In this document: positions 1 through 47,389 of the stretch, piece by piece
Position numbering within the stretch: the stretch's first letter is position 1
Layout of the letters: each line of letters starts with the position of its first letter
Source of the DNA: Roseateles toxinivorans
Lineage (GTDB): Bacteria; Pseudomonadota; Gammaproteobacteria; Burkholderiales; Burkholderiaceae_C
Length of the DNA stretch: 47,389 nt
Assembly (NCBI GenBank): GCA_945898095.1
Contig: CAMDHE010000019.1
Span: forward strand, 1-47,389
Direction: 5' to 3'
The notes under the pieces: generated by a model
Seen by the model: only the letters and a program-made list of their open reading frames with translations
The model's database searches: none
Told to the model about the DNA's origin: nothing
Translations under genes and position numbers: made by a program

Positions 1-698
1 CGGCCGAGGTACATGACCGCGACCCGGTCGCAGATATGCCTGACCACGCCCAGGTCATGCGAGACAAACAGGAAACTCAGGCCATGTCTGGCGCGAAGAC
101 CATCCAGCAGTTTGAGGACCTGGGCCTGCACCGAAACATCCAGGGCCGAAACCGGCTCATCGGCAACGATGAATCGCGGCGCCAGAACCAGCGCCCGGGC
201 GATACCGATGCGCTGTCTTTGCCCGCCAGAGAATTCATGCGGATAGCGTCGCGCTGAATCAGCCGGCAACCCCACTTCAGCCAAGGCAGCGGCAACGCGC
301 TCGTTGATTTCACTTGAGCTTTGCAGCCCATGCACTTTGAGCGGCTCGGTCAATGTTTGCGCCACTGTCCTGCGCGGATTCAGCGAGGCATAGGGGTCCT
401 GAAAGATGATTTGCAAATGCTGTCGCACGGAACGCATGCGGGGTTTGGAAAGCCCCAGCAAATCCACGCCCTCGAAGACGACCTCGCCAGCATCGGGTTC
501 GATCAAGCGCAACAGGCTGCGGGCAACGGTCGACTTGCCGCAACCGGATTCGCCGACCAGCCCAAGCGAGCCCTGTGCCGGCACCGAGAAGGCGACGTCT
601 TCGACGGCGTGCACGGTGGCTGGTCGGGAAAAGAGGCTGCCGCCCACCTGGAAGCGCTTGACCAGCCCTTTGACGGCGAGGATCGGCGTTTGGCTCAT
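1..698 (-). CDS. ABC transporter ATP-binding protein, DppF/OppF type (3' end outside window)
   Basis: Second ATPase of a peptide/opine-type importer. It would hydrolyse ATP on the cytoplasmic face to drive the two permeases encoded upstream. From the ATG at 698 I read 232 codons before the window edge cuts the gene, so the C-terminal oligopeptide/dipeptide domain is missing from view. Visible motifs are Walker A (GESGCGKST, residues 49-57), the signature FSGGQ (157-161), Walker B ending in ADEP (about 179-182) and the switch histidine in SHD (214). The start overlaps the end of the preceding ATPase gene by 4 bases, as expected for the last gene of the operon. DppF/OppF rather than DppD follows from the position and the QDPYASLNP stretch typical of the F subunit. 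The family call is firm; the substrate is not known. Confidence 0.93.
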
Positions 699-1672
699 GC
701 GGCGACTCCGCGGACCCAGCAGCGAACGGTTCTTTCGGGCGCGACTTCCAGCAGCGGCGGGCGCATGGAATGGCAGCGCTCGATGGCCAGAGCGCAGCGC
801 GGGGCAAAGGTACAACCGGCGCCGATCTCTCGAATCGACGGGACAATGCCACCAATCGGTTCGAGGTGCCCATCGCGATCGACGCGTGGCATCGATGCCA
901 GCAGCGCTTCGGTATAAGGGTGTTTCGGGGCAGCAAAAAGTTCATTGACTGTCGCGGTTTCGACGATTTCTCCGGCATACATCACCGAGACACAGTCAGC
1001 GATCAAGGCCACCACACCGAGGTTATGGGTGATGAACATGACGGCCAGTCCGTACTCGCGCTTCAGGTCCTCGATCAGCGACAGGACCTGGGCCTGGATG
1101 GTGACGTCGAGCGCTGTGGTGGGCTCGTCGGCCAGCAGCAACCTGGGTTGGCAGGCCAGGGCGATCGCGATCATCACCCTTTGCCGCATCCCGCCAGAAA
1201 ACTGGTGGGGATAGTCGCGCATGCGCTGCGCGGCCGACGGAACCCGGACCAGGTCGAGCATTCGCTGCGCTTCATTCCAGGCGCTGCTGGCATCGCAGCG
1301 ACGGTGGGCGCGCACCGCCTCCGCAATCTGCTGACCGACCGGCATGGTCGGATTCAGCGCGGTCATCGGCTCCTGGAAGATCATCGCCACTTGCTTGCCG
1401 CGGATCTTGTCGAGTTCCTGCTCGGGCAAGCCGATCAGTTCGCGTCCTTCGAGCATGATGCTGCCGGATTGAATCCGCCCCGACTGCTGGGGCAACAAGC
1501 CCATCACAGCCAGCGCGGTGACGCTTTTGCCGCTGCCTGATTCGCCGACGATGGCATGGGTCTGATTGCGCTGGATCGCAAGATCCACACCCCGCACGGC
1601 GGCATGCCAGGCCCCTTCGCTACGGAACTCGACCGAAAGCCCGCGAATTTCCAGGATCGGGGCCTCAGTCAT
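695..1672 (-). CDS. ABC transporter ATP-binding protein, DppD/OppD type
   Basis: First ATPase of the importer, 325 residues, the usual length for DppD/OppD. Walker A is GESGSGKSV (43-51); the signature FSGGMRQR and Walker [13 protein letters not shown] follow, and the C-terminal part carries the peptide-transporter extension with CTFAPRC, as in OppD proteins. An upstream ATG in frame would give 366 residues, but the extra 41 residues lie inside the upstream permease gene and look unlike the family. The ATG at 1672, eight bases inside the end of the permease gene, gives a normal N-terminus. It is transcribed with the permeases and with the flavoenzyme genes further upstream. Confidence 0.95.
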
Positions 1673-2528
1673 TGCGCACCTTCGGGTCGATCGCGTCGCG
1701 CAGACCGTCGCCGAGCAGGTTGATGCCGAGCACGGTGATGAGAATCGCCAACCCTGGTGCCACCGCAAGCCAGGGCGCATCGAGAATGTTTTCAAAGCCT
1801 TCGCGGATCATGCCGCCCCAGGTCGGGGTGGGCGGCTTGACGCCCAGGCCGATGAAACTCAAGGAAGCCTCGGTGCGGATCGCGGCCGCCAGCCACAAGG
1901 ATGCGACCACGATCACATCCGACATCAGGTTCGGAATGATGTGCACGACCACAAGGCGCAGGTCCGAGAAGCCGAGCGCCCGCCCGGCCTCGATGAAATC
2001 GCGGTTCTTGAGCGCGATCGTGGGAGCTCTGGCGACCCGGGCGAAGGGGGCGAGTTCCGTCAAGGCGATGGCCAGTATCAAATTTTCCATGCTCGACCCC
2101 AACATGGCGACGACCATCAAGCCCAGCAGCAGCGTCGGGAACGACAGCAGAACATCAAGCAGGCTGGTGACCAGGGCGTCGAACCAGCCGCCGATATAGC
2201 CCGCGGCGATGCCGATGGCCGAACCTGCGAGCATCGCCAGCGCAATCGAGCTGACACCGATCAGCAGCGAGATGCGCCCGGCATGCAGCAGGCGGGCGAG
2301 GACGTCCCGGCCGAAGCTGTCGGTACCGAGCGGATGCGCCAGGCTCGGGCCGATCAGACGCTCGACCACGTCCTGTTCGAGCGGATCGACAGGCCAGATC
2401 CAGGGCGCAAAGACTGCGGCCAGGACAACCGCGAGGAACATCGCGAGGCCGACCAGGGAAGTGGGGTTGTTGCGGAAGCGCTGTACCCAGCCTTGTGGTG
2501 CTTGGGCGACTGCCGGGGTGGCGCTCAT
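1665..2528 (-). CDS. ABC transporter permease, DppC/OppC type
   Basis: Inner-membrane permease subunit of 287 residues with an N-terminal hydrophilic stretch, a first membrane segment at about residues 28-48 and a cluster of further hydrophobic segments, the DppC layout. Typical family marks are HPLGTDSFGRDVLARLLHAG near residue 92 and the EAA-like cytoplasmic loop around GRALGFSDLRLVVVHIIPN. It pairs with the DppB-type gene, whose stop overlaps this start by 4 bases, and both are in the same operon as the ATPases. The family is clear; the transported compound can only be guessed from the neighbouring amine-oxidase-like genes. Confidence 0.95.
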   Translation of the reverse strand: MSATPAVAQAPQGWVQRFRNNPTSLVGLAMFLAVVLAAVFAPWIWPVDPLEQDVVERLIGPSLAHPLGTDSFGRDVLARLLHAGRISLLIGVSSIALAMLAGSAIGIAAGYIGGWFDALVTSLLDVLLSFPTLLLGLMVVAMLGSSMENLILAIALTELAPFARVARAPTIALKNRDFIEAGRALGFSDLRLVVVHIIPNLMSDVIVVASLWLAAAIRTEASLSFIGLGVKPPTPTWGGMIREGFENILDAPWLAVAPGLAILITVLGINLLGDGLRDAIDPKVRND

Positions 2529-3466
2529 TTGTACCTCACCCGCGGATCAATCAGGCCGTAGGCGATGTCGGTCGCGGCATTCGCGAGCACGATGAAGCCG
2601 GCGAAGAAGACCATCAAACCTTGCAGCATGGTGTAGTCGCGCAGATTCAAGGCGCCGAGGATCAGCTTGCCAAGCCCCGGCCGGTTGAAGACGATCTCGG
2701 TCAGCACCGAATTGCCTATCATCGTGCCCAGATAAAGGCCGACGACGGTGGCTACCGGGATCATTGCATTGCGCAGCGCATGACGCCAAAGCACAGCCCG
2801 GGCACCTATGCCCTTGGCCCGCGCGGTGCGCACATAGTCCTCGCCCAGCACGTTCAGCATCGATGCCCGGCTGACCCGCGTCACATAGGCTGTCATCAGG
2901 AGGCCCAGGTTCATGGCGGGCAGGGCGAGATGTCGCAGACGGTCCAGCGGATCGTCCATCTTCGGTGCCGAAATCACCGGGAACCAGCGCAGCTCGATGG
3001 CGAAAACAAGCAGCAGCAAAATCGCCGAGACGAAGGCGGGAAAGGACAGACCCGCCAGCGAGAAAAGGCGCGTCAGCGTGTCGGGCCATTGATTGCGATG
3101 TACCGCCGCATAGGCGCCGAGCGGCACGCCGAAAAGAACGCCGAGCAGGATGGCTGCCGCTGTAAGTTCGATCGTGTACGGAAGAACCGACAGCAGCTCC
3201 ACCCAGACCGACTTTCCGGTGACCAGCGAGCGACCCAGGTCGCCCTGCAAGATGCCGGCCAGGAAGTCGAAGTACTGCAGGTGCAATGGCCGGTCCAGGC
3301 CAAGCTTCTCGCGCAGCGCCGCCAGCGCCTCAAGTGAAGCCTGGTCGCCCAGGATCACCAAGGCCGGGTCGCCTGGCACCACCCGCGCCAGAATGAAGAC
3401 CACGGTCATGGTCAGAAGCAGGGTGGGGATGGCCAGAGCGAGGCGGCGCAGCAGGTATTCGCCCAT
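2525..3466 (-). CDS. ABC transporter permease, DppB/OppB type
   Basis: Partner permease of 313 residues. It starts MGEYLLRRLALAIPTLL, a classic DppB N-terminus with one membrane segment followed by the VVPGDPA motif (about residues 27-33). The EAA loop is near YVRTARAKGIGARAVLWRHA, and the C-terminus ends in DPRVRYK as in many DppB proteins. A longer reading frame begins 52 codons upstream, but that extension lies inside the flavoenzyme gene and is low-complexity; the ATG at 3466, seven bases after the stop of that gene, is preferred. It is the first of the four transport genes downstream of the redox genes. Confidence 0.95.
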   Translation of the reverse strand: MGEYLLRRLALAIPTLLLTMTVVFILARVVPGDPALVILGDQASLEALAALREKLGLDRPLHLQYFDFLAGILQGDLGRSLVTGKSVWVELLSVLPYTIELTAAAILLGVLFGVPLGAYAAVHRNQWPDTLTRLFSLAGLSFPAFVSAILLLLVFAIELRWFPVISAPKMDDPLDRLRHLALPAMNLGLLMTAYVTRVSRASMLNVLGEDYVRTARAKGIGARAVLWRHALRNAMIPVATVVGLYLGTMIGNSVLTEIVFNRPGLGKLILGALNLRDYTMLQGLMVFFAGFIVLANAATDIAYGLIDPRVRYK

Positions 3467-3473
3467 GGTCGTC

Positions 3474-4604
3474 TCAGGCTGCGGCCAGGGCCGGCTCAGC
3501 AAAGCGCGTCGCCGCGAAAGGCCGGATGGGCAAGTCCGTGGCGCCGCGGGTGGCGAGGTCGGCAACGGCCACGCCGCAGATGGGCCCGAGCTGGAAGCCA
3601 TGGCCGGAGAAGCCGAAGACATGGATCAAGCCGGGAACCGAGGGCGAAAAGTCAAGGATGGGCAGTCGGTCCGGTGTCTCGGCCTCGATGCCGCACCAGG
3701 ACCTTGCGATTCGCACGCCGCGCATCTGTGGAAACAGCTCGGTCGCAGTCTGCGCCGACCTTGCCAGATTCACGACGTTGACCCAGCCCTGTTCCTGGTC
3801 GAGGTCGGCACGCCCCTGCTGACCGCCGCCGATCAGTACTGTGCCGGAAGCAGACTGCTTGAACGACAGCGGTCGCCCTACCGCGCCCACCACCGGGGTC
3901 ACGAACTGAGGCAGGCGCTCGGTGACGATCATCATCGAGGCACGGGTGCGAAGCGGGAAATCGTCGCCTGCGATTGCCGCAAGCCGCCCCGCCCAAGCCC
4001 CGGCGGCGTTCACCACCAGCGGTACGCGGTAGCGGCCGCGATCACCGGTCACGATCCAGTGGTCGGCCTGCCTTTCCAGTCCGATGACGGCTTCGCCTTC
4101 TTCGATTTCCACCCCGGCTGCCCGGGCTCTTGCACCAAAGGCATGGGTGGTGCGATAGGGGTCGGCCGCGCCATCGCTGGCGACCAGCATGGCGCCGACG
4201 CAATGCCTTGAAAGCGAAGGCACGAGCCGACGCAGTTCGTCTGCGCCGATCAGCTTTTCATGGGTGTAACCCAGCTGCGCCAGACGGCCGGCACGCTTCT
4301 CCAGCGTTGCCATTTCCTGGTCTGATTCCGCCACCTTGACCTGCCCACAAGCGGCAAAGCCGCAGTCGTCGCCGACCAACTCCTGGATGTTCTGCCACAA
4401 GGCCATGCCGAGCAGGGACAGCGGTATTTCGGCCAGGTCACGGCCCAGCGTACGTACACCGCCTGCATTGATGCCCGAGGCATGACGGCCGATATGGCGC
4501 CGCTCGAGAAGGATCACCCGTCTGCCCCGTAGCGCCAATTGCAATGCCGCTGAGCAGCCATGCAAGCCGCCGCCGATGACGATCACATCTGCCTCGCGAA
4601 TCAC
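3474..4604 (-). CDS. FAD-dependent oxidoreductase of the DAO family (opine oxidase B / HcnC-like), second beta-type copy
   Basis: A 376-residue flavoprotein of the D-amino-acid/glycine oxidase family. The N-terminus VIVIGGGLHGCSAALQL is the FAD-binding Rossmann motif, and the C-terminus has the family segment around GIEAETPDRLPILDF. I place the start at a GTG at 4604, which overlaps the TGA of the upstream gene (GTGA) and has GGAG upstream; the longer open frame runs 87 codons back into that gene. By analogy with opine oxidase, hydroxyproline dehydrogenase and HcnABC systems it would be the catalytic beta subunit that oxidises a C-N bond. A second beta-like gene (6263-7396) is in the same operon, so the two may have different substrates or form a mixed complex. 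Confidence 0.9.
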   Translation of the reverse strand: MIREADVIVIGGGLHGCSAALQLALRGRRVILLERRHIGRHASGINAGGVRTLGRDLAEIPLSLLGMALWQNIQELVGDDCGFAACGQVKVAESDQEMATLEKRAGRLAQLGYTHEKLIGADELRRLVPSLSRHCVGAMLVASDGAADPYRTTHAFGARARAAGVEIEEGEAVIGLERQADHWIVTGDRGRYRVPLVVNAAGAWAGRLAAIAGDDFPLRTRASMMIVTERLPQFVTPVVGAVGRPLSFKQSASGTVLIGGGQQGRADLDQEQGWVNVVNLARSAQTATELFPQMRGVRIARSWCGIEAETPDRLPILDFSPSVPGLIHVFGFSGHGFQLGPICGVAVADLATRGATDLPIRPFAATRFAEPALAAA

Positions 4605-5998
4605 CCCGCTCGCTCCATGTCGGCAAGCGAGGCTAGCTCGCCGAGGCTCAAGGGTTTGAGCGGAGGACGAATGCGAAAGCGACCGACTTCCGCGGGTGGC
4701 ACACCGAGCGCATCGGCGAGAACGCCAGTGACTGTCGGCCCGCACATCCGCCCCTGGCAGGGGCCCATGCCGCAGCGGGTAAAGGCCTTCATCTGATTGG
4801 GCCCTCGACAGCCGAGGCTCACGGCCTCGCGGATGCGACCGGCGCTGACGCCCTCGCAGCGGCAAACGATCACATCGTCAGCCGGCGACAGCAACTCGGC
4901 GCGCGGGGCAAAGAGAGCATCCAGCAGGCCGCGAATTGCATCATGTTCGCCGTACTCGGCCCGCACCGGTTTGGCGAGGCGATCGCGTTCGGAGGTATCA
5001 AGGCGGCCCAGCGCTGCGGCTACCCCCAAGGCGGCGAGTCGGCCACGGCATGCGGCAACGCGCGCGCCGCCGATGCCACCGCAATCACCGGCGACGAATA
5101 TCGCTTCGACATCGGTGGCGCCAAATTCATCGGTGCGTGGCTGGAAGCAACGCTGAGCTTCATTCCAATCATGGCTGCAGCCCAGGGCCGAAGTCATATG
5201 GGTATTCGGGATCACGCCCTCATGCAGCAGCAGCCCGGTGGCGATCGCCTCGCTCCATTGCCCGCCCACCCGCCAGCGGACGCCTTCGAGCTTAGAAGCA
5301 CCGACGGCCTCGACGGCCTCGACCCCTTTCACATGGCGGATACCGGCCAAGCGCAGCCTTGCGAGGTAGCCCATGCCCTTGGCCAGATAGCGCCAACCGC
5401 GCAACGCGCCGGTTGCGTGGCTGAGCCAGGTGCTCAGGTTCGCGTGACTTGCCGTATCGAGGATGCCCGCGACGCGCCCACCGGACGCGACCACTTCGGC
5501 CGCGTAGTAAAGCATCAAGGGTCCGCTGCCGGCGATCCAGACACCCTCATCAGGAAGCATGCCGATCGTCTTGTGCAGGATCTGTGCAGCGCCGACCGTC
5601 ATCACGCCGGGGATGGTCCAGCCAGGAATGGCGACCGGACGTTCCATGGCGCCCACGGCGACGAGCACCCGGCGCCCTTCGATCAACTGGCTCGCCTTGC
5701 CGTCGGTGATAAAAACCCGGCCATCGGGCTCCACCTGCCAAACTTGATGCGAAAAGAACGCTGTGGCGCCGCTGGCGCGCAAGGCCTGCGTCAACGAAAG
5801 GCCATGGCGATAGTCCGCGCCGAGCGCCGCCGCGCGACCCTCAGCCTCGGCGCGATCGACGCCACGGTAAATCTGGCCGCCCGGCGCTGCTTGTTCATCG
5901 ATCAGGGCAACGCTGAGACCCAACTGCCTTGCCTGAACCGCAGCCGCCATGCCCGCCGGCCCGCCGCCAATCACCACCAGGTCGAAGGGCCTGCTCAT
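4601..5998 (-). CDS. FAD/NAD(P)-binding oxidoreductase with BFD-like [2Fe-2S] domain (OoxA/HcnB-like alpha subunit)
   Basis: A 465-residue protein with an N-terminal FAD motif (VVIGGGPAGMAAA, residues 8-20), a second dinucleotide fold near VWIAGSGPLMLYYAAE (153-168) and a C-terminal bacterioferritin-associated-ferredoxin-like iron-sulfur domain with cysteines 379, 381, 409 and 414 (C-x-C then C-x4-C). This architecture is that of the alpha subunit of opine oxidases, HcnB and D-hydroxyproline dehydrogenase complexes, which passes electrons from the beta flavoprotein towards the respiratory chain. The start overlaps the stop of the small [2Fe-2S] gene by 4 bases and the stop overlaps the next flavoprotein start, so the three are translationally coupled. 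The specific amine substrate is not visible. Confidence 0.92.
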   Translation of the reverse strand: MSRPFDLVVIGGGPAGMAAAVQARQLGLSVALIDEQAAPGGQIYRGVDRAEAEGRAAALGADYRHGLSLTQALRASGATAFFSHQVWQVEPDGRVFITDGKASQLIEGRRVLVAVGAMERPVAIPGWTIPGVMTVGAAQILHKTIGMLPDEGVWIAGSGPLMLYYAAEVVASGGRVAGILDTASHANLSTWLSHATGALRGWRYLAKGMGYLARLRLAGIRHVKGVEAVEAVGASKLEGVRWRVGGQWSEAIATGLLLHEGVIPNTHMTSALGCSHDWNEAQRCFQPRTDEFGATDVEAIFVAGDCGGIGGARVAACRGRLAALGVAAALGRLDTSERDRLAKPVRAEYGEHDAIRGLLDALFAPRAELLSPADDVIVCRCEGVSAGRIREAVSLGCRGPNQMKAFTRCGMGPCQGRMCGPTVTGVLADALGVPPAEVGRFRIRPPLKPLSLGELASLADMERAG

Positions 5999-6282
5999 GG
6001 CTGCCTCGCGCCATGCTGTTGGTTGATGCGCATGCCCGGCCTTACGGTGACCATGCAGCCCTGCTGCGAGGGTTGATCATCGATGATCATCAAGCATTCA
6101 AAGCAGACCCCCATCATGCAGTAGGGCGCGCGCGGTTCGTTGGTCGCGGGCGAGGTCCTGGTGCTGACCAGGCCCGCGATCAAGGCCGCGGCGGCCGCAC
6201 TCGCGCCGGCCGGCACGCGGACCACTCGGCCCTCGACATGAACAAGCACCGCGTCGGCGGCTTCAGGCAGCTTTTGGAACAT
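5995..6282 (-). CDS. small [2Fe-2S]-binding protein (HcnA-like gamma subunit)
   Basis: A 95-residue ferredoxin-like protein with the cysteine pattern C-x4-C-x2-C followed by a fourth cysteine 12 residues later (in YCMMGVCFEC...QGC). This is the layout of the gamma subunit of opine oxidase and HcnA-type complexes; it would relay electrons between the flavin subunits. I chose the ATG at 6282 (MFQKLPEAA), which matches the usual family N-terminus; an ATG at 6297 would add five residues. Both start inside the last codons of the upstream flavoprotein gene. The longest open frame begins at 6432, but its N-terminal 45 residues are out-of-frame sequence of the upstream gene. Confidence 0.9.
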   Translation of the reverse strand: MFQKLPEAADAVLVHVEGRVVRVPAGASAAAAALIAGLVSTRTSPATNEPRAPYCMMGVCFECLMIIDDQPSQQGCMVTVRPGMRINQQHGARQP

Positions 6283-7396
6283 CGAATCGTCTCGCATGAA
6301 ATGGCGCGAAGTAGTCGCCCAGTGAACCTGCTGATATGGCCTGCGCCAGGTCGGTGGCATGCGCGGCCGCCAACGTGACACCCGAATGGCAAATGGCAAC
6401 AAAAGCGCCGGGGCATTCCTCGCTCTCGGCATAGACCGGATGGTGGTCCGGCGTCAGCACGCGGATGCCGCCCCAGGTGCGATTGAGCCTGGCGCTGGCC
6501 AGTTCCGGCAGGATGCGGATGGCCCTCGCAGCGATGCGCCCACCCACTGCAACGCTGGTGCGGTCGTCGAAACCGACGTTCTCTTTTGACGTACCCATGA
6601 GGATCGTGCCATCCGCTGTCTGGCGAATACCGCTGCCGGGCAGGCGCAAAAACGGGCGAAATCGTTCAGTCACGAGAATTTGTCCGCGCTCGGCCACGAT
6701 GGGTGCGGGCAGGCCCAGCGATTTGGCCAGCGGAACAATGCCATGTCCTGCAGCGAGTACCAACTTGCCGGCCTCGACGACGCCATGCGGCGTCTCGACG
6801 ATGAAACGTTTGCCGCGGTAGGCGACAGATTTGGCGGGGCTGTCCGGACGGTAATCGGCGCCGCTGAGTTGGAGGGCTTTGTGCAGAGCCCGCAGCAGCG
6901 AGAGCGGATTGCAATGCCCGTCGTGCGGACAGTAGGCCGCAGCGCTCACCTCGCGCCCCAGTCGCGCGCCTGGCAGCAGGCGCTCCAGCGCGGCACGATC
7001 GACCATTTCGGTGTCGAAAATATCCGCTTGCGCACGCAGGCTGCTGATTTTCTTTTGCTGTGCTTCTGCCTCGGCATCGCCGAGGCAATAGACGAGCCCG
7101 CCGTCCTTCAGGTATTCCGTGCTCACGCCGGTGAGGTCCTGGAGTTGTTCGGAAAACCCCGGCCATTGGTCAGCGGAGCGCTTGGTCCAGCGCATGTAGG
7201 CCGGCATCCCGCTGCCTTTCGACTGCACCCACACAAGGCCGAAGTTTGTCCTCGCAGCGCGCAGCGCCCCGTCACCTTCGTCCAGCACCACGACGCGGCG
7301 GCCAAGATTGGACAGGCCATAGGCGATTGACGCGCCGACCATGCCGCCACCGACCACGATCACGTCGTAATGGGTCGTCGGCAGCATTGCCTTCAT
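6263..7396 (-). CDS. FAD-dependent oxidoreductase of the DAO family (OoxB/HcnC-like), first beta-type copy
   Basis: A 377-residue flavoprotein with the FAD motif VIVVGGGMVGASIAYGL near residues 12-28, the GKLVLAAGHG segment in the middle and a C-terminal NRTWGGIRVLTPDHHPVY stretch typical of glycine oxidase and opine oxidase beta subunits. It starts with an ATG that overlaps the stop of the binding-protein gene by 4 bases and runs into the start of the small [2Fe-2S] gene. With the alpha and gamma genes it makes a complete three-subunit dehydrogenase; the second DAO-type gene after the alpha gene is then an extra subunit. Confidence 0.92.
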   Translation of the reverse strand: MKAMLPTTHYDVIVVGGGMVGASIAYGLSNLGRRVVVLDEGDGALRAARTNFGLVWVQSKGSGMPAYMRWTKRSADQWPGFSEQLQDLTGVSTEYLKDGGLVYCLGDAEAEAQQKKISSLRAQADIFDTEMVDRAALERLLPGARLGREVSAAAYCPHDGHCNPLSLLRALHKALQLSGADYRPDSPAKSVAYRGKRFIVETPHGVVEAGKLVLAAGHGIVPLAKSLGLPAPIVAERGQILVTERFRPFLRLPGSGIRQTADGTILMGTSKENVGFDDRTSVAVGGRIAARAIRILPELASARLNRTWGGIRVLTPDHHPVYAESEECPGAFVAICHSGVTLAAAHATDLAQAISAGSLGDYFAPFHARRFDVPKAA

Positions 7397-8955
7397 TTGA
7401 GCGTCGTCAACTCGCTGATTGGCGGGGCAAGATTAAGGGCGCCTTCAAGCTTGACGCCATAGTCAAGCGTGTCACGGCGCAGCCAGACCTGCTGCAGGTC
7501 AAACAGCGGAACGGCGCAGATCTCGGCATTGATTTTCTCCTGCGCGGTGCGCCAAAGTGCCAGGCGCTTGGCTGGATCGGCGCTACTGCGGGCCGCGTCA
7601 ATCTCGGCATCGGCCACTTTGCAATGGGAGAAATTGGTGACTTGTTTGGGCGCGCCGATTTCCGAGGCGGAATGGTAGAACTCGGTTAGATAGCTGTCGG
7701 CCACCGGGAAGCGCGCCGCACCGTAGAACACGATGGCGCTGACGTCCTTGCGGATCTGCGCGTGGTAAGTCGTGTGATCGACGACATCGATGACAAGGTT
7801 GATGCCGGAGCGTTTGAGTTGGTTCTGAATCACCTCCATCACCGGTTGCTGGGCGTTGTTGTTCGACACCACGGCCTTGATGGTGAGGCCTTGGGGAAAA
7901 CCCGCCTCGGCCAGCAGCGCCTTGGCCTTGGCAACATCGTGGGGAAACTTCGGGCCTACGTCGGCTTCGCCCAGATAGCCGGGGGGCACGACCGAAACGC
8001 CGGGGCGGAGCACATCGGCACCGACGAATTTCATCAGCTGCGGCACGTCGATCGCCCTTGCCAAGGCCTCGCGGACGCGTTTGTCGTCAAGCGGCTTGAT
8101 GTTGGCGTTGATGAAAATCGTGCGGAACTCACCCGGCCCGAAAACGTCTACCTTGGACCCAGTCGATTGGCGTGCCCGCTCAACCCAGCGCTGTTCGCGC
8201 TTGCCATGGCTCAGATCGAGTTCCCCGGAAGTGAAGGCGAGATCCCGGCTGGCGTCAGACGAGATGAACTTGTAGGCGATCTTGTCGATCTTGGGCTTGC
8301 CACGGTAATACTTGTCATGGGCTTTCAGAGTCAGTTCTCGTTGCGTCTGGTGTTCGACGAATTCGAACGGACCGAAGCCGACCGGCTTCAATTTGAAGCC
8401 GTCACCCAACTCCTGATCGGCCTTGCGGCTCACGATCATTCCGCCGTGGTAGTTGGACACCAGCCCCAGCAAACTCGGGACCGGCGCCTTCAACGTGATG
8501 CGAACGGTGTAGGGGTCAAGCGCTTCCACCTTCTGGAACTGCTGGAACGATGAGGAAAAGGAGGACCGCTTGGGATCCGTGGCGCGGGCGAGGCTGTAGA
8601 CCACGTCTTCGGCCGTCGCTTCCCCGTAACCGCGGTGAAACTGCACGCCTTTGCGCAGTTTGAAGGTCCAGGTCAAACCATCGGGAGCACGGACCCAGCT
8701 TTCGGCCAGATCGCCTTCGATCTTTGACGGGTCGGCGCTGCCTGGCGGGAAGCGCACGAGGCCGCCATAGATCCAGCTGATCGGCCCTTTTTCATGCGTC
8801 GAGGAGGTGCGATGCGGATCAAGAGTGGCGATGTCGGTCGTTTGCGCGCCGACCCGCAAAATCTTTTCCTGAGCCGCCACTGGCAGGCTGAACGAACCGA
8901 CCGTGGACAGCAACGTGAACGAGATCGCAGCTGTTAACTTGTATGGACGCATCAT
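7393..8955 (-). CDS. periplasmic substrate-binding protein, SBP_bac_5 family (DppA/OppA-like)
   Basis: First gene of the operon, 520 residues, the normal size of a family 5 solute-binding protein. It has an N-terminal signal peptide (hydrophobic core at about residues 10-27, cleavage likely after VAA before QEK) and the family signature region around LAESWVRAPDGLTWTFKLRK (about residues 84-103). It would capture the substrate in the periplasm and hand it to the DppBC-type permeases encoded downstream. The ATG at 8955 has an AGGAGG ribosome site eight bases upstream (8964-8970) and a good promoter at 8989-9017. A second ATG follows at once. Peptides, opines, nickel chelates and sugars are all known ligands in this family, so the ligand is inferred only from the redox genes. 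Confidence 0.94.
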   Translation of the reverse strand: MMRPYKLTAAISFTLLSTVGSFSLPVAAQEKILRVGAQTTDIATLDPHRTSSTHEKGPISWIYGGLVRFPPGSADPSKIEGDLAESWVRAPDGLTWTFKLRKGVQFHRGYGEATAEDVVYSLARATDPKRSSFSSSFQQFQKVEALDPYTVRITLKAPVPSLLGLVSNYHGGMIVSRKADQELGDGFKLKPVGFGPFEFVEHQTQRELTLKAHDKYYRGKPKIDKIAYKFISSDASRDLAFTSGELDLSHGKREQRWVERARQSTGSKVDVFGPGEFRTIFINANIKPLDDKRVREALARAIDVPQLMKFVGADVLRPGVSVVPPGYLGEADVGPKFPHDVAKAKALLAEAGFPQGLTIKAVVSNNNAQQPVMEVIQNQLKRSGINLVIDVVDHTTYHAQIRKDVSAIVFYGAARFPVADSYLTEFYHSASEIGAPKQVTNFSHCKVADAEIDAARSSADPAKRLALWRTAQEKINAEICAVPLFDLQQVWLRRDTLDYGVKLEGALNLAPPISELTTLK

Positions 8956-8988
8956 TGGTTATGCCCTCCTGGTTGACTTTCTGCCCGG

Positions 8989-9017
8989 ATCTTATGAAGC
9001 AATAATCAGCCTGTCAA
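8989..9017 (-). promoter_or_regulatory. sigma70-type promoter of the transporter/amine oxidase operon
   Basis: Read on the minus strand, a perfect -35 hexamer TTGACA (9012-9017) is followed after exactly 17 bases by TAAGAT (8989-8994), four of six matches to the -10 consensus. The start codon of the binding-protein gene is about 35 bases further on, with an AGGAGG ribosome site between. No clear operator palindrome is seen; the LysR gene at 10421-11344 is the nearest candidate regulator. Confidence 0.7.
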
Positions 9018-9087
9018 AGGCTATATTTTCGGCTGTTCAGAACCAAACGTTATGGCTTTGCCGGTCGATTGAAAGCTTTCGGCGACG

Positions 9088-10395
9088 TTATTTGCCGGCC
9101 AGCGCCATGCGCAGGTCATGGAGTTCACCGGCACGGAGTCGATCGATGGCTTGAAGGAATTCCTGCTGTTTTGCCGGCGTGAACAACTTGCGGGTCGCGA
9201 TCAGGAACTTGGTTTCCAGTTCGGCCCATGACAATGGCGAATCAGGATCACCGCGTGGTGTGGTCACGGGGGATTCGAAACGGCCGGCCGCGGTGGTCAC
9301 AACCACTCGTGCGGGTGACTCGGCCGGAAACCGCAGCTCGATCGAAGGGTCGCGATGCAAGCTGACTTTCCTGGAGATGCTCTGAACTTCGGCATCGGCA
9401 AGCATCGCAGTCTCCAGCGGCAGCAGCGACTCGAGGCCATGGACGGCGCAAAGGCCGATACAAAAAGGGACGCTGTATTGCGCTTCGATCAACGTGCGCG
9501 GCGCGGCCAGATTGGAAAGGTTGAAGGTCCCGGAATAGGTATGGACCTCGATCGTGATGATCTCGCGAGCCTCGATCTTATGCCTTGCGAGCAAGGCCGC
9601 GAAGGCGTCAACCGGCGCATGGATGTGGCGGCAGCAGGCATAGGGCTTAAAGTAGGTTCTGTCTATGCAGGGCGGTCCGCCAAGTCCTGCCGTGATGCGC
9701 TCTGATGCAAACAGCTCGGGGTTGTCGAAGATGTCCAGCGGACCGGTGAAACCAGCTTCGGCCAGGTTCAGCGCATTCATGCCCGCCAGCACCCCGAACG
9801 GGATGCCTTCCTTCACATCGCTGCCGACGAGGCCGGCTTTTCCAGGCAGTGAAGGCGCGGATTGAACCGCGATCGACAGCGCATGGGCCAGTTTTTCCGG
9901 GGCAGTGCCGCGCAACCGGCCAGCGGCCGCGATCGCGGCATAGGCAGACCAGACGCCGGAAGCTGCATAAGCCGGCCTTGCCATGGCTACGCGAACACCC
10001 ACTTCATAGCCGGCAACGACCGCAGCAATGAAGGCCTCAGCCGAGGTGCTGTCGAGCGTTGCCGCCAAGGCTGCCGGAATCACCGCAGCGCCCGGATGAC
10101 CGCGCGCGAGTCGAAAACCATCATCGAGATCCAGGATCGAGGCCGCCGCGCTATTGGCGAAGGCCGCGCCCGTGGCGCTGGCGCGTTCGCCCGTGAACCA
10201 GATGGCGGTGCTGCCAAGGCCATAGTCGCTCATGGCCAGCTGGCGAACGGCATGCACCGCAGGGTGTTGATGTCCGGCTGCTGCGGCGGCCAGCAGGTCC
10301 AGCAGACAGCGGATGGCGCCCTCCCGCGCTTGCGGGGGAAGTTTGTCCGCGCGCAGTTCGTGCACATAGCGGGCGATTTTCTGGCTGGTTTTCAT
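9088..10395 (-). CDS. MmgE/PrpD family protein
   Basis: A 435-residue member of the family that includes 2-methylcitrate dehydratase, cis-aconitate decarboxylase and iminodisuccinate epimerase. The N-terminal helical domain contains GAIRCLLDLLAAAAAGHQHP, and the middle shows DLDDGFRLARGHPGAAVIP (about residues 87-105), which resembles the conserved D-D-x(n)-HPG region of the family. The ATG at 10395 gives a typical start; upstream in-frame codons overlap the LysR gene. It lies between a LysR gene and an operon for a peptide/opine-type transporter with amine dehydrogenase genes. An iminodisuccinate-epimerase-like or dehydratase role is possible, but the sequence does not decide between them. 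Confidence 0.9.
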   Translation of the reverse strand: MKTSQKIARYVHELRADKLPPQAREGAIRCLLDLLAAAAAGHQHPAVHAVRQLAMSDYGLGSTAIWFTGERASATGAAFANSAAASILDLDDGFRLARGHPGAAVIPAALAATLDSTSAEAFIAAVVAGYEVGVRVAMARPAYAASGVWSAYAAIAAAGRLRGTAPEKLAHALSIAVQSAPSLPGKAGLVGSDVKEGIPFGVLAGMNALNLAEAGFTGPLDIFDNPELFASERITAGLGGPPCIDRTYFKPYACCRHIHAPVDAFAALLARHKIEAREIITIEVHTYSGTFNLSNLAAPRTLIEAQYSVPFCIGLCAVHGLESLLPLETAMLADAEVQSISRKVSLHRDPSIELRFPAESPARVVVTTAAGRFESPVTTPRGDPDSPLSWAELETKFLIATRKLFTPAKQQEFLQAIDRLRAGELHDLRMALAGK

Positions 10396-10420
10396 CGTTG
10401 CAGACCGGCTGGGTTGGCAG

Positions 10421-11344
10421 TCATGAAGCGCCATAGCAAAACTCGGTCGCTCCATCGCGCGCTTCCCATTCGGCGGCGATAGTTCGCGACATCGCGGCAA
10501 AGGCCTCGGCAATCACGGAAAGGCGCCGTCCGCGCGGCATGGCCATGATGATGTCTGACTCGATTCGGGGCCGAAAGGGGCGTACCACCAGGGCTGGCGC
10601 GAAAGCCCCGATATAGAGCGGGTTCACGATCGATACGCCCAGCCCTCGTGCGACGTAGGCACAGATGCTCGGCGCCATCGGTGCCTCCATAGAAATCGTG
10701 CGGCTGACCTTGGCATCGTCGAAGGCCTGATCAATCCGGCGGCGAATCGCGGAATCATGGCGAAACGAGGCGAAGCGCTCGCCCGCAAGGTCCTTGCAGC
10801 GGATCTCCTCATGCGAGGCCAATCGATGTCCATGCGGCAGGATGCACACCAGTGGAACGCGGCATAGCTGCTCGCTGCGCAACTCGGGATGCTCCATCGG
10901 TATTACCGAGTAGCAAAGCTCAACCCGGTGTGTGACCAGCTGCTCGACCAGTTTGGGCGTTTCTTGCGATTGGAGCGTCACCGAAATGCCCGGCTGCGTC
11001 ATCGGCAAGCGGGCAAGAATCTCCTGCGCGAACCCGGTCGAGAGCGCGGGCATGACGCCGACGGAAAGCGACCCAAGCCGCAGCGATTTGATTTCCTGCG
11101 CGGCCTGTCGAACGCGCCCTGCGCCTTGAAATATTCTCTCTACCTCTTCGTAGAGGATGCGGGCCTCAGGCGTTGGCGAAAGTCGCCCGCGATCGCGGAC
11201 AAATAGCAGGATGCCTGCGCCGCGCTCGAACAATTGCAGCAACTTGCTCACCGCCGGCTGGGAAATTCCGATGCGGACGGCGGCCTGCGTCACCGTGCCG
11301 GCCTCCATGACGGCCTTGAAGGCCTCGATCTGACGCAGGTTCAT
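10421..11344 (-). CDS. LysR family transcriptional regulator
   Basis: A 307-residue regulator with the N-terminal winged helix-turn-helix (MNLRQIEAFKAVMEAGTVTQ, helices to about residue 60) and the LysR substrate-binding domain after residue 90. The N-terminus resembles that of the opine-responsive regulators OccR/NocR (recalled, not searched), which fits the opine-oxidase-like operon nearby. Its ATG overlaps the stop of the GH43 gene by 4 bases, and it is followed 25 bases later by the MmgE/PrpD gene, so it is probably co-transcribed rather than divergent from its targets, which is unusual for LysR genes. Confidence 0.93.
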   Translation of the reverse strand: MNLRQIEAFKAVMEAGTVTQAAVRIGISQPAVSKLLQLFERGAGILLFVRDRGRLSPTPEARILYEEVERIFQGAGRVRQAAQEIKSLRLGSLSVGVMPALSTGFAQEILARLPMTQPGISVTLQSQETPKLVEQLVTHRVELCYSVIPMEHPELRSEQLCRVPLVCILPHGHRLASHEEIRCKDLAGERFASFRHDSAIRRRIDQAFDDAKVSRTISMEAPMAPSICAYVARGLGVSIVNPLYIGAFAPALVVRPFRPRIESDIIMAMPRGRRLSVIAEAFAAMSRTIAAEWEARDGATEFCYGAS

Positions 11345-13134
11345 GGTGGAAGTGTGCTTGCTGTGGTCAGCCAGTCTGGAAAATCCAGGATACCTCCCTG
11401 CAAGGCGAAGTCATTGGCGCGCTGGTACCAATCGTCGGCACCCGCGGCTGGGGTACGGTAATCGAACCAGTCAAAGTCGGCGAAATTCCGGGTCGGCAAG
11501 CCATTGGACGAGGCGTAAAGGCCGATGAAAACACCGGTGTAATTGAAGCCGGTCAGGACGGCGGGCGAGAGCGACCTGCCGTCGATCGATGGCCCGAGCC
11601 GGATCCATTGCCTGGCGTCGCTGGAAAATTCGAATTGGTAGGACAGGTAGTTGCCTGTGACCCGCAGCAAGACCTTCGACGCCGCAAACAGTTGTTCGGC
11701 CAGTTGCTTCCGGCCTGCAGCGTCGAAGCGGCTCAGCCGCAAGGCGGTAAGTCCATCCGCCCGGCGGGCCAGGGTCAGGGAATACGCCGCCTGGTCTTTC
11801 TGGATCAGTAGCAGCCCGGCCTCTTCCTGGGCTTGGGGCGCAAATTCAAGCTGGGTTGAAGCAGCAAATTGGAATTGGCGCTGACGTATGCCGACGAAGC
11901 TGTACTGGGCTTTTTCGGCGATGGCGGCTGATTGCAAGCGCAGGCGCAGCGAGCCTGGCTTGGCGCTCAGGCTGTGGAACACTTGCTCGGTTGAACGCCG
12001 AAAAGTCCATTCTGTGTTCAATTCGGGACGAGCGAAATCGTCATGGAAGCGGTTCGCGCGAACCTGCCTGGTGCCTGGCAGCGGCACCGGGTACTTGAGC
12101 TCGACCTTGCCGCTGGCCGGACTGAAGACCGGGAAGGTCTGCTTGTCATCCTTCCACCATTCGCGCTCGCTCTCCCAGGCCACCGGGAGCAAAAAAGTCT
12201 CGCGTCCGAGCGTGCCATGGCGGCCGTCAATCAGGCGCCAGCCCAGGGCCACGGCATACCAGCGGCCATCGGGAAGCTCGACCAGGTCGGCATGCCCGAC
12301 GCCAGTGATCGGGTGGTCATAGCTCAGATGTCGGTGGGTCAACACCGGGTTGCGCGGGTTGTTGCGGTAGGGGCCGGTGATGCTCTTGGCCACTGCCACT
12401 GACACCGCATGTTCGTAGGATGTGCCGCCCTCGGCCACCAGCAGGTAGTAGTTGCCGCCCTTTTTGTAGATATGCGGCGCTTCGGTCCATACGCCCTGGC
12501 AGCAGCCACGCCAGATCGGATGACGCGGCCCGACCAGCGCGAACGATGCAAGATCCAGCTCTTGCAGCCAGATTTCCGCCTGCCCCGGGAATTGCGGATC
12601 TTGCGGCAGCCAGTTCGCCGTGTACCAGACGCGGCCGTCGTCGTCTAAGAGCAGCGACGGGTCGATGCCGACGGCATCGGCGATCACATGGGGTGCTGAC
12701 CATGGACCCTTCGGATTTGCTGCGGTGACGATGAAGCTGACCGGTTTGTCGTCGACGATGCGGGTTGTCACGACGTAGAACAGGCCGTTGTGAAAACGGA
12801 TCGTTGCGGCCTGCACGCCACCGCTGGACGCGACGCCTGACAGACCGGCGACTTTGGGGTCGGAAAGGGCATGGCCGATCAGTTCCCAATTGACCAGATC
12901 CCGGCTGTGATAAATCGGCAGAGCCGGGAAATACTCAAAACTTGAGGTGACCAGGTAATAGTCGAGGTCGACCCGTACGATTGATGGGTCGGGAGCAAAC
13001 CCCGCGATGACCGGATTGCTGAACTGAGCCGACTGAGGTTTCGATGTCTGGGCAATGCCGGACCCTTGGGCTTGGGCAATTCCGGCCATGCACAGGCAGA
13101 CCAGCGCGAACGCCGCTCTCAAGGTTTTGCGCAT
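11341..13134 (-). CDS. secreted glycoside hydrolase family 43 (beta-xylosidase / arabinofuranosidase-like)
   Basis: A 597-residue protein with a signal peptide (cleavage likely after AQA, residue 22) and a five-bladed beta-propeller GH43 domain. The three GH43 acidic residues are visible: the base Asp 49 in GFAPDPS, the pKa-modulating Asp 158 in GIDPSLL and the acid Glu 218 in VWTEAPH. A C-terminal beta-sandwich of about 200 residues follows, as in family GH43 xylosidases. It would release xylose or arabinose from oligosaccharides in the periplasm or outside. An upstream in-frame ATG at 13155 would add seven residues. Its stop overlaps the LysR start, but no sugar transport or xylose genes are nearby, so it is isolated in function. 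Confidence 0.9.
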   Translation of the reverse strand: MRKTLRAAFALVCLCMAGIAQAQGSGIAQTSKPQSAQFSNPVIAGFAPDPSIVRVDLDYYLVTSSFEYFPALPIYHSRDLVNWELIGHALSDPKVAGLSGVASSGGVQAATIRFHNGLFYVVTTRIVDDKPVSFIVTAANPKGPWSAPHVIADAVGIDPSLLLDDDGRVWYTANWLPQDPQFPGQAEIWLQELDLASFALVGPRHPIWRGCCQGVWTEAPHIYKKGGNYYLLVAEGGTSYEHAVSVAVAKSITGPYRNNPRNPVLTHRHLSYDHPITGVGHADLVELPDGRWYAVALGWRLIDGRHGTLGRETFLLPVAWESEREWWKDDKQTFPVFSPASGKVELKYPVPLPGTRQVRANRFHDDFARPELNTEWTFRRSTEQVFHSLSAKPGSLRLRLQSAAIAEKAQYSFVGIRQRQFQFAASTQLEFAPQAQEEAGLLLIQKDQAAYSLTLARRADGLTALRLSRFDAAGRKQLAEQLFAASKVLLRVTGNYLSYQFEFSSDARQWIRLGPSIDGRSLSPAVLTGFNYTGVFIGLYASSNGLPTRNFADFDWFDYRTPAAGADDWYQRANDFALQGGILDFPDWLTTASTLPP

Positions 13135-13189
13135 CGTTACCCGGTCATGGTCCATGTCGCGTTGCCGATGGCTTTCTATCCGGGCCGCT

Positions 13190-13519
13190 TCAGGTCCATT
13201 GATCGAGCTTGTTCCCGGCCTTGTCGGTAAAGGCGCCGACGACGATCATGATGAAGTCGATCAGCATCCAGATGCCGAAGCCGCCAAAGGTGAACAGCTG
13301 AATGATGCCGGTTCCCACCTTGCCGACATAGAAGCGATGCACGCCGAGCCAGCCGAAGAAGAAACAAAGCAAGAACGCAGGAAGAATGCGCTTGTCCGAT
13401 GCGCTGGTGCCGAGCGCCGATTGAACCGCACCACAAGCTGGGCATGCCGTGGCGGATTCATGCATCTGCTTGCCGCAGGCGCGGCAGTACAGCATGTGGG
13501 GTGTGACGACGCTTTCCAT
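13190..13519 (-). CDS. TM2 domain protein with N-terminal zinc ribbon
   Basis: A 109-residue protein. Residues 9-30 hold two C-x2-C pairs (YCRACG and ACPACGA), a small zinc ribbon. After a linker come two hydrophobic membrane segments separated by a short turn, with the TM2-family marks FFFGWLGVHRFYVGK and GGFGIWMLIDFIMI. Such proteins are common in bacteria and have no well-defined role. The ATG at 13519 has GGGAG eight bases upstream; the longer frame from 13588 has no such site. It is separate from the GH43 gene (55 bases). Confidence 0.85.
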   Translation of the reverse strand: MESVVTPHMLYCRACGKQMHESATACPACGAVQSALGTSASDKRILPAFLLCFFFGWLGVHRFYVGKVGTGIIQLFTFGGFGIWMLIDFIMIVVGAFTDKAGNKLDQWT

Positions 13520-13592
13520 TGCATTGGCTCCCGAGTTGCAGGCGCCCGATTGTGTACGAAACAGTCCGGCCCGGGCATGAAACAACAACGAT

Positions 13593-13618
13593 CCGTTCGT
13601 GGTGAGCTTGTCGAACCA
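13593..13618. repeat. REP-like intergenic palindromic repeat
   Basis: A 26-base element between the TM2 and pentapeptide genes. Its outer arms are GTTCG and CGAAC around TGGTGAGCTTGT. I recall nearly identical sequences scattered through intergenic regions of Comamonadaceae and related genomes, in both orientations. Only this copy was noticed in the window. Function is unknown; it may fold as RNA between the two convergent-free genes. Confidence 0.6.
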
Positions 13619-13659
13619 CCCAAAGCCAGCGCTTCGATAAACGCAGCGCCAAACGGCGC

Positions 13660-14358
13660 TTATCTCACCAACAATCCCAGGCCACAGACCATGGCGGCCG
13701 CCTGGTCCGTCGAGATGATGCTGCCTTTGAAATATTGCCCGAGGTCCATGATCTTCAGCCCGCTCAGGTCGACCGAGCGGAGATCGGCGCGATCAAACTG
13801 GGCCTGCTTCAGGTTCGCATTGCGCAAGCTGCCACCCTCGAAGATGGCATCGCGAAAATCGCAGCCTGCCAGGTCCGCATCGGACAAGTTCAGCGCTGCT
13901 ATCGATTGCTTGCGAAATGAGATGCCCCGCAGGTCAGCGCCGACCAGCAATGATTCCTGAAATGTGATCCCCAGGGTTTGGGCGTCGGTGAAAGACGCGC
14001 CTGTCAGCTTGACCTCCTTGAACGACGCACTGGCCAGCTTGGCCCGCATCCAGGCGGTGTTGTTCAGGTCGCATTGGTAAAAGCTCGCGTCGGTCAGATC
14101 GGCCAGATGAAAGTTGGCCTGGCGAGCTTTGCAGCCCTGCCAAGAAGTCTCGGCAAGGTTGGATCGCTCGAACGAGGTTTCGGCAAAACTGCAGCCCCGG
14201 AATTGCGCCCCACGAAGGTCAAGTTTTGACAGATCCTCGCCGTCGAAGCCGCATTTCTCGAATGTCCTGGCGCCCTGATTTTCGGCCAGCATGGCGACCA
14301 TGTCCGACCTGCTTAGGGTTTGGTTTTCGATCGTGATGCTGGGGCTTGAGTCGGGCAT
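13660..14358 (-). CDS. pentapeptide repeat protein (Qnr/McbG-like)
   Basis: A 232-residue protein built of tandem A(D/N)LXX pentapeptides, for example SKLDLRGAQFRGCSFAETSF at about 44-63 and LRNANLKQAQFDRADLRSVD near 180-200. Such repeats fold into a right-handed quadrilateral beta-helix. The length, the interruption near the middle and the C-terminal segment after LSGLKIMDLGQYFKG resemble the Qnr/McbG group that protects DNA gyrase by mimicking DNA. That function is an inference; many pentapeptide proteins do other things. It is a single gene whose promoter must lie in the 170 bases between it and the inverted-repeat element upstream. Confidence 0.88.
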   Translation of the reverse strand: MPDSSPSITIENQTLSRSDMVAMLAENQGARTFEKCGFDGEDLSKLDLRGAQFRGCSFAETSFERSNLAETSWQGCKARQANFHLADLTDASFYQCDLNNTAWMRAKLASASFKEVKLTGASFTDAQTLGITFQESLLVGADLRGISFRKQSIAALNLSDADLAGCDFRDAIFEGGSLRNANLKQAQFDRADLRSVDLSGLKIMDLGQYFKGSIISTDQAAAMVCGLGLLVR

Positions 14359-14527
14359 GAAACGGGATGTGAGATTGAATTGGCCAGCGCAATTTGCGCG
14401 GATCGGTGCCAGGGGGTGGGCTGGCAGGATTTTAGGCGGGCGATCAGCGGCGCTTTTCGGTCAATTGATGGGCAAGTCAAGCTGCCGTGGCCGCCATCAG
14501 CAATCGGAGCAGTGAGGTCGACACCAA

Positions 14528-14691
14528 GGGATGCTCTGCATAACCCCTCACGGCTTGTACCAGCCCGGCCTCGGGCGGTCTGCGGCGTTGCATTTATTGC
14601 CAATAGCACGCGCTATTGGCCGCAAAATGCGCCTTGCATCCAATCCCGATCCGCGCTGCACCTACTCGCGTTGAGTTATGCAGAGCATCCC
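14528..14691. mobile_element. MITE-like element with perfect 17-base inverted ends
   Basis: The segment is bounded by gggatgctctgcataac (14528-14544) and its exact reverse complement (14675-14691). The 130 bases between contain no convincing gene but a strong hairpin: arms GCCAATAGC and GCTATTGGC around a 4-base loop at 14599-14620, extended by GCATTT and AAATGC outside. Short length, terminal inverted repeats and no transposase fit a miniature transposable element or the shell of an insertion sequence with an internal deletion. The right arm supplies the last codons and the stop of the truncated TauE/SafE remnant. No clear target duplication is seen (only AA on both sides). Confidence 0.55.
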
Positions 14692-14858
14692 AAGGTCAGT
14701 CCTGAAAGCAGCAGGATCAGAAACAGATAGCGCGTGAACTTCGCGTCCGACAGCCCTTTGTACCAGCGCGACCCCACCCATGACGCCAGCACGATGGGCG
14801 GCCCGACCAGCCAGAACAATTGCACTGAATGCGGGTTTTTCAGCGCTTCAGCCCTTGG
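14676..14858 (-). pseudogene. TauE/SafE family permease, C-terminal remnant
   Basis: Downstream of the GMC oxidoreductase stop and in the same frame, 60 codons without a start read as the end of a TauE/SafE sulfite/organosulfonate exporter: FWLVGPPIVLASWVGSRWYK, then GLSDAKFTRYLF and a last hydrophobic segment LILLLSGLTL. The stop TAA lies in the right inverted repeat of the MITE-like element. The matching N-terminal part of such a protein is at 39761-39992 on the same strand, so the two are best explained as one gene split by the block between them. The family call rests on the G-x-R-x(3)-LSD-x-x-F pattern and membrane profile, recalled rather than searched. Confidence 0.7.
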
Positions 14859-16496
14859 TCAAGACGCACCGAGTATCAGGTCCGCACCCTTCTCGCCGAT
14901 CATCAAGGACGCCGCGTGAGTGTTGGACGCACACAATGTGGGCATGACCGAGGAGTCGATGACACGTAGCGCCGTTACGCCTTGCACACGCAGAGCGGCA
15001 TCCACAACTGCCATCCGGTCTTGACCCATGCGGCAACTTCCTACCGGGTGGAACGAACTCTGGCCGGATTGCCGGATGTAGTCCAGCAACTCCATATCCG
15101 TCTTGGCATCTGCTGAGGGCCGCACCTCTCGCACTACATGCCTTGCCAGGGGCGCCTGCTCCGCCACCCGGCGCGCTAGTCGAAGAGCTTGCACCATAAC
15201 CGCGCAGTCGCCAGGGTCGCTGAGGTAGCGAGGATTGATCAGCGGGTCATCGTGTGGGTCAGCGCTGCGCACATGAACATGGCCGCGGGAGTCAGGGCGC
15301 AGTTGAAAGAAGCCTATAGAGAAGCCAGGAAACATGTCGAGCGTGCTGCCAGCTTGGGCGCCTGCAGTCATCTCGAAGCGGTCCTTGCCACTGAGGTGCC
15401 CGAGTTGGATCTTTACGCTTGGCCGAGTTCGGTCAAGTGGTGTGCATGCAAGGGCATGAATGGTAAAGGACGGTGTAGCCATCAGGCCCCGTCCGCTGGC
15501 AAGGTAGCGCAGGCCCATCCAAGCCTCGCGCCAGCGCTTGCCGACGATCTGATTCAAACTGAAGACCCCTGTGCTCTCGAAGCCCATTCGCGACTGCAGA
15601 TGATCGACCAAGTTTTCTCCCACGCCCGGAAGGTGGTGCACCACCGGGATTCCCAGTTGGCGCAGGCGATCACCATCTCCGATCCCCGAAAGCTCCAGCA
15701 ACTGGGGTGACTTGACTGGCCCACCGGCCACGATCACCTCACGCACGGCGCTGGCGCGGCGGCGCTGGCCGTTTTGCTCGTACTCGACGCCGATGGCACG
15801 TTGCCCATCGAACAGAATGCGCGTGGCCAGGGCTTCTGTGCGGATGGTCAAATTTTCCGGAAGAATGCCGCCCAGGTAGGCCGTCGCTGCATCACAGCGG
15901 CGGCCGCTTTGGGTGTTCAGTTGCAGGTACCCCACACCCTCATAACGTTGCCCGTTGTAGTCGTCGTTGGCCGAGATTCCAGCAGCAACACATGCGGCAA
16001 GGAAGGCCTCCGACAAGGGGTCGGGCGACTGCGCGAGCGAGTCGACATGCACTGGACCGTCCCGCCCGCGCAGCGCATCGGTTCCGATCGCAGTGTTTTC
16101 CAGTCGCTTGAAGTAGGGCAGCAAGTCGTCGTAACCCCAACCAGCATTGCCAAATGAGCGCCAATGGTCAAACTCGGCCGCCTCGCCGCGTACATAGATC
16201 ACACCGTTCACGCCACTGCTACCGCCCAGCATACGGCCGCGCGGCCAGTACAGTGTCTGCCCATTGAGGTACTGCTGTACCTCGGTGCGGTGCGGCCAGA
16301 CATAGCGTACGTCACCGACCAGTCGAGCGATCCCGATGGGTACCCGGACCCAGAAGTCGCGCTGACGCGCGCTGCCAGCCTCCAGCAGAAGCACGCGCCC
16401 GGCCTTCCTTTCACTTAAACGCCGCGCCAACACGCTGCCCGATGCGCCGGCGCCGATGATGATGAAGTCGTGACTCTCGTCGCGCAGCACATCCAC
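14859..16496 (-). CDS. GMC family FAD-dependent alcohol oxidoreductase (choline dehydrogenase-like), copy 1
   Basis: A 545-residue flavoprotein. The FAD motif is IIGAGASGSVLARRL near residue 13; the GMC signature 1 region contains YWPRGRMLGGSSGVNG (about 82-97), signature 2 has GPVKSPQLLELSGIG, and the C-terminal active-site histidine is in FHPVGSCRMG (about residue 483). Such enzymes oxidise primary or aromatic alcohols to aldehydes. It starts four bases after the stop of the binding-protein gene and is the last gene of the minus unit gntR - binding protein - GMC. A second GMC gene at 37114-38793 ends the catabolic part of the plus unit. Its stop is the left edge of the island. Confidence 0.93.
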   Translation of the reverse strand: MDVLRDESHDFIIIGAGASGSVLARRLSERKAGRVLLLEAGSARQRDFWVRVPIGIARLVGDVRYVWPHRTEVQQYLNGQTLYWPRGRMLGGSSGVNGVIYVRGEAAEFDHWRSFGNAGWGYDDLLPYFKRLENTAIGTDALRGRDGPVHVDSLAQSPDPLSEAFLAACVAAGISANDDYNGQRYEGVGYLQLNTQSGRRCDAATAYLGGILPENLTIRTEALATRILFDGQRAIGVEYEQNGQRRRASAVREVIVAGGPVKSPQLLELSGIGDGDRLRQLGIPVVHHLPGVGENLVDHLQSRMGFESTGVFSLNQIVGKRWREAWMGLRYLASGRGLMATPSFTIHALACTPLDRTRPSVKIQLGHLSGKDRFEMTAGAQAGSTLDMFPGFSIGFFQLRPDSRGHVHVRSADPHDDPLINPRYLSDPGDCAVMVQALRLARRVAEQAPLARHVVREVRPSADAKTDMELLDYIRQSGQSSFHPVGSCRMGQDRMAVVDAALRVQGVTALRVIDSSVMPTLCASNTHAASLMIGEKGADLILGAS

Positions 16497-16500
16497 AGCC

Positions 16501-17574
16501 TCAGTTGCAGTCAGTATCTAGATACCGGCGAATGTGGCTGGGGTCCACCGACTGGGCGATTTGTTCCTTGGTCAAGGGCTTGGTGAATGCCTTGGCTTCG
16601 TACAAAGCTTCACCAGCAACAAAGAGTTTTTCGGCCAAACCGCCGTCCTTGTTGACCAGCGACCAGGCTGACTTGGGGTCCAACTGCGACTCAATGGTGG
16701 GGATTAGCAGCGTGTCGAAGGTCTCCTTGGCCAGCGCCGGAGAAATATTGAAGGCTTCTTGCATGGTGCGAATGGCGTGCGCGGGGTCTTTGCGCCCGGC
16801 CTGCAAGGACAGCGCATGTGCCTTGACCAGTTTGCAGCCAACGCTGGGGTTGGCCTCCAGAAAGCTGGGGCGTACCGCCACCGTGGTGGCGCAGACACCG
16901 CCATTGATCTGATAGTCCTTATCCCAGGAGACGATTTTGTAGCCAGCGTCACGAAAGAGTAGGTTCCACGGGCCCCAGATGAAGGCACTGTCGATCTGGT
17001 TGCTCTTCAGCGCGGTCAGCAGCAGATTGGGTGCGAGGTTGAAGCCCTGGATGGATGCCCTGGGCACGCCTGCCGCCTTGGCAGCCAGGACCATTGAGAC
17101 CTCGGCACAGGTTGCCGTGGGTGCGCCGATATTCTTGGCCTTGGCGATGTCTCGAAAGCTGTTGATGCCCGTAGCCGGATTCACCACCAGGGCCATCTGG
17201 CTGGACGAATCCAGTGGCACCAAAATGAACTTCAGCGGGATGTCTTGGCCCAGCATGAAGAGAGTGGCCAGCCCAGTCCACGCCACGTCCAGGCTGCCGC
17301 TTTTCATGCCGGCAATCAGGGGCGCGCCACTCTGGAACATGTAGAACTTGGGCTCCAGCCCTACCTGCTCAAATAGCTTGAGTTCGCGGGCGATGTAGGC
17401 AGGCCAGTAGTTGCTGATGGGCAGGCCGATGTTGATGGGGATGAGCTTGGGCGACGTGCTCTGGGCCGCGGCCGGCGTCCCGTTGGCCAGGCCCGCGATC
17501 ATTGCTACCGCGACCAGCAACCGGCAAATGAACGCTCGTAAAAAAGGGGAAGATTGCAGCATAGTCAAGCCCAT
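16501..17574 (-). CDS. ABC transporter substrate-binding protein, NMT1/SsuA/TauA-like, copy 1
   Basis: A 357-residue periplasmic binding protein with a signal peptide (hydrophobic stretch about residues 14-34, cleavage likely after AAAQS region). The start at 17574 has GGAGA five bases upstream. Family marks are the N-terminal GLPISNYWPAYIARELKLFE and QSGAPLIAGMKSGSLDVAWT segments that line the binding cleft. Two paralogues lie at 28495-29538 and 32051-33100; this copy is the most divergent of the three (for example APTATCAEV where the others have APSGTCAQV). It is encoded opposite to the only permease gene of the island and likely feeds that transporter. Confidence 0.92.
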   Translation of the reverse strand: MGLTMLQSSPFLRAFICRLLVAVAMIAGLANGTPAAAQSTSPKLIPINIGLPISNYWPAYIARELKLFEQVGLEPKFYMFQSGAPLIAGMKSGSLDVAWTGLATLFMLGQDIPLKFILVPLDSSSQMALVVNPATGINSFRDIAKAKNIGAPTATCAEVSMVLAAKAAGVPRASIQGFNLAPNLLLTALKSNQIDSAFIWGPWNLLFRDAGYKIVSWDKDYQINGGVCATTVAVRPSFLEANPSVGCKLVKAHALSLQAGRKDPAHAIRTMQEAFNISPALAKETFDTLLIPTIESQLDPKSAWSLVNKDGGLAEKLFVAGEALYEAKAFTKPLTKEQIAQSVDPSHIRRYLDTDCN

Positions 17575-17609
17575 GATTTCTCCAGTTGTTTGCGGCCTTT
17601 GCGACCGCG

Positions 17610-18422
17610 CTAGCGTCGGGGAAAAAGATCATTCAACTCGACGCTGAGTTGATAGACGTCAGGACGCAGAAAGTGGGTGGTCATCTCCACCGGTTCACCC
17701 TGCGTGTTGCGGGAAATGCGATCCAACACCAGCAGCATCGAGCTTTGTGAAATCTCCAATGCAGCGCTGGTGGCCAGATTAGGTTGACGGCATGAAACTA
17801 GGAATTGGGCCTGTGCCAACTTCAGCCGCAGCTTCTTTTGCAGAATGTCGTAGATCGGCCGTGAATCCACATCGGCGCGGGTGATTCGGCGGCCGATATG
17901 CGGCGGTATGTGGATGCGGGTGATGGCATGGGGTACGCCGCGCGAAATGTATCTGCGCTGGTAGGTCAAAACGGGCCGTTCCCAGCTGTCCAGTTCAGGT
18001 GGGAGGTCCGGCGTTTCATTCCACTTGAACTCTGTAACTTCGACGCTGATGTCTTCGCCGATCTGGCGAAAGGTCTCCAAAAACGGGGCCATACGGTCAA
18101 TGGAATGCACGATCTTGGGCAGGTGCCGGGAGACAAAGGTGCCTTTTCCCTGCTTGCGCACCAGCACCGATTCATCGACCAGGCGTTGCATCGCCTTGCG
18201 CACTGTTGATCGGCTCACGCCATAGGCCTGCATCAGCGCTTCCTCGGTTGGAATCTGGCCACCAGGCGGTACGTTCACCACCAACTGCTGGCGCAGTCGG
18301 TCAGCGATTTGTTCGTACAGCGAATACGCGCAACCACGCTCAAGCGACTGTGCAGTAGCCGGTTGCTGGGGCGCTGCAATGGTTTCAAAAGTCGGGCGCG
18401 CTAGAGATTCAGGTTTGGGCAT
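17610..18422 (-). CDS. GntR family regulator with UTRA (HutC-type) effector domain, copy 1
   Basis: A 270-residue repressor-type regulator: winged helix at about residues 36-105 (YSLYEQIADRLRQQL, then TEEALMQAYGVSRSTVRKA) and a UTRA ligand-binding domain after residue 120. The ATG at 18422 is preferred; a GTG at 18449 would add nine residues. It is transcribed away from the permease gene, with about 100 bases between them, and so is the obvious candidate to control both divergent units. UTRA domains usually bind small metabolites related to the pathway substrate. A second GntR/UTRA gene closes the island at 38811-39650. Confidence 0.93.
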   Translation of the reverse strand: MPKPESLARPTFETIAAPQQPATAQSLERGCAYSLYEQIADRLRQQLVVNVPPGGQIPTEEALMQAYGVSRSTVRKAMQRLVDESVLVRKQGKGTFVSRHLPKIVHSIDRMAPFLETFRQIGEDISVEVTEFKWNETPDLPPELDSWERPVLTYQRRYISRGVPHAITRIHIPPHIGRRITRADVDSRPIYDILQKKLRLKLAQAQFLVSCRQPNLATSAALEISQSSMLLVLDRISRNTQGEPVEMTTHFLRPDVYQLSVELNDLFPRR

Positions 18423-18474
18423 GGATGTAAGTACCAATAGGTTGAACACGGAAATTGTTGCACCCTCAGTAAAT

Positions 18475-18490
18475 CGTATGTTAACGTATG
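18475..18490. promoter_or_regulatory. candidate regulator site: direct repeat CGTATG-TTAA-CGTATG
   Basis: In the space between the divergent gntR and permease genes, CGTATG occurs twice with a 10-base period, separated by TTAA. The spacing of one helical turn would place both copies on the same face of the DNA. It is the only conspicuous repeat in this intergenic stretch, so it is a plausible binding site for the adjacent GntR protein. GntR operators are more often inverted repeats, so this is tentative. Confidence 0.35.
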
Positions 18491-18520
18491 CGAACCTTAT
18501 AGGTCAATAAATGCCAGACA

Positions 18521-19375
18521 ATGGCGAGGAGACAGCACTTGGATATGCGAGCGGAAGTTGCTCCACCCGTACCGATGCCTTCATTGCGGCCGCAATTACG
18601 CAGGCGTTGGCAAATGCCCGACATGTTGATCTCGGCAATGGCTATGTTGTTTCTGGCGCTGGTCTGGACAGGGGTCAGCACGTCGGGCTGGCTGCCACAG
18701 GGATACCTGCCGACGCCGCGTGAATTGGGGGTTGAACTGTCCACTCTGTTCACGCTCGGCTACAAGGGCGTCTCGATCTGGCACCACATGGGTATCAGCC
18801 TGTTCCGCACGCTCAGCGGCTTTCTGCTGGGTGTCAGCCTGGGCATTCCATTGGGACTGCTCACCGGCTACAGCCGGGTCGGCAGCGCGATGGTTTCACC
18901 CATCATGGCCTTCATACGACCGATTCCGCCGATAGCATTCATCCCGATGGTGGTGCTGTACTTCGGTCTTGGCGAAACCGGCAAGGTGGCACTGATCTTC
19001 TGGACCGCATTTAACTACCTGCACGTCAATGCTCATGCTGGTGCGGCCAATGTGCCCATCGCCTACCAGCGTGCAGCGCAGTCGATTGGCTTGACTCCCA
19101 CGCAGACCTTTTTCCGGGTTGTACTGCCCTCGGCCATTCCCCAAATTTTCACCGGTCTGAAAGTCGGAATGGCGCTCAGCTGGGCAGTTGTAGTGGCGGC
19201 CGAACTCGCCGGCGCCCAGTCGGGTCTGGGCTACATGATTTCGGACGCTGCGCTCACCTTCCGCATTTCAGCTGTCTTCATCGGCATCGCCTTGATTGGC
19301 GCTATCGGTTTGATGCTGAATATCGCGATCAACCTGTTGGAAACCAAGTTGGTGCACTGGAAGGGCCGCGGATGA
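18521..19375 (+). CDS. ABC transporter permease, NitT/TauT/SsuC type
   Basis: A 284-residue inner-membrane permease with about six membrane segments beginning near residue 34. The family loop is clear around YQRAAQSIGLTPTQTFFRVV followed by LPSAIPQIFTGLK. It begins the plus-strand unit; ATGs at 18521 and 18545 are both possible, the latter 13 bases after GAGGAG. It is the only permease gene in the island, and its ATPase partner is encoded 12 kb downstream (31194-31997), with three binding proteins scattered in the island. Its stop overlaps the start of the CoA-transferase gene by 4 bases. Likely ligands in the family are sulfonates, nitrate, aromatic acids such as phthalate, or thiamine precursors. 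Confidence 0.92.
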   Translation: MARRQHLDMRAEVAPPVPMPSLRPQLRRRWQMPDMLISAMAMLFLALVWTGVSTSGWLPQGYLPTPRELGVELSTLFTLGYKGVSIWHHMGISLFRTLSGFLLGVSLGIPLGLLTGYSRVGSAMVSPIMAFIRPIPPIAFIPMVVLYFGLGETGKVALIFWTAFNYLHVNAHAGAANVPIAYQRAAQSIGLTPTQTFFRVVLPSAIPQIFTGLKVGMALSWAVVVAAELAGAQSGLGYMISDAALTFRISAVFIGIALIGAIGLMLNIAINLLETKLVHWKGRG

Positions 19376-20037
19376 TCGACAAGCGTTGCTCTTCGGTCGA
19401 AGCTGCGGTAGCCGGCATCCAATCCAACAGCACTGTACTCATCGGCGGTTTTGGAGACATCGGCGTGCCGCTGCGGCTATGTGCTGCACTTGCTGAGTGC
19501 GACGTGCACGGGCTGACTATCGTGTCGAACAATGCCGGCACAGGTGAAAACGGCCTGTCGCTTCTGTTCAAGCATGGCCGCGTGAGTCGTCTGATTGCAT
19601 CCTTTCCATCGCAAGCAGGTGCCGATCACTTTCTTCGCGCCTGGCGCGATGGCGAGGTCGAGGTGGAGCTGACACCGCAGGGAACGCTCGCAGAACGCTT
19701 GCGGGCCGGGGGGGCGGGTTTGGGCGGATTCTTTACGCCGACAGGCTTTGATACGGAACTGACGCAAGGTAAGGAGACGCGGTTTATTGACGGCGTTGGC
19801 CATGTTTACGAGACTGCTCTCAAGGCTGACTTCGCGCTCGTCAAGGCCCAGCGAGCCGACCGGTTTGGCAACCTGCGCTACCGCTTGGCCAGTCGCAACT
19901 TCAACCCGCTAATGGCCATGGCGGCGCGTTACACGATTGCCGAGGTGGGTCAGATCGTCGAACTGGGCACCATCGAACCCGACGATGTACACACCCCGGG
20001 TGTCTATGTGGACCGTGTTGTGGAGTGCGCCGCATGA
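19372..20037 (+). CDS. family I CoA-transferase, subunit A (3-oxoacid/3-oxoadipate type)
   Basis: A 221-residue alpha subunit of a 3-oxoacid or 3-oxoadipate CoA-transferase (ScoA/PcaI/AtoD group). The glycine-rich CoA-binding segment TVLIGGFGDIGVPLRLC is at about residues 21-37, and the C-terminal half shows ALVKAQRADRFGNLRYR, a strongly conserved family stretch. The enzyme moves CoA from a donor such as succinyl-CoA to a free acid. Subunit B follows with a 4-base ATGA overlap. In this context it probably activates the carboxylic acid made by the aldehyde dehydrogenase at 33269-34717. Confidence 0.94.
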   Translation: MIDKRCSSVEAAVAGIQSNSTVLIGGFGDIGVPLRLCAALAECDVHGLTIVSNNAGTGENGLSLLFKHGRVSRLIASFPSQAGADHFLRAWRDGEVEVELTPQGTLAERLRAGGAGLGGFFTPTGFDTELTQGKETRFIDGVGHVYETALKADFALVKAQRADRFGNLRYRLASRNFNPLMAMAARYTIAEVGQIVELGTIEPDDVHTPGVYVDRVVECAA

Positions 20038-20687
20038 GCCGGGCCGGTCAAGGCTGGAATGACGACGAACTGGCGCGGCGCGTGGCGCTCGCGCTGCCAG
20101 ACGGCGCTTGTGTCAACCTCGGCATTGGCCTGCCGACCCAGGTAGCCCGCCATGTGCCGGCTGGGCGCGAGGTGCTGTTCCATAGCGAAAATGGATTGGT
20201 CGGCATGGGCCCGGCGCCCGAACCCGGCCATGAAGACCCGGACATCGTCAATGCAGGCAAGAAGCCGGTCACGCTGGTCACCGGCGCGGCCATCGTGCAT
20301 CAGGCGGATTCTTTTTCTCTCATTCGTGGCGGTCGACTGTACGCATCGGTGTTGGGTGGTTTACAGGTATCAGCGCAGGGCGACCTAGCCAACTGGAAGG
20401 TGCCTGGCGCGCCAGGTGTGGGCGGCGTGGGTGGTGCGATGGATCTGGCCGTGGGAGCGCAGCGTGTGTTTGTGATGATGCGCCACACCGACAAGTCCGG
20501 TGCGCCCAAACTGGTTTCGGCTTGTACTTTTCCGCTCACGGCACGTCGCTGCGTCACCACGGTTTTCACAGACCTGGGCGTAATCGACTGCCTTGACGGG
20601 GAGTTCGTAGTCCGAGAACGAGCGCCTGGCGTGTCTGAAGAAGACCTGCGCGTCGCCACCGGCGGCCCGATACGTTTTGCAATCTGA
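20034..20687 (+). CDS. family I CoA-transferase, subunit B
   Basis: A 217-residue beta subunit with the catalytic glutamate in SENGLVGMG (Glu 52), which forms the glutamyl-CoA thioester in this family, and the N-terminal VNLGIGLPTQVA segment. The ATG at 20034 overlaps the stop of subunit A. Together the two make one functional transferase of the usual total size. A different type of CoA-transferase (family III) is used in the operon to the right of the island, so the two operons activate their acids independently. Confidence 0.95.
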   Translation: MSRAGQGWNDDELARRVALALPDGACVNLGIGLPTQVARHVPAGREVLFHSENGLVGMGPAPEPGHEDPDIVNAGKKPVTLVTGAAIVHQADSFSLIRGGRLYASVLGGLQVSAQGDLANWKVPGAPGVGGVGGAMDLAVGAQRVFVMMRHTDKSGAPKLVSACTFPLTARRCVTTVFTDLGVIDCLDGEFVVRERAPGVSEEDLRVATGGPIRFAI

Positions 20688-20693
20688 CTATTC

Positions 20694-21479
20694 ATGGAGA
20701 ATCGATTGAATCGTTTCAAAGGTAAGGTTGTCGTTGTCACCGGCGGAGGTGGCGGCATGGGCGTTGAGTTTTGCACTGCGTTTGCACGCGAGGGCGCCCA
20801 GGTGGTGTTGGCCGATTGGTCCGAAGGCAGCGTCAAAGTGGCTTGCGAGACCCTCGCGTCGCGCGGCTATGCGGTGCACCCCCTGGTGATCGATGTGGCT
20901 GACGAAAATACCGTGCGCCCAGCATTCGACCGCTTGGTGCGCGAACTGGGTTCAATCGATGTGTTGGTCAATGGTGCCGGTATAAGACCGGTCGGTGTAT
21001 CGCTGGACCAACCGCTGGCCGACTTTGAAGCCACTCTGCGCATCAACGTCACCGGCGTATTCATTTGTGCCCGCGAAGCCGGGCGGCATATGTTGGTGCA
21101 GCGGAGCGGTTCCATCATCAACATCGCCTCGGTCAATGGAGTGAGGGGTGTCACGGGCATGGCGGCCTATTGCGCGTCCAAGGCTGCGGTGATCTCGCTC
21201 ACTCAGACATTGGCCAGCGAATGGGCGCCGCACGGTGTGCGCGTCAATGCCATTCTGCCGGCGCAGGTCGAGACGCCGATGATCGCCGAACAGGTGGGGG
21301 CCGAACGAGTGCGCCGCGAGGAGCGAATTCCGCTCGGCCGCTACGGCAAACCGGCGGAGATTGCTGCTGCAGCCTGCTTTCTGGCGTCGGACGCCGCATC
21401 CTTCATCACCGGGCATCCGTTGGCGCTGGACGGCGGCTACCTGGCCTTCGGCTTCCGGCCTGCGGTGACTCCGTCATGA
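20694..21479 (+). CDS. short-chain dehydrogenase/reductase (FabG-like)
   Basis: A 261-residue classical SDR. The NAD(P) motif TGGGGGMG is at 16-23, the structural NGAG at about 93-96, and the catalytic residues Ser 146, Tyr 159 and Lys 163 (YCASK) are all present. Asp 41 after the second strand suggests NAD rather than NADP. A TTG at 20706, five bases after GGAGA and giving the usual MNRFKGK start, may be the true start; the ATG at 20694 has no ribosome site. It would oxidise or reduce a hydroxyl group of the CoA ester or free acid in the pathway. Confidence 0.92.
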   Translation: MENRLNRFKGKVVVVTGGGGGMGVEFCTAFAREGAQVVLADWSEGSVKVACETLASRGYAVHPLVIDVADENTVRPAFDRLVRELGSIDVLVNGAGIRPVGVSLDQPLADFEATLRINVTGVFICAREAGRHMLVQRSGSIINIASVNGVRGVTGMAAYCASKAAVISLTQTLASEWAPHGVRVNAILPAQVETPMIAEQVGAERVRREERIPLGRYGKPAEIAAAACFLASDAASFITGHPLALDGGYLAFGFRPAVTPS

Positions 21480-21994
21480 GCAGCTCCAACAATGACATCG
21501 GCTTTGCCGAAGTTGACGAGATCCTACGCATCATTGACCAGTTTCCTGCCGCCGAAATCGTCTATGAACGCGGCGACCTGAAGTTGCATGTTCGCCGCAC
21601 CGGGTCAGTGGCCCCTGGGCATACTGGACCGCTGCTGGTCGCTGCGACGGAGACCCAGTCTGCGGTAGTTGCCACTGCGGCAAGCGCACCGGTTGGGCTC
21701 GAGGCAGTCACGATTGCGCCCGTGGTGCAGAGCGATCGCTCTGGTCAACTTGCCGTTGAGTCCCCCATGATTGGTGTTTTTTACGCCGCCCCAGCGCCGG
21801 GTGCCGAACCCTTCGTCAGCGTCGGACAGTTAATTGCCCGCGGCGACGATCTATGCATCATCGAAGTCATGAAGGTCATGAACACGATGACGTCTCCCTG
21901 GTCCGGTACGGTGATGGCGGTCTGCGCAGCTAACGCCTCGTTGGTCGAACGCGGTCAGCCCTTGATGTGGATACAACCGACAGGGGATGCATGA
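21476..21994 (+). CDS. biotin carboxyl carrier protein, AccB-like
   Basis: A 172-residue carrier with an N-terminal part like AccB (about residues 10-42), an Ala/Pro/Val-rich linker and a C-terminal biotinyl domain starting near SPMIGVFYAAPAPGAEPFV. The biotin-attachment lysine is Lys 133 in EVMKVMN. Most carriers have (A/S)MK(M/L) here, so Val on both sides of MK is unusual. The ATG overlaps the SDR stop (ATGA). It would be charged with CO2 by the biotin carboxylase at 23558-24907 and serve the HMGL-type carboxyltransferase at 24904-26397. Confidence 0.9.
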   Translation: MSSSNNDIGFAEVDEILRIIDQFPAAEIVYERGDLKLHVRRTGSVAPGHTGPLLVAATETQSAVVATAASAPVGLEAVTIAPVVQSDRSGQLAVESPMIGVFYAAPAPGAEPFVSVGQLIARGDDLCIIEVMKVMNTMTSPWSGTVMAVCAANASLVERGQPLMWIQPTGDA

Positions 21995-23148
21995 TGAACG
22001 CAACATCCACTCCATGTGCGGCTATTGTCGGCGTTGCCGAGTCAGACCTCGGCATAGTGACGGGCAAGACGGCATGTGATTTGGCGGTGCAAGCCTCTCT
22101 GCGTGCATTGGACGATGCCGGGCTGTCGCTGTCTGACGTCGATGGCCTGTTCACTGCCAACCTGTCGCGCTTTTCCGTCACATTGCTGGCCGAGCATCTG
22201 GCCATCCAACCTGCCGTGCTGGACTGCACCATGACCGGCGGTTCTTCCTTCGAGATGCATGTTGGCCACGCTGTGTCGGCCATCCGTGCCGGCTTGTGTG
22301 AGGTGGCTTTGATCGCCTACGGAAGCGTGCAGCGCTCGCGCAAGATGCGGAACATGCAGGGTTTCAGCGAAAGCGGCACTTCTGCGGCGCAGTATGAAAA
22401 CTGTTATGCGCCGCTCTTCCCGCTGTCGTTCTACGCCATGGTGGCGCAGCGTTACATGCATGAAACCGGCGCCACATCTCAGGACCTGGCTCAGGTGGCG
22501 GTAGCGGCTCGGCAGTGGGCGGCATTGAATCCGAAGGCGTTCAAGCGCGACCCACTTAGCATCGCCGACGTATTGGCCTCACCGCTGGTGAGTTCGCCGC
22601 TGCGCGGATTGGACTGCTGTCTCATCACCGACGGCGGTGGCGCTGTGGTCGTGACCTCACTCTCGCGGGCGCGTGACATGCGCTGCAAGCCGGTGCTGGT
22701 GCTCGGTCACGGCGAGGCAACCACCCACGATGCGATGTCGCAAGCGCCAAACCTACGCCACCACGGTTCGGCCGACTCCTCGCGCCGCGCCTACAAGATG
22801 GCGGGGGTGGTGCCAGCAGACATCGATGTTGTGCAACTCTACGATGCCTTCACCATCAACGTTTTGGTGGGATTGGAAAACCTGGGTTTCTGCGAATTCG
22901 GCGCTGCCCGGGATTTCATCGCCGGAGGCCGCATCGCCCCTGGCGGGGATTTTCCGCTAAATACGCAAGGCGGCGGTTTGTCCTATTGCCATCCCGGCAT
23001 GTTTGGAGTCTTCCTCTTGATCGAGGCGGTGCGTCAATTGCGTGGCGAATGCGGACCGCGCCAAGTGGCAGACGCGAAGCTTGCGCTCTGCCACGGCACA
23101 GGCGGAATCTTCAGCTCGCATTCAACCGTCATTCTCGGAGTGCAGTGA
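21991..23148 (+). CDS. thiolase-like protein (SCP-x/lipid-transfer type)
   Basis: A 385-residue thiolase-fold protein of the non-canonical SCP-x/Ltp group. Where true thiolases have the nucleophilic cysteine, this sequence has MTGGSSFEMH (about 81-90) with no cysteine; the C-terminal LCHGTGGIFSSHS (His 368) and YCHPG region (near 330) are kept. The gene is followed at once by a DUF35 gene, the arrangement of the steroid side-chain aldolases such as Ltp2 with ChsH2. A retro-aldol or related C-C cleavage of a CoA ester is therefore more likely than classical thiolysis. The start is the ATG at 21991, overlapping the carrier stop and preceded by AGGGG. Confidence 0.88.
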   Translation: MMNATSTPCAAIVGVAESDLGIVTGKTACDLAVQASLRALDDAGLSLSDVDGLFTANLSRFSVTLLAEHLAIQPAVLDCTMTGGSSFEMHVGHAVSAIRAGLCEVALIAYGSVQRSRKMRNMQGFSESGTSAAQYENCYAPLFPLSFYAMVAQRYMHETGATSQDLAQVAVAARQWAALNPKAFKRDPLSIADVLASPLVSSPLRGLDCCLITDGGGAVVVTSLSRARDMRCKPVLVLGHGEATTHDAMSQAPNLRHHGSADSSRRAYKMAGVVPADIDVVQLYDAFTINVLVGLENLGFCEFGAARDFIAGGRIAPGGDFPLNTQGGGLSYCHPGMFGVFLLIEAVRQLRGECGPRQVADAKLALCHGTGGIFSSHSTVILGVQ

Positions 23149-23555
23149 TGACAGCACCACGCCCCCTGCCCGAAATCGATGCCGAGGCCGCGCCATTCTG
23201 GGCTGGTTCAGCAGGCCACCAGTTGCTGGTGCAATTCTGTAACGCCTGCGGCAACCATCAACATTACGCGCGGCCGTTCTGCACAAGCTGTCGCGGTCGC
23301 GACTTGAAGATGGTGCCCAGCTGCGGCACCGGCGTCCTGCACTCCTTCACTGTTGTACACCGTGGCCCTTTCGACGATCTCCCCACGCCCTATATCGTGG
23401 CGCTGGTCAAACTCGACGAAGGGCCTACGCTGCTGAGCCATTTGGTTGAGTGCGATCCAGCATTGGCGCGGTGTGACATGCCGGTGCAGGTGGCCTTTGA
23501 GCCGCTGCGTGACGGTATCGTGCTGCCGGTCTTTAGGCCGCGCCTGCAAGGCTGA
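23148..23555 (+). CDS. DUF35 protein: zinc ribbon plus OB fold
   Basis: A 135-residue partner of the thiolase-like protein. The N-terminal rubredoxin-like zinc ribbon has CNAC and CTSC pairs (about residues 28-47), followed by an OB-fold domain that in characterised cases helps bind the acyl-CoA. It overlaps the thiolase-like stop by one base (TGATG), so the two are made together. In steroid degradation the equivalent subunit is required for aldolase activity. The gene ends two bases before the biotin carboxylase start. Confidence 0.9.
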   Translation: MTAPRPLPEIDAEAAPFWAGSAGHQLLVQFCNACGNHQHYARPFCTSCRGRDLKMVPSCGTGVLHSFTVVHRGPFDDLPTPYIVALVKLDEGPTLLSHLVECDPALARCDMPVQVAFEPLRDGIVLPVFRPRLQG

Positions 23556-23557
23556 GC

Positions 23558-24907
23558 ATGAAGCGCGTATTGGTCGCTAACCGAGGCGAGATCGCTCTGC
23601 GCATAGTTCGCGCCTGTGCTGAGCAGGGCTTGGAAACGGTCGCTGTCTATTCCGATCCCGACCGCGATCTGCGTGGCGTGCAATGTGCCACAGCGGCCCT
23701 TCGACTAGGGCCGGCACCCGCCCGTCATAGCTACCTCAACAGCGACTTGTTGATCGCCGCAGCGCGGGCAACCGGTTGTGATGCCGTACATCCGGGTTAC
23801 GGCTTCCTCTCCGAGGACGCCTCGTTCGCGCAAGCCTGTCTCGATGCCGACCTGACTTTCATCGGCCCGCCACCAGCCGTGATTCGACAGATGGGCGACA
23901 AGATCGCCGCCAAGCACCTGGTCGAGTCCTTGGGTATTCCGCTCGTGCCCGGCGGGACCATTGCTGAAGATGCCAAGCTTGCCGAATTCGCTGCCACGCT
24001 GCCATACCCTGTCTTGCTGAAGGCCGCAGCCGGTGGTGGTGGTCGCGGAATGCGGGTAGTGCTGACGAAGGATGAATTCATCCCTTCACTGATCGCCGCC
24101 CGCCACGAGGCGCGTGAAGCTTTTGGTGACGCGACCGTGTACTGGGAATGCTATGTGCGCAACGCGAGGCATATCGAGGTACAGGTTCTGAGCGACGGAC
24201 ACGGCCATCACGTGCATCTGGGTGAGCGTGATTGCAGTCTGCAGCGCCGGCACCAGAAATTGCTCGAAGAGAGCCCTAGCCCCCTACTCACCGCCGCCAA
24301 ACGTGCCGACCTGTGCGAGGCGGCCCTGCGGATCGTACGCAGGCTCGACTACCGTAGCGCCGGCACGATCGAGTTCTTGTTCGATGTCGACCGGGGTAGT
24401 TTTCATTTTATCGAGATGAACACGCGTATCCAGGTCGAGCACCCAGTTACCGAGATGGTGACTGGCGTGGACCTGGTGCGTGAACAGTTGCGTATCGCTG
24501 CGGGATGGAGCATCGACCTGGATCAGATGCAGCGCTTGCCATCGGGCCATGCCATAGAGTGCCGTATCAATGCCGAGGACCCGGCTCGCGATTTTGCACC
24601 CTGTCCGGGCAAGATTACACGCCTGGTGCTGCCCGGCGGGCCAGGTGTGAGGGTCGACACTCACTGCGAGGCAGGCACCGTGGTGTCGCCTTACTACGAC
24701 TCGATGATCGCCAAACTCATTGTCTGGGACCTGGACCGTAAATCAGCCTGCCGTCGCATGGTGCGCGCGCTGCAGGAACTGGTGGTCGAGGGCGTCACCA
24801 CAACGACGGCTTTTCACCTCGAAGTCCTGCAAACCCCAGACTTCGTGAATTCAACTTACAACACGCGCTGGATCGGCGAGCGAGCAAGCCGGGAGAGGTC
24901 CTTATGA
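23558..24907 (+). CDS. biotin carboxylase (AccC-like)
   Basis: A 449-residue ATP-grasp enzyme that carboxylates carrier-bound biotin with bicarbonate and ATP. It has the N-terminal KRVLVANRGEIALRIVRAC, the glycine-rich ATP loop AAAGGGGRGMRVV, the HLGERDCSLQRRHQK stretch and NTRIQVEHPVTE with the catalytic Glu and Arg. Length is that of AccC. It sits between the DUF35 gene and the carboxyltransferase, whose start overlaps its stop. With the separate carrier and carboxyltransferase it forms a three-polypeptide carboxylase distinct from the one at 42104-46892. Confidence 0.95.
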   Translation: MKRVLVANRGEIALRIVRACAEQGLETVAVYSDPDRDLRGVQCATAALRLGPAPARHSYLNSDLLIAAARATGCDAVHPGYGFLSEDASFAQACLDADLTFIGPPPAVIRQMGDKIAAKHLVESLGIPLVPGGTIAEDAKLAEFAATLPYPVLLKAAAGGGGRGMRVVLTKDEFIPSLIAARHEAREAFGDATVYWECYVRNARHIEVQVLSDGHGHHVHLGERDCSLQRRHQKLLEESPSPLLTAAKRADLCEAALRIVRRLDYRSAGTIEFLFDVDRGSFHFIEMNTRIQVEHPVTEMVTGVDLVREQLRIAAGWSIDLDQMQRLPSGHAIECRINAEDPARDFAPCPGKITRLVLPGGPGVRVDTHCEAGTVVSPYYDSMIAKLIVWDLDRKSACRRMVRALQELVVEGVTTTTAFHLEVLQTPDFVNSTYNTRWIGERASRERSL

Positions 24908-26397
24908 AACCACTTGAGATCATGGACATCACGGTGCGCGATGCGCAGCAATGCCTTTGGGCGACGCGTATGACCACCGAGGAAATGCTGCCGATTGCTC
25001 GGACGATGGACGAGGCCGGCTTCCACATCATCGACCTGACTGGCGGCGCAGCCATCGACGCGAGCATGATGTTCCTGGGCGAGGATCCATTCGAGCGCAT
25101 TCGTCAGATGGCACGCCTCATCACAAAAACACCTTTGAATTTCAACACCCGCGGGCAGAGCATCTTTCGGTGGATGCAGTACGCCGACGACGTAGCTGAG
25201 TTCACACTCGAGTTACTGCGTCGTAATGGCATCCGCTCGATCATGGTGTTTGACGCGCTCAACGACTTTCGCAACGCACGCGCCACCATGCGCTGCGCCA
25301 AGGCCCTGGATCTCTACATCATCGGGGCCGTCACTTACACCATCAGCCCAGTACATACCGACGAACATTTCGTCACCAAGGCACGCGACCTGGTGTCCAT
25401 GGGCGCCAACGCTATCGAGTTGAAAGACCCTAGCGGCCTTCTCACGCCAGAACGGGTGCGCGAACTGATTCCCAAACTGCGCGCCGCAGTTGGCACGACC
25501 CAACTGCAGTTGCACTCGCATTGCACTTTTGGTCACGGCCTTGACACCTACCGCGCGGCCATTGAACTCGGCGAGCAGGGCGTGGACCTTTGTCATGCCG
25601 CGAGCAAGGCATTGGCCTACGGATATTCGCTGCCGCCGCACGACTTCGTCATTGATGAAGCGGCTCGGGTTGGCCGCAGTTGTCGAGTCGACCGTGCGGC
25701 AATCGCGCAGATCGAGCATTACTTCAATCTCGTCACCCGGCGCGGTGGCCGCCAGGTTGGCCGCATGCCGCCGCTGCAGTCGGTCGAAGTCGACCACCAG
25801 GTACCCGGCGGCATGATGAGCAACCTAGAGCGCCAGCTACAGGATCAGGGGCAGGGTCATCGACTGCCTGAGGTGTTGGAAGAAGTGGGCCGCGTGCGCC
25901 GCGATTTAGGCTGGCCGATCGTCGTCAGTCCGATGGCGCAATACCTGGGCGCACAGGCAGTATTGAACGTGCTCACAGGCAAACGCTACCAGATCGTGCC
26001 GCAGGAGATCAAACAGTACGTGCTCGGCTATTACGGCGAGGTCGCCGGCCCGATCGACCCTGCGGCGCGTGAAGCCATCGCAGGCGACGAGCAAGGAATT
26101 AACGTTCCGCCCGGCGAATTGATCCAGCCAATGATGGCCAATTACCGTCAGCAGTTCGGCTCCTGCGGTTCCGACGAGGAACTGGCCATGCGCATCTTCT
26201 ATTCCGAACGCACAGTCGAAGAAAACCGCAAAGCGCGCCTGCTCGTGAAGCCTGGCGCACTGGCCACCGATGCCGGTAGCTTCTTGGCAAGGGCCATGCT
26301 GTCCGATCCGACACTGGAACTTTGCGAGGTACGGCGCAAGAGCTTTCACTTCGTGATGAACCGCACCCCCCCGACTGCCACGGCAGCGCAACCCTGA
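24904..26397 (+). CDS. HMGL-type carboxyltransferase (PycB/OadA-like), variant active site
   Basis: A 497-residue relative of pyruvate carboxylase subunit B, oxaloacetate decarboxylase alpha and transcarboxylase 5S. Conserved are D8-x3-R12-D13-A-x-Q at the start of the TIM barrel, Lys 174 in ELKDPSGLL (the lysine carbamylated in the family), the metal ligands His 204 and His 206 (HSHC), and HQVPGGMMSNL (298-308) opening the C-terminal domain. The segment that holds the catalytic threonine in relatives (MTYGHP or GMTSQP) reads LAYGYSLPP here, so Thr appears to be Ala 238; the residue after the second metal His is Cys, not Asp. There is no fused biotin domain. The acceptor is probably not pyruvate. 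GGGAGAGG precedes the start. Confidence 0.88.
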   Translation: MKPLEIMDITVRDAQQCLWATRMTTEEMLPIARTMDEAGFHIIDLTGGAAIDASMMFLGEDPFERIRQMARLITKTPLNFNTRGQSIFRWMQYADDVAEFTLELLRRNGIRSIMVFDALNDFRNARATMRCAKALDLYIIGAVTYTISPVHTDEHFVTKARDLVSMGANAIELKDPSGLLTPERVRELIPKLRAAVGTTQLQLHSHCTFGHGLDTYRAAIELGEQGVDLCHAASKALAYGYSLPPHDFVIDEAARVGRSCRVDRAAIAQIEHYFNLVTRRGGRQVGRMPPLQSVEVDHQVPGGMMSNLERQLQDQGQGHRLPEVLEEVGRVRRDLGWPIVVSPMAQYLGAQAVLNVLTGKRYQIVPQEIKQYVLGYYGEVAGPIDPAAREAIAGDEQGINVPPGELIQPMMANYRQQFGSCGSDEELAMRIFYSERTVEENRKARLLVKPGALATDAGSFLARAMLSDPTLELCEVRRKSFHFVMNRTPPTATAAQP

Positions 26398-26410
26398 ACC
26401 GGAGCACATC

Positions 26411-26725
26411 ATGGTGCGCATCGAGATCATTCTTTTTCGCAATCACATGACACTGGAAGAACAGCAACGCTGGTGGACAGAAGACCATGCACCAATCGCG
26501 CGCCGAATGCCGGGCCTGCGTGGCTACTTCATCAATATGGCAGGTCGTGGCGAGGGCGCTGAAGAGCCGGAGATCTGTGGAACCGACACGCTCAGCTTTG
26601 ACAGCTGGGAAGCTGCCATGGCGGCATATGAATCGCCTGAGTGGAAGGCCGCACGCGCTCACACGCAAGCCTCCGGGGCCAAAGCCCTTCGCACCTGGGT
26701 GCGCGAGCAGATCACCGTCATCTAA
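26411..26725 (+). CDS. EthD-like dimeric alpha/beta-barrel protein
   Basis: A 104-residue protein with a ferredoxin-like fold pattern: MVRIEIILFRNHMTLEEQQR, then WWTEDHAPIARRMPGLRGYF, a central acidic loop and FDSWEAAMAAYESPEWKAA. The TEDHAPIARRMPG stretch matches the EthD family, whose members include small isomerases and accessory proteins of monooxygenase pathways. A GGAG ribosome site precedes the ATG. It may isomerise or protect an intermediate made by the carboxylase or AcnX enzyme on either side; the sequence does not reveal which. Confidence 0.82.
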   Translation: MVRIEIILFRNHMTLEEQQRWWTEDHAPIARRMPGLRGYFINMAGRGEGAEEPEICGTDTLSFDSWEAAMAAYESPEWKAARAHTQASGAKALRTWVREQITVI

Positions 26726-26740
26726 GGCAGGAGCAGAAAC

Positions 26741-27997
26741 TTGAAACTCACGACGCAAGAGCAGGACATGCTCGATGGCAAGCATGGCGATGCAGTGCGC
26801 GAAGCGCTGGCCTACCAGTTGGAGGTCGGCCGCTTCTGGGACGCCGAGCGATTTGTTCCAATCAGCAACGCGCACATGATGGGCGACATCGAGGTCATGG
26901 GCGACGCGGGGTTGGCTTTCTTGGAGCGCGCCTGTGCGCAACAAGCCCGCTGCAGCGTCCCCATCACCACCAATGCGCGCTGCTTCGACTTCGCTCATGC
27001 CGAAAGCATGGGTCAGGACATGACCGAAGCTGTCAAGGAGCGCAAGATCATCCGCCTGATGCGCGATATGAATGTTGTCACCACCGACACCTGCATCAAT
27101 TACCAGACCGTCTACCAACCGCACCTTGGCGAGCACATCGCCTGGGGCGATACAGGGACCGTGATCTACGCGAACTCAGTGTTCGGCGCGCGCACCAATT
27201 TTGAGGGTGGCCCGTCCGCGCTGGCCGCCGCCATGACCGGACGTACGCCTGAGTACGGTTTTCATCTGGCGCGCCACCGGCGCGGCACCATCAGCGTGCG
27301 GGTGGATGCCAAGCTAGAAGATGTGGCCGACTGGGGTGCTATCGGGAAGATAGTCGGTGAAAAACACCAGAACTATTTTGCTGTACCGGTATTTCACGGC
27401 TTGCAGCGCGCGCCGGTGGCAGATGAACTCAAGCACCTGGGCTGCGCGCTTGCCAGCTATGGTTCGATGGCCATGTTCCACATGGTTGGCGTTACGCCCG
27501 AAGCTCCCAGCTTGGAAGCGGCACTCGGTGGCCAGACGCCGGTGGACGAGATGGTGATCACCGATGCCGACCTGGAACATGTGTATCGCTCCTACAAGCG
27601 GGGAGATGGAAGCGCCAACCTGGTGGTTTTCTCCGGCCCACAACTCTCACTGTTCGAGATGAAGGGGCTTTCCGAAATGTTCGCCGGCCGGAAGGTTCAC
27701 CCCGGCACACAGGTCTACGTCACGACAGCGGCGTCGGTAAAGGCCTCTGCGGCGCAACTGGGTTATCTAGCGCCACTTGAAGCTGCAGGCGTCACGGTGC
27801 TCGAAGGGGTGTGCTTCTATATTCTTCAGAATCTGTCGCAGATGCGGATGGCCAATGGCTGGACCAACATGATTTCCAACTCTGCCAAGATCGTGAACAT
27901 CATCGGCGCACACCGCTTCAACACTCTGTTACGCCGCACGGCAGATTGCGTGGACATCGCCTGCACTGGGGATCTGGGCGGGGGAACATACCTGTGA
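26741..27997 (+). CDS. aconitase X (AcnX) catalytic subunit
   Basis: A 418-residue AcnX large subunit. Recognised by TCINYQTVYQPHLGEHIAWG (about 117-136), YANSVFGARTNFEGGPSALA (143-162) and GRTPEYGFHL, which match AcnX proteins closely. Known AcnX members are iron-sulfur dehydratases: cis-3-hydroxy-L-proline dehydratase and mevalonate-5-phosphate dehydratase. Candidate cluster ligands are Cys 118 and cysteines near the C-terminus in CVDIACTGD. The start is a TTG at 26741 with GGAG eight bases upstream. The small swivelling subunit is encoded next with a GTGA overlap. In this operon it probably dehydrates a hydroxy acid intermediate. Confidence 0.92.
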   Translation: MKLTTQEQDMLDGKHGDAVREALAYQLEVGRFWDAERFVPISNAHMMGDIEVMGDAGLAFLERACAQQARCSVPITTNARCFDFAHAESMGQDMTEAVKERKIIRLMRDMNVVTTDTCINYQTVYQPHLGEHIAWGDTGTVIYANSVFGARTNFEGGPSALAAAMTGRTPEYGFHLARHRRGTISVRVDAKLEDVADWGAIGKIVGEKHQNYFAVPVFHGLQRAPVADELKHLGCALASYGSMAMFHMVGVTPEAPSLEAALGGQTPVDEMVITDADLEHVYRSYKRGDGSANLVVFSGPQLSLFEMKGLSEMFAGRKVHPGTQVYVTTAASVKASAAQLGYLAPLEAAGVTVLEGVCFYILQNLSQMRMANGWTNMISNSAKIVNIIGAHRFNTLLRRTADCVDIACTGDLGGGTYL

Positions 27998-28458
27998 ACA
28001 ATTCAGTCAGTGCTTGCCTTGACAGCCTTTCGGTGCAGCGAGCCTACGGCCCTGTGGTCGAAGGCGAAGCCTTGATCTCCGAGGAGGGCTTCTCGCCCCG
28101 TTACGACTTAGATCGTTGGAGCGGAGTGATCACCAAACCAGGGCACAAGCTTGAAGGCGTGAGCATTCGCGACCGCATCTGTTTTTTTCCCACGGCCAAA
28201 GGTGGCATTGCCGCCGGTTGGGCTTTCTATGACATCAAGCATAAGTCGATTGCACCTCGCGCCTTCATCTTTGGCGTTACCAATCCGGTGATGGTGCAAG
28301 GCGCTGTTTTCGCCGGCATTGCCATCACCGAAGGATGGTCCAAACCGCCCGCAGAAGTTGTGCAGAACGGCGACTGGGTGCGGGTTGACCCTGGGCGCAA
28401 GGTGATCGAAGTTTTGCGGCGAGCCAGCCCACCTGAAGCGGACGACGGGCCCGCATAG
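27994..28458 (+). CDS. aconitase X (AcnX) small swivelling subunit, DUF126
   Basis: A 154-residue protein of the DUF126 swivelling-domain family that completes the AcnX active site with the large subunit. Family features are GPVVEGEALISEEGFSPRYD near residue 19, the G-x(2)-I-x-D-x(2)-FFP strand and TAKGGIAAGWAFYDIK (about 67-82), where a conserved serine in many members is replaced by alanine or glycine. It begins with GTG at 27994 overlapping the large-subunit TGA. Longer reading frames upstream are inside the large-subunit gene. AcnX proteins occur fused or, as here, as two chains. Confidence 0.9.
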   Translation: MNNSVSACLDSLSVQRAYGPVVEGEALISEEGFSPRYDLDRWSGVITKPGHKLEGVSIRDRICFFPTAKGGIAAGWAFYDIKHKSIAPRAFIFGVTNPVMVQGAVFAGIAITEGWSKPPAEVVQNGDWVRVDPGRKVIEVLRRASPPEADDGPA

Positions 28459-28494
28459 CCTCGTCAGACGATTTTTTGATTAAAGGAAGACAAC

Positions 28495-29538
28495 ATGTTC
28501 TGGCTAAAAAAATTCTTGAGTACCTGCACCATGGTTGCCACATTGAGTGCTGCTGGTCTGACCGCCGCCCATGGGCAGACCGCTCCATTGAAGTTCAACT
28601 ATGGTTTGCCCTCTGCTGACTACTATGTAGTTTATGTTGCCAAGGACGCCGGACTGTTCCAGAAGCATGGGCTTGAACCCAATTTCTTTTTCTTTGCTTC
28701 GGGCGCGCCGCTGCTGGCTGGCTTGAAGAGCGAAAGCCTGGACATCATCTCTACCGGCTTGGCATCTGCCTTTGCCCTGGGCCAGAAGATTCCGATCAAG
28801 TTGCTGTTCTGGGAGATGGACGACTCGGCTGGCGAGGCCCTGGTGGTGAGTCCCAAGTCCGGGCTGAACAGCTACCGCGACCTGCCCAAGGCCAAGGCCA
28901 TCGGCGCACCTTCAGGCACTTGTGCCCAAGTGGCGCTGGGCCTGATTGCGCGCAAGATCGGCATCAAGTACACCGACCTCAAAGTGGTCAATATCGCGCC
29001 GCCGCTGTACGCCAATGCCTTCGCCAGCGACTCCATCGACGCAGGCATTGCCTGGGCGCCCTACGCCCAAGCGTTGGCCGAACAGGGGCAGAAGATCGTC
29101 AACTATGACGCCGATTACGGCATCGATGGTGGCATCTGCCCAGTGATGACCGGCGGGCGCACCAAGTTCTTGCAGCAGAACCCTGAAATCGGGATGAAAC
29201 TGGTTCGCATCAATGCCGAGGCCACGGCGATGGTGGAAAAGAACCCACAGTTGGCGCTTGATGCCCTGGTGAAGTATCTGTCGGTGACCCCTAGCGTTGC
29301 AAAGGCCGCCTACGACCGCCTTTGCTGCGCGCGGCGGCCCACATTCGCCCAGCAACTTGATCCACAGTCGCCATATTCGATGGTTTCCAAGGATGGCGGT
29401 CTGGTGAAAAAACTGCAGATTGCCACCCAGATGCTTGCCGAAAGTGGCAGCATCCCAGCGGCACTGACGAGCGAGGAAATCATGGCCGCGCTGGACAGTT
29501 CCTACATCCGGAGGTTTGTCGAGAGCGGCGGCAAATAA
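28495..29538 (+). CDS. ABC transporter substrate-binding protein, NMT1/SsuA-like, copy 2
   Basis: A 347-residue binding protein with a signal peptide (cleavage likely after AHG, residue 27). Cleft segments are NYGLPSADYYVVYVAKDAGL, FASGAPLLAGLKSESLDI and GAPSGTCAQVALGL. It is close to copy 3 at 32051-33100 along its whole length (identical stretches include GAPSGTCAQVAL and NIAPPLYANA), so one arose by duplication of the other within the island. GGAAG precedes the ATG. It is the last gene before the internal promoter at 29598-29640. Confidence 0.93.
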   Translation: MFWLKKFLSTCTMVATLSAAGLTAAHGQTAPLKFNYGLPSADYYVVYVAKDAGLFQKHGLEPNFFFFASGAPLLAGLKSESLDIISTGLASAFALGQKIPIKLLFWEMDDSAGEALVVSPKSGLNSYRDLPKAKAIGAPSGTCAQVALGLIARKIGIKYTDLKVVNIAPPLYANAFASDSIDAGIAWAPYAQALAEQGQKIVNYDADYGIDGGICPVMTGGRTKFLQQNPEIGMKLVRINAEATAMVEKNPQLALDALVKYLSVTPSVAKAAYDRLCCARRPTFAQQLDPQSPYSMVSKDGGLVKKLQIATQMLAESGSIPAALTSEEIMAALDSSYIRRFVESGGK

Positions 29539-29597
29539 CTTGCTTGGCGGGTTCGACGCCCATTCGCGGCAACGCCCAAGCCGAGGGGAATCCCGCA

Positions 29598-29640
29598 TTG
29601 ACGGCGGGTGGGCTAGATTTACTATAGTGCTATATAGTAA
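29598..29640 (+). promoter_or_regulatory. internal promoter with overlapping palindromic operator
   Basis: TTGACG (29598-29603) followed after 16 bases by TACTAT (29620-29625) makes a good sigma70 promoter for the sulfatase unit. An inverted repeat, TTACTATA then six bases then TATAGTAA (29619-29640), covers the -10 box, the usual place for a repressor site. It stands out as AT-rich in a G+C-rich region. The two GntR/UTRA proteins of the island are the natural candidates. The sulfatase start is 59 bases further on. Confidence 0.65.
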
Positions 29641-29698
29641 TTTAACTGGTACGTGGGCTCGCCGCTTTCCCACGTGCTGTTCAACCTGAGCCCCCCGC

Positions 29699-31156
29699 AT
29701 GAATCGCCAAGCAAGAAACCTGCTCGTCATCATGTCAGACGAACACAGCCCAAAGGCACTGGGCTGTTACGGACATTCGTTTGTCGAGACCCCTCACCTT
29801 GATCGTCTTGCGGCCCGCGGCACCCGATTCACTTCGGCCTATTGCACCAGTCCTGTGTGTATCCCCGCGCGTGCCTCGTTCGCGGTGGGCAAATACATTC
29901 ACCAGATCGGATACTGGGATAACGCCGATGCCTATGACGGTGCGATCCCGAGTTGGCATCACACATTGCGTGCGCTTGGGCATCAGGTAACTTCGATTGG
30001 CAAGTTGCACTTTCGCCTAGCCGGAGAGGACCATGGTTTCACCGAAGAGATCATCCCCATGCACATACTGGAAGGAAAGGGCGATCTCATGGGCTTGGTC
30101 CGTAGCGACTTGCCTGTTCGCCGCGGCGCCTACAAAATGGCGCGCCTGGCAGGGCCAGGTGAGAGTCAATACACCTTCTATGACCGCGAAATCACGGCGC
30201 GAGCGCAGATCTGGCTGCGCGACCGCGCCAAGGCGGCGGGCGACAAGCCCTGGGTGTTGTTCGTTTCATTGGTCTGCCCGCATTTCCCGCTCACTGCACC
30301 ACCGCAGTATTTCTACAAGTACTACGACCGCGACCTGCCACTTCCGAAACTGTATGCACGGGATCAGCGGCCTACCCACCCATATTTACGCGACTACGCG
30401 GGCAGCTTCAACTATGACGACTATTTCGACGAGGTCAGTCTGAAGAAAGCGCTCGCCGGGTATTACGGCCTTTGCTCGTTCTTGGACGATCAGGTCGGCT
30501 TGGTGCTCGGAGCTTTGGACGGCGCCGGCTTGACTGACGATACGCGTGTGATCTACACCAGTGACCATGGCGACAACCTCGGCGCGCGAGGCCTTTGGGG
30601 TAAATCGACTATGTTTGAGGAAACCGCGGCCGTGCCATTGATCATGGCAGGCCCCGATATACCCCGTGGGCGTGTAGTCGACACACCAGCCAGCCATGTC
30701 GATGTGTATCCCTTTATTTTGCAAGCCGTTGGCGAGGCTACACCGCAACTGCTGGAAGGCTATCCTGGTGTTTCTTTGTTCGACCTGGCTGACGGTGCAC
30801 AGCCCGACCGCAATGTACTGGTGGAGTACCACGGCATGGGCTCGACCACCGGCGCCTTCATGATCCGGCAGGGCCAATACAAGTACGTTTTCTACGCCAC
30901 CTACCCGGCGCAGTTGTTCGATCTTTTGACTGATCCGGAGGAACTGCACGATCTGGCAGGCGATCCCGCAAGCCAGAAGGTGCTGGCCGAATGTCATGAG
31001 CGACTTCTGCGTATCTGCAACCCGATGGAAGTGCACGAACGTGCCTTGGCGCGGCAGGCCGAAATGCTACAGGCCAGCGGCGGTCGCGAGGCAGTGATTG
31101 CACGAGGCGACCTCGGCTTCACACCTGCGCCTGGTGCCGTCATCGCCTTCGACTGA
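29699..31156 (+). CDS. type I sulfatase (arylsulfatase / choline-sulfatase-like)
   Basis: A 485-residue sulfatase that would hydrolyse a sulfate ester. The N-terminal metal site IMSDEHSPKALGCYG is at 11-25, and the sulfatase signature CIPAR (Cys 54, Pro 56, Arg 58) marks Cys 54 as the residue converted to formylglycine. Further marks are GKLHF and VIYTSDHGDNLGARGLWGKS with the second metal-binding aspartate and histidine. No signal peptide is seen, so it should act in the cytoplasm, which means the sulfated compound is imported first, in line with the SsuA-like transporter. No dedicated formylglycine-generating enzyme gene is in the window. No clear ribosome site precedes the ATG. Confidence 0.94.
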   Translation: MNRQARNLLVIMSDEHSPKALGCYGHSFVETPHLDRLAARGTRFTSAYCTSPVCIPARASFAVGKYIHQIGYWDNADAYDGAIPSWHHTLRALGHQVTSIGKLHFRLAGEDHGFTEEIIPMHILEGKGDLMGLVRSDLPVRRGAYKMARLAGPGESQYTFYDREITARAQIWLRDRAKAAGDKPWVLFVSLVCPHFPLTAPPQYFYKYYDRDLPLPKLYARDQRPTHPYLRDYAGSFNYDDYFDEVSLKKALAGYYGLCSFLDDQVGLVLGALDGAGLTDDTRVIYTSDHGDNLGARGLWGKSTMFEETAAVPLIMAGPDIPRGRVVDTPASHVDVYPFILQAVGEATPQLLEGYPGVSLFDLADGAQPDRNVLVEYHGMGSTTGAFMIRQGQYKYVFYATYPAQLFDLLTDPEELHDLAGDPASQKVLAECHERLLRICNPMEVHERALARQAEMLQASGGREAVIARGDLGFTPAPGAVIAFD

Positions 31157-31193
31157 AACTCTCTTTTTACCTGAGACCGAAGGAAACACAGAC

Positions 31194-31997
31194 ATGCTGT
31201 CCACCTCACCTGTCAAGATCTCCTTTCGGGGCGTTTCCAAGTCCTACCCTTCAAAGCATGCCGCGCAATTGCCCACACTGGCTCTGGAACGACTGGACGT
31301 GGACATCCACAGTGCCGAGATCGTCTCGGTACTTGGGCCAACAGGCTGCGGCAAGTCGTCAGCTTTGAATTTGATCGCCGGTTTCGAGGAACCGAGCAGC
31401 GGCGATGTGCTGCTGGACAATACGGTCGTCCGCGGACCAGGCCCAGACCGTGCGGTGGTGTTCCAGCAAGCTTCTTTGTTTCCCTGGTTGAATGTCTTCG
31501 ACAACGTGACTTTGGGCGTTAAATGCCGCGGCATGCCCGAACAGGAGTACCGGATGCGCGCTGAGCGCCTGCTGGTCGAGGTGGGCCTTTCCGGCTTCTT
31601 GAAGCACTACCCCTACCAGTTATCCGGCGGCATGCAGCAGCGTGTACAGATCGCCCGCGCCCTGATCTCGGCGCCCAAGGTCCTGCTGATGGATGAGCCC
31701 TTCGGTGCCTTGGACTACCAGACCCGGATATTCATGCAAGAACTGCTGCTCAAGCTATGGGTGGAATATAAGCCGACGGTACTCTTCATCACCCACGACG
31801 TCAGCGAGGCCATCTTCATTTCAGATCGTGTGCTGGTGATGAGTCGGCGACCGGGACGTATCAAACTGGCCGTTGACGTTCTGGCCCCCAAGCCGCGCAC
31901 AGCGGAGTTCCTGAGCGCTCCAGAGTTCGTCGAACTGCAGCGTGAATTGCTGCGGGCAGTGCAAGAGGAAGTACAAACCTCCGACGCCCCGCACTGA
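31194..31997 (+). CDS. ABC transporter ATP-binding protein, TauB/SsuB/NrtD-like
   Basis: A 267-residue ATPase with Walker A GPTGCGKSS (48-56), the family QQASLFPWLNV Q-loop region (91-101), signature LSGGMQQR (143-150) and Walker B VLLMDEPF (163-170). It belongs to the nitrate/sulfonate/taurine group and pairs with the permease at 18521-19375; it is the only such ATPase in the island. The ATG at 31194 has GGAAA upstream; the open frame extends 32 codons further back into the sulfatase end. It is followed directly by binding-protein copy 3. Confidence 0.94.
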   Translation: MLSTSPVKISFRGVSKSYPSKHAAQLPTLALERLDVDIHSAEIVSVLGPTGCGKSSALNLIAGFEEPSSGDVLLDNTVVRGPGPDRAVVFQQASLFPWLNVFDNVTLGVKCRGMPEQEYRMRAERLLVEVGLSGFLKHYPYQLSGGMQQRVQIARALISAPKVLLMDEPFGALDYQTRIFMQELLLKLWVEYKPTVLFITHDVSEAIFISDRVLVMSRRPGRIKLAVDVLAPKPRTAEFLSAPEFVELQRELLRAVQEEVQTSDAPH

Positions 31998-32050
31998 GCG
32001 CTGGACCCCATGCCGTGGCAACCGCCTTGGCCAACTCCCAGGAGATCAAG

Positions 32051-33100
32051 ATGATGAAACTCAGCAAGTGGTGGCGTCAAATAGGAGTGACATTCGCGAT
32101 GGCGCTCGCCGGAAACATGACACAAGCCCAGAGCGGCGCAGTGGTGCCACTCAAGTTCAATTGGGGACTGCCCACGGCGAATTATTTCACCTTGTATGTG
32201 GCGCGCGACCTGGGTCTGTTTCAGCAAGTCGGACTGGATCCGCAGTTCTACACCTTTCAATCAGGCGCGCCGCTGCTCGCCGGTCTCAAGAGCGATAGCT
32301 TGGACGTAGTCACCACCGGCCTAGCCACCGTCTTTGCGCTAGGGCAGAACATTCCGTTGCGCATGATCTATTGGTCACTCGACCACGCAGCATCCGAGGG
32401 CTTGGTGGTCACCGCCAAGAGTGGCATCGACACATACAGGGACCTTGGAAAGGCCAAAACCATCGGCGCGCCTTCAGGAACCTGTGCACAGGTAGCGCTG
32501 GCCTTGATGGCCAAGAAACTGGGCCTCAAATACAGCAGCCTGAATGTACTGAACATCGCACCTCCGCTATATGCCAACGCGATGAGCGGCGGATCGCTTG
32601 ATGCCGGCATGGCCTGGTCGCCCTACGTGCAGATATTGGTCGAAAGCGGCCACAAAGTGGTCGGCTGGGATCCGGACTACGCGCCCGACGGCGGTGTCTG
32701 CCCAGGCATGACGGCAGCGCGTCCGAAGTTCCTGCAAGCCAACCCGGAAGTTGGTGTCAAACTGGTTGAAGTCCAAGCCAAGGCAATGGAGGCCATCGCC
32801 AAAAACCCGAACTTGGCCATTGATGCAATGGTCAAGTATTTGTCGATCTCCCGTTCGGTGGCTAAAGCGGCCTATGAGCGCGAGTGCTGTGATCGCTATC
32901 CCACGCTGCAGCAGCAACTGGATCCGAACTCGCAATTTTCGATGGTTTCAAAGGACAGTGGCTTGGCTCGCAAGTTCTACATCGCTAGCCAGATGTTGCA
33001 GGAAACGGGAACCATTCCCACCGCCCTGACTTGGGAACAGATCAACGCCGCCATAGATCCGAGCTATATCCGCCAGTACCTGGAGAAGGTTCGCAAATGA
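32051..33100 (+). CDS. ABC transporter substrate-binding protein, NMT1/SsuA-like, copy 3
   Basis: A 349-residue binding protein. The ATG at 32051 (MMKLSKWW) has GGAG six bases upstream and gives a normal signal peptide cleaved about residue 26 (after TQA); the longer frame from 32015 is not needed. It shares long identical stretches with copy 2, including GAPSGTCAQVAL, with the same cleft layout FQSGAPLLAGLKSDSLDVV. The stop overlaps the start of a 55-codon reading frame. With the ATPase just upstream it forms a second transport sub-cluster of the island. Confidence 0.93.
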   Translation: MMKLSKWWRQIGVTFAMALAGNMTQAQSGAVVPLKFNWGLPTANYFTLYVARDLGLFQQVGLDPQFYTFQSGAPLLAGLKSDSLDVVTTGLATVFALGQNIPLRMIYWSLDHAASEGLVVTAKSGIDTYRDLGKAKTIGAPSGTCAQVALALMAKKLGLKYSSLNVLNIAPPLYANAMSGGSLDAGMAWSPYVQILVESGHKVVGWDPDYAPDGGVCPGMTAARPKFLQANPEVGVKLVEVQAKAMEAIAKNPNLAIDAMVKYLSISRSVAKAAYERECCDRYPTLQQQLDPNSQFSMVSKDSGLARKFYIASQMLQETGTIPTALTWEQINAAIDPSYIRQYLEKVRK

Positions 33101-33264
33101 ACGTGCCGACACTAGCCCTTCGAGACCTAGGTCATGCGCCTGCGCTGCGCTTTAGTCCCTGGATGCGGCTCATGAGCGTCACGCTTGCCACCCTTCCGGG
33201 GTTGCTGCCCTGCATCGTCCTGACGTCACCCAAAAGCTGGCGGGTTCGCGGGCAGAGCGACTGA
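33097..33264 (+). CDS. hypothetical 55-residue protein, possibly a decayed remnant
   Basis: A short frame coupled by an ATGA overlap to the binding-protein stop and ending four bases before the aldehyde dehydrogenase start. It contains one hydrophobic stretch (MSVTLATLPGLLPCIVLTS, about residues 26-44). I recognise no family. It could be a small membrane peptide or the N-terminal remains of a second permease gene that once followed the binding protein, as ABC operons usually have a permease here. The coding evidence is only position and coupling. Confidence 0.35.
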   Translation: MNVPTLALRDLGHAPALRFSPWMRLMSVTLATLPGLLPCIVLTSPKSWRVRGQSD

Positions 33265-33268
33265 GGCC

Positions 33269-34717
33269 ATGGCAATCGATTATCCGCAGGACCTGGGCTT
33301 GTACATCGACGGGGCGTGGCACCGCGGTGGCGGTCGAGCCTTGCGTCCGGTGTTCGACCCCAGCAGTGGCGAGACCGTAGGTCAGCTGCCCCTGGCGAAT
33401 TCGACTGATCTTGACGCCGCTCTGTCTGCGGCCGAGCAAGCTGCACCGGCATGGCGTCGCCAAACGGCATGGCAACGCGCAGCCATACTCAAGCAAGCGG
33501 CACGTATCGTGGCGCAGCGCAAGTCGGCGCTGGCCGCGGTGCTGACCACTGACAACGGCAAACCACTGGCCGACGCCTTGGCCGAAATCGACCGCGTTGT
33601 CGAGACACTGGAATGGTGCGGCGAAGAAGCCACGCGACTGGACGGTCGCATGCTGCCGCCGCGAAGCCCCGGACTTTTACAGGCCACGGTGAAAGACCCG
33701 ATCGGACCGGTGGCGGCTTTCGCGCCCTGGAATTTCCCTGCCGTGCTCTGTATGCGCAAAGTGGCTCCGGCATTGGCAGCAGGTTGCACGGTGATCGTGA
33801 AGCCCGCCGAGGAAACACCGGCGGTATGCGTTGCGCTGGTGCAGGCGCTGGTGGATGCAGGTGTACCCGCCGGTGTTTTGAACCTGGTCTTCGGTGAGCC
33901 GAGTGAGGTATCCCAGCACCTCATTGCTTCGCCCATCATCCGCAAGTTGTCTTTCACAGGCTCAGTTCCCGTGGGTCGACTGCTCTACGAACAGGCTGCG
34001 CGTGGATTGAAAGCAGTGACGATGGAACTCGGTGGCCACTCGCCGGTGCTGGTGTTCGACGATGTCGACGTCAACAAGGTAGCCGCTGCGTGCGCTGCCT
34101 TCAAGTACCGTAACGCCGGCCAAGTCTGTCTATCGCCCAATCGCTTCTTCGTGCATGAAAGCGTGTACCGGGACTTCGTCGCGGCTTTTGTCGCCGCCGC
34201 GCGTGCCCTGCGTATTGGTCCAGGCACCGAAGCCGGTGTGCAAATGGGCCCGCTCAATAACCCGCGCCGGCTCGCTGCGGCCGAACGCTTTGTCGCTGAT
34301 GCGAGCGATAGCGGCGCGCGCATCGAACTCGGCGGCCATCGCATCGGATCACGCGGCTGGTTCTTCCAGCCCACGGTGTTGACCGGCTTGGACCCGACTG
34401 CGGCGCTGATGCATGAAGAGCCTTTCTGCCCGGTAGCGCCCATCGTTGCCTTCGCAACGCTCGATGAGGCCGTCGCGCGGGCCAACGGCGTGGCATTTGG
34501 CTTGGCCGCTTATGCCTTCACCCGTAGTAGTGCCCGTGCAGCCGAGCTCAGCGAACGATTGGCAGCGGGTTGGATAGGCATCAACAGCTTTACGCCAGCG
34601 CTGGCCGATGCCGCTCTGGGTGGCATGAAAGACAGCGGAGTCGGCTACGAAGGTGGCCGCGAAGGGCTGGAGGCGTACTTGCAGACACGATTCATTAGCC
34701 ACGACCGCCTCTTTTGA
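33269..34717 (+). CDS. NAD(P)-dependent aldehyde dehydrogenase (GabD-like)
   Basis: A 482-residue ALDH superfamily enzyme oxidising an aldehyde to a carboxylic acid. Catalytic Cys 287 in NAGQVCLSP, general base Glu 253 in MELGGHSP, oxyanion Asn 155 in PWNFP and coenzyme-binding Lys 178 in VKPAEETP are all present. The closest recalled family is succinate-semialdehyde dehydrogenase. GAGG precedes the ATG. In the island it would act after the two GMC alcohol oxidases and supply an acid for the CoA-transferase. Confidence 0.95.
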   Translation: MAIDYPQDLGLYIDGAWHRGGGRALRPVFDPSSGETVGQLPLANSTDLDAALSAAEQAAPAWRRQTAWQRAAILKQAARIVAQRKSALAAVLTTDNGKPLADALAEIDRVVETLEWCGEEATRLDGRMLPPRSPGLLQATVKDPIGPVAAFAPWNFPAVLCMRKVAPALAAGCTVIVKPAEETPAVCVALVQALVDAGVPAGVLNLVFGEPSEVSQHLIASPIIRKLSFTGSVPVGRLLYEQAARGLKAVTMELGGHSPVLVFDDVDVNKVAAACAAFKYRNAGQVCLSPNRFFVHESVYRDFVAAFVAAARALRIGPGTEAGVQMGPLNNPRRLAAAERFVADASDSGARIELGGHRIGSRGWFFQPTVLTGLDPTAALMHEEPFCPVAPIVAFATLDEAVARANGVAFGLAAYAFTRSSARAAELSERLAAGWIGINSFTPALADAALGGMKDSGVGYEGGREGLEAYLQTRFISHDRLF

Positions 34718-34733
34718 AAACCGGGGAATTCTG

Positions 34734-36134
34734 ATGAATCCAAATTCCAACCCGCCAACCCGCCGCATTCACATGCGTTATGGGGGTTACCACAAGCGCC
34801 TTGAGCCGGCGTATGACGCCGAGTTGACTGGGACCGATCCGGATACGCCCATGGGCGAATTGATGCGCCGCTTCTGGCAACCTGTGTGTTTGTCTGAACA
34901 ACTCGGGCAACTACCGCTAGCAATCCGGATCCTGGGCGAAGACCTGGTTGCCTTTCGTGACCACAGTGGCCGGGTGGGCGTGCTCGAGCGGCATTGCAGC
35001 CACCGCGGCACATCACTCGAATTCGGCATCATTACTGCGCAGGGTATCCGATGCTGTTACCACGGCTGGCACTACGCAGTGGATGGCACCCTTCTGGAAA
35101 CACCATGTGAACCGGCGGAGAGTCGGCTTAAAGACAGCATCTGCCAGGGTGCCTACCCGGCTTTGGAGCGCGACGGGCTGGTCTTCGCCTACATGGGACC
35201 ACCGCAGGCTTTGCCACCATTCCCGGAGTGGGACTCCCTGCGTTTGCCGGTTGGTAACAGATTGGTACCGTTCTCCAACGTTTACCCTTGCAACTGGTTA
35301 CAGGTGTTCGAGAACATCATGGACCACATGCATACGGCGGTGCTTCACAACCACATGACGGTGAGCGATGTGGATGTCCAGACCTCGGCTGGCGTCTCAC
35401 TGGAGGGCTTCGGCGACATGCCAGTGATGCACTGGGAGCCAACCCGGGACGGTGCGGGTTGCTGTTTCGTGGCTGGCCGTCGCCTACCCGGGGGCAAGAT
35501 CTGGGTGCGGATCACCGAAATGGCCTTTCCCAATTTTTTGCAGATCGGCTCGTTGGTGCCATCTGCCGCACGCGAACGTCACTCCTGCGTCGCACTGACC
35601 CGCTGGCATGTGCCGGTCGACGACACCCACATGATCATCTTTGGCTGGCGCCATTTCAACGCGGTCATTGATCCCGATCAGGCCGGCTCGCCCGAAGATT
35701 GTGGCGTGGACAAAATCGACTTCCTGGTGGGCCAGACCGGCAACCGCAGCTATGAGGAGGGCCAGCGTGCACCAGGTGACTGGGAGGCCTTGGGCAGCCA
35801 ACGGCCGATTGCCATCCACGCGCTGGAAAACCCGGGCCGTTCCGATATTGGTGTCTACCTGTGTCGCAAGCTCTTGCGCGAACAGGTGCGCGCACTGCAG
35901 CCCGTGCTGCCCGATTCCCCGGTTACCCAAGGGCCGAAGGATTCCCTGCCAATGTATTCGCAGGATTCGATTCTGAACTTGCCCCAGCGTGAGGGTGAGG
36001 ATGACAGACTGCTGGTCATGAACACCGGCACACAGGTGCTGGCCATCATGAGAGAAGCTGACTTGCTGCCCTCAGAGAAGCGCGATGAGCATGTACGTCG
36101 CCGGCTCGATCAACTGGACGGCGGCGCACGCTGA
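34734..36134 (+). CDS. Rieske non-heme iron oxygenase, alpha subunit (phthalate/phenoxybenzoate dioxygenase-like)
   Basis: A 466-residue oxygenase. The Rieske [2Fe-2S] ligands are Cys 88, His 90, Cys 107 and His 110 (CSH ... CCYHGW). The mononuclear iron motif is N194-x2-D197-x2-H200-x4-H205. The single-component alpha type with a downstream VanB-like reductase places it with phthalate 4,5-dioxygenase, phenoxybenzoate dioxygenase and O-demethylases of the vanillate demethylase kind; hydroxylation or ether/N-demethylation of a ring compound is likely. GGGGAA lies 8-10 bases before the ATG at 34734; the longer frame lies in the ALDH gene. Confidence 0.94.
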   Translation: MNPNSNPPTRRIHMRYGGYHKRLEPAYDAELTGTDPDTPMGELMRRFWQPVCLSEQLGQLPLAIRILGEDLVAFRDHSGRVGVLERHCSHRGTSLEFGIITAQGIRCCYHGWHYAVDGTLLETPCEPAESRLKDSICQGAYPALERDGLVFAYMGPPQALPPFPEWDSLRLPVGNRLVPFSNVYPCNWLQVFENIMDHMHTAVLHNHMTVSDVDVQTSAGVSLEGFGDMPVMHWEPTRDGAGCCFVAGRRLPGGKIWVRITEMAFPNFLQIGSLVPSAARERHSCVALTRWHVPVDDTHMIIFGWRHFNAVIDPDQAGSPEDCGVDKIDFLVGQTGNRSYEEGQRAPGDWEALGSQRPIAIHALENPGRSDIGVYLCRKLLREQVRALQPVLPDSPVTQGPKDSLPMYSQDSILNLPQREGEDDRLLVMNTGTQVLAIMREADLLPSEKRDEHVRRRLDQLDGGAR

Positions 36135-36141
36135 GCAAGGC

Positions 36142-37086
36142 ATGCAATTATTGGTGCGCTCGATCACCCAGGAAGCGCTTGGCATCCGAACCTTCGAGTT
36201 GGTTCATCCTCATCGCAATGCGCTACCGGCCTTTGAAGCTGGCGCACATGTCGATGTCCAGGTGCCTGGCGGACCGGTAAGGCAATATTCGCTGTGCAAT
36301 GCTCCGGCCGAGCGTTATCGCTACCTGATTGCCGTACTGCGCGTGGACCGCGGCCGCGGCGGCTCGACGGGCATGCACCAACATGTCGATGTGGGCGACC
36401 TGCTGGAGGTGTCGGCGCCGCGCAATCAGTTCGAGTTGGCCGGAGTGGCTCAGCGCCACCTGCTCATTGCCGGCGGCATCGGCGTGACGCCTTTGCTGGC
36501 GATGGTCGAGGCACTCTCCGCGCGCCAGGCCGATTTCCGACTGGTCTATTGCACCCGCTCCATCGACCACACGGCTTTCACGGATCGACTCGAAGAGCAC
36601 CTGCGTGCTGGTCGAGTCAGCTTGCACCATGACGACGGTGACCCCACACGTGCGCTTGACCTGCTTGCCCTGCTGGCCCGCCAGGAAGACGGCACGCACC
36701 TCTACTGCTGCGGCCCTGCAGGCTTGATGCAGGCGGTCAAGAATGCCACAGCCCATTGGGCGGTCGGCAGCGTGCATTTCGAGTACTTCGCACCGTCCTC
36801 AGCATCAACAGCACCCGCTGATGGCGACGGTTTCGAGGTTCGTTTAGCGCGTTCGGGTGGCAGTTACCACGTGCCACCGGGTCGCTCGATCATCGATGTG
36901 CTGCGCGCCAACGGTGTTGCTTGCGAGACCTCTTGCGAGGCGGGCGTCTGTGGCACTTGCCGTACGCCCTACCTAGAGGGAACACCGTTGCACCAGGACT
37001 TTGTTCTCACTTCGCAGGAACAGACCAAGTTCGTTCTCATATGCTGCGCTCGCTCCAGTTCAGCTGTCCTCGTCCTAGACCGCTGA
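36142..37086 (+). CDS. Rieske oxygenase reductase (VanB / phthalate dioxygenase reductase type)
   Basis: A 314-residue reductase with three domains in order: flavin-binding barrel with RQYSLCN (47-53), NAD-binding fold with IAGGIGVTPLLAM (109-121) and CCGPAGLM (189-196), and a C-terminal plant-type ferredoxin with Cys 265, 270, 273 and 301 or 302 (CEAGVCGTC). This order is that of phthalate dioxygenase reductase and VanB. It passes electrons from NADH to the oxygenase just upstream. The ATG at 36142 (8 bases after the oxygenase stop) gives the usual family length; an earlier frame at 36085 overlaps the oxygenase. Confidence 0.95.
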   Translation: MQLLVRSITQEALGIRTFELVHPHRNALPAFEAGAHVDVQVPGGPVRQYSLCNAPAERYRYLIAVLRVDRGRGGSTGMHQHVDVGDLLEVSAPRNQFELAGVAQRHLLIAGGIGVTPLLAMVEALSARQADFRLVYCTRSIDHTAFTDRLEEHLRAGRVSLHHDDGDPTRALDLLALLARQEDGTHLYCCGPAGLMQAVKNATAHWAVGSVHFEYFAPSSASTAPADGDGFEVRLARSGGSYHVPPGRSIIDVLRANGVACETSCEAGVCGTCRTPYLEGTPLHQDFVLTSQEQTKFVLICCARSSSAVLVLDR

Positions 37087-37113
37087 GCGGCCAAATTTTT
37101 TGGAAATCAGACC

Positions 37114-38793
37114 ATGAGTGAACTCGCCACGTACGACTTTGTCATCGTTGGCGCCGGCTCAGCCGGTTGCGTACTGGCCGACAGGCTCAGTGCCGATGGC
37201 CGCCACCGCGTGCTTCTGTTGGAGGCCGGTCCACCAGATCGGAACCCATGGATCCACGTGCCGATCGGCTATGGCAAGACGATGGTCAACAAAACGGTGA
37301 ACTGGCAGTTCATGACCGAGCCCGAACCCGAGTTGCACCAGCGCAAACTGTACTGGCCGCGCGGCCGCACGTTGGGCGGCTCCAGTTCGATCAACGGGCT
37401 GGTCTATATCCGCGGTCAGGCGCAGGACTACGACGCTTGGGCTGCTGCCGGAAATGCGGGTTGGGCCTGGAAAGACGTCCTGCCCTACTTCATCCGGTCG
37501 GAATCGAATGCGCGTGGCGCCAACCCCTGGCATGGCGACAGCGGCCCATTGCATGTGTCGGACATCGGCGTGAAACATCCGTTGGTTGAAGCCTTCATCC
37601 ACTCGGCTCAGGAACTCGGCATTCCACCCAACGACGATTTCAATGGTGCCTCGCAGGAGGGCGCTGGCTATTATCAACTCACCACCCACAGGGGCCTGCG
37701 CGCTTCCACAGCCCGAACCTACCTGAAACGCGCTCGCAGCCGGCCCAACCTCACCGTCATCACCAATGCACATGCCACGCGCGTACTTTTCGAGGGCACT
37801 CTGGCAGTTGGCATTGTCTACCACCATGACAACCAGGAGGTTCAGGTGCGCTCCCGCCGCGAGGTACTGCTGTGCGCAGGTGCGGTCCAGTCCCCCCAAC
37901 TGCTCCAGTTGTCAGGAGTCGGTCCGCCGGAATTGCTGCGCCAGTATGGGCTGCCCGTGCGAGTGGACAGCCCGGGCGTCGGCGAAAATCTGCAAGACCA
38001 CCTCCAGGTGCGACTGATCTACAAATGCAGCCAGCCTGTAACCACCAATGATGACTTACGAACGGTATGGGGCCGCATGCGCATCGGACTGCAATGGCTA
38101 TTGCAACGGCGCGGGCCGCTGGCAATCGGTATCCAGCTTGGTGGTCTGTTTGCAAAGGCCTCGCCACAGTCGACTACGCCCGATGTGCAGTTCCACTTCG
38201 GCACCATCAGCGCCGACGTTGTCGCCGGAAAGCCGCACGATTTCTCGGGCTTCACGCTGTCGATGTGCCAGTTGAGGCCCACCAGTCGCGGTAGCGTTCA
38301 GATCCAGTCTGCGGATGCCCGGCAGGCACCGGCAATCCGGGCCAATTACATGACGACTTCGCACGACCAAGCCTTGATGGTGGCGGGTACACAGTTAGCG
38401 CGGCGTTTGATGACCAGCAAGGCGATGTCGCCCATGATCGTGGAGGAATACAGGCCAGGCCCTGCAATGGCCACTGAGGCCGATATGCTGGACTTCGTAC
38501 GCCGCGAGGGCGTGACCATCTTTCACCCGGTGGGAACCTGCAGCATGGATCCGGGGCCCATGGGCGTCGTGGACGAGAGGCTTCGTGTGTACGGAACCGC
38601 TGGACTGCGCGTTGTGGACGCCTCCATCATGCCGCTGCTGATCTCAGGCAATACCAATGCGACTTCGATCATGATCGGCGAAAAGGCGGCGGAGATGATT
38701 CTCGCCGACCTGACACAAGGGGCCCCGGTCCAAGCTCAGCGCCTTGCCACGGTTGCCAAGCCGGTTGTTGTTGGAGTGCCGGCAGCGGCCTGA
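37114..38793 (+). CDS. GMC family FAD-dependent alcohol oxidoreductase, copy 2
   Basis: A 559-residue flavoprotein of the choline dehydrogenase / aromatic alcohol oxidase family. FAD motif FVIVGAGSAGCVLADRL (9-25), signature 1 around YWPRGRTLGGSSSINGLVYI (about 79-98), signature 2 GAVQSPQLLQLSGVG and active-site histidine in IFHPVGTC (about 471). It is similar along its length to copy 1 at 14859-16496 but clearly diverged, so it probably has its own alcohol substrate. It follows the Rieske reductase by 27 bases; oxidation of a hydroxymethyl group formed by the oxygenase is a reasonable guess. Confidence 0.94.
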   Translation: MSELATYDFVIVGAGSAGCVLADRLSADGRHRVLLLEAGPPDRNPWIHVPIGYGKTMVNKTVNWQFMTEPEPELHQRKLYWPRGRTLGGSSSINGLVYIRGQAQDYDAWAAAGNAGWAWKDVLPYFIRSESNARGANPWHGDSGPLHVSDIGVKHPLVEAFIHSAQELGIPPNDDFNGASQEGAGYYQLTTHRGLRASTARTYLKRARSRPNLTVITNAHATRVLFEGTLAVGIVYHHDNQEVQVRSRREVLLCAGAVQSPQLLQLSGVGPPELLRQYGLPVRVDSPGVGENLQDHLQVRLIYKCSQPVTTNDDLRTVWGRMRIGLQWLLQRRGPLAIGIQLGGLFAKASPQSTTPDVQFHFGTISADVVAGKPHDFSGFTLSMCQLRPTSRGSVQIQSADARQAPAIRANYMTTSHDQALMVAGTQLARRLMTSKAMSPMIVEEYRPGPAMATEADMLDFVRREGVTIFHPVGTCSMDPGPMGVVDERLRVYGTAGLRVVDASIMPLLISGNTNATSIMIGEKAAEMILADLTQGAPVQAQRLATVAKPVVVGVPAAA

Positions 38794-38810
38794 CTCGCTG
38801 CAAGCGCCAC

Positions 38811-39650
38811 ATGCATAATGTTCTGATGTCGCGAAAATTGATTGCCTTTGAGGCTTCTGCAGTCACACCTTGCCCCATCAGCGGCCCGGCTCTGGCCCAT
38901 ACTGTGCAGCGCTACCGGCCCAAAGGGTTGGGGATTGCTAAATACGAACAACTCGGCCAAGCCTTGCTCGGTGCCATAGAGGATCAGGTTTGGCGACTGG
39001 GCGACAAACTGCCCACCGAATCCGCCCTGGCCTCCGCTACGCCCTATAGCCTAGGTACCGTGCAGAATGCTTATCGATCACTGGTGGAACGTGGTGTGGT
39101 GGTGCGCATCCAGGGATGCGGTACCTTCGTCGCTGAAAGACGCCACAGCATGGACGCGCCGTGGCATTGCCGTTTCCTTAACGACCTGGGCGACAGCTTC
39201 CTGCCGGTTTACACCCATGTGCTCTCGCGCGAACTCACCCATGCAACAGGGCCATGGACCAAATTTCTAGGCCAGTCGGCCGACGGCATCGTGCGCATAG
39301 ATCGCTGTTTGACCATCAACGACGAGTTCGACGTCTACAGCAAGTTCTTCGTCCGTGCTGATCGCTTCGGCACATTGCTGGATCGTCCGGCACGCGAACT
39401 TGAAGGCATCAATTTCAAGCTGCTACTCAGCCGTGAGTTCGGCACGCCCGTTTCACGACTAAGCCAGACTCTCGCCGTGTCCAAGCCGCCGCCAATTGTG
39501 CGCGAGGCCTTGCAACTCAAGGCATCGGCCAGCGTCACAGTACTGGACGCATCGGCCTCGACAAACACAGCAACTCCGGTCTACTTCCAGTCCCTCTACA
39601 TCCCGCCAAACCGTCGCCAGCTCAGTCTTGACGACATGACTCGGTGCTGA
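38811..39650 (+). CDS. GntR family regulator with UTRA-type C-terminal domain, copy 2
   Basis: A 279-residue regulator (274 if the ATG at 38826 is used; neither has a clear ribosome site). The N-terminal winged helix covers about residues 42-108 (KYEQLGQALLGAIEDQVWRL, LPTESALASATPYSLGTVQN), with an atypical recognition helix SLGTVQNAYRSLVERG. The rest fits a UTRA-like effector domain. It is the last gene of the island, 17 bases after GMC copy 2, and together with the first GntR gene frames the plus unit. It may control the inner promoter at 29598-29640. Confidence 0.88.
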   Translation: MHNVLMSRKLIAFEASAVTPCPISGPALAHTVQRYRPKGLGIAKYEQLGQALLGAIEDQVWRLGDKLPTESALASATPYSLGTVQNAYRSLVERGVVVRIQGCGTFVAERRHSMDAPWHCRFLNDLGDSFLPVYTHVLSRELTHATGPWTKFLGQSADGIVRIDRCLTINDEFDVYSKFFVRADRFGTLLDRPARELEGINFKLLLSREFGTPVSRLSQTLAVSKPPPIVREALQLKASASVTVLDASASTNTATPVYFQSLYIPPNRRQLSLDDMTRC

Positions 39651-39760
39651 CCGAGGATCACTGCCGCCCGCATTTTCATCAGCTTGCAAGGGCCCATGTG
39701 TAAAAAGCAGCCTTGCCTGTGGCTTACATACTCTTGTCGGGGCGCTTGAACTGCCCGCTC

Positions 39761-39992
39761 CAAAAGGGCCGGCGCGTGCTGCGCGGATGTCCTTGCGCAC
39801 ACTGCTGATGGAGATCATCTGCCCAAGCAAGGAACCGAAGATCACCGTGGGCACCACCAACTGCGGCTCGATGGTCCAGGCCCAGATGGAGGTGGCGATC
39901 AGGCCGAAGGCAAACCCCGAGATGCCCTGGATGAAACCGGCCACCAGAGCTCCGCCAACGATCTGTACGGCCACCGATGTCTCGATGTTCAT
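39761..39992 (-). pseudogene. TauE/SafE family permease, N-terminal remnant
   Basis: From an ATG at 39992 the minus strand reads about 77 residues of a TauE/SafE exporter N-terminus: the first membrane segment with GGALVAGFIQGISGFAFGL, then IEPQLVVPTVIFGSLLGQMI and SSVRKDIRAARAGPF. After that the frame continues open but loses all resemblance and runs antisense into the GntR gene. The expected C-terminal part is found at 14676-14858. It is divergent from the GntR/FCD gene at 40109, a common arrangement for an exporter and its regulator. The right edge of the island is therefore near 39761, give or take some tens of bases. Confidence 0.75.
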
Positions 39993-40069
39993 GCCACGAA
40001 TGCGGAGAGGTCACCCATGCTCAGGATTGGAACCTCTCAAGATTGCTCGAAGCATTGGTGTAAACACTA

Positions 40070-40079
40070 TTGTCGACAA
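40070..40079. promoter_or_regulatory. candidate GntR/FCD operator TTGTCGACAA
   Basis: A perfect 10-base palindrome in an AT-rich stretch between the divergent TauE/SafE remnant and the GntR/FCD gene, 30 bases before the GntR ATG. FadR-subfamily regulators commonly bind short TNGTNNNACNA-type palindromes, and this one has that form. It is a likely autoregulatory site also controlling the carboxylase operon. Confidence 0.5.
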
Positions 40080-40108
40080 ATTTGTTTCAGGCAACCATCG
40101 GACCCGTC

Positions 40109-40825
40109 ATGATTCAGACTACAGATTCGGCAAAACCCAAGTCACGCAGGCAGGCGCCGGTGCAGCCATCGCTGGCTGTGCCTGCCAACCGCATGCAAGA
40201 AATTGTTGATGTGCTGCGCGACCGCATCGCGAGCCAACAGGTGCCGCCCGGCTCGAAGTTGCTGGAGCAGGACCTGGCCGAGGAGTTCAACGCGCCGCGT
40301 ACCGCCGTGCGCGAGGCCCTCGCGGCACTCGAGCAGCGCGGCCTGATCCAGCGCATCCCCAATCGGGGCGCGGTGGTCATGCGGCTGGAGATGGCGCAAG
40401 TCTTTCATCTCTATGACACCCGCGAGGTGCTTGAGGGGCTGTGTTCACGCCTGGCTACCGAGAACTCCCGGGCCGAGTCCTGGCAGGACCTCGTCGAGAT
40501 GTTCCACGGCCCGATGGTGGGCTATGCCGAAAACGCCGACTTTGATGCCTTCATCGCCGGCTACGAGTTGTTCCGTCGCCGCTCGCAGACCGCGGCGGCC
40601 AATCCGATCCTGACGCAGATGCTGGACAGCATCTACGAGAAGACCCAAGTGCTGATTCGTCGCATCATCATCCTGCCGGGCCGTGCCAAGGCCGGCTTGC
40701 AAGAGCATCAGGCGGTGCTGCAAGCGATGCGGCAAGGTGATGCCGCAGCGGCCGAAAGTCTGCGCCGCAGCAATATGCGCAGCGCCAAGGACTGCCTGAT
40801 GCGCTACCAGAAGTACCTGCTTTAG
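40109..40825 (+). CDS. GntR family regulator with FCD domain
   Basis: A 238-residue regulator of the FadR subfamily: winged helix at about residues 20-90 (GSKLLEQDLAEEFNAPRTAV, then REALAALEQRGLIQRIPNRG) and an all-helical FCD ligand-binding domain with the metal/ligand-binding pattern HLYDTREVLEG and later EHQAVLQAM. It is the first gene of the right operon, ten bases before the CoA-transferase gene. The ATG at 40109 is preferred; a TTG at 40070 would put the palindrome inside the gene. Typical effectors are carboxylic acids. Confidence 0.93.
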   Translation: MIQTTDSAKPKSRRQAPVQPSLAVPANRMQEIVDVLRDRIASQQVPPGSKLLEQDLAEEFNAPRTAVREALAALEQRGLIQRIPNRGAVVMRLEMAQVFHLYDTREVLEGLCSRLATENSRAESWQDLVEMFHGPMVGYAENADFDAFIAGYELFRRRSQTAAANPILTQMLDSIYEKTQVLIRRIIILPGRAKAGLQEHQAVLQAMRQGDAAAAESLRRSNMRSAKDCLMRYQKYLL

Positions 40826-40835
40826 TGCACTGCCA

Positions 40836-42107
40836 ATGAGCGAAACCTCCACCGCCTCTGCTGCTGCGGCCCGAGTTGATGGCCGCATTGGCCCGCTTGC
40901 GGGCATGCGCGTGCTCGAGATCGGCTCCACGGTCGCCGGCCCGTTCTGCGGCCGCCTGCTGGCCGATTTTGGCGCCGAGGTCATCAAGATCGAGCCCCCC
41001 GAAGGCGACCCGGTTCGGACCATGGGCAAGCGCTTCCAGGGCAAATCGCTCTATGCCGCCAGCATCTTCAGGAACAAGGAGCTCGCGTCGATTGACCTGC
41101 GCAAGCCTGAAGGCCAGGCGCTGGTGGCCGAGTTGGCGGCCAAGTGCGATGTGCTGATCGAGAACTTCCGGCCTGGCGCTTTGGAGAATTGGGGCCTGGG
41201 TTATGCGGAACTTTCCAAGCGCAACCCCGGCTTGGTGATGGTGCGAATCAGCGGCTTCGGCCAGACGGGCCCCTACAGCCAGCGGGCTGGATATGGCGTC
41301 ATCGGCGAGGCGGTCAGTGGTTTGCGGCATCTGACCGGAGACCCGGACCGCCCGCCGTCGCGCGTTGCCGTGTCGATGACCGATTACATCACCGGGCTCT
41401 ACGCCGCGTTTGGCGCCAGCATGGCGCTGCTGGCCAGACACCGCACGGGGCGTGGCCAATGCATCGATGCGGCGCTCTACGAATGTGCTTTCAGCTTCAT
41501 GGAGCCCTGGATCCCGGCGCATCAGAAACTGGGGCATGTCGCCATGCGCGCAGGCTCGCGCTTGCCGGAGAGCACACCGAACAATCTTTATCCGACCGGT
41601 GACGAGAGCTACATCCACATTACCGCGATGGGCGATGCTGTCTTCCGGCGCCTAGCTGTGGCGATGGAACAGCCGGGCTTGGCCGACGACCCGCGCTTCA
41701 AGGATGCGGTGTCTCGTTCGCAGCACGACGATGAACTCGACGAACTGATTGGCCATTGGACTCTGGCCCACCCCTTGGCCAAGCTGGAATCAGCGCTGGC
41801 TCAGGCCAGCGTACCGGCCACCCGCATCTTCACCATCGCCGACATCTTTGCCGACCCGCATTACCAGGCCCGTAACGCCATCGTGGAAGCGCCCGACGAT
41901 GAGCTTGGCGGCGTCGCCATGGCGAATGTGGTGCCACGCCTGTCCGACACGCCTGGCGCCGTGCGTCACAGTGGCCACCGCGTCGGGCAGGACACGCGCC
42001 AGGTCCTGCGCTCCGTGCTGGGCTTATCGGACTTGCGCATCGCTGAACTCTCCGCATCAGGCGTGGTCCTGTGCGGCCCTGACACCACCACAATGGGCAA
42101 GGCATGA
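40836..42107 (+). CDS. family III CoA-transferase (CaiB/BaiF)
   Basis: A 423-residue family III CoA-transferase. It shows GMRVLEIGSTVAGPFCGRLL, DFGAEVIKIEPPEGDPVR and LRKPEGQALV in the N-terminal domain and the catalytic aspartate in VSMTDYITGLYAA (Asp near residue 183). It moves CoA between acids through an aspartyl-CoA intermediate. Ten bases separate it from the regulator and its stop overlaps the carboxyltransferase start by 4 bases, so the CoA ester it makes is probably the substrate of the carboxylase encoded next. Confidence 0.95.
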   Translation: MSETSTASAAAARVDGRIGPLAGMRVLEIGSTVAGPFCGRLLADFGAEVIKIEPPEGDPVRTMGKRFQGKSLYAASIFRNKELASIDLRKPEGQALVAELAAKCDVLIENFRPGALENWGLGYAELSKRNPGLVMVRISGFGQTGPYSQRAGYGVIGEAVSGLRHLTGDPDRPPSRVAVSMTDYITGLYAAFGASMALLARHRTGRGQCIDAALYECAFSFMEPWIPAHQKLGHVAMRAGSRLPESTPNNLYPTGDESYIHITAMGDAVFRRLAVAMEQPGLADDPRFKDAVSRSQHDDELDELIGHWTLAHPLAKLESALAQASVPATRIFTIADIFADPHYQARNAIVEAPDDELGGVAMANVVPRLSDTPGAVRHSGHRVGQDTRQVLRSVLGLSDLRIAELSASGVVLCGPDTTTMGKA

Positions 42108-43663
42108 CCCCCGTCGATCCAACCGTTTCCGCCGCTGAGGCCTCGATGGCCGACTTCCACCGCCGTGAGACTGCGGCCTTGGCCATGGGCGGAGAAAGCA
42201 AGTTGTTGCGCCGCAAGGCACTGGGCGTGTTGAATGCGCGCGAACGCATCGACTATCTGTGCGACCCCGGCAGCTTTATCGAGTCGGGCCTGTTCGGAAC
42301 TTCAGCGTCGAACCCGGCTGACCGCGAGAAGACCCCGGCCGATGGCAAGATCGCCGGCTTCGGCCGGATCCGGTCACGCGAGGCGGCCTTGGTGGTCAAT
42401 GATTTCACCGTCATGGGTGCGTCGAGCAGCAGCACCAATGGCCGCAAGATCGCCCACATGAAGCAGGTGGCCACGCGGCGCGGCTTGCCGCTGGTCTTTC
42501 TCGGCGAGTCGTCAGGCGCGCGCATGCCCGACACCATGGGGTCGCGCGGCATGGGCGCGTTGCTGGGCAACGATGGCACGCAGTACCAGCGGACGAGGGA
42601 ATCGCCCTGGGCATCGGCCACTCTGGGCTACTCCTATGGCTCGTCGTCCTGGTATGCGGTGCTCTCGGATTTCTGCGTCATCCGCAAGGGCGCCGTGCTG
42701 GCGGTGTCGAGCGCGCTGCTCACATCGCTGGCGATCAAGGAAGAGGTTGACCCCGAAGACCTGGGCGGCTGGCGCTTGCATGCCGAGACCACCGGATTTG
42801 CCGACCTCGTGGTTGACACTGACGAGCAGGCGCTGGACGCCATCAAGACCTTTCTGTCCTATCTGCCCGGACATCAGAACGAAATGCCGCCGGTGCATGC
42901 AGTCCCCGAAGGCTCAGGTGCTGGCATGGCAGGCATCTTGGGCCTGTTGCCGCAGCGGCGCACTCAGGTCTATGACGTTCGCACCATCGTTCGCACCATC
43001 GTCGACAAGGACAGTTTCTTCGAGCTGAAGGCGCGCTTCGGCAAGGTGGCGGTCACTGGTTTGGCCCGGTTGGAAGGCCGCAGCGTCGGCATCGTGGCCA
43101 ACAATCCCTTGGTCAAAGGCGGCGCACTCGATACCGACGCCTGCGAGAAGATCACCAGCTTCCTGGTGCTGTGCGATTCGTTCAACATCCCGGTGCTGAC
43201 CTTTGTTGACACGCCAGGTTTCGTGATTGGTGCCGAGGCCGAGCGCAAGCGCGCCCCCGGCAAGATCATGAACATGATGAATGCCCTCGCGTTGATGTCG
43301 GTACCCAAGCTGTCGATCATTCTGCGCAAGAGCTACGGCCAGGCCTACCTGAATATGGGTGGCGGCAAGAACTCGGACGAGGTCATCGCCTGGCCAACTG
43401 CCGAGGTCAGCTTCATGGACCCGCGCTTCGCAGTGAAGGTCGTGCATGGCCTGGACGCTGGCGACCCCGGCTTCGATGAATCCCTGGCCAATATGAACCG
43501 CGGCAACGAAATCTGGGATGCCGCTTCCATCTACGCCGTGCAGTCGGTCATCGACCCGGCCGACACCCGCGCTTATCTGATCCGGATGCTGGATCTGCAC
43601 CGCAGCCGCCTGAACAACGGCATCGGCGAGCACCGCCTAGCCAACTGGCCGACGAGCTTCTGA
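42104..43663 (+). CDS. acyl-CoA carboxylase, carboxyltransferase (beta) subunit 1
   Basis: A 519-residue crotonase-fold carboxyltransferase of the PccB/MccB superfamily with the two halves expected: N-terminal half with LNARERIDYLCDPGSFIESG and FLGESSGARMPD, C-terminal half with GIVANNP, FVDTPGFVIGAEAE and ILRKSYGQAYLNMGG. It would carboxylate an acyl-CoA using biotin-bound CO2. A second, different full-length carboxyltransferase is at 45288-46892, with the biotin carboxylase and carrier genes between. The substrate is not evident; neither copy looks like a standard propionyl-CoA or methylcrotonyl-CoA enzyme by eye. Confidence 0.93.
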   Translation: MTPVDPTVSAAEASMADFHRRETAALAMGGESKLLRRKALGVLNARERIDYLCDPGSFIESGLFGTSASNPADREKTPADGKIAGFGRIRSREAALVVNDFTVMGASSSSTNGRKIAHMKQVATRRGLPLVFLGESSGARMPDTMGSRGMGALLGNDGTQYQRTRESPWASATLGYSYGSSSWYAVLSDFCVIRKGAVLAVSSALLTSLAIKEEVDPEDLGGWRLHAETTGFADLVVDTDEQALDAIKTFLSYLPGHQNEMPPVHAVPEGSGAGMAGILGLLPQRRTQVYDVRTIVRTIVDKDSFFELKARFGKVAVTGLARLEGRSVGIVANNPLVKGGALDTDACEKITSFLVLCDSFNIPVLTFVDTPGFVIGAEAERKRAPGKIMNMMNALALMSVPKLSIILRKSYGQAYLNMGGGKNSDEVIAWPTAEVSFMDPRFAVKVVHGLDAGDPGFDESLANMNRGNEIWDAASIYAVQSVIDPADTRAYLIRMLDLHRSRLNNGIGEHRLANWPTSF

Positions 43664-43665
43664 CC

Positions 43666-45027
43666 ATGGCCATGTTCAAGAAGGTCGTGGTCGCCAATCG
43701 GGGTGCAGTCGCGGCCCGGGTGCTGCGGTCGCTGCGCGCGCTGGGAGTGCCCTCGGTGGCGGTGTACTCCGAAGCCGATGCCAATGCACCCTATCTGGCG
43801 CTGGCGCAAGAAGCCCTGTGCATCGGCCCGGCACCGGCACGCGAAAGCTACTTGAACGCAGACAGGCTGCTCGAGGTGGTGCGCCGGACCGGTGCCGACG
43901 GGCTGCACCCGGGTTATGGATTTCTGTCTGAGAACGCGATCTTTGCGGCGCAGGTCGAGGCCACCGGCGCCCGTTTCATCGGGCCGTCCCCGCATTGGAT
44001 CGAAGCCATGGGCCACAAGACCCGCGCCCGCGAACTGGCGGCAAGGCATGGCATGCCGGTGGGGCTGGGATCGTCCGTGCTGGCTGGCGATGCCGACGCG
44101 ATGCTGCGTGCGGCCCAGGCCATTGGTTACCCCGTCCTGGTCAAGCCGGCTTCGGGTGGGGGTGGCATCGGCATGCTGCCCGCCAGGTCGCCACAGGAGC
44201 TGCTGGGTGCGATCGAGCGTGCTGCGTCCATGGCGCAGCGGGGTTTTGCCAACGCCGAGGTCTACCTCGAGCGACTGGTGGAGCGACCGCGTCACGTCGA
44301 GTTCCAGATTCTGGGTGACCGGCATGGTGGCCTGGTGCATCTGCATGAGCGCGACTGTTCGGTGCAGCGCCGCCATCAGAAGCTGATCGAGGAGTCGCCG
44401 GCGCCGGGCCTGGACCGCAAGGTCGTGGGTGCGCTTGCCGACCGAATCGCCGGAACCTTGCGCACCATGGGCTACGACAATATCGGTACCGTCGAGATGC
44501 TGATGGGTCCCGATGGCGAATTCAGCTTCCTAGAAATGAATACACGCTTGCAGGTCGAGCATGGCGTGACCGAGGAGGTCAGTGGCGTCGACCTGGTGGC
44601 GGCCCAGGTTCGCTCGGCGGCTGGTGAGCGCTTGGCGGACTTCCTGCCTGCGTCGATCCCCTGCAGCGGGCATGCCATCCAGGCCCGCGTCTATGCGGAA
44701 GACCCCAAGCGATTCTTTCCATCCCCGGGACGGTTGGACGTCTTTGTACCGCCTTGCGACCCCGATGTGCGGGTGGAATGTGGTTATGCCCAGGGGCAAG
44801 AAGTCACGCCGCATTACGACCCGCTGCTGGCCAAGGTGATCGTGCATGCGGCTACCCGCGACGAGGCGATCGAGCGGCTGATGAAAGCGCTGCGCGCCTT
44901 TCGCATCGAAGGAGTCAAGAACAACATCCCCGCGCTGCTGGAAATTCTGGCATCGCCAGAGTTCCGAGCCGGCAACGTTCACACCGGCTTGCTGGCTGAT
45001 GTGATGAACCATCCCGTGCGCGCCTGA
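43666..45027 (+). CDS. biotin carboxylase (AccC-like)
   Basis: A 453-residue ATP-grasp biotin carboxylase. N-terminal KKVVVANRGAVAARVLRSL has Ala-Val where nearly all relatives, including the copy at 23558-24907, have Glu-Ile (NRGEIA); NTRLQVEHGVTE has Gly for Pro. The ATP loop KPASGGGGIGML and HERDCSVQRRHQK are normal. It starts two bases after the carboxyltransferase stop. There is no fused biotin domain; the carrier is encoded 36 bases downstream. Confidence 0.94.
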   Translation: MAMFKKVVVANRGAVAARVLRSLRALGVPSVAVYSEADANAPYLALAQEALCIGPAPARESYLNADRLLEVVRRTGADGLHPGYGFLSENAIFAAQVEATGARFIGPSPHWIEAMGHKTRARELAARHGMPVGLGSSVLAGDADAMLRAAQAIGYPVLVKPASGGGGIGMLPARSPQELLGAIERAASMAQRGFANAEVYLERLVERPRHVEFQILGDRHGGLVHLHERDCSVQRRHQKLIEESPAPGLDRKVVGALADRIAGTLRTMGYDNIGTVEMLMGPDGEFSFLEMNTRLQVEHGVTEEVSGVDLVAAQVRSAAGERLADFLPASIPCSGHAIQARVYAEDPKRFFPSPGRLDVFVPPCDPDVRVECGYAQGQEVTPHYDPLLAKVIVHAATRDEAIERLMKALRAFRIEGVKNNIPALLEILASPEFRAGNVHTGLLADVMNHPVRA

Positions 45028-45063
45028 GACGGCAGCACCATCAACGCAAAGTCAGGAGCCGCA

Positions 45064-45285
45064 GTGAGCAAGATCGAAGCAAAGGCAGAAGTCACCGGGT
45101 CGGTGTGGAAAATCCTCGCCGCTGTGGGCAGTCGCCTGGAAGCGGGCGACACCATCATGATCCTGGAGTCGATGAAGATGGAAATTCCGGTCATGGCTGA
45201 AGACGGCGGCACGCTGGTGGCCCTGAGCGTGGCCGAAGGCGAGGCGGTCCGCGAGGGTCAGGTGGTTGCGGTGCTGGAAGACTGA
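45064..45285 (+). CDS. biotin carboxyl carrier protein, short type
   Basis: A 73-residue biotinyl domain alone, with the canonical ESMKMEIPV (biotin on Lys 38). It starts with GTG and has AGGAG about five bases upstream. It lacks the AccB N-terminal region and linker, unlike the 172-residue carrier of the island. Two bases after its stop the second carboxyltransferase begins. Separate short carriers of this kind are seen with acyl-CoA carboxylases. Confidence 0.95.
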   Translation: MSKIEAKAEVTGSVWKILAAVGSRLEAGDTIMILESMKMEIPVMAEDGGTLVALSVAEGEAVREGQVVAVLED

Positions 45286-45287
45286 CG

Positions 45288-46892
45288 ATGACTTCGCTGC
45301 CCACTCACCCCAGCGAAGCATTGGCGGCTGGCGCTGACGCGGCAAGCCTGCCGGAACTTGCCTTCCGCCGCGCCCAGGCTGAGCAATTGGGCGGCGCGGC
45401 TTCAGTGGCGCGGCACCATGAGCAAGGACGGCTGACGATTCGCGAGCGCATCAGCGGCTTGGTCGACGAGGGTTCGTTCCAGGAGGTCGGCAAGCTCACC
45501 GGCCAGGGACATTACGACGGCGACAAACTGGTCGGCGTGACACCGGCGCCCTATGTGATGGGCCTGGCCTCGATCGGTAACCGTCCGGTGGCGATCGGCG
45601 GCGAAGACTTCACCGTGCGCGGCGGCACCAGTTGGAGCGGCGACCGCAAAAAGGGCGGGCAAGGGGGTTTTGTCGAGGACCTGGCGCATCAGTACCGCCT
45701 GCCGCTGGTCAACCTGATCGACGGTGCGGGCGGTAGCGTCACCTCCATCAACCGCCGCGGACATTCGGTTTTTCCGGGCGTGCATGGTTTCGAACGGTCG
45801 GTGCAGTTGATGGGCGAAGTGCCGGTGGTCTGTGCCGTGATGGGCACTGCCGCCGGAGGACCCGCCGGGCGGGCCATCCTGTCGCATTGGTCGGTGATGG
45901 TGAAGAACACGAGTCAGGTCTTTGCCGCCGGTCCGCCGGTGGTGGAGCGCTCGCTCGGCCAGAAGGTGACCAAGGAGGAGTTGGGCGGCCCCGGCATCGC
46001 CGTCGATATGGCGGGCACGATCGACAATGTGGCCACCGACGAGAAGCATTGTTTTGAGCTGATAAGGCGCTACCTCAGCTATATGCCGCAGAACGTCTGG
46101 GAATTGCCGCCGGTGGTGCACAGCGGCGACCGCGTCGACCGCTGCGAAGACGCGCTGGCCCGCATCGTTCCCGAAAGTCGCCGCACGCCCTATGACATGA
46201 AGAAGCTGGTGCGCATGGTGGCGGACCTGGATTCGGTGTTCGAGATCCAGCCGAGTTTCGGCAAGGCCGTGATCACTTGCCTGGCACGCATGAATGGCAA
46301 GGTGGTGGGCATCATTGCCAACAACCCGATGATCTATGGCGGGGCCATTGACGTTCGTGCCGCGCGCAAGCAGACCCATTTCGTCGAACTCTGCGACTGC
46401 TTCCATATTCCGCTGATCTTCTTCGTCGATGTGCCGGGCTTTATGGTGGGCAAGGACGCCGAAGCGGCAGCCACCCTGCGCGAAGGCATGCGTTCGGTCT
46501 ACGTGGGTCTGCAGGCGACGGTGCCAATTTACACTGTGGTCATCCGCAAGTGCTACGGGATGGCTGGCATGGGGACGACCGACAAGAACGGCCTTGACCT
46601 GAAGATCGCCTGGCCCAGCGCTGAATGGGGCTCGCTGCCGATTGAAGGCGGCGTCGCTGCCGCGTTCCGCAAGGACATCGCCAGCGCCGCCGACCCGAAG
46701 AGCCGCGAGCGCGAAATCGAGGCCGAGTTGCGAGCGCTTGCATCGCCTTACCGCACCGCTGAGGCCTTTGGCGTTGAAGAAATCATCGACCCGCGCGAAA
46801 CGCGCCCTTATCTGTGCCGCTTCATCGACGCGGCCCAAGGCAGGCTGCAAACCACGCTCGGACAGAAACCCAAGTTCGGAGTTCGCCCTTGA
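45288..46892 (+). CDS. acyl-CoA carboxylase, carboxyltransferase (beta) subunit 2
   Basis: A 534-residue carboxyltransferase of the same superfamily as 42104-43663 but not close to it. Features: LTIRERISGLVDEGSFQEVG, GEDFTVRGGTSW, LIDGAGGSVTSI in the first half, and GIIANNPMIYGGAID, FFVDVPGFMVGKDAE and the C-terminal IIDPRETRPYLCRF in the second. It could form a mixed hexamer with subunit 1 or serve another acyl-CoA with the same carboxylase and carrier. It ends 76 bases before the next gene. Confidence 0.94.
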   Translation: MTSLPTHPSEALAAGADAASLPELAFRRAQAEQLGGAASVARHHEQGRLTIRERISGLVDEGSFQEVGKLTGQGHYDGDKLVGVTPAPYVMGLASIGNRPVAIGGEDFTVRGGTSWSGDRKKGGQGGFVEDLAHQYRLPLVNLIDGAGGSVTSINRRGHSVFPGVHGFERSVQLMGEVPVVCAVMGTAAGGPAGRAILSHWSVMVKNTSQVFAAGPPVVERSLGQKVTKEELGGPGIAVDMAGTIDNVATDEKHCFELIRRYLSYMPQNVWELPPVVHSGDRVDRCEDALARIVPESRRTPYDMKKLVRMVADLDSVFEIQPSFGKAVITCLARMNGKVVGIIANNPMIYGGAIDVRAARKQTHFVELCDCFHIPLIFFVDVPGFMVGKDAEAAATLREGMRSVYVGLQATVPIYTVVIRKCYGMAGMGTTDKNGLDLKIAWPSAEWGSLPIEGGVAAAFRKDIASAADPKSREREIEAELRALASPYRTAEAFGVEEIIDPRETRPYLCRFIDAAQGRLQTTLGQKPKFGVRP

Positions 46893-46968
46893 ACCGATCG
46901 GCGCCAACCGGCGTTGGGGCAGGATGGCACCGTCATCCTGATCGGCCCAAAACCAAGGAGACAAGGCA

Positions 46969-47389
46969 ATGGACAAGAGAACCCTGATCGGTGGCCTGCT
47001 GGCTGCCATCACCCTGAGTTTCGGCGGCCCTGCGCGCGCCGAGGTCGACGAGGTCAAACTCGCATCCCAATACGGCATCGGCTACCTGCCGCTGACGGTG
47101 ATGCAGGTCGACAAGTTGGTAGAAAAGCATCTGGCCAAGGCCAATCTGGGCAGTACCAAAGTGTCCTGGATGCGTCTGGCGGCAGGTGCGGCAGCCAATG
47201 ATGCCCTGCTTTCTGGCGGGCTGCACTTCGCGTCAGGAGGCACCGGGCCGGCCATCATTCTTTGGGACAAGACGCGCAGTTCGCTGGATGTGCGTGGCGT
47301 CGCTGCGCTTTCTTCGATGCCGAACCTTCTGGTGACGCGCAATCCCGCCATCAAGACCGTGCGCGACTTCACTGAGAAGGATCGCATCT
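46969..47389 (+). CDS. ABC transporter substrate-binding protein, NitT/TauT type (3' end outside window)
   Basis: The first 140 residues of a periplasmic binding protein with a signal peptide (MDKRTLIGGLLAAITLSFGG, cleavage likely after ARA, residue 24). The sequence ASQYGIGYLPLTVMQVDKLV and the LLSGGLHFASGGTGPAIILW stretch are typical of the SsuA/NMT1-like family. AAGGAG lies about eight bases before the ATG. It is probably the first transport gene of the right operon; permease and ATPase should lie beyond the window. It is not closely similar to the three island copies. Confidence 0.9.
   Translation, partial: MDKRTLIGGLLAAITLSFGGPARAEVDEVKLASQYGIGYLPLTVMQVDKLVEKHLAKANLGSTKVSWMRLAAGAAANDALLSGGLHFASGGTGPAIILWDKTRSSLDVRGVAALSSMPNLLVTRNPAIKTVRDFTEKDRI

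Follow-up and report, generated by a model that had tools for sequence, protein, structure and literature searches.

Foreign DNA can enter a chromosome at the cost of recipient sequence. In the process termed homology-facilitated illegitimate recombination (HFIR), insertion of foreign DNA is coupled to a deletion in the recipient without mobile-element machinery; reported insertions and deletions average ~1 kb, one end showing homology and the other usually 3 to 10 bp of microhomology (PMC3240628). The event described here resembles HFIR in coupling an insertion (24,923 bp) with a deletion (344 bp) in the absence of mobile-element machinery, and differs from it in scale, with 24.9 kb gained for 344 bp lost, and in the homology anchor, which was not found. 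The event lies in a 47,389-bp stretch of DNA from an uncultured Roseateles toxinivorans (the window), which is the whole of contig C19 in a 4.7-Mb, 209-contig draft genome (G000). There, a TauE/SafE permease gene is split by a catabolic block. Among the literature matches listed, we found nothing relevant to an island disrupting a TauE/SafE gene.

Events of this kind are familiar, and this case is unusually well resolved. The entry of a 25-kb catabolic block into a chromosome, with no recognisable mobile element, can be read to the base, and for this block the unfilled site, the two junctions and the sequence that was lost are all known. The value of the case lies in this resolution and in a discordance between block and flanks, and the coordinates can be used to follow the spread of the block between related species in environmental reads.

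A permease gene split by a catabolic block

Two separated pieces of a TauE/SafE permease are read on the minus strand of the window. The N-terminal remnant (39762-39992) comprises codons 1 to 77 and matches positions 2-73 of the PF01925 profile with 33.3 bits, against a cut-off of 32.6. The C-terminal remnant of the same permease (14691-14838) runs from codon 193 and matches positions 193-236 with 21.7 bits (E = 1.8e-4), which on its own is below the cut-off of 32.6. Both pieces are contained, in order and at ~95% DNA identity, in a single intact gene of another genome of the genus, G016, so that the resemblance is not due to chance, an explanation that we dropped. This gene (L073 7618-8388) encodes a 256-residue TauE/SafE permease that scores 105.2 bits against PF01925.

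We searched 17 other same-genus genomes for both flanks of the block, all genomes involved being drafts. Both flanks are present at 93-97% identity in two of the 17, G013, where the site is filled, and G016, where it is empty. A single G016 contig is collinear with window positions 47389-39755, 14837-14690, 14529-9091, and 9064-1, at 95-97% identity. On the right, the intact permease gene adjoins the genes for a GntR/FCD regulator and a CoA-transferase of family III (CaiB-like; window 40070-42107, plus strand), and on the left it adjoins a pentapeptide-repeat protein gene (13660-14358, minus strand). The inserted block itself, a catabolic module of 24,923 bp (14839-39761), is absent from G016, in which its left half has only 8 short matches (63-381 bp, 66-78%) and its right half only 18 (62-443 bp, 64-86%). 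The original prediction, that one TauE/SafE gene was cut open by a block of ~24.9 kb with both fragments keeping the strand and order of that gene, is confirmed: the refutation test, run on the block-free G016, finds an intact TauE/SafE gene that joins the pentapeptide side to the GntR/FCD-CaiB side, and both fragments match it.

More widely, a homologue of the intact permease (E <= 1e-40) is encoded in 76 of 399 genomes of the family, the genome of the window counted. The nearest of these, in G399 from another genus, has a permease with 71% identity that lies beside FCD (69%) and CaiB (86%) homologues. These neighbours were not seen at the other 29 of 30 permease loci checked, each with ~1.5 kb of flank.

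Comparison with G016 shows both junctions and the loss. At the right junction, the window tracks the G016 gene to GGCCCTTTT (39762) and then departs from it for 24,923 bp; at the left junction, the G016 gene is resumed at AACCCGC (14838). Because GGCCC-TTTT is present on both sides, the placement of the junctions is uncertain by a few bases. Lost relative to G016 are 344 bp (L073 7850-8193), or codons 78-192 (~115 codons), plus or minus a few bases, in agreement with the 110-120 middle residues predicted to be missing. The C-terminal remnant, which had been placed at 14858-14676, is real, but similarity begins at 14838, 20 bp from the predicted start, and is interrupted at 14690; the 20 bases at 14839-14858 are a spacer past the stop codon of a GMC oxidoreductase gene and are not permease. 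The stop codon thought to end this piece proved to be foreign to the gene, as 14676-14690 and the stop belong to a MITE, and the true end lies at 14477. Beyond the MITE, the last 15 permease codons and the stop, together with the duplicated target, occupy 14477-14528 on the minus strand, as seen by comparison with G016. With codons 78-192 gone and a MITE in the C terminus, the window permease is a pseudogene and not full-length, and its fragments are best annotated as one pseudogene.

A MITE in the C-terminal remnant

The element that interrupts the C-terminal remnant (14529-14690) is 162 bp long, has inverted ends, and is bordered by a 4-bp target duplication, CAAG. It is classed as a MITE in being short, with inverted ends, a target duplication, and many copies, and it is like other MITEs with 4-bp target duplications in these respects (162-164 bp, inverted ends, many copies). 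It may be IS5-like. Copies occur in at least 40 places in G000 at 92-100% identity (40 scored of 149 candidates), and 4-bp duplications are found at 8 of 11 distinct copies in the fetched loci, one of the remaining three being truncated where its contig stops. With respect to the block, the MITE is located outside the left junction. It is absent from this site in G016, where the target stands uninterrupted, and present at the same site in G013. Nothing relevant to a comparable MITE was found among the literature matches listed. We also note that the MITE is in many places of G000, G013, and G016 and that relatives with 74-86% identity are found in other members of the genus.

Age of the break

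Codon differences between the remnants and the intact G016 gene bear on when the permease was broken. In G000, the N-terminal remnant has 5 synonymous and 1 non-synonymous differences in 77 codons and the C-terminal remnant 6 and 0 in the 46 codons compared, giving 11 and 1 in 123 codons; the tail beyond the MITE adds 2 and 1 in 16 codons, for 13 synonymous and 2 non-synonymous differences over all remnants. Neutral change would be expected to give a non-synonymous fraction of 0.68-0.74. Under neutrality, 1 or fewer non-synonymous differences in 12 has a probability of 4e-6 to 3e-5, and 2 or fewer in 15, with the tail included, 2e-6 to 2e-5. So few non-synonymous changes imply that the permease was under selection for most of the divergence and was broken late in the G000 lineage. 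Judged from these counts, the break in the lineage of the window would be recent.

The remnants of G013 present a different picture. Its N-terminal remnant is decayed, with 5 synonymous and 8 non-synonymous differences, including one stop, in 61 codons, while its C-terminal remnant has 4 synonymous and 0 non-synonymous differences in 46 codons. One shared history does not explain both the decayed N-terminal and the undecayed C-terminal remnant. The sequence equivalent to window 39947-39992, 46 bp that include the permease start, is missing from G013, where the ends of the deletion overlap by 7 bp (L074 at ~7660 and G013:C103 at ~21659).

Block and flanks differ in kinship

G013 has the same two junctions and the same MITE as the window. 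Its flanks are closer to those of the empty G016, at 98.8% identity over 3,103 bp on the left and 97.8% over 4,590 bp on the right, than to those of G000, at 96.6% over a 4,490-bp left contig (GMC edge included) and 96.0% on the right. The block interior (18282-39761), in contrast, is 99.6% identical between G013 and G000, with 87 mismatches in 21,480 bp. At the right end, near-identity extends from 18282 to 39800 on G013:C103, and the N-terminal remnant then has 14 mismatches in 185 bp, the first at 39801, which places the change in identity no more than 40 bp from the right junction. At the left end, the 306 bp at 14466-14771, including the MITE, are all identical, followed by 59 mismatches in 1,145 bp (14772-15916); the GMC left edge accounts for 54 mismatches in 1,058 bp. 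Window positions 15917-18281 were not found in G013, whose contigs stop at 15916 and resume at 18282. The codon counts follow the same division: 69 of 6,398 codons differ in 17 interior genes, as against 50 of 352 in the GMC part, 44 of 424 in CaiB, and 23 of 233 in the pentapeptide gene.

As judged from these identities, the discordance suggests either exchange between lineages or chimerism in metagenome assembly. The mosaic of identities between G000 and G013 fixed no direction of transfer. That the near-identical interior is a chimera of metagenome assembly, with no exchange between lineages and with the split real in both genomes, is a possibility of some weight, though we favor it less than exchange: G013 is apparently a bin from a metagenome (L094), its contigs break at 15916 and 18282 around a stretch that it lacks, and the change in identity lies in the 40 bp beside the right junction. 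However, the decayed N-terminal remnant of G013 and its own right flank share a contig with the near-identical interior, and this remnant could decay only if the gene of G013 was also broken.

If exchange between lineages did take place, the permease halves might have served as recombination arms, with a block that lacks mobility genes passed between related species by homologous exchange at the remnants and the broken gene acting as its address. This reading fits the discordant kinship of block and flanks, the point at which the near-identity of the interior ends, no more than 40 bp from the right junction, and the remnants of the window, functional until recently; we offer it as speculation and regard it as doubtful.

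Entry of the block

The explanation that we prefer, and consider probable as a whole, is that the block replaced the middle of an intact permease gene by end joining with deletion, in a recent break, and that exchange followed later. The starting point would be an intact chromosomal TauE/SafE gene, divergent from the GntR/FCD-CaiB operon, whose middle 344 bp the 24.9-kb catabolic block would then have replaced. Joining would have been by illegitimate end joining and not by an integrase or transposon, with the recipient DNA lost in the same event as integration, and block sequence may later have been exchanged by homologous recombination between related species. Counting against this explanation, just two of the 17 other same-genus genomes have these flanks, one of them empty and one filled.

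The joining mechanism is reached by exclusion, as we found neither an anchor of homology nor a donor molecule or intermediate. We detected no tRNA gene in the window, no integrase, transposase, or other mobility domain in the 23 block open reading frames (ORFs) scanned (a set that does not include every small ORF), and, between the two 100-bp edge windows, no word of at least 7 bp in common in either orientation, whereas random pairs of sequences mostly share 6 to 7 bp. An integrase-type genomic island or ICE was rejected for want of a tRNA gene, an edge repeat of at least 7 bp, or an integrase in the scanned ORFs, and a composite transposon for want of a transposase domain in those ORFs and of paired repeats at the edges. 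With integrase, transposase, tRNA gene, and edge repeat all not found, illegitimate recombination with deletion is the likeliest route. At the right junction, the GGCCC-TTTT common to both sides is only suggestive as microhomology. The original prediction that the insertion caused the deletion stands as far as 24,923 bp in and 344 bp out are concerned; that both arose in a single event is, with no intermediate found, only inferred.

We think it unlikely that the block was carried in by an integrative or transposable element and that a later deletion removed the ends of this element and the permease middle. Later loss of the element ends would leave the same junctions, the 344 bp of lost recipient DNA would be accounted for, and the MITEs attest to active transposition in this genus; yet no mobility gene is found among the scanned block ORFs, the edges share no repeat of 7 bp or more, and G013 has the same clean junctions. 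A lack of relation between the two permease pieces, or a misassembled window, as the modest profile scores of the pieces (33.3 and 21.7 bits) and the origin of the window in a 209-contig draft might suggest, is scarcely credible and, short of an error common to both assemblies, already refuted by the match of both pieces to one G016 gene at ~95% DNA identity and by the recurrence of both junctions in the separate assembly of G013.

Content and relatives of the block

Entry of the block by replacement of the permease middle would have brought in a module for transport, regulation, and catabolism. The ORFs match NMT1-type binding proteins, an ABC permease and ATPase, and GntR/UTRA regulators, and, among enzymes, GMC oxidoreductases, a CoA-transferase, an SDR, a thiolase, a biotin carboxylase, an OadA-like carboxyltransferase, aconitase X (AcnX), a sulfatase, an aldehyde dehydrogenase, and a Rieske oxygenase and reductase; interspersed with these are genes for a ChsH2-like OB-fold protein and for proteins with a biotin-carrier or an EthD domain. 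A GMC oxidoreductase gene (14859-16496, minus strand) forms the left edge, its 14859-15916 part being 94.9% identical in G013. The last gene at the right edge is that of a GntR/UTRA regulator (GntR2; 38811-39650, plus strand).

Within 21480-27997, the biotin carrier, biotin carboxylase, and OadA-like carboxyltransferase genes adjoin those for the thiolase with its ChsH2-like partner, the EthD protein, and aconitase X, a gene order that G280 largely preserves and the Rhizobiales record L163 preserves in part. Genes for an aldehyde dehydrogenase, the Rieske oxygenase, the reductase, and a GMC protein stand in a row at 33269-38793. At 56% identity, the Rieske protein resembles a plasmid protein of Methylibium petroleiphilum PM1 that adjoins a VanB-type reductase and is presumably MdpJ, the tert-butyl alcohol oxygenase, a likeness hinting that the module may act in branched-alcohol breakdown. 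The nearest solved structures to the Rieske protein are of phthalate-dioxygenase-type proteins.

A module in G280:C75 (apparently JANXXS010000246.1; L153, L212, and L216) is collinear with the block from the binding protein beside GntR1 to GntR2. Most genes share 68-89% protein identity, with the biotin carrier (49%), the ChsH2-like OB-fold protein (54%), and the reductase (60%) less alike, and, unlike in the block, two further GMC genes lie past GntR2. The permease remnant had no match in the G280:C75 stretches examined. A scan of named genomes for AcnX gave 86 loci that encode a relative, of which 80 were kept. Three of these, L094 (apparently G013 itself), L153, and L163, have most of the module or a large part of it; alongside AcnX, none of the other 77 has more than two further block genes at 45% identity or above. 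A plasmid home for the block was considered and dropped, as none of the AcnX, Rieske, and OadA matches among the collected plasmids reached 60% identity. A known RNA element was dropped as well (0 Rfam matches at gathering scores).

An intergenic strip (39651-39761) separates GntR2 from the right junction. We note that 39675-39777 resembles intergenic stretches at G016:C248:3275-3377 (78%) and G000:C163:4562-4658 (77%), and that such a stretch elsewhere in the genus lies between an ABC permease gene and a VOC-like gene, as labeled by eye.
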